Positions 1-23,472 of a stretch of 23,472 nucleotides of DNA are shown here, in pieces. Every line of letters begins with the position of its first letter. Position 1 is the stretch's first letter. The notes beneath the pieces are model-generated. The model was given only the letters and a program-made list of their open reading frames with translations. It did not search any database and was not told the DNA's origin. The DNA is from Sedimentisphaerales bacterium (GTDB lineage Bacteria > Planctomycetota > Phycisphaerae > Sedimentisphaerales > SG8-4), in contig JAFGJR010000186.1 of assembly GCA_016928975.1 (NCBI GenBank), positions 1 through 23,472 on the forward strand. The letters are read 5' to 3'. Made by a program: the position numbers and the translations under genes.

Positions 1-10
1 AATGAAAAAG

Positions 11-83
11 TACCCCCTAGGGGAGTCGAACCCCTGTCTCCAGGATGAGAACCTGATATCCTAGGCCACTAGACGAAGGGGGC
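11..83 (-). tRNA. tRNA-Glu (anticodon CTC)
   Basis: The reverse complement folds as a cloverleaf of 73 nt. The 7-bp acceptor starts GCCCCCT and ends AGGGGGT with discriminator A, so the first pair is a G1-U72 wobble. The anticodon arm is TCAGG / loop TTCTCAT / CCTGG, giving anticodon CTC (glutamate, GAG codons). The T arm is AGGGG-TTCGACT-CCCCT. The 3' CCA is not encoded. A short T-run (CTTTTT) follows the 3' end at the window edge and may belong to a terminator whose remainder is outside the window. It lies 85 bp downstream of the tRNA-Met gene on the same strand and is probably co-transcribed with it. Confidence 0.93.
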
Positions 84-168
84 ACTACGTGCCTCGTTGC
101 CATTCCTGCATATCGTCACGGCAAGGGACCTGCCCGTGCCGTCGCGGCAGCCGGACGCAAAACGCCAA

Positions 169-242
169 TAGCGGCGGGTGGATTCGAACCACCGACCCTG
201 GGCTTATGAATCCCATGCTCTAACCAGCTGAGCTACGCCGCC
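169..242 (-). tRNA. tRNA-Met (anticodon CAT, elongator type)
   Basis: The reverse complement gives a 74-nt cloverleaf. The acceptor GGCGGCG pairs with CGCCGCT (G1-U72 wobble), the discriminator is A, and the D arm is GCTC...GAGC. The anticodon loop is TTCATAA (anticodon CAT) and the T arm is GGTGG-TTCGAAT-CCACC. The paired first base and the lack of three G-C pairs at the base of the anticodon stem argue against an initiator tRNA. tRNA-Ile2 (lysidine-modified CAT) cannot be fully excluded. The closing pair of the anticodon stem (31-39) is an A-G mismatch. CCA is not encoded. Confidence 0.9.
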
Positions 243-261
243 ATTTCTCTTAAGCCCTGTA

Positions 262-291
262 ATGCTAACACCTTCCCAAAGACTCTGTCAA
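262..291 (-). promoter_or_regulatory. sigma70-like promoter of the tRNA-Met/tRNA-Glu unit
   Basis: On the minus strand a perfect TTGACA -35 box (286-291) is followed by an 18-bp spacer and TAGCAT (262-267), which matches TATAAT at four of six positions. It sits 19 bp upstream of the mature 5' end of tRNA-Met, a typical distance for a tRNA operon promoter. Confidence 0.6.
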
Positions 292-820
292 CCCCGATTT
301 CTCAGAATCGCGGGTCCGTGCCACGTGCGCGCCAAAACGCGATGCCATCGTGGCCGCGGTCACCGCCCGCGCTCGCCGGAGACGGGCATCCCGTATGGTG
401 CACGGAATCATCCGGGCGTAACGCGAGCTCCTTCAGACTGTCGACGTTGATACTCATGTCAAGATGGAGCGGTAGGGGGGTAGGCATGGTGCGTGAGCCG
501 CTTGAGCAAAGTCGAGGCTGCAGGCCTGATTCTCTGGTGGTCATTCAACAGGATGCGTCTGTTCCTTTCCTGCTGCTTCTTGAGGACCCGGGCCTTTTCC
601 TTGAGACATTCAGTGGCTTTCCAGAATTCTCCGTCAACGCGGTACGCCAAGCACGTCACCGTCGTAGGCTGTAGACTCTGTTTCACAGCGACGAGAGGCT
701 GATGGACCCACCAGTGGCAGACAAGCGCTTTCATCAGGCGACGGCATGCGTCCAGTAATCAGACGCACCTCGGCTGGGAAAATACTCGTACCCTGCGGCG
801 TGCATTTCGTGACGTGACGG
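292..820. other. intergenic stretch without a supported gene
   Basis: Open frames occur on both strands, the longest clean one being about 91 codons on the minus strand (459-734). None has a Shine-Dalgarno sequence or recognisable domain. I see no RNA gene, repeat or mobile element here. Confidence 0.5.
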
Positions 821-849
821 TTGCCTCTCGGCGTTGCCGGGAATAAGAT
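821..849 (+). promoter_or_regulatory. possible promoter for the sulfotransferase-transporter pair
   Basis: TTGCCT (821-826), a 17-bp spacer and TAAGAT (844-849) resemble a sigma70 promoter, each box matching four of six consensus positions. It would leave an untranslated leader of about 70 nt before the ATG at 929. Such matches are common by chance. Confidence 0.3.
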
Positions 850-928
850 ACGACTCGCGCAGTTTGAGTCGTGACGAGATGCTACTGCGCTTGAGTGTGC
901 GTGGCGCGCTTTGTCGGATTGGTCTCGC

Positions 929-2197
929 ATGGACACTATTTCATTCGGCCCGGAGCCAACGGGGGTCAGCCCGAAACTGCCGCTGCCTTTTCGCTGCGCA
1001 AACTGGGTCGGTGACTCCCTACGCCGGCGGGACCTTCCGATTGGCGAATTGTCCGAAGAGGCAGCCCATCGCTCGGCCATCAGGACAACGGGCCTGAGTG
1101 ACTTCGGCGATCCTTACTATCGCGAGGGGTTGCACCGGCTGCTCGAATCCCTCGAGAGGGAGGCGCATCTGCATTTCTTGGGCCGACTCATCGTGCGAGC
1201 TGCAGTCGAGCTCAATCTTGCCAAGAGATTGTGGCTGACCGAGGCGGTCGGGACGCATACCGAGGTCTTCCGGGAGCCGCTCAGATCGCCGATCGTCGTG
1301 ATCGGTCTGCCCCGCACCGGTACGACGTTCCTGCATCGTATGCTCGCTGCCGATCCCGCCAGTCGCGCGATTCCTATGTGGGAACTGATGCGACCGCTTC
1401 CGAACAGGCGCATCGCATCCGGCTGGAAAGCCAGTCGTTGGTACCGTCGCTACGCCGCAAAGGGCCAGATGGGCTTGTGGCCCTGGCTTGCCGGACGGGC
1501 GGATCGCAAGCATTACATCCGCGCGGACACGCCCGAGGAATGCATGTACCTCTTGGACGCCACATTCGTGAGCCTCGGTTTCTGGGTGGTCGCGCCGGTG
1601 TACGGATACCTTCAGTGGTACAACGACCACGATCGGCTCAAGCCCTATGCGGAATACCGGCAGATGCTGCAGGCGATTCAGGCGGCAGATCCCGGCCTGC
1701 GCCTCACCCTCAAGGCGCCTGCACACACCGGCTCGCTCGATGCACTGTTGGACGCTATGCCGGAGGCGCTGATCGTGCAGACTCACCGCGACCCGGTGGC
1801 TGCCTGCAAGAGCTTCAACAGCCTGCTGTACACGACCCACAGCGCCGTCAGCGACCGGATAGACAGGAAGGCAACGGCTTTGGCGAATCTGAGATTCCTG
1901 GCCAACGAGGCGCGGCGGAACCTTGCTGCACGCGACACCCGACCGAACACCGTTCTCGACGTTCATTACTCCAGACTCGTGACAGATCCGATTGGCACGG
2001 TGAGGAGCATTTATGAACGCTTCGGTCTGGGCTGGTCTGACGCGTTTGAGGCGAATCTGACCCGCTACGTCGGTCACAACCCCAAGGGCGCCCGTGGCGA
2101 CCATGAGTACGACTCCGCAGCATTCGGTCTCACCGACAGGCAGATCGCCGAGCAGTTCAGCGACTACTGCCGACGATTCGAACTCGCAAGCGAGTAG
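929..2197 (+). CDS. PAPS-dependent sulfotransferase (Sulfotransfer_3-like)
   Basis: Likely transfers the sulfuryl group of PAPS to a hydroxyl or amine of a small molecule, lipid or glycan in the cytoplasm. The 422-residue protein has the 5'-phosphosulfate loop GLPRTGTT at about 126-133 and the 3'-phosphate-binding HRDPVAACKS at about 286-295, both intact. The N-terminal helical part (about 58-120) is also typical of the bacterial Sulfotransfer_3 family. I chose ATG 929. An in-frame TTG at 911 would add six residues, and neither start has a clear Shine-Dalgarno sequence. The stop lies 5 bp before the TauE/SafE start, so the two form an operon. The convergent neighbours make PAPS from sulfate, which fits the assignment. 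The acceptor cannot be read from sequence. Confidence 0.92.
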   Translation: MDTISFGPEPTGVSPKLPLPFRCANWVGDSLRRRDLPIGELSEEAAHRSAIRTTGLSDFGDPYYREGLHRLLESLEREAHLHFLGRLIVRAAVELNLAKRLWLTEAVGTHTEVFREPLRSPIVVIGLPRTGTTFLHRMLAADPASRAIPMWELMRPLPNRRIASGWKASRWYRRYAAKGQMGLWPWLAGRADRKHYIRADTPEECMYLLDATFVSLGFWVVAPVYGYLQWYNDHDRLKPYAEYRQMLQAIQAADPGLRLTLKAPAHTGSLDALLDAMPEALIVQTHRDPVAACKSFNSLLYTTHSAVSDRIDRKATALANLRFLANEARRNLAARDTRPNTVLDVHYSRLVTDPIGTVRSIYERFGLGWSDAFEANLTRYVGHNPKGARGDHEYDSAAFGLTDRQIAEQFSDYCRRFELASE

Positions 2198-2202
2198 ACA
2201 CC

Positions 2203-3069
2203 ATGATGAAGAAAGACATCCTTACCTGCGGACTACTCGGAGGGCTGCTGGCAGGTTTCGTCGGGATTGTCGTGGTTAATTCCGGGGCAATCACGCCCGA
2301 CCTCGTGCACATCGGCTCCTTAGGGTGGTTCGCAATCCTTGGCGTGGCGTTCGTGACAGGTTACCTCGACACCTGCGTGGGGGGCGGCCATGGAACAATG
2401 CTTACGCCCACGCTCATTCTGCTGGGTTTTCCTTCCAAGATGGTCGTGCCTGCGATCCTCTTGTCCGAGATTGGCATTGGCATTCTCGCAGCCATCCTGC
2501 ACCGCCGTGCTGGCAACATCCGCCTGGCGCGCGGCGAGCAGCACAGGCGCGTGCTCCTCGTGCTTTCGGCATGTTCACTTGTCGGGTCTATCATCGCCGT
2601 GACCGCGGCCGTGAAGCTCCCACAGAGGTGGGTGAATCTGTACATCGGATTGATGATCGTAGCTGTCGGTCTGTTGCTGGCGACCGGATGGCGGTCGAGG
2701 CGTGGTTTTTCCATGAGACGTATCATCGTCCTGGGAACGGTCGCGGCCTTCAACAAGGGCATCTCCGGCGGCGGATACGGCCCGCTTCTGACCGGCGGTC
2801 AAGTCCTATCCGGGATCAATGAAAAAGGGGCCGTGAGCATCACTCCGTTGGCCCGCGGCCTGACCGGCTTGATCGCGGTCACACTGTACTTCGCAGCCAA
2901 GGGTGCGCTCGAACCCGCCCTGGCCTTGCCGCTCGTCATAGGGTCCCTGCTGGCGATTCCCGTAGCGGTCTTTACCGTTACCAGCGTCAACGCCGGTGTG
3001 CTTCGGAAAGGCATTGTCGCGACCATACTGATCCTCGGCGTCCTGCTTGTGGTCAGGGCATTGCGTTAG
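2203..3069 (+). CDS. TauE/SafE family membrane transporter (sulfite/sulfate-type anion)
   Basis: This is a 288-residue, very hydrophobic protein with about eight membrane-spanning stretches. It has the two homologous halves of TauE/SafE: a first repeat with GYLDTCVGGGHGTMLTPTL near residue 52 and a second with NKGISGGGYGPLLTGGQVL near residue 183. Family members move sulfite, sulfoacetate or other sulfur-containing organic anions across the inner membrane, and the direction is often unknown. Here it sits 5 bp downstream of a sulfotransferase and tail to tail with the PAPS-synthesis genes. It may therefore import sulfate or sulfite for activation, or export a sulfonated or sulfated product; both are inference. 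ATG 2203 is chosen; a second ATG follows directly. Confidence 0.88.
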   Translation: MMKKDILTCGLLGGLLAGFVGIVVVNSGAITPDLVHIGSLGWFAILGVAFVTGYLDTCVGGGHGTMLTPTLILLGFPSKMVVPAILLSEIGIGILAAILHRRAGNIRLARGEQHRRVLLVLSACSLVGSIIAVTAAVKLPQRWVNLYIGLMIVAVGLLLATGWRSRRGFSMRRIIVLGTVAAFNKGISGGGYGPLLTGGQVLSGINEKGAVSITPLARGLTGLIAVTLYFAAKGALEPALALPLVIGSLLAIPVAVFTVTSVNAGVLRKGIVATILILGVLLVVRALR

Positions 3070-3074
3070 ACCTG

Positions 3075-4931
3075 TCACGATCTGCAGCGGCCTTTCAGTC
3101 CAAGATGGTCAGTCACTCGACCGGCGCATTCCTCAGGGGACATCGTCGCGGTCCGGAGGTGCAGGTCGGGCTGCTTGGGCGGCTCGTAGGGGGATGATAT
3201 GCCGGTGAAATCGGGCAATTGGCCGTTGCGCGCTTTGGCGTAGAGGCCTTTCGGATCACGGGACTCGCAGATGTCCAGCGGGGCATCTATGAATACCTCG
3301 ACGAAGCGGTCGGGCCCGATGGTGGACCTGGCTGTAGCCCGGTCCTCGCGGAATGGAGAGATCAAGGCCACGATCACAGTTACGCCTGCATCGTTCATGA
3401 GCTTGGCCACTTCAGCGGTGCGCCGGATGTTCTCCGAGCGGTCCTCGCGCGAGAAGCCCAGGTCACGGTTGAGGCCTTCGCGCAGGACATCGCCGTCCAG
3501 CACATAGCAGGGGCGCTCCTGTTCGGCAAGTTGAGTCATCAGCAGAGAGGCTACCGTGCTTTTGCCCGATCCGCTCAGACCCGTCAGCCAAATGGTCACA
3601 GCCTTCGGACAGACGGCCCGCTCGCCGTGGTGGTCGGCCGACTGCACGGTCCCAGGCTGCTTGGCTGCCCGCTCGATCACCAGGCCCACCCCCACGGTCT
3701 CGTTGGTCAGCGGGTCAATCACGGCAAACCCGCCGGTGGCCCGATTCCGCTGGTACTCGTCGCACAAGAGGGGACGAAACAGATGCACATCGACGCGGCC
3801 GATCTCGTTGAGGCCGAGCGTAGGCGCCGGCTCCCGGTGCAGGTTGCTGGGATTTACACGGTAGTGCAGATTGGCGAAGGTCCCTTTGACCGTATGGGTC
3901 GTATGTTTGATCAGATAGGGCTTGGCCAGCAGGCACGGCTTCTCGTGCATCCAGATCAGCATGGCCTCGATCTCCCCGGCCACGTGAGGCTGGTTTTTTG
4001 GATGCACCAGCATGTCGCCGCGGGAAAGATCGATCTGACGGTCCAGGACGAGGGCGATGGCCTGGGGTGGAAAGGCGTAGTCGACCGGGCCGCTCGCGCT
4101 CAGTATGGACTGCACCTTCGCGCTATGCCGCGAAGGCAGCGCCAGGACCTCATCGCCGACTCGGACCAGGCCGGACAGCACGGTGCCTGCATAACCTCTG
4201 AAGTGCGAGCCCGGGCGCAGGACCAGTTGGACCGGGAAGCGGAAGTCCACCATGTTCCGCGAAGAGCCGACATAGAGGGACTCCATGTAGTCCAGCAGGG
4301 TAGGCCCTGCATACCACGGCATCCGGGCACTCTTCTGCACCACGTTGTCGCCACAGAGCGCGCTTACAGGGATACACGCGAGGCTCGAAATCCTCAGGCG
4401 CGAGGCAAAAGACTTGTACTCCTCGCTGATCTCGGCGAAGACCGCCTCCGAGTACCCCACCAAATCCATCTTGTTGACCGCCAGCAAGATATGCGGCACG
4501 CCGAGCAGCGAAGCGATGAAGCCGTGGCGCTTGGACTGCGTGGTCAGACCCCTATCGGCGTCGAGCAACAGGACCGCCAGTTCCGCGGTGGATGCGCCTG
4601 TGACCATGTTTCGCGTGTATTGCTCGTGGCCGGGGGTGTCGGCCAGGAGGAATCGGCGCTTGGCGGTAGCGAAGGTGCGATAGGCCACATCGATGGTGAT
4701 CCCCTGTTCTCGCTCGGCCTTGAGGCCGTCGGTCAGGAATGCCAGATCGGCCTCCTGGCGGTTGAGCCGTCTGGAGTCTGTCTCCAGCGTTGCCAAGTGG
4801 TCCGTACAGACCACCTCGCAGTCCACCAGGAGTCTGCCGATGAGCGTGGACTTGCCGTCATCGACGCTGCCGACGGCGGCCAGACGCAGGAGGTCGGGGA
4901 TCTGGGCGATAGCCTCGGAACCTGCTCCCAT
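3075..4931 (-). CDS. cysNC: bifunctional sulfate adenylyltransferase subunit 1 / APS kinase (CysN-CysC fusion)
   Basis: This 618-residue enzyme performs two steps: GTP-driven ATP sulfurylase with CysD (sulfate + ATP to APS), then phosphorylation of APS to PAPS. The N-terminal EF-Tu-like GTPase has G1 GSVDDGKST (21-29), G3 DTPGHE (98-103) and G4 NKMD (153-156), followed by beta-barrel domains. From about 444 there is a complete APS kinase with P-loop GLSGSGKS (451-458), DGD (479-481), GLNRDLGFS and DPKGLYAKAR. Nothing essential appears lost. The frame is open further upstream, but the ATG at 4931 aligns with the family and shares one base with the cysD stop (TAATG), indicating translational coupling. 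Its stop is only 5 bp from that of the convergent transporter gene. Confidence 0.96.
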   Translation of the reverse strand: MGAGSEAIAQIPDLLRLAAVGSVDDGKSTLIGRLLVDCEVVCTDHLATLETDSRRLNRQEADLAFLTDGLKAEREQGITIDVAYRTFATAKRRFLLADTPGHEQYTRNMVTGASTAELAVLLLDADRGLTTQSKRHGFIASLLGVPHILLAVNKMDLVGYSEAVFAEISEEYKSFASRLRISSLACIPVSALCGDNVVQKSARMPWYAGPTLLDYMESLYVGSSRNMVDFRFPVQLVLRPGSHFRGYAGTVLSGLVRVGDEVLALPSRHSAKVQSILSASGPVDYAFPPQAIALVLDRQIDLSRGDMLVHPKNQPHVAGEIEAMLIWMHEKPCLLAKPYLIKHTTHTVKGTFANLHYRVNPSNLHREPAPTLGLNEIGRVDVHLFRPLLCDEYQRNRATGGFAVIDPLTNETVGVGLVIERAAKQPGTVQSADHHGERAVCPKAVTIWLTGLSGSGKSTVASLLMTQLAEQERPCYVLDGDVLREGLNRDLGFSREDRSENIRRTAEVAKLMNDAGVTVIVALISPFREDRATARSTIGPDRFVEVFIDAPLDICESRDPKGLYAKARNGQLPDFTGISSPYEPPKQPDLHLRTATMSPEECAGRVTDHLGLKGRCRS

Positions 4932-5926
4932 TAGAAGTAGCCCTCTCGCTTCTTCTGTTCCATGGAGGCGTCCTGATCGTGGTCGATCAGGCGGCTGGAC
5001 CGCTCGCTCGTCCGGCTGACGGTCATCTCCCGGACGATCTCGTCCACGGTCGCGGCGGTGGATCGCACCGCACCGGTGCAGGGATAGCACCCGAGGGTCC
5101 GGAAACGGCAGAGAACGGTCTGAGGCTGCTCTCCGGGTCCCAGACGCATGCCGGGAACGTGGGGGATCAGGTGGCCGTCCCGGACGACCATAGAACGCTG
5201 AGCGGCAAAGTACATCGGCACCACGGGAATGCCCTCCAGAGCGATGTACCGCCAGACATCGAGCTCGGTCCAGTTGGACATGGGGAAGACCCGCATGGAC
5301 TCACCCCGGTTGATGCGCCCGTTGTAGATCGCCCAGACCTCGGGGCGCTGGCGGCGCGGGTCCCACTGGCCCTGCGCGTCGCGGAACGAGAACACCCGTT
5401 CCTTGGCCCGGGATTTCTCCTCATCGCGCCGGGCGCCGCCCAGTGCGGCGTCGAATCCACCCTCGCGGACGGCATTGAGCAGGGCCTGTGTCTTAAGTAG
5501 GCTGCAACACTTCACCGTGCCCAGGTCCCACGGATTGGCGCCGGTGGCCAATGCATCGGTGGGCTGATACACGCGCAGGTCCGCTCCTATGTCCCGGCAG
5601 AACTCGTCCCGGAAGGCATACATCTCGGGAAACTTCAGGGTCGTGTCCACATGCAGCAAAGGGAAGGGGATCCTGCCGGGCGCAAATGCCTTTCTGGCAA
5701 GGTGCACCAGTACGGAGGAGTCCTTGCCCACTGAATACAGGATCACGGGCCGCTCGAACTCGGCAGCAACCTCCCGTATGATGTGGATGCTCTCTGCTTC
5801 GAGCTGCCTCAGACAGTCTAAGTGATAGGCCTCTGCTGAACACACAATGCGATTCACATACTCTTCGGCAGAGGTGTTGTCAACCGCTGATTGCGGGCGT
5901 GACAGGCACAAGCTCGCCTCGGTCAT
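4931..5926 (-). CDS. cysD: sulfate adenylyltransferase subunit 2 (CysD)
   Basis: Catalytic subunit of ATP sulfurylase, 331 residues (typically about 300). It contains the PP-loop SVGKDSS at about 65-71, the family signature [43 protein letters not shown], and the conserved C-terminal [11 protein letters not shown] segment. The frame remains open about 200 nt upstream, into the preceding gene. The ATG at 5926 is preferred because it forms a 4-nt ATGA overlap with the stop of the upstream SDR gene. cysD and cysNC are therefore translationally linked to the SDR, tying sulfate activation to the tailoring genes upstream. Confidence 0.95.
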
Positions 5927-6933
5927 CGACGATTCGCCTCGAGTTGGCCCAGGTACCACTCGACGGCGCATCGCACTCCCTCCTGGTAGGACGTCTTCGG
6001 CGACCACCCAAGCTCCCGACGTATCTTGTCGGTGGGGAAGAACACCCGCCTGCCGAGAATCCAGACACTGTGTCTGGTGATAGACGGCGCGTGCCTGAAC
6101 CGAAACAGGCGTCCGATGCACTCGCACACGAACCCGGCGGTCATAGCCAAGCGATAGGGGACCTTTCGCTGAGGAGGCGAGCAGTGAAACTCTTCGGCCC
6201 AGAGGCCGAGAAAATCCTCTTGTGTAATCGGTCTGCCGTCGGCGCAGTTGTACGCTTGCCCGATGGCTCGCTCATTTTCCGCCGCCATTAGGCAGGCACG
6301 GGCCAGGTCTCCCGCGAAAACGGCATGGAAAGCGTTGTTGCCGTCACCAAGAACAGCGATTCGGCCACCGGTAAGCAAGCGATGAAGCCGCGGTGCAATC
6401 ACATGATCGCGAGGACCGTAGATCCAGGACGGCCTGATTACGGTCAGAGGCAGTCCCTGTTCTTCGTACAGTCTCCAGAGGACGTGCTCCGCCTGGGTTT
6501 TGGCGCGGCCGTAGTAGCTCCAGCGATACAGGTGCCTGCCGAGCGGTGCGGTTTCGTCGAGGATGGCATCGTCGCCGGTGATGTTGCCGTAAGCGCCTAT
6601 GCTGGAAACGTGAACGAAGCGACGAACGGACGCCTGCAGCGCCGCGCGAGCCACATTCCGCGTTCCCTCAATCGTGTTTCGGTGGAACTGCGCCCACGGT
6701 CCCCAATCACTCACCTCCGCGGCAGCATGGTAGACAACCTCGATTCCTTCGCAGGCGCGCTCCAAGCTTGCCTGGTCGGACAAGTCTCCCACCGCCTTCT
6801 CGACCGGCAGGGTGTCCAAGAAGGCCGTGTCAGAGGTGGGCCGCACGAGAGCACGCACCCGTTGGCCGCTCTGCACGAGTTGTTCGACAATGTGACTGCC
6901 CAGGAATCCTGTGGCGCCGGTGACGAGTCTCAC
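5923..6933 (-). CDS. NAD(P)-dependent extended SDR (epimerase/3-beta-HSD-like)
   Basis: A 336-residue oxidoreductase or epimerase. The N-terminal Rossmann fold has TGATGFLG at 5-12, VSS at 109-111, and the catalytic YGRAK (Tyr141, Lys145). The segment [14 protein letters not shown] and a C-terminal [13 protein letters not shown] motif are typical of the 3-beta-hydroxysteroid dehydrogenase/dihydroflavonol reductase branch. Substrate class is therefore open: sterol-like, polyketide-like or sugar. The GTG start at 6933 is supported by GGAAAGG seven bases upstream; an upstream extension has no comparable site. It is coupled to cysD by an ATGA overlap. A gap of 138 bp separates it from the GH3 gene and shows no terminator-like structure to me. 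Confidence 0.9.
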
Positions 6934-7071
6934 TGATCGACCTTTCCACACAACCGCTTTTTCATCCCGCCTAAGATACCCGCTTGGGAGGCCTGCCGCC
7001 AAGTGACATCCCGGCAAAAGGCAATCTTCTATGCGGCGGGACGCCCGCCTGAAGGTCAAGCGTGCGATTCG

Positions 7072-8814
7072 CTACGGCTTGACGCTGTCACCCGCCTGTA
7101 ACTCCTGCAGATGGACGCCGGGATCGAAAGGTGTGTTGTGCAGAAAGCAGTGTTTGAACTGCTCGCTGCGCCCTCGCCGCGCCAGGATCAGTTGTCGATC
7201 GACGCGTGTCAATTCGTTGTTCTCCAGACGTCGGACAGTCAGGGGGCCGATACGACGACTCTTGCGCTTGGAGGCATACTCGATATTGCCCGTCTGGAGC
7301 AGGTCGTCGATTCTTCGCGCCAGCGCCTCAAGCGTGCCGCCCGGGTCCTTTGCATGTGATTCGAGATACAGCACGTAGAACGGAGGCTCCCCCAGAACCG
7401 GGGCGAGCGTGTACGTATCCGACGCGAGGTTCGCTCCGTCGAGCGCCACATTCACCGCCGTGACCACTTGATGTTCGGTGAGCTTCTCTCCGGTCACGCT
7501 GCACACGTGGGCGCCTCGGGACACGAACTCAATCACTGCGGCCGAGCCTATCGAGCCTGTGACACGGACGACATCGCCAATGTGGTAACGGTATAGGCCG
7601 GCCCGATTGGTCAGGAAAAGGTAGTACAGACGTCCCTTCTCCAATTGGTCCGCCCGGAGAACCATCGGGCCGCTGGGCAGCGTCGCGGCTTCGTCGGGCA
7701 GGTTGAGTCCGTGAATCTCTTCTTCCGGGACGAACTCATAGAAATTCGCTTCAATGTCAAGTACGCCGGCCGCCGTACCGTCCTCCAGGGGAATGCTCAT
7801 GCGTCCCTCACTGGCCAGCAGGCCGATGTCACGAATGCGCACGTCTCCATAGTACTGCTTGACACGGGGCAGATAGCATCCCACCGTGCCTCCGGTCCAA
7901 TGGGCCAGCAAGGCCGGTCTCCAGTAGTGCTTCGGCAGCAGGCAGCCATGCTCGTTCAGCAGACGCTCCAGTTGGCGGCTGCGGCTGGGATTGGGCGTTA
8001 GGCGACGCGCCAGGCGCAGCCGGTGCTTGGCGGGCAGTTCACGGTCGGTATCGATGGTCCCATCGTGAATCTCGCGAATCATCTGTCCAGCACGCTCGTT
8101 GGCGGTCTGTGCCAAGGCCACCAGCGTGCTGGGATTGGCCGAGGCGATCAGGCGGACGTCCTCGGGCATAGAAAAACGCATCGTTGCATAGTAACGCAGG
8201 AGGGGATCGCCGATGCAGAACACCTCCGCCGGAACGGAGTAGAGCTGCCGGACTATCCATTTCTGTTGTTGTGCGAGCATGCCCGAGATCGCGCCGCACG
8301 GATACCCTCCGGCGGTCCGCTCCTCCTCGGCCGGACTGCTGGCGTGCAGCACCTTGCCCAGGAACATCTCAGGATGGTCCTGCATTGCCTTGATGCCCCA
8401 GACATTCCAACCACGGCGGTATTGTGCGATATAGTCAGCAGTCACCGGTATGTACTTGACCGGCCCCGTCGTGGCAGACGTCAAAGCGAACATCAGTAGT
8501 TTCTGTGACGGCCCGAGCAAGGCCCGGCTGTCGCCTTGACGACAGCGGTCAATGTATGGCGCGAAATAGGAGAATCGTGCCAGCGGCAGCGTGTTCACAA
8601 AGTCTGCATACGAGCGAATGCGATCGAAACGGTGATGCCTGCCGAAGTCGCTATCCTGATTCGTGCGGATAGCGTGCATCAGCATCTCGTCCTGGACACG
8701 GCGACATCGTTCCAGGGTCCCCTCGAATCGTCGCCATTGCCAAGCGGCATGTTTGGTGGCCACGTAGCCGACCGTTCGCATCATGGCCTGGTATACTCTA
8801 CCGTTCGGTGACAC
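7072..8814 (-). CDS. GH3 family acyl-adenylating ligase
   Basis: GH3 enzymes, best known in plants, adenylate a carboxylic acid and join it to an amine, usually an amino acid. Bacterial roles are largely unknown. Motifs from the GTG start: nucleotide loop TSATTGPVK (112-120), SEGR (335-338), NFYEF (357-361), YRYHIGDVV (408-416) and GEKLTE (442-447), all in the family order in about 580 residues. The loop has Ala where Gly is usual (SGTTG). Start is uncertain: GTG 8814 has AGGAGG 11 bases upstream; ATG 8838 and ATG 8784 are alternatives. It overlaps the end of the hydrolase gene by 17 bp with the chosen start, so the two are coupled. Confidence 0.88.
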   Translation of the reverse strand: MSPNGRVYQAMMRTVGYVATKHAAWQWRRFEGTLERCRRVQDEMLMHAIRTNQDSDFGRHHRFDRIRSYADFVNTLPLARFSYFAPYIDRCRQGDSRALLGPSQKLLMFALTSATTGPVKYIPVTADYIAQYRRGWNVWGIKAMQDHPEMFLGKVLHASSPAEEERTAGGYPCGAISGMLAQQQKWIVRQLYSVPAEVFCIGDPLLRYYATMRFSMPEDVRLIASANPSTLVALAQTANERAGQMIREIHDGTIDTDRELPAKHRLRLARRLTPNPSRSRQLERLLNEHGCLLPKHYWRPALLAHWTGGTVGCYLPRVKQYYGDVRIRDIGLLASEGRMSIPLEDGTAAGVLDIEANFYEFVPEEEIHGLNLPDEAATLPSGPMVLRADQLEKGRLYYLFLTNRAGLYRYHIGDVVRVTGSIGSAAVIEFVSRGAHVCSVTGEKLTEHQVVTAVNVALDGANLASDTYTLAPVLGEPPFYVLYLESHAKDPGGTLEALARRIDDLLQTGNIEYASKRKSRRIGPLTVRRLENNELTRVDRQLILARRGRSEQFKHCFLHNTPFDPGVHLQELQAGDSVKP

Positions 8815-9802
8815 GTGTGGCACGACCTCCTGAATCATGCGAAGAGACCCCCGCGATCCACTCGGACAAGTCCTGGAAGAAAGTCTCTCTCTCAGGGCTG
8901 AATTCGAGAATGTGCGTGGCGTTTGTGTAGGTTGCCAGCTTCTTGTGGGCCGCCGGGATTCTGCGGAAAAACGTTTCATTCTTGCGGTTATGGGATATGC
9001 GGTCCTTTCCGGCCAGAGCCATGAATACAGGAGTGTATAAGCGCGAGGCCTTGGCCGCCAAGAGAAGACGTGCCCGAAATATCTGGTAGTAGGAAGTTGC
9101 CGTCAATTCGTCCAGTGAAAGAGAGTCCTGCCGAATGAAGCTGCGGTAGGCCGGCAGCTCCGTCAGCAAATCCGTCGGGAACGGGATGGGGAGGTAGCGC
9201 ATCGAGTTGCGGAGACGAGACACGGCAACGGCGGCCTTGTCTGCCAGAGGGACAGTCACGCGCGTATACAGAGCAGGTGTCGCAAGAATCAAAGAGGCGA
9301 GAATCGCCGGGTGGTCGCAGGCAAAAAGGACGGCGGCAATCGCACCGAAGCAGTGCCCGACGATGTGGACTTGTCCTGCTCCATGCCGCTTGGCGGCGTG
9401 CTGCACGACGTGGCCGATATCGTCGGCGATCTGCCGGAAGCTTGCCGCATGGCCCCTCTGCTGCCGGCTCAAGCCGGAACCCCGCCGGTCAAGAGCGTAG
9501 ACGGGGCAGCCCAAGCTCGCGATGTGACACGACGATTGAACGAACCAGCCTGAATGGCTCTGCAGCCCGTGGAGCAGGACCACCGGTGTGCCGGTACCGC
9601 TGCTGCCAAACGTGCGCACCGGCAGCCGGACACCGTCAGAGGCCGTGAGGTACTCGAGCTCCCCCTGCTTCCAGGCCGTCACCATCTCCGGCGGACCGGG
9701 ACAGACACCGACCGACTTAGCCACCGGGACCTCGTTGCGACGCACGGTTGTCCCGCCGTCACCGGAGTCAGGAAGACCATTCTCATTCGTGAGAGTCGTC
9801 AC
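8798..9802 (-). CDS. alpha/beta hydrolase with Cys nucleophile
   Basis: This 334-residue alpha/beta hydrolase-fold enzyme is likely cytoplasmic; I see no signal peptide. It has the oxyanion region LLHGLQSHSGWF (77-88), the nucleophile elbow GHCFGA with Cys151 in place of the common Ser, Asp267 in AGKDRIS, and His297 in NATHILEF, a plausible Cys-Asp-His triad. Cys nucleophiles occur in dienelactone hydrolases, PHA synthases and some thioesterase domains that perform acyl transfer or beta-lactone formation, so it may release or transfer an acyl group. Start choice: GTG 9802 has an AAGGGA-like site 10 bases upstream. TTG 9826 would overlap the upstream stop as TTGA, and ATG 9685 would remove a poorly conserved N-terminus. 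Confidence 0.85.
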   Translation of the reverse strand: MTTLTNENGLPDSGDGGTTVRRNEVPVAKSVGVCPGPPEMVTAWKQGELEYLTASDGVRLPVRTFGSSGTGTPVVLLHGLQSHSGWFVQSSCHIASLGCPVYALDRRGSGLSRQQRGHAASFRQIADDIGHVVQHAAKRHGAGQVHIVGHCFGAIAAVLFACDHPAILASLILATPALYTRVTVPLADKAAVAVSRLRNSMRYLPIPFPTDLLTELPAYRSFIRQDSLSLDELTATSYYQIFRARLLLAAKASRLYTPVFMALAGKDRISHNRKNETFFRRIPAAHKKLATYTNATHILEFSPERETFFQDLSEWIAGVSSHDSGGRATRVTER

Positions 9803-9822
9803 GGTACCTGGGTCCCTTCTTC

Positions 9823-10980
9823 TCAATCACTCACATCGTTGCTGCGCACCGTCACGCGGTGCAGCCTGGTCTCATCGACTGTTACGCCCAGCCCTGAACC
9901 TGAGACCGGCTTCGGACCGCGCCCGCCGTAGCCGAACTGTAGGATAGGCCGGGCGACATCATCTTTGAGCAGGTGACGGCCGAAAGCGCCTTCAACGCAG
10001 ATGACTTGCGGCCATTGGGCGAGCAATGCCTGCTGGGCCGCCGACAGCAGAGATGACTCACCTACCTGACAACCGACCTGGACCAGCAACCCCGCCTCGG
10101 CCGCTTCGCGACACCGGCGCAAAGAGGCCCGAAGCCCGCCGCATTTCGATATCCTGACGTTCACAGCGGTGCAGGCTCGGGCCGCTATGAGTCTTTGCAG
10201 GGAAGCGCGGTCGTTGAAGCTCTCGTCGGCCACGACGGTCAGGCCCGTGGTCCTGACCAGGGTGGCCATCTCCTCGATGGCTCCCGCGGCCAGGGGTTGC
10301 TCGAAGGACTGTACGCCCAGCTCAGCCATCTGTCCCATGACCGCCTGGGCCTGCTCAAGGGTCCAGGCCATGTTGGCATCGACCCGTACTTGGGCCTTTG
10401 GGCCCAGGACTCTTCGCGCGGTCTTCAATGCCGCGACGTCGCCGTCATAACCTACCTTCATCTTGATCTGCCGCAGTCCGAAGGCGCGTTGCAGCAGGCA
10501 CGTCTTTATCAAGCTGCGCCGCGAACTTGCGGACAGCGCGCCGCTGTAGCGAATCGGCGCTAACGTCGCCGCACCGTCTGCGGGCAAGGCGGTCCGCCCA
10601 AACTCGCGACCGAAGGTATCGAGCAAAGCCAGATCGACCGCGCACCACGCAGCGCACTGCGGAATGCCGGGATCGACCCATTCCGGAGGGGCTTTGCCGT
10701 CGCAGGCATCGAGGAAATCCGTCACCGCCTCGAAGGAATCGAAACGACGTCCAAGCAGTCGCGGCGCGATGTTGTCACGCAGCAACCGGTAGACGTCGTT
10801 CCTGCTCTCGCCCGTGACGTAAGACCGTGGCAGAGATTCACCGAAACCCACAGTGCCGCGGTCCGTGGTGCATCTGAAGAACACGCTTTCGGAGACATCT
10901 CTTCTTGCCGCGGCGTGCTCAAACGGTCGGCGAAAGGGCAAGTCTGCTTCAAGCACACGGCATGACGTGACTCGAACCAT
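9823..10980 (-). CDS. enolase superfamily enzyme, MLE subgroup (dipeptide epimerase/OSBS/cycloisomerase-like)
   Basis: A 385-residue enzyme with the capping domain and TIM barrel of the superfamily. The catalytic set is intact: the KxK motif K173-M-K175, metal ligands Asp201 (RVDANMAW), Glu227 (SFEQPL) and Asp252 (VADES), and the second-face Lys279 (ISKCGG). Two opposed lysines define the muconate-lactonizing/dipeptide epimerase/N-acylamino acid racemase/o-succinylbenzoate synthase subgroup. All start by taking a proton alpha to a carboxylate. No menaquinone genes are nearby, so OSBS is less likely. Next to a GH3 ligase, racemisation of an N-acyl amino acid or dipeptide is a reasonable inference. 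Starts at ATG 10980, 33 bp after the amidohydrolase stop. Confidence 0.9.
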   Translation of the reverse strand: MVRVTSCRVLEADLPFRRPFEHAAARRDVSESVFFRCTTDRGTVGFGESLPRSYVTGESRNDVYRLLRDNIAPRLLGRRFDSFEAVTDFLDACDGKAPPEWVDPGIPQCAAWCAVDLALLDTFGREFGRTALPADGAATLAPIRYSGALSASSRRSLIKTCLLQRAFGLRQIKMKVGYDGDVAALKTARRVLGPKAQVRVDANMAWTLEQAQAVMGQMAELGVQSFEQPLAAGAIEEMATLVRTTGLTVVADESFNDRASLQRLIAARACTAVNVRISKCGGLRASLRRCREAAEAGLLVQVGCQVGESSLLSAAQQALLAQWPQVICVEGAFGRHLLKDDVARPILQFGYGGRGPKPVSGSGLGVTVDETRLHRVTVRSNDVSD

Positions 10981-11013
10981 CTAAAGTCCATCCGTCCGAT
11001 TCTTACAGCAGTC

Positions 11014-11889
11014 TCATGGCGTCGAACGTCCGCAGCGGATGATTTCGAGCAGGTTTCCTCCGAGGATACGCTGCTGGTCCGCTTCCGAGAGCCCCAGCCT
11101 TTGGATGCGTGAAATCTGCCGGCTGCGGTTGATGTGGCCGTATGGCCCATCGGTCCCCCAGACGCACCGTCCCGGCCCCATGGCCTTGACTGCCTGCGAC
11201 AGCAGGGCCGCGTTGACGTACATGGCATTGGACAAGTCGATCATGACATTGTCTCTGCCTGCCGCAAATTCCCAGACCTCACGATAGAAAGGCACGCCCG
11301 CGTGCGCGTATAAGATCTTGAGCCGACTGTGTCGCGCGGGAAGACAGCGATAGTCGCCTGTTTCCGCGTCGCCTCCCAGATGAATCAGCAGAGGCCAGTC
11401 CCGCTCCTGGCACCATCGCGCCGTTTCGTCCAGCGCTGAGACCGGGTAACGATGCCAGAACGGATGGGCCTTCACACCGATCCAGCCGGGACGACCGGCC
11501 CGGCTTTCGAGCTCAGCGATCGGGTCGGCCGCACGCGGGTTGACGAACACCCAGCCATAGAACCTGTCGGGGTGCGCCTCCAGGACGCGGCCCACCGCCG
11601 CGTTGTCCGGCACGGGGCAGAGCGAATACTGGCGGGCCAGCACCATACAGGTGTCCTTGGAAGTCACAGTGCCGCGGTAAAAGAACAAACCGACGGGACG
11701 CAGCTTGCCGGCGAGCATGCGGGTCATCAGTCCTGCCAGCGTCTCGGCCGTCGCCGTCAGCTTCAGCGAAACAGCGATGGCGGCGATCAGGCACGTGCGT
11801 TCCACGCCGCTCGCGTCCATCTCGGCCAGCAAGGTGTCCACAGGTTGCAGTGGCTCGTCAAGATGATAGTGAGCGTCAACGATCATCAC
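11014..11889 (-). CDS. amidohydrolase-2 family metal-dependent TIM-barrel hydrolase
   Basis: A 291-residue cytoplasmic enzyme of the PF04909 type, which includes decarboxylases and lactone hydrolases acting on carboxylated or aromatic substrates. Visible metal and catalytic residues: His7-x-His9 (DAHYHL), Lys140 and His142 (VKAHPFW), His170 (LLIHLGG), His196 (YAHAGVPF) and Asp247 (WGTDGPYG). The start is GTG 11889 directly followed by ATG 11886; either is possible and no strong ribosome site is seen. It begins 10 bp after the methyltransferase stop and is followed 33 bp later by the enolase-superfamily gene, so it lies within the same operon. Confidence 0.9.
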   Translation of the reverse strand: MMIVDAHYHLDEPLQPVDTLLAEMDASGVERTCLIAAIAVSLKLTATAETLAGLMTRMLAGKLRPVGLFFYRGTVTSKDTCMVLARQYSLCPVPDNAAVGRVLEAHPDRFYGWVFVNPRAADPIAELESRAGRPGWIGVKAHPFWHRYPVSALDETARWCQERDWPLLIHLGGDAETGDYRCLPARHSRLKILYAHAGVPFYREVWEFAAGRDNVMIDLSNAMYVNAALLSQAVKAMGPGRCVWGTDGPYGHINRSRQISRIQRLGLSEADQQRILGGNLLEIIRCGRSTP

Positions 11890-11899
11890 GGGTCAAGCG

Positions 11900-12700
11900 T
11901 CACGGTTTCACGAATGACAGCGAATAGAACCTGCCGTTCCATACTTCCTCGCACTTGATGTCTCTCATGCGACGGGGAACGAGCTCCACCGGGGCCCTCA
12001 GGGCCTCGCGATCTTCGCTCTTGAACGTTCCCCGGGCCACCGGTGTCCTTTCGTAGCTCTTTCGCACGTGTTCTTCCGTCTCATCGACAATGAGGATTCT
12101 GGCGCCGGGCCTCGCCACCCGAATGAGTTCATCGATCGCGGCCTGCTTGTCGCGGAAGAAGTTGAACCCACCCACGGTAAAGGCCACGTCAAAGCTCTCA
12201 TCCCTGAAGGGCAGAGCTTCCGCCTCCGCCAGGGACAGACAGACCTCACGTCCGATGCGCCGGGCGCGGCGCCGGCAGCGACATAGCATGTTCCAGGAAA
12301 TGTCGATTCCATAGTAAGGCATGTTGCGAGGCAGAATGAGAAGGTTCAGACCGGTGCCTATACCTACCTCCAGGGCCCGATCGTTGGCGCCGATTGGGCC
12401 TGCTTGTTGAGAGAGTTCCGCCCGTGCGGCGCGCCACCCTTTCTTGCGCACCAGGCTGGCGGTTGCGGTAATGTACAAGTCGTAAAAGAGAGCGATCTTG
12501 TCGTAGAACTGCTGGTACTTTCGATTCGAACCCTGTAAGGCTTCCTTGCTAGTGAAGATGGGGATGCCGTTTCGGATCGGGTATCCATGCTCCCCGCCGT
12601 CCGGCCAGAGGTACTCACAACCGTCCTTGGACAGACGTCGCAGGGATGCGCCGGTCCGCGGGTCGCACATGGCTTCAGGTACTTCGCCGTTCATCGACAT
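11900..12700 (-). CDS. Trm112-like/SAM-dependent methyltransferase fusion
   Basis: A 266-residue class I methyltransferase. The first about 50 residues resemble a Trm112/YcaR-type domain (CDPRTG, then YPIRNGIPIF at 40-49), often fused to small-molecule or lipid methyltransferases. The SAM-binding motif I is LEVGIGTG (110-117), followed by GIDIS and an acidic PFRDESFDVAF motif II-like stretch. The frame is open 60 nt upstream; ATG 12700 with GAGAG a few bases before it is preferred, and a second ATG lies two codons on. It is probably the first gene of the operon running to cysNC, since 378 bp without a gene separate it from the beta-propeller gene. Substrate unknown. Confidence 0.88.
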   Translation of the reverse strand: MSMNGEVPEAMCDPRTGASLRRLSKDGCEYLWPDGGEHGYPIRNGIPIFTSKEALQGSNRKYQQFYDKIALFYDLYITATASLVRKKGWRAARAELSQQAGPIGANDRALEVGIGTGLNLLILPRNMPYYGIDISWNMLCRCRRRARRIGREVCLSLAEAEALPFRDESFDVAFTVGGFNFFRDKQAAIDELIRVARPGARILIVDETEEHVRKSYERTPVARGTFKSEDREALRAPVELVPRRMRDIKCEEVWNGRFYSLSFVKP

Positions 12701-12884
12701 AATCTCTCTACAGGCCAAACGACGTCCTCGGGATACGGCCGCCAGGCCTTGCCCCTGCAAGTCATCTTCGCACCGAACTCAGTCTTCAACGCCCCGATCG
12801 CCTACAGCAGAAAGCGATGGAGCCGCCGGCTATGGTGCCACGCTTCTTGAACAGACGCAAGCGCCAATTCCCTGGCCACTCCGT

Positions 12885-12902
12885 ATGAGTGCATAGACTC
12901 AT
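12885..12902. promoter_or_regulatory. dyad-symmetric site, possible operator
   Basis: ATGAGT, six bases, ACTCAT form a perfect 6-bp inverted repeat in the gap before the methyltransferase-led operon. The size suits a dimeric repressor site, but no regulator gene is in the window and chance is possible. Confidence 0.25.
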
Positions 12903-13055
12903 GCGGGTGCAACACGGATTAGGAAGAGTTCATAGGTCGCATCGCACTGAGTGCGGCACATCGAATGGAGTTGCTGGGGGGCAATTGGTTCCAGGCGGCC
13001 CCACAAGGGTCGAACAGATCATCGTAATCCTCGGTCGCGAACCCTCGGAATCAGA

Positions 13056-13069
13056 CGCGCGGCCGCGCG
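13056..13069 (-). terminator. GC-rich palindrome after the beta-propeller gene
   Basis: A 14-nt perfect palindrome (CGCGCGGCCGCGCG) begins about 10 bp past the beta-propeller stop codon. It could end the ankyrin/propeller transcript, but no T-run follows, so intrinsic termination is doubtful. Confidence 0.25.
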
Positions 13070-13078
13070 GCCGGGCCT

Positions 13079-14152
13079 CTACTGGCTGCTCTTACGGATC
13101 GGCACCCAGTCGGGTTCCTTGTTGTGTTTGCCATCGGTGGTGACTTGGACCCACTTGCCCGTCAGGTCACCGACGCAGATATTCCAGCCCGGGGCCTTGA
13201 CGCCAACGGAGTAGTTCACCGCGGGGCCATAGCCAAAGGCAAGGTAGCGGCCGTCGGGTGAGAGTTCGGAGTGAGTGACATAGTACTCATTGGCACACTT
13301 GACCGCGCAGCGAATATCACCGACCCGGGGCACCGCCAACGCTAGATCGATGTCGGCCACGTACAGGTCCCAATCGGTCTTGCCCCAGGCGATCTTCTTA
13401 CCGTCGGAACTGAGGTCCGGCCGGCAACCGTCGATCCCGTACTTGTGGAGATCGAATACACCATCGCCCTCGGCTTCGAACGCAATGATCGAATGATCGA
13501 AACCCATGCCACCCGTCACGGTGGCAACCAGCCATCTCCCGTTGGGCGACCAACAGACGTTGTAGAGATGGTGCAGGTCCCGGTTAGGATGCGTCCGGTG
13601 GCTTGCCGTCTCCACGTCATAGAAGAGCAGCTCCTTGGAAGCGAAGGCCCGGGCGGAATAGCGGTCGTATTCCCCCTTGACGTAGGCAATCACTTTCCCA
13701 TCCGGACTCCAGCACGGCTGTCGGGCGTTGTCGGCAACCTTCACTCGACCCGTCCCGTCGACGTTCATGTAATAGACGTTTCGAACCTTGCCGTCTTCCC
13801 CTGTCTCGTCCGCCACAAAGCATATCTTGGTGCCGTCGGATGAGACATGGGGATACATTTCATCCACCTCGGGCGTCTGCGTAAGGTTGGTGGAGTGGGT
13901 ACCATCGGCATTCACGATGTACAGCTCCCAGTTCTCCTTGCCCTCCGTCTCGCGGTAGGTTTCGTGGACGATCTTGAATGGGATCGCCTCCAGATCGATC
14001 TCGGATCTGTCGCATGGTTGTTGCGGCAGTTGCGTCTCGACGGGGGGCGCGGATTCGGCAGCCGCCTCACCAAAGGCCAAAGTGCACGGCCACAGGAATA
14101 ATGGAATACCAAGGCACAACACCTGCACCCCGTTGCCAAGTATCTTTCTCAT
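13079..14152 (-). CDS. secreted PD40/TolB-like beta-propeller protein
   Basis: A 357-residue protein with a signal peptide at 1-28 (MRKIL..., hydrophobic core, cleavage near AFG-EA). It has several TolB-type blades marked by ELYIVNADGT, VSSDGTKICFVAD, YYMNVDGTG, CWSPDGKVIAYV, CWSPNGRWLVA, DLSSDGKKIAWG and LSPDGRYLAFG. Such propellers are protein- or ligand-binding scaffolds in the periplasm or outside the cell. It lacks the N-terminal TolB domain, so it is not proposed to be TolB of the Tol-Pal system. The start at ATG 14152 is set by GGAGAG six bases upstream and by the signal peptide. It lies 49 bp downstream of the ankyrin gene and is likely co-transcribed with it. Confidence 0.88.
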   Translation of the reverse strand: MRKILGNGVQVLCLGIPLFLWPCTLAFGEAAAESAPPVETQLPQQPCDRSEIDLEAIPFKIVHETYRETEGKENWELYIVNADGTHSTNLTQTPEVDEMYPHVSSDGTKICFVADETGEDGKVRNVYYMNVDGTGRVKVADNARQPCWSPDGKVIAYVKGEYDRYSARAFASKELLFYDVETASHRTHPNRDLHHLYNVCWSPNGRWLVATVTGGMGFDHSIIAFEAEGDGVFDLHKYGIDGCRPDLSSDGKKIAWGKTDWDLYVADIDLALAVPRVGDIRCAVKCANEYYVTHSELSPDGRYLAFGYGPAVNYSVGVKAPGWNICVGDLTGKWVQVTTDGKHNKEPDWVPIRKSSQ

Positions 14153-14201
14153 AGTGCGCTCTCCTTGTGTTTGCGGCGATATGGTGTCGATGCGCGTTCT
14201 G

Positions 14202-16964
14202 CTATTCCGTCGCGGGCGATCCTTCCGCCCCGTGCTCGCGCAACACCTCGACGATCTGCTTGCGCTCGCGCTGCTGTGCCAGGGAAAGTGGCGTGCTGCC
14301 GTTCTTCGTTGCGACATTCACTTCGGCCCCGTGGGCCAGGAGCAATTCCACGATCGCCTTGTTCGCGCCCATACAGGCGGCATGCAAAGGCGTCCAGTTC
14401 TCATCAACTTGCCCCTCCACGATGATCTTGCCGCTCTTGGCGTTTACGTCGGCCCCCTCGGTCAGCAGCATCTCGACCAAATCCTTGCGACCGCTCCCGA
14501 CCGCCCAGTGCAGCGCCGTCCGTCCCCGGCAGTCCCTCGACGCCACATCGGCACCCCTATCAAGCAACATTCTCGCCATCTCCTCATGACCGGTCATGCT
14601 GGCCCAATGCAGCGCCGTCCAGCCGGATCCGGCCTGCAGATTGACCTCGGTCCCCCGGCTCAGAAGCAACTCCGCCGCGGCCTCCTGCCCGCCACAGACA
14701 GCGCACGCCAACAGCGTCAAACGGGACGGACCCTGGGCATCGACGTCCCCTCCTTGGGCCAGGTGGTTCTTGATCTTGTCCAAGTCGCCGAAATACGCGG
14801 CGACGTGGACGGCGGAATGCTCTGCACCTCGGCTCACAAGCAGCCGGACGATCCCGGGGGCATCGGCTTTCATCGCCAGTGCGATCGGCGCAAGCTCGAA
14901 CTGACGCCGCCACAAGTCCGCACCATTGTCCAGGAGCTGCTTGATGGTAGTATCGTTGCCTTGCAGAGTCGCGGCGTGAAGCGGCGTGGCATCATTACGG
15001 GTTCTGGCATGGATGTCGGCCCCCCTGGCCAGAAGCAACTTGATCATGTCGTCGGCGAGGTCGTACCAGGTTGGATTCTCGACCGCGATGTGCAAGGGAG
15101 TCTGGCCCAACTGGTTCTTCGCCTCGATGTTCGCTCCTTTGTTGAGCAGCATCTCGGCGATGGGCATGCTTCGTCCTTCGCAGGCACAGCCGAGAGGCGT
15201 GTCGAGCATCTTGCTGCGACTGTCCACGGGAACACCGCGGGCCAGCAGCAATTCCACAATCTCCGGGTGTCCTCCAAGGGCGGCCCGGTGTAGTGGCGTC
15301 AGACCTCGGCGATTCTCTTCCTTCGCATAAACGTCTGCCCCGTGGGCGAGCAGCAGATCGACGATTTCCTTCTGACCGTCCTGGCACGCCAAGTGCAGAG
15401 GCGCCAGGCCGCCGGAACCCTTTGTGTTGACGTCCGCACCGCGGCCAACGAGATACTCCGCTATTTCGCGGCGTTTTGCCTGGACGGCTCTGCAAAGGGC
15501 GGTCGAGCCGCTTTTGTCTTTGGCATTGACGTCGCTACCCTCTTCAATGAACTGCTTAACCTTGGCCAGATCTCCGACACACGCCGCTAACTGGATCGTG
15601 GCAATCCGGGCACCCTTCTCAGTCAGGTACTTGACGAGAGATTCATGGTCCTTCTCGGCCGCATGGTACAGCGGCGTCAAGCCATCCTCGTCCTCCGCAT
15701 CTACCTCGGCGCCTTTGCCGAGGAGCAGCTCGACTGTCTCTCTGTTTCCGGCCCGGGCCGCCACGTGCAGGGGAGTGCGCTCCTCGTTATCCGTGGCACC
15801 GACATTGGCGCCGTGCGCGAGCAGCTCTCTGAGTGCCTCAACACCCTCACTCCCGCTGGCGGCCGCATACATGGGGGTTCGGCCGCTGCGGTCCTTTGCC
15901 TCGATGTCAGCCCCCTTCGCAAGAAACAGCTTGACCATATCCGCGCGGCCCAGCCCGGCGGCAAGGTGCAAAGGGGTCCCCTCGTTCCATTGCAGTCGGG
16001 CGTTGATATCTGCCCCCCGGGCCAGGAACAACTCCACGATAGCTTCATTGCCACCATAGGCCGCGAAGTGTAGCGGAGTAATACCCTGGCGGCCCCCGGC
16101 GCGGACATCGGCCCCTTGGGCCAGGAGCAGCTCCACCACCTCCTGGCGCCCCTTCATGGTGGCGTTGTGCAGCGCTGTACGACCGGCCCGGTCCTTTTCA
16201 TCTACGTTGACGCCTCCGGCAATAAGAGCCTCAATTGCCTTACGCTGTCCCGCCTCTGCTGCTCCGTGCAGAGGCGTCCGGCCGTAGTCATCTTCCACGC
16301 TCAGCTCGGCGCCCTTGGCGATCAGGAATTCAATCGAGTCTATCCGGCCGATTCGGCACGCCGAGTGCAGGGGCGTCTGTCCGTTCGGGCCCCGCGCATT
16401 GATGTCAGCGCCCCGAGCGAGAAGCAACGCCGCCAACTCGGTCCGGCCTCTCGTCGCGGCAATGTGCATCACCGTGGAACCGTCCTCACGCTTGACGTCA
16501 ATATCGCCGCCGTTGGCGAGCAGGAGTTCCACCAATGCCGCACGGCCCAATTCAACAGCCAGGTGCAAAGGCGTGTCGCCGCCCTTTTCCTTGGTGTTCA
16601 CATCCGCGCCTTTGTCGATCAGAAGCTTGGCTATGTCCCCTGAGGCTTCGCTCGTCGCGAGATGAACAGGCGTCCAGCCGAAGGCATCCTTGGCGTTCAC
16701 ATCCGCGCCTTTAGAGAGCAGGAGTCTGGCCAAAGCCAAGTCGCCTTGCCGGACGGCTATGTGCAGAGCCGTTTGACCTCCTTTGTCGGTGGTTTCGATA
16801 TCGGCGCCTTGCGAAAGGAGCAACTCGACTCGGTCTGCGGCACCGTCTGCGGCGGCCTGGAGAAGTGGCGCGACGAATTCACTGGCTCCCCCAACCTCGA
16901 TCTGAAGTCCAGCCGTGAGAAGTATCAAGGGTAGGCCCAAGCCGCACAGTCCCGTCCTATTCAT
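14202..16964 (-). CDS. secreted ankyrin-repeat protein (about 27 repeats)
   Basis: A 920-residue protein: signal peptide (about 1-27, hydrophobic core LPLILLTAGL, cleavage near GGA-S), then an almost uninterrupted solenoid of 33-residue ankyrin repeats to the C-terminus. I count about 27 units with the usual GxTPLHxAA...LLLxxGADVNAKD pattern. A few are degenerate: residues about 455-485 (ATIQLAACVGD), the unit ELAPIALAMKADAPG, and one with an insertion GKIIVEGQVDE before the last two repeats. No catalytic domain or membrane anchor is visible beyond the signal peptide. The start ATG 16964 has AAGGGGA nine bases upstream. It is probably an extracytoplasmic binding protein. The many frames open on the opposite strand are a by-product of the repeats. 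Confidence 0.95.
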   Translation of the reverse strand: MNRTGLCGLGLPLILLTAGLQIEVGGASEFVAPLLQAAADGAADRVELLLSQGADIETTDKGGQTALHIAVRQGDLALARLLLSKGADVNAKDAFGWTPVHLATSEASGDIAKLLIDKGADVNTKEKGGDTPLHLAVELGRAALVELLLANGGDIDVKREDGSTVMHIAATRGRTELAALLLARGADINARGPNGQTPLHSACRIGRIDSIEFLIAKGAELSVEDDYGRTPLHGAAEAGQRKAIEALIAGGVNVDEKDRAGRTALHNATMKGRQEVVELLLAQGADVRAGGRQGITPLHFAAYGGNEAIVELFLARGADINARLQWNEGTPLHLAAGLGRADMVKLFLAKGADIEAKDRSGRTPMYAAASGSEGVEALRELLAHGANVGATDNEERTPLHVAARAGNRETVELLLGKGAEVDAEDEDGLTPLYHAAEKDHESLVKYLTEKGARIATIQLAACVGDLAKVKQFIEEGSDVNAKDKSGSTALCRAVQAKRREIAEYLVGRGADVNTKGSGGLAPLHLACQDGQKEIVDLLLAHGADVYAKEENRRGLTPLHRAALGGHPEIVELLLARGVPVDSRSKMLDTPLGCACEGRSMPIAEMLLNKGANIEAKNQLGQTPLHIAVENPTWYDLADDMIKLLLARGADIHARTRNDATPLHAATLQGNDTTIKQLLDNGADLWRRQFELAPIALAMKADAPGIVRLLVSRGAEHSAVHVAAYFGDLDKIKNHLAQGGDVDAQGPSRLTLLACAVCGGQEAAAELLLSRGTEVNLQAGSGWTALHWASMTGHEEMARMLLDRGADVASRDCRGRTALHWAVGSGRKDLVEMLLTEGADVNAKSGKIIVEGQVDENWTPLHAACMGANKAIVELLLAHGAEVNVATKNGSTPLSLAQQRERKQIVEVLREHGAEGSPATE

Positions 16965-17445
16965 TTCTGGTCCCCTTCACGAAAGCGGATGTTGACAATC
17001 AACAACACGTCTTCTGATCGGTCGTTCGCTCCGTGCGAACGTCCGGCCCCACCATGGCACCGCCGAAAACAGTAATACGCCGACACTCAGATGCCGGTGA
17101 GGGACACCTGCAAGACCTGGTCATGCAGACGGAGACAGTATAGGGCCGCAGAATGGGCCGCTCAAGTCTTTGGCTGGATTCAGTGATGCGTGGGTTGCGG
17201 GCACGGCGAGGGAGGAGGAATTGATGGGTCCAGATCGTGTTCTCAGCCACTCTTTTGTCCGTCGATAGTCTCATTTGCCCTTCTGCAAAGCCAGGCGCCA
17301 CCCACGGTCGAAGCGGGCCGAGACCCACAGGTGTTTCCGGGACCCTCGACTCGATGGGCTTCAGTGGGGAAATCATGCCAGGAAAACCGAAACCTGCGCT
17401 CGGCAGGCCGCAGACGAGCGACTGCTGAGATGATATGAATCGGGG
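16965..17445. other. intergenic region upstream of the ankyrin gene
   Basis: No supported gene. It includes a short dyad TGTTGA-CAA-TCAACA at 16990-17004, only 26 bp before the ankyrin start codon, and ends in the palindrome over the ligase stop codon (17440-17456). I see no clear promoter. Confidence 0.5.
16990..17004. promoter_or_regulatory. short dyad in the leader of the ankyrin gene
   Basis: TGTTGA and TCAACA flank a CAA loop, just upstream of the ankyrin ribosome site. It could be an operator or small mRNA hairpin; chance is a fair alternative. Confidence 0.2.
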
Positions 17446-17456
17446 TCAGACCCCGA
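17440..17456. repeat. 17-bp palindrome spanning the acyl-ligase stop codon
   Basis: TCGGGGT-CAG-ACCCCGA forms a 7-bp stem with a 3-nt loop. On the ligase strand the TGA stop codon lies in the loop and the last codons form the left arm. The shape recalls REP-like palindromes; it could also act as a 3' hairpin stabilising the mRNA. It is followed by only scattered T bases. Confidence 0.6.
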
Positions 17457-19044
17457 GCGGCTTGGCGGCCGGAGCAACGGGACCGGCGAGGTGTCTTCGG
17501 TCGATCTTGCCGTGGATAGTCCGGGGCAGGCTCTCCACTACCTCGACGGATCGGGGGACCATGCGGGGGGGCATGTTCTCTCTGCAGAATCGCAGCACAT
17601 CCTGTTCGGTGACAGCCGCATCCGGAGCGGCCACGACGAAGGCCATGATCGCTTGGCCGAGGACTTCATCGTCAACACCGACCACGGCTGCTTCGGCTAC
17701 ACCCGACAGCGCGCAGATGATGTTCTCTACCTCCTTGGGGCTGATGCGCTCGCCGCCGCTCTTGATCATGTCGTCCTTCCTGCCGACGAAATAGAGAAAG
17801 CCCTGCTCGTCTCGGCGGAAGTAGTCTCCGCAATGAAGTGTTCGGTCGGCCGGGTAGCGGCCCTCGTGGTAGGTCTTGCGCGTCGTCTCCGGGTCGTTCC
17901 AATAGCCCTGCATGACGTTCGAGCCGCGGACGATCAGCTCGCCGGTCTCTCCCGCAGGCACCTCGTGGCCCGTGGGATCGACGATGAAGACCTCGCAGTT
18001 CGGGATGGCGTGGCCGACCGAGCGAGGTTTGGCGTCGATATGCTCGGGCGGAAGGTAGGCGGTGCGTTTGCACTCAGTCAGGCCGAACATCGAGAAGATC
18101 CGCACCCAGGGAAAGGTGCTGCGCAGGGCCGCGATGTGCTTTTCCGGCAAGGCTGCACCGGTGTTGGTCATGTACCTGAGCGTGCCGAGATCGTATTTCC
18201 CGAAATCCCTCGTCCTTAGCAGTATAGCGACGATCGTCGGCATGACGGGGAAGCCGGTCACGCGGTGTCGCTCGATACTCTGGAGTATCTCATGGGGAAA
18301 GAGAAACGACTTCTCCAGCACGACCGTGCCGCCAAACATGAAAGCCATGATGACTTGGTAGAGACCGTAGTCGAACGACAGAGGCAGAACGTTCAGGATG
18401 ATATCGTCTTCGCTGTTGTTGATGTACTGGATGATGCTGCGGGCCGCTGAGACCATGTTATGGTGGGTGCTGACAACGCCCTTTGGCGCGCCGGTCGTGG
18501 CGGAGGTGTAGATGAGCGCGGCCACGTCCACATCGATGGTGCGCGGCAGCTTGCTCGGGGTCGAGGCGTCGACCGCAGCGAACAGAGAGTCCCAGGTAAC
18601 GGAGACGCTCCTGAGGCTGGGAGGGATATCATGCTCCGGACCGACCCAGACAATCCGACCGCCGGTTTCGAGACCGGCGACGGAATCGAGGACCACGCTC
18701 GCCTTGCTGGTATGCGTGATGAGGAGGCGCGCACCCGAGTCGGCGAGGACGTACTTGAGCCTGTGACTCTTGACGCCGCCGTCGGCGATCACGAAGGCCC
18801 CGCGCGCCTTCAGAATGCCGTAGAGCGATACGACGGTTTCGGAGCTGTTGTCCAAGAAGATGACGACTCGGTCCTGGCACTGCATACCCATCGCCAGCAG
18901 GGCCTGGGCCAGTCGGTGCGAACGATCGTCGAGTGCCCGGTACGTCCAGCGCTGAGGTCCGCATATCAGGGCATGTTTATCGGGAAATCGGTGGGCCGAG
19001 CGAGACAGCCAGTCGTGGACAAGGACAGGGTCGAACTCAATCAT
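17446..19044 (-). CDS. AMP-dependent acyl ligase (ANL superfamily)
   Basis: A 532-residue enzyme that activates a carboxylic acid as acyl-AMP and loads it on CoA or a carrier protein. Motifs in order: A3 YTSATTGAPKG (179-189, with Ala for the usual Gly), A5 FGLTECKRTAY, A7 HCGDYFRRDEQGFLYFVGRKDDMIKSGGERISPKEVE across the domain hinge, and A10 PRTIHGKIDRR with the catalytic Lys513. The protein is full length. The start ATG 19044 has AGGTG five bases upstream. The nearest gene upstream on the same strand is a stand-alone acyl carrier protein, suggesting ligase-to-carrier loading. It resembles the acyl-CoA ligases found with carrier proteins in exosortase clusters, but no exosortase is present. 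The acid substrate is unknown. Confidence 0.93.
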   Translation of the reverse strand: MIEFDPVLVHDWLSRSAHRFPDKHALICGPQRWTYRALDDRSHRLAQALLAMGMQCQDRVVIFLDNSSETVVSLYGILKARGAFVIADGGVKSHRLKYVLADSGARLLITHTSKASVVLDSVAGLETGGRIVWVGPEHDIPPSLRSVSVTWDSLFAAVDASTPSKLPRTIDVDVAALIYTSATTGAPKGVVSTHHNMVSAARSIIQYINNSEDDIILNVLPLSFDYGLYQVIMAFMFGGTVVLEKSFLFPHEILQSIERHRVTGFPVMPTIVAILLRTRDFGKYDLGTLRYMTNTGAALPEKHIAALRSTFPWVRIFSMFGLTECKRTAYLPPEHIDAKPRSVGHAIPNCEVFIVDPTGHEVPAGETGELIVRGSNVMQGYWNDPETTRKTYHEGRYPADRTLHCGDYFRRDEQGFLYFVGRKDDMIKSGGERISPKEVENIICALSGVAEAAVVGVDDEVLGQAIMAFVVAAPDAAVTEQDVLRFCRENMPPRMVPRSVEVVESLPRTIHGKIDRRHLAGPVAPAAKPLGV

Positions 19045-19713
19045 CAGTACACCTGTAGCGTTTCATCAAGTGGCTGGTCACGGGTATACGACAGAATCAT
19101 GGCACACGTGTGGCAGCCTCAAGACGTAGCGTAGCGAAGCCTTGGGGATGGCCGGGTGGGTTGATCGGTGGGCTGCGAGAATCCCCTGCCGACGGAACCA
19201 TCCCCAAAGCTTCGGCTTTGAGGCTGCCACGCACTGTGCGATTTCTGGGAATCGCCACTTTCTTGTCGTGCACCCCTGGTTACTGGTTACAGCCCTGGCC
19301 GGACACAGCCCGACGATGCCGTAAAGATAATCGGTCAGTTCGGGACACGACTTTGTCGCGCAGGCGACATCATTCGCCGGAGGCCGGGTCTTCGGCCTGA
19401 GCCGCACATATAGGACGTGCCCATACCGCGGTCTCTCCGACGGAGCCAAAGACGCAGGCATGTCCCACCGGTCGGGCACAGTGAGAACATCCGGCGCGAC
19501 ATCCTCCCGAGATCTCTGAGATTCTGCCGATACGTCCGTTAACGTCGTTCCAGGACGGCTTTGCGCGACGCCGGCCGGGATTCGGGTTAACCTCAAGGTT
19601 CGTCTTACCGATAAGCCTGTCTGAGTCGCCTGCCGGAGGCTCGTGCGCCCAACGAGACGGAACGGTCCTGCCTCTCCGGGCAAGCATTCAGGTAGTGTCG
19701 GTGGGTCCAGTTC
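19045..19713. other. intergenic region containing a large imperfect inverted repeat
   Basis: The divergent gap between the acyl ligase and the acetyltransferase. Open frames here have no domain or ribosome site. The main structure is the inverted repeat at 19111-19229, annotated separately. Confidence 0.5.
19111..19229. repeat. imperfect inverted repeat with nested UUCG hairpin
   Basis: The left arm (19111-19151) and the reverse complement of the right arm (19198-19229) both begin TGGCAGCCTCAA and both end with a CGAAGC...TTGGGGATGG block. They flank a 46-bp spacer, and the left arm carries about 9 extra bases in the middle. The right arm itself contains CAAAGC-TTCG-GCTTTG, a 6-bp stem with a stable tetraloop. 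No transposase is inside or beside it, so it could be a non-autonomous element such as a REP pair or MITE, or a structured RNA. Confidence 0.7.
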
Positions 19714-20298
19714 ATGATGAGCATGCAACATGTCAGACGCCAAGTTAGAAGCATCAGAGTCTGTTTTGAGAACTCCCTGTTGAACGCTCTCCCAGACTGG
19801 TCGTTGTGCAGTCGGTTCTTGCGTCCCTTCCTGGCCACGGCTCTGGGAATGAAGTGTGGACGCCGAACATTCTTGAGAAAAGGCAACTACTACGGCGACC
19901 TGAAGAACATTGACATCGGCGACGGGACCCGCATAAACCGGGACGTCTTCTTCGACGCGCTGGACAGAATAACGCTGGGGTCCAATGTGTTCGTCGGTTT
20001 TCAGGCATCATTCATCACCAGCGCGCACGAGGTCGGCGACGCCAGGAAACGCTGCGGGGCCTTGTACGCACGGCCCATTGTTGTCGAAGACGGGGTTTGG
20101 ATAGGAGCCTGCGCCAAGATCGGGCCGGGAGTCACGCTGGGGGCGGGAAGCGTGATATCGGTAGGAGCTGTGGTGATGCGAAGTGTCCCTGCCAACAGTG
20201 TCGTCGCGGGCGTGCCGGCGCGTGTCGTCATGCGACTGGAGGGAGGTGAAGACAGTCAAGTGTCCGATGGGTGGACCTCAGTTGAACAACCGGTGTAG
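19714..20298 (+). CDS. left-handed beta-helix (hexapeptide) O-acetyltransferase
   Basis: A 194-residue member of the maltose/WcaF-like acetyltransferase group that moves acetyl or another acyl group from CoA to a sugar or natural-product hydroxyl. The hexapeptide coils run from about 62 (IDIGDGTRINRDV, ITLGSNVFVG) to about 177 (IGPGVTLGAGSVISVGAVVMRSVPANSVVAGVPARVV). His105 in SAHEVGD fits the catalytic His. The N-terminal helix LLNALPDWSLCSRFLRPFLATALGMKCG is typical of this branch. ATG 19714 is used; no strong ribosome site is seen. It is the only plus-strand gene between the acyl ligase and the carrier protein, converging on the latter. Confidence 0.88.
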   Translation: MMSMQHVRRQVRSIRVCFENSLLNALPDWSLCSRFLRPFLATALGMKCGRRTFLRKGNYYGDLKNIDIGDGTRINRDVFFDALDRITLGSNVFVGFQASFITSAHEVGDARKRCGALYARPIVVEDGVWIGACAKIGPGVTLGAGSVISVGAVVMRSVPANSVVAGVPARVVMRLEGGEDSQVSDGWTSVEQPV

Positions 20299-20397
20299 AG
20301 CAAGGCCTGCGGTGGCAACCTACGGCTTCGATGCAATAACCTACGCGCGTTGTCTGCAGGTGAATCCGTTCCTTCGGTTGGCGAGATGACGCCGTTC

Positions 20398-20691
20398 TCA
20401 AGACTCGCCCGGAAGAGGCCCTGTCCCCGATGTGCTGAACTCCGGCGAGCAACCAAGTTTCACCTGAAGGTAGCGGGCCACGCTGCGCAGGCTGTCGAGG
20501 TTCTCACGCACAACCTCCTCATCAGCGACCGTGATGCCATAGTTGGCCTCGAGGAACGTGATGAGCTCCAGCATTCCCGCGGAGTCGATGACGCCCTCTT
20601 CAAGAAACGAGGTCTCGTCTCCAAGCCAACTGCCGTCCCCAAAGAGGAAGGTGTCCACTACAAATCGCCGGATCTCTGCCGTGTCGACCAT
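20398..20691 (-). CDS. acyl carrier protein (stand-alone)
   Basis: A 97-residue carrier protein that tethers acyl groups on a phosphopantetheine arm. The attachment motif is EEGVIDSAGMLEL with Ser37, followed by helix II (LITFLEANYGITV) and the EEVVRENLDSLRSVARYL helix III region. A short tail (SPEFSTSGTGPLPGES) beyond the fold is unusual. ATG 20691 is preferred; the frame is open ten codons upstream with another ATG at 20721. It is probably the partner of the acyl ligase about 1.35 kb downstream on the same strand. It is too divergent from fatty-acid AcpP (no DSLD motif) to be the housekeeping ACP. Confidence 0.85.
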   Translation of the reverse strand: MVDTAEIRRFVVDTFLFGDGSWLGDETSFLEEGVIDSAGMLELITFLEANYGITVADEEVVRENLDSLRSVARYLQVKLGCSPEFSTSGTGPLPGES

Positions 20692-21140
20692 GTCATCCCG
20701 TCCAATTCGGTACACATGCACATGGAGGCTCTCATCGGTCCTTCTGCGTCGCGACTTTATCTGCGCCAGCCGGTGGGCGGGCTGGTCGGACGAACTGGTG
20801 GTGGACAGGCGTCGTCGGAGGGCAGGGATTACTGGGCGAACCGTACGTGGGGAAGTCGCCTGACGGGCCGACCTGGCCAGGATATGGGAAGGGGAGGAGG
20901 AGCTATGGGACGAAGATCGGCGGGAGGTCTACGCGGGTAAGCACGCGGAACTAGGGGTCTTCCGCAAGCGCAGGGTTGAATGCCACAATTCTGAGAATCA
21001 TCCGTTTTTTCGCGTCCACATCCGAGTGTTCTCAGACGCCCCTTACAGTGTGTATGTGTTGATTCCGCCCGGTGTGGCGGTCTACGTTGAGATACAGGCC
21101 TCAGATGCTTGAACGTGCGTAGCGGAAAGGTGAGTTGGCG
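20692..21140. other. intergenic region between the ACP gene and the Cys-rich mini-protein
   Basis: No supported gene. A very strong ribosome-site match (GGAGGAGGAG) stands four bases before an 11-codon open frame at 20905-20940, which encodes MGRRSAGGLRG. A minus-strand open frame over 20829-21533 has no domain and an Arg/Pro-rich composition expected of a spurious frame. Confidence 0.45.
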
Positions 21141-21365
21141 ATGAATCAGCGACGATGCAAAGACTGCCGGCATTTCACGCCCGCCTATACGTGCATAGAA
21201 AAGCCGACCTGGGGCCACTGCGGGCTGCCCGGCCACCGCCAACAGGGCAGCAGAGAAGCCAAGGGCCTGTTTACGTGGGCTGATGACACGTGCGGCCATT
21301 TTCGAGTCCGATGGGAGCCTGTGGTACAGCGGAACCTTTCTCATAGCGGCGACCCGCCTGCTTAA
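21141..21365 (+). CDS. small Cys-rich putative metal-binding protein
   Basis: A 74-residue protein with five cysteines: Cys6-x2-Cys9 (CKDCRHFTP), Cys18, Cys27 (WGHC) and Cys51 (WADDTCGHF). The spacing suggests a zinc or iron-sulfur site. The pattern CxxC-x-F ... WADDTC-x-F resembles small uncharacterised bacterial proteins of unknown function; no role can be assigned. The ATG at 21141 is supported by AGGTGAG six bases upstream; an in-frame TTG at 21135 is less likely. It stands alone, with a possible hairpin 18 bp after the stop. Confidence 0.7.
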   Translation: MNQRRCKDCRHFTPAYTCIEKPTWGHCGLPGHRQQGSREAKGLFTWADDTCGHFRVRWEPVVQRNLSHSGDPPA

Positions 21366-21382
21366 TCCTCGTGGGTCTACCA

Positions 21383-21418
21383 GGGGGCGCAGCGGGCAAC
21401 CTCCTTCCTTGCGCCCCC
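21383..21418 (+). terminator. 9-bp stem hairpin after the Cys-rich mini-protein
   Basis: GGGGGCGCA (21383-21391) and TGCGCCCCC (21410-21418) are perfectly complementary around an 18-nt loop, 17 bp past the stop codon. The following sequence is only mildly T-rich (ACCCTTTCTC), so termination strength is uncertain. Confidence 0.4.
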
Positions 21419-21692
21419 ACCCTTTCTCAACGCGGAGCACGCTGTATCCCCTGCGATGGAGGAGTTCGTCCAGGCCTGCCTGGGAGTACCGCGAGCACAC
21501 AGATTGCACTCGTGGCCTGCACACGACGTGCACAAGATGCTTGATCGTCCGGCATCAAGCGTTTATAATACTTGAAGGCAGGTTCAGGAGGGCATTAGAA
21601 GGCCAGGCCGGTTTCTTCTTGGCCGCAACGGATTCTCTGATTAGCAAGCTCCCTGCCGCAAGCGGACTGTACTCTTTTCGGGAGGTGCGGCT
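21419..21692. other. remainder of the intergenic region before the dockerin-like gene
   Basis: No gene, repeat or RNA seen. The last 12 bases contain a strong ribosome site (GGAGGTG) for the following gene. Confidence 0.5.
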
Positions 21693-22448
21693 ATGAGAGT
21701 GTTTTTTCCGTTACTTACCGCCGCAATGCTGGTATCGAACGCGTGGGCGGGAGTATCAACGAGCGTCTATTGGGCGGACGAGAAAACCGCCCTGCCGCCG
21801 GCCGACCCAAACGTGCCGGGCGTGTACCCCGACATTATGGTCGGCACCAGGCTGACGGTCTTCGTCAGTTCGGACGTCGGTGAGTACTGGCTGGGAGGCC
21901 TCCTCGTTCCCTGGGCGGATCGGAACGCTGGCGTGCTGTCCGCCAGGGGGTATACCGAGGACGGCGTTTTCCCCAATTATGCCGGCTCCTGCCTGGCGGC
22001 CGCGGGCAGTCTGCCTCTTGTCAGCTACACGAACTCTTCCTCCGGAATCGGCTTTGACCTCGTTGCAGACGCGGACGCGATGGCAGGTGAGTGGTTCGTG
22101 CTCGACTACCACGCGCAGGAGGCCGGAAACTGCAACGTCGAATTACACGAATACACCGGGACCGCACATGATCTGGTCGACACTCTGCTGGGCGTTTTGT
22201 CGTTCAGCCACGTCCCCACCCGGGACTTCGACAGTGATACCATCGTCAATTTCGTGGATTTTGCCCTGCTGGCCTCTCAATGGCGACTGAACGCCGTCGC
22301 CGACCCGAATATCAACGGTTCGCCCGATCTCGACGCCGACGGCCTCGTGGACGCGCTCGATATGGCCTGGTTCAGCGAATACTGGCTGGAGCGGACCGAT
22401 TTCAACGACGCCGATACCGAGCCCGACGATCTCATAGGCCAGTTGTGA
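21693..22448 (+). CDS. secreted protein with C-terminal dockerin-like repeats
   Basis: A 251-residue protein with a signal peptide (1-19, cleavage after NAWA). It has a beta-rich N-terminal domain of about 150 residues that I do not recognise and a C-terminal pair of dockerin type I-like calcium repeats. Repeat 1 (about 178-198) reads DFDSDTIVNFVDFALLASQW; repeat 2 (about 212-232) reads DLDADGLVDALDMAWFSEYW. Such domains are very frequent on secreted proteins of Sedimentisphaerales-type planctomycetes, where cohesin partners are mostly unknown. The start is fixed by GGAGGTG five bases upstream of the ATG. The tail after the repeats is acidic (DFNDADTEPDD). Possibly grouped with the next secreted-protein gene, 233 bp downstream. 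Confidence 0.85.
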   Translation: MRVFFPLLTAAMLVSNAWAGVSTSVYWADEKTALPPADPNVPGVYPDIMVGTRLTVFVSSDVGEYWLGGLLVPWADRNAGVLSARGYTEDGVFPNYAGSCLAAAGSLPLVSYTNSSSGIGFDLVADADAMAGEWFVLDYHAQEAGNCNVELHEYTGTAHDLVDTLLGVLSFSHVPTRDFDSDTIVNFVDFALLASQWRLNAVADPNINGSPDLDADGLVDALDMAWFSEYWLERTDFNDADTEPDDLIGQL

Positions 22449-22681
22449 GCCGAGTATCCTGCTCGCTGTGGACAGCCTAAGACGGCCCAGACTGGCTGAT
22501 GCAAGGCCGGCCCCGGGCCTCGGGCCCCCACGGGCGGCGCCGATATTTGAAAATCCCCCGGAAAGACATCCACATTTTCCGCACGCGATTCGCCATAGGT
22601 TTTGACTGAGGATTAAGTTGGGGCCGGCGTTCCGGCCGTAGCGTGTTTTGCGCACAGGTCAACTTTGGAAGGAGGTAGGCC
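22449..22681 (+). other. spacer between two secreted-protein genes
   Basis: It contains a GC-rich self-complementary stretch (GGCCC...GGGCC around 22507-22530) that may fold but lacks a T-run, and a strong ribosome site (GGAAGGAGG) just before the next ATG. Confidence 0.35.
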
Positions 22682-23472
22682 ATGAAAAGCACACGTATTA
22701 TGACGATCCTGGTTGTGATTTTGATAGCGATCGGTTCTGCCTGGGCAGACGAGGCCCTGGACAAGACAGCGGTGCTCGCGGTCGTCGAGAAACTCACCAG
22801 CCAGGGCCAAGAAACGTGGATACCCGCCGGCACGATCGCGGCAGAACACTGGGAGTACAAGGCAGCTCAGACCACGGATTCCACGGAAATTGCCAAGGAG
22901 GTAGAGCGGCAGATTGCCGAGTATCGAAGCAATCCAGGACCCGAGGTCGATGCCGAATTGCGGAAGATGCGTCTTGAGGCCATTCCGTTCAACGTGCGCT
23001 ACTGGATGTCGAACGAGTATACGATGGGATCCAGCGTTGAGGTGCGCTACGACGGCAACAGGTTCTATTGGGAGATCAACGTCGAATCGCGCAGCGATTC
23101 GGTCACGCCGCCGTCTGAACTGCGGGGCAACTGCATGACCGAGGAATTCAACCTGGACTGGAACCAGCGCCGTGTCTTCGCCTGGGATGGTCAGGATTAC
23201 ACCACCTATACCGGTCCTGTCAGCCACGCCACGGTGGACGCGGGCGGCATTATCAGCTCGCCCGCCGTCAGGGGTCCGTTGACGGCGGGGATCGTCCCCT
23301 GGGGACGTGGGCCACTGACGTACAAGAGCCTGAGCGAGGCCAAGATCTCGGCGGCCAGCGTCTCCCGCGATGGGACGAGCCAGATGGAGATGAACGTCGA
23401 GGCAGTGGACGGCTCATCCATGTATTTCACCCTCGACCCCGCCAAAGACTACGCCGTCACGGCGTGCACGCT
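22682..23472 (+). CDS. secreted protein of unknown function, truncated by the window end
   Basis: The frame is open from ATG 22682 to the last base (263 codons visible, no stop). Ribosome site GGAAGGAGG is seven bases upstream. Residues 1-22 form a signal peptide (MKSTRIM, hydrophobic core, cleavage near SAWA-DE). The mature part starts with a helical segment (LDKTAVLAVVEKLTSQGQ, then KEVERQIAEYRSNPGPEVDAELRKM). It continues as beta-rich sequence with many aromatic residues (FNVRYWMSNEYTMGSSVEVRYDGNRFYWEINVES; FNLDWNQRRVFAWDGQDYTTYTG). This is loosely like outer-membrane-lipoprotein-carrier-type periplasmic beta folds, but I cannot assign a family. Confidence 0.8.
   Translation, partial: MKSTRIMTILVVILIAIGSAWADEALDKTAVLAVVEKLTSQGQETWIPAGTIAAEHWEYKAAQTTDSTEIAKEVERQIAEYRSNPGPEVDAELRKMRLEAIPFNVRYWMSNEYTMGSSVEVRYDGNRFYWEINVESRSDSVTPPSELRGNCMTEEFNLDWNQRRVFAWDGQDYTTYTGPVSHATVDAGGIISSPAVRGPLTAGIVPWGRGPLTYKSLSEAKISAASVSRDGTSQMEMNVEAVDGSSMYFTLDPAKDYAVTACT

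Follow-up and report, generated by a model that had tools for sequence, protein, structure and literature searches.

The reading we favor for this locus, at a probability of roughly 45%, is an eight-gene operon together with a convergent sulfotransferase–TauE pair, in which a conserved conjugation core has acquired a sulfation cassette in the lineage. The core consists of a GH3-family synthetase, an MLE-subgroup enzyme of the enolase superfamily (MLE) and an alpha/beta hydrolase (ABH); it is a conserved, widespread module, and the sulfation genes are a lineage-specific addition to it. Our best guess for the product is an N-acyl amino acid or related amide made by GH3, racemised by MLE, tailored and O-sulfated.

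Gene organization

An initial annotation of the window, as the whole 23,472-nucleotide stretch analysed is called here, had proposed a single 20-kb locus for one sulfated acyl product, bounded by the ATG of the sulfotransferase at 929 and the ATG of the acyl carrier protein at 20691. The gene families that it listed are all there (Table 1), each supported by Pfam or NCBIfam matches, yet they represent more than one locus, and its list omitted the TolB-like and ankyrin-repeat genes. It was right that ketosynthase, NRPS and terpene enzymes are absent from the 20 window ORFs covered by the Pfam scan, a truncated gene at the right end lying outside that set. Eight genes form a minus-strand run, 12694→3075, in the order MT–AH2–MLE–ABH–GH3–SDR–CysD–CysNC, with overlaps of 4 bp between SDR and CysD and 1 bp between CysD and CysNC; the run is probably a single transcript, and a promoter scan upstream of MT found none. 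The plus-strand sulfotransferase–TauE pair (929–3069) converges on it.

Table 1. Genes of the window, their positions and the matches on which they were named
Feature	Position	Strand	Match and remarks
PAPS sulfotransferase (Sulfotransfer_3), 422 aa	929..2197	+	Pfam 2.7e-43; stop codon 5 bp upstream of TauE
TauE/SafE family permease, 288 aa	2203..3069	+	Pfam 2.7e-23; convergent with CysNC, 5 bp apart
CysNC, ATP-sulfurylase GTPase subunit fused to APS kinase	3075..4931	-	NF004035, 857 bits, cutoff 715
CysD, ATP-sulfurylase small subunit	4931..5926	-	NF009214, 456 bits, cutoff 413
Extended SDR, HpnA/OleD-like (under their cutoffs)	5923..6951	-	Pfam Epimerase 6.8e-43; GTG start inferred
GH3-family acyl-adenylate/amide synthetase	7072..8784	-	PF03321, PF23571, PF23572; start 8784 or 8838
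Alpha/beta hydrolase (ABH), Hydrolase_4	8798..9685	-	Pfam 1.6e-40; ATG 9685 or TTG 9826
MLE-subgroup enolase-superfamily enzyme (MLE), 385 aa	9823..10980	-	MR_MLE_C 5.1e-39
Amidohydrolase-2 protein (AH2), 290 aa	11014..11886	-	Amidohydro_2 1e-26
UbiE-like methyltransferase (MT), heads the run	11900..12694	-	Methyltransf_11 1.6e-17
TolB-like propeller protein	13079-14152		Between MT and ligase group
Ankyrin-repeat protein, 920 aa	14202-16964		Between MT and ligase group
Acyl ligase, close to TIGR03098, excluded	17446..19044	-	AMP-binding 3.2e-90
Hexapeptide acetyltransferase, WcaF-like (under cutoff), excluded	19714..20298	+	Hexapep 3.5e-08
Acyl carrier protein (ACP), excluded	20398..20691	-	PP-binding 2e-04 (22.0 bits, cutoff 20.8)

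GH3 matches three Pfam domains, the first at 9.3e-58, and carries the motifs SATTGP, LLASEGR and GLYRYHIGD. The ABH nucleophile is a Cys, in a GHCFG elbow, and in the 342-aa ORF D275 and H305, the predicted catalytic partners, are kept in 88% and 98% of aligned relatives. K173-x-K175, D201, E227, D252 and K279 of MLE, invariant across 36 sequences, are what we take to be the catalytic Lys/Asp/Glu/Asp/Lys set of N-acylamino acid racemases, and racemase-type activity is predicted for the enzyme, which scores below the cutoff of the curated DgcA racemase model (123 bits vs 400). Its closest solved structure, by profile and by fold, is 2p88. A cyclised or aromatic polyketide-type product, for which a ketosynthase would build the chain, MLE would act as a cycloisomerase, ABH as a lactone or ester hydrolase and GH3 would activate the acid, is unlikely: the 20 scanned ORFs hold no ketosynthase, 2p88 heads the profile matches of MLE, and by clustering a ketosynthase family occurs in only 4 of 80 MLE loci (the best 80 of 277). 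In that clustering, which used a crude ORF caller, five of the 80 loci lack an MLE-family ORF. The Louvain families of this and a further clustering carry the annotation of a single member or none.

Conservation of the GH3–MLE–ABH core

The initial annotation's grouping of these genes holds best for GH3, MLE and ABH, which are genuine neighbors in many genomes. Neighbors were counted by tblastn within 8 kb of MLE in the best 80 of 277 loci, all 80 being retained, with record titles spanning about a dozen phyla; ABH or GH3 was found in 62 of these and both in 24. In the 43 that extend at least 3 kb on both sides of MLE, GH3 is present in 20, ABH in 30, either in 36 and both in 14. Two loci, L058 and L154, are both 9917 bases with the same layout and are probably one contig. 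A culturable bacterium that has the core is Desulfosediminicola flagellatus (L011). Across the 161 genomes of one order, MLE occurs in 12, GH3 in 12 and both in 10 (expected 0.9; hypergeometric, with kinship among genomes ignored). When 397 genomes of the class were searched, G001 alone matched at E 1e-70. SDR and MT, which the initial annotation placed in the same locus, do accompany the core, but far more rarely: among the best 80 of 277 loci, SDR is near MLE in 8 and MT in 4 (L002, L021, L022 and L024), with AH2 in L002 only. The SDR itself scores 180 bits against the HpnA model (cutoff 367.65). No description of a GH3–MLE–ABH cluster was found in the literature searched.

The acyl ligase group

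The ligase, ACP and acetyltransferase, 4.8-8 kb from the operon start, were excluded because relatives of the ligase and ACP lie in exosortase/exopolysaccharide loci. The ligase (490 bits against a TIGR03098 cutoff of 592) is found in 33 of the 161 order genomes. Of its 14 wide loci, 10 also have an ACP match and none has a match for GH3, MLE, CysD or CysNC. The one annotated in detail (L158) contains an amidotransferase, an NAD-synthase-like gene, a polysaccharide tyrosine kinase and an exosortase, families that also cluster in other ligase loci, and the acetyltransferase travels with ligase and ACP in one exopolysaccharide-type locus (L156). That the whole stretch is nonetheless one biosynthetic locus, with ligase and ACP loading an acyl group for GH3, we consider highly improbable. 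All the genes do lie within 20 kb, GH3 chemistry could accept an activated chain, a ligase match falls within 8 kb of MLE in 3 of the best 80 of 277 loci (L033, L040 and L075), and ligase and MLE coincide in 5 of 12 genomes, where 2.5 would be expected (P 0.07, hypergeometric, kinship ignored). Against this stand the ligase's wide occurrence and its 14 loci, the TolB-like and ankyrin genes that separate the group from the operon, and the finding, in the available part of PMC12493201, that the GH3 ligase OlsH needs neither ACP nor CoA. The initially proposed single 20-kb locus that takes in ligase, ACP and acetyltransferase is rejected.

The sulfation genes

The sulfotransferase has 2zq5 and 2z6v as its closest solved chains, and its motifs PRTGTTFLHRML and HRDPVAACKS presumably bind the 5'-phosphosulfate and 3'-phosphate of PAPS. 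With intact motifs that we take to be the PP-loop of CysD and the GTPase and APS-kinase motifs of CysNC, the complete PAPS supply claimed at the outset stands on paper, inside the same overlapping gene run as SDR. A role for CysD and CysNC in assimilation was rejected on window evidence, since the 20 scanned ORFs include no sulfite- or PAPS-reducing gene (CysH/CysIJ, sulfite reductase). The initial annotation had named two findings as contrary to its proposal. One, cysD and cysNC sitting only beside assimilation genes, is not the case in genome G128, where they lie in an exosortase/polysaccharide locus instead. The other, genes scattered in related genomes, is not what is seen for GH3, MLE and ABH; it is what is seen, in the genomes available, for the ligase and sulfation groups, barring one likely 22555-base contig.

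By tblastn, none of 80 other loci (the best 80 of 277, 43 with at least 3 kb on both sides) has the sulfation genes within 8 kb of MLE. CysNC is found at E 1e-150 or better in 1 of the 161 order genomes (G128), and the sulfotransferase at 1e-50 in 4 of 392 genomes of the phylum; two genes so rare in the group are nevertheless adjacent here, which is a point in favor of the sulfation link. Moreover, a 22555-base contig is given for relatives of GH3, MLE and the sulfotransferase, at 82-83% identity; as judged from equal size, the sulfotransferase relative appears to lie there together with those of GH3 and MLE, but sizes of 4058, 3037, 2960 and 2213 are also common to the sulfotransferase and other lists, as by chance. 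The list comparison omitted one MLE row (P0182, 9953 bases, in neither other list) and included a sulfotransferase row without a contig (P0272).

The main competing explanation is that the genes do two jobs: GH3, MLE, ABH, SDR and MT would make an unsulfated lipid or metabolite, and CysD, CysNC, TauE and the sulfotransferase would add sulfate to an exopolysaccharide, the remaining genes for which are located elsewhere. G128 speaks for it, as its CysNC locus (L155) has exosortase, Wzc-like, sugar transferase, glycosyltransferase, UDP-sugar dehydrogenase, TauE and heparinase-like genes and is on a different contig from its GH3/MLE locus (L151); so does the proximity of the exopolysaccharide-type ligase group. 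We nonetheless regard it as doubtful, given that SDR, CysD and CysNC overlap within one run, that no glycosyltransferase or exosortase is among the 20 scanned ORFs, and that the sulfotransferase apparently stays with GH3 and MLE on the 22555-base contig. The L155 cassette (CysD, CysNC, TauE, APS kinase) resembles ours in its CysD–CysNC and TauE and in having no sulfite-reducing gene among those scanned; it differs in its TauE, to which the window TauE has no tblastn match at 1e-3, and in that the cassette here is joined to GH3–MLE–SDR.

Proposed pathway

On the operon-plus-cassette reading, we infer the steps from enzyme families throughout. GH3 would adenylate an acyl carboxylate with ATP and couple it with an amine, the likeliest being an amino acid; MLE might then shift the alpha proton of the N-acyl amino acid by racemase-type chemistry, the Cys-nucleophile ABH could transfer or trim an acyl group, and SDR and MT would tailor the product. 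CysD and CysNC would convert sulfate to PAPS, with which the sulfotransferase would sulfate a hydroxyl. TauE, if it serves the pathway, may move a sulfur anion, and AH2 has a presumed role; the substrates and amino-acid partner are likewise putative. Since the operon unites a lipid-conjugating trio with sulfate activation, its product may be a sulfated compound of a fatty acid and an amino acid, and sulfation of the product is plausible. In that case a bacterial lineage would be building a sulfated acyl conjugate with PAPS supplied from within the operon. A broader claim is that GH3 ligase, enolase-superfamily racemase and Cys/Ser ABH form an undescribed pathway in about a dozen phyla for a stereo-inverted acyl–amino-acid lipid or metabolite, which one planctomycete lineage sulfates with the PAPS supply of its own operon to give a new class of sulfated amino lipid. 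It is doubtful, slightly less probable than the two-job explanation.

Comparison with known systems

The closest known pathway, going by the available part of PMC12493201, is the OlsH/OlsG/OlsI ornithine-lipid pathway of Singulisphaera acidiphila, likewise a planctomycete operon in which a GH3 ligase is accompanied by a methyltransferase and an alpha/beta hydrolase; the locus here adds MLE, SDR, AH2 and sulfate activation. GH3 homologues abound in bacteria, and the same source counts >7500 matches to OlsH. The possibility that our GH3 is OlsH was rejected, as it scores 88.2 bits against a cutoff of 620 for the OlsH model NF052613. In a midpoint-rooted tree, long branches part it from two OlsH proteins (100/100); 7 of 35 GH3 ORFs were dropped for length, one of 773 aa (L153) was kept, and the OlsH sequences for comparison were taken from G605 and G606, the one in G606 having a TAG inside the match. 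Residues 103, 322 and 396 are likely equivalents of OlsH motifs I-III, compared by eye with the available part of PMC12493201. ABH has no significant BLAST match to ORFs around two over-cutoff OlsH genes (L093/L094), OlsI not being assigned among those ORFs. A search of 149 Planctomycetota genomes for the OlsH family gave none at E 1e-150, a threshold at which the control was silent too. No bacterial GH3 with a tested product other than OlsH was found in the literature searched, part of it available as excerpts; a further type of conserved GH3 operon, in which the partner is racemase-like, offers an assayable hypothesis on the products of other bacterial GH3s.

MLE shares its fold and KxK/D/E/D/K set with N-acylamino acid racemases, among them the N-succinyl Arg/Lys racemase of Bacillus cereus (2p88); at 24% identity over the fold alignment its pocket probably differs, and the literature searched yielded no paper that gives 2p88 a GH3 partner. 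The stieleriacine-type N-acyl tyrosines, a set of N-acyl amino acids from planctomycetes, have N-acyl synthases as their proposed makers, and the main text of PMC12479983, as far as it is available, mentions no GH3. Nitroreductases adjoin some MLE–GH3 loci, and the same source places nitroreductases in related N-acyl tyrosine clusters.

Gene content and organization of the window

The gene list, assembled from the ORFs and their Pfam and NCBIfam matches, bears out the enzymes that the initial annotation placed in 929..20691. Two tRNA genes lie at the left end of the 23472-base contig, and the named relatives of its proteins include Sedimentisphaerales and Phycisphaerales, which points to a planctomycete host. 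Eight genes form a run with spacings, from CysNC upwards, of -1, -4, 120, 13, 137, 33 and 13 bases, the 120- and 137-base values hinging on the start codons chosen. The TolB-like and ankyrin-repeat genes (13079-16964) part the two gene groups, and by eye only, a short Cys-rich reading frame (~21141-21370) is seen upstream of the dockerin gene.

Genes of the window, by position and setting
Gene	Position	Strand	Basis	Setting
PAPS sulfotransferase	929-2197	+	ORF/Pfam/NCBIfam	
TauE/SafE permease (TauE)	2203-3069	+	ORF/Pfam/NCBIfam	
CysNC	4931-3075	minus	ORF/Pfam/NCBIfam	eight-gene run
CysD	5926-4931	minus	ORF/Pfam/NCBIfam	eight-gene run
Extended SDR	6951-5923	minus	ORF/Pfam/NCBIfam	eight-gene run
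GH3 acyl-adenylate/amide synthetase	8784-7072	minus	ORF/Pfam/NCBIfam	eight-gene run
Cys-nucleophile alpha/beta hydrolase (ABH)	9685-8798	minus	ORF/Pfam/NCBIfam	eight-gene run
MLE-subgroup enzyme (MLE)	10980-9823	minus	ORF/Pfam/NCBIfam	eight-gene run
Amidohydrolase-2 (AH2)	11886-11014	minus	ORF/Pfam/NCBIfam	eight-gene run
UbiE-like methyltransferase (MT)	12694-11900	minus	ORF/Pfam/NCBIfam	eight-gene run
TolB-like propeller protein	14152-13079	minus		upstream of run
Ankyrin-repeat protein, 920 aa	16964-14202	minus		upstream of run
AMP-dependent acyl ligase	19044-17446	minus		beyond ankyrin-repeat gene
Hexapeptide acetyltransferase	19714-20298	+		beyond ankyrin-repeat gene
ACP	20691-20398	minus		beyond ankyrin-repeat gene
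Dockerin type I protein, signal-like start	21693-22448	+		beyond ankyrin-repeat gene

A conserved GH3–MLE–ABH module

The solid finding is a conserved GH3–MLE–ABH module, undescribed as far as the literature searched shows. MLE was searched in genome contigs with its own alignment only (A1), and the best 80 of 277 relatives were kept. Within 8 kb of MLE in these 80 loci (tblastn, 1e-3), ABH was matched in 52, GH3 in 34, either in 62 and both in 24; SDR followed with 8, MT with 4, the ligase with 3 and AH2 with 1, and sulfotransferase, TauE, CysD, CysNC, TolB-like protein, ACP and acetyltransferase were matched in none. Narrowing the set to the 21 loci of highest MLE similarity leaves ABH in 20 and GH3 in 16. 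Query-free clustering of neighbors returned the same pair as the two largest non-MLE families (ABH 46/80, GH3 34/80), and by title or label the MLE-adjacent GH3 proteins span twelve phyla, many of them coming from metagenome bins. The closest relative among the loci examined, L002, keeps the window's order MT–AH2–MLE–ABH–GH3, followed by a different SDR; three Omnitrophota loci (L021, L022, L024) read MT–SDR–nitroreductase–ABH–MLE–GH3, the nitroreductase being assigned by Pfam from L021.

Two further counts agree with these neighborhoods on the GH3–MLE association. The top relative lists of GH3 and MLE share nine contig sizes above 4500, against 0.2 expected from shifted lengths, and among 161 genomes of L002's order each gene occurs in 12 and both in 10, against 0.9 expected; in those ten the pair adjoins in 6 and lies on different contigs in 4.

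In a tree of 41 GH3 proteins, long branches separate two over-cutoff proteins of OlsH, the ornithine-lipid GH3 ligase, from all others, and the window GH3 groups with that of L002 and six more of its order, L140-L145 (100/100). A ketosynthase family and a second alpha/beta hydrolase (annotated from L076 and L096) each lie beside GH3 in 5/6 of the latter; the two exceptions, L143 and L142, are contigs only 4.7 and 5.7 kb long. With annotations taken from L141, a methyltransferase family occurs in 5/6, FabA-like and aminotransferase families in 4/6 and ACP in 2/6. These stretches, the longer ones with aminotransferase, FabA-like, ACP and methyltransferase genes, are likely an acyl-conjugate pathway of their own. 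A ketosynthase pair and MLE also occur together in L076 and L051. Given ketosynthases beside GH3 relatives, a type II synthase dedicated to the pathway may supply the acid joined by GH3, although the scanned ORFs of the window yielded no such synthase.

The ligase group

The initial annotation treated the 20-kb stretch as one candidate undescribed locus for a sulfated acyl product, and that unity does not hold. The ligase occurs in 33/161 genomes of L002's order; in the 14 wide ligase loci fetched, of 30 with a locus, ACP was matched in 10 and acetyltransferase in 1 (L156), and GH3, MLE, CysD and CysNC in 0/14. The ligase, ACP and acetyltransferase were therefore dropped as members and are most likely a separate system. 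In L158, the ligase locus annotated in detail, the genes include those for an exosortase, a polysaccharide tyrosine kinase, an NAD-synthase-like protein and an amidotransferase of XrtA type, which at 461 bits falls below its model's cutoff.

Sulfation and the module's product

That the module's product is sulfated is plausible, a link resting on gene packing in the window and one relative. Both CysD and CysNC are intact, and within the eight-gene run CysD overlaps CysNC at one end and SDR at the other; a 22555-base contig appears in the relative lists of GH3 (83%), MLE (82%) and sulfotransferase (82%), likely one case of conserved sulfotransferase–GH3–MLE linkage, by size coincidence only. Both observations weigh against a serious rival, in which the sulfation genes serve a sulfated polysaccharide instead. 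CysNC (1e-150) was found in 1/161 genomes of L002's order. In favor of the rival, and against the link to GH3, that one other copy (L155) belongs to a polysaccharide locus, its neighbors being exosortase, Wzc-like kinase, sugar transferase, glycosyltransferase, UDP-sugar dehydrogenase, inositol-monophosphatase-family and heparinase-like genes; moreover, PF13469 sulfotransferases have been proposed for glycosaminoglycan-like polymers (PMC7356697). The L155 locus (G128:C50:18500-38400) is sulfated-exopolysaccharide-like, with CysD, CysNC, TauE and an extra APS kinase. The sulfotransferase (1e-50) was found in 4/392 genomes of the phylum, and the 19-20 kb taken around each held no CysD or CysNC match.

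Other observations near MLE and GH3

A Ser/Thr protein kinase, assigned by Pfam from L018 alone (L018:11164-12633), and its clustered relatives occur in the MLE neighborhood of 15/80 loci, Desulfobacterota and Verrucomicrobiota included, and are a possible regulator. A DUF1571 protein, a domain of unknown function, recurs beside GH3 or MLE (L076:9083-9871, L096:2811-3716; Pfam in L076, clustered relatives elsewhere) and may belong to the same pathway. Finally, the MLE relative of L091 (G139:C109) has two in-frame TAG codons, reflecting a broken gene, an assembly error or recoding.
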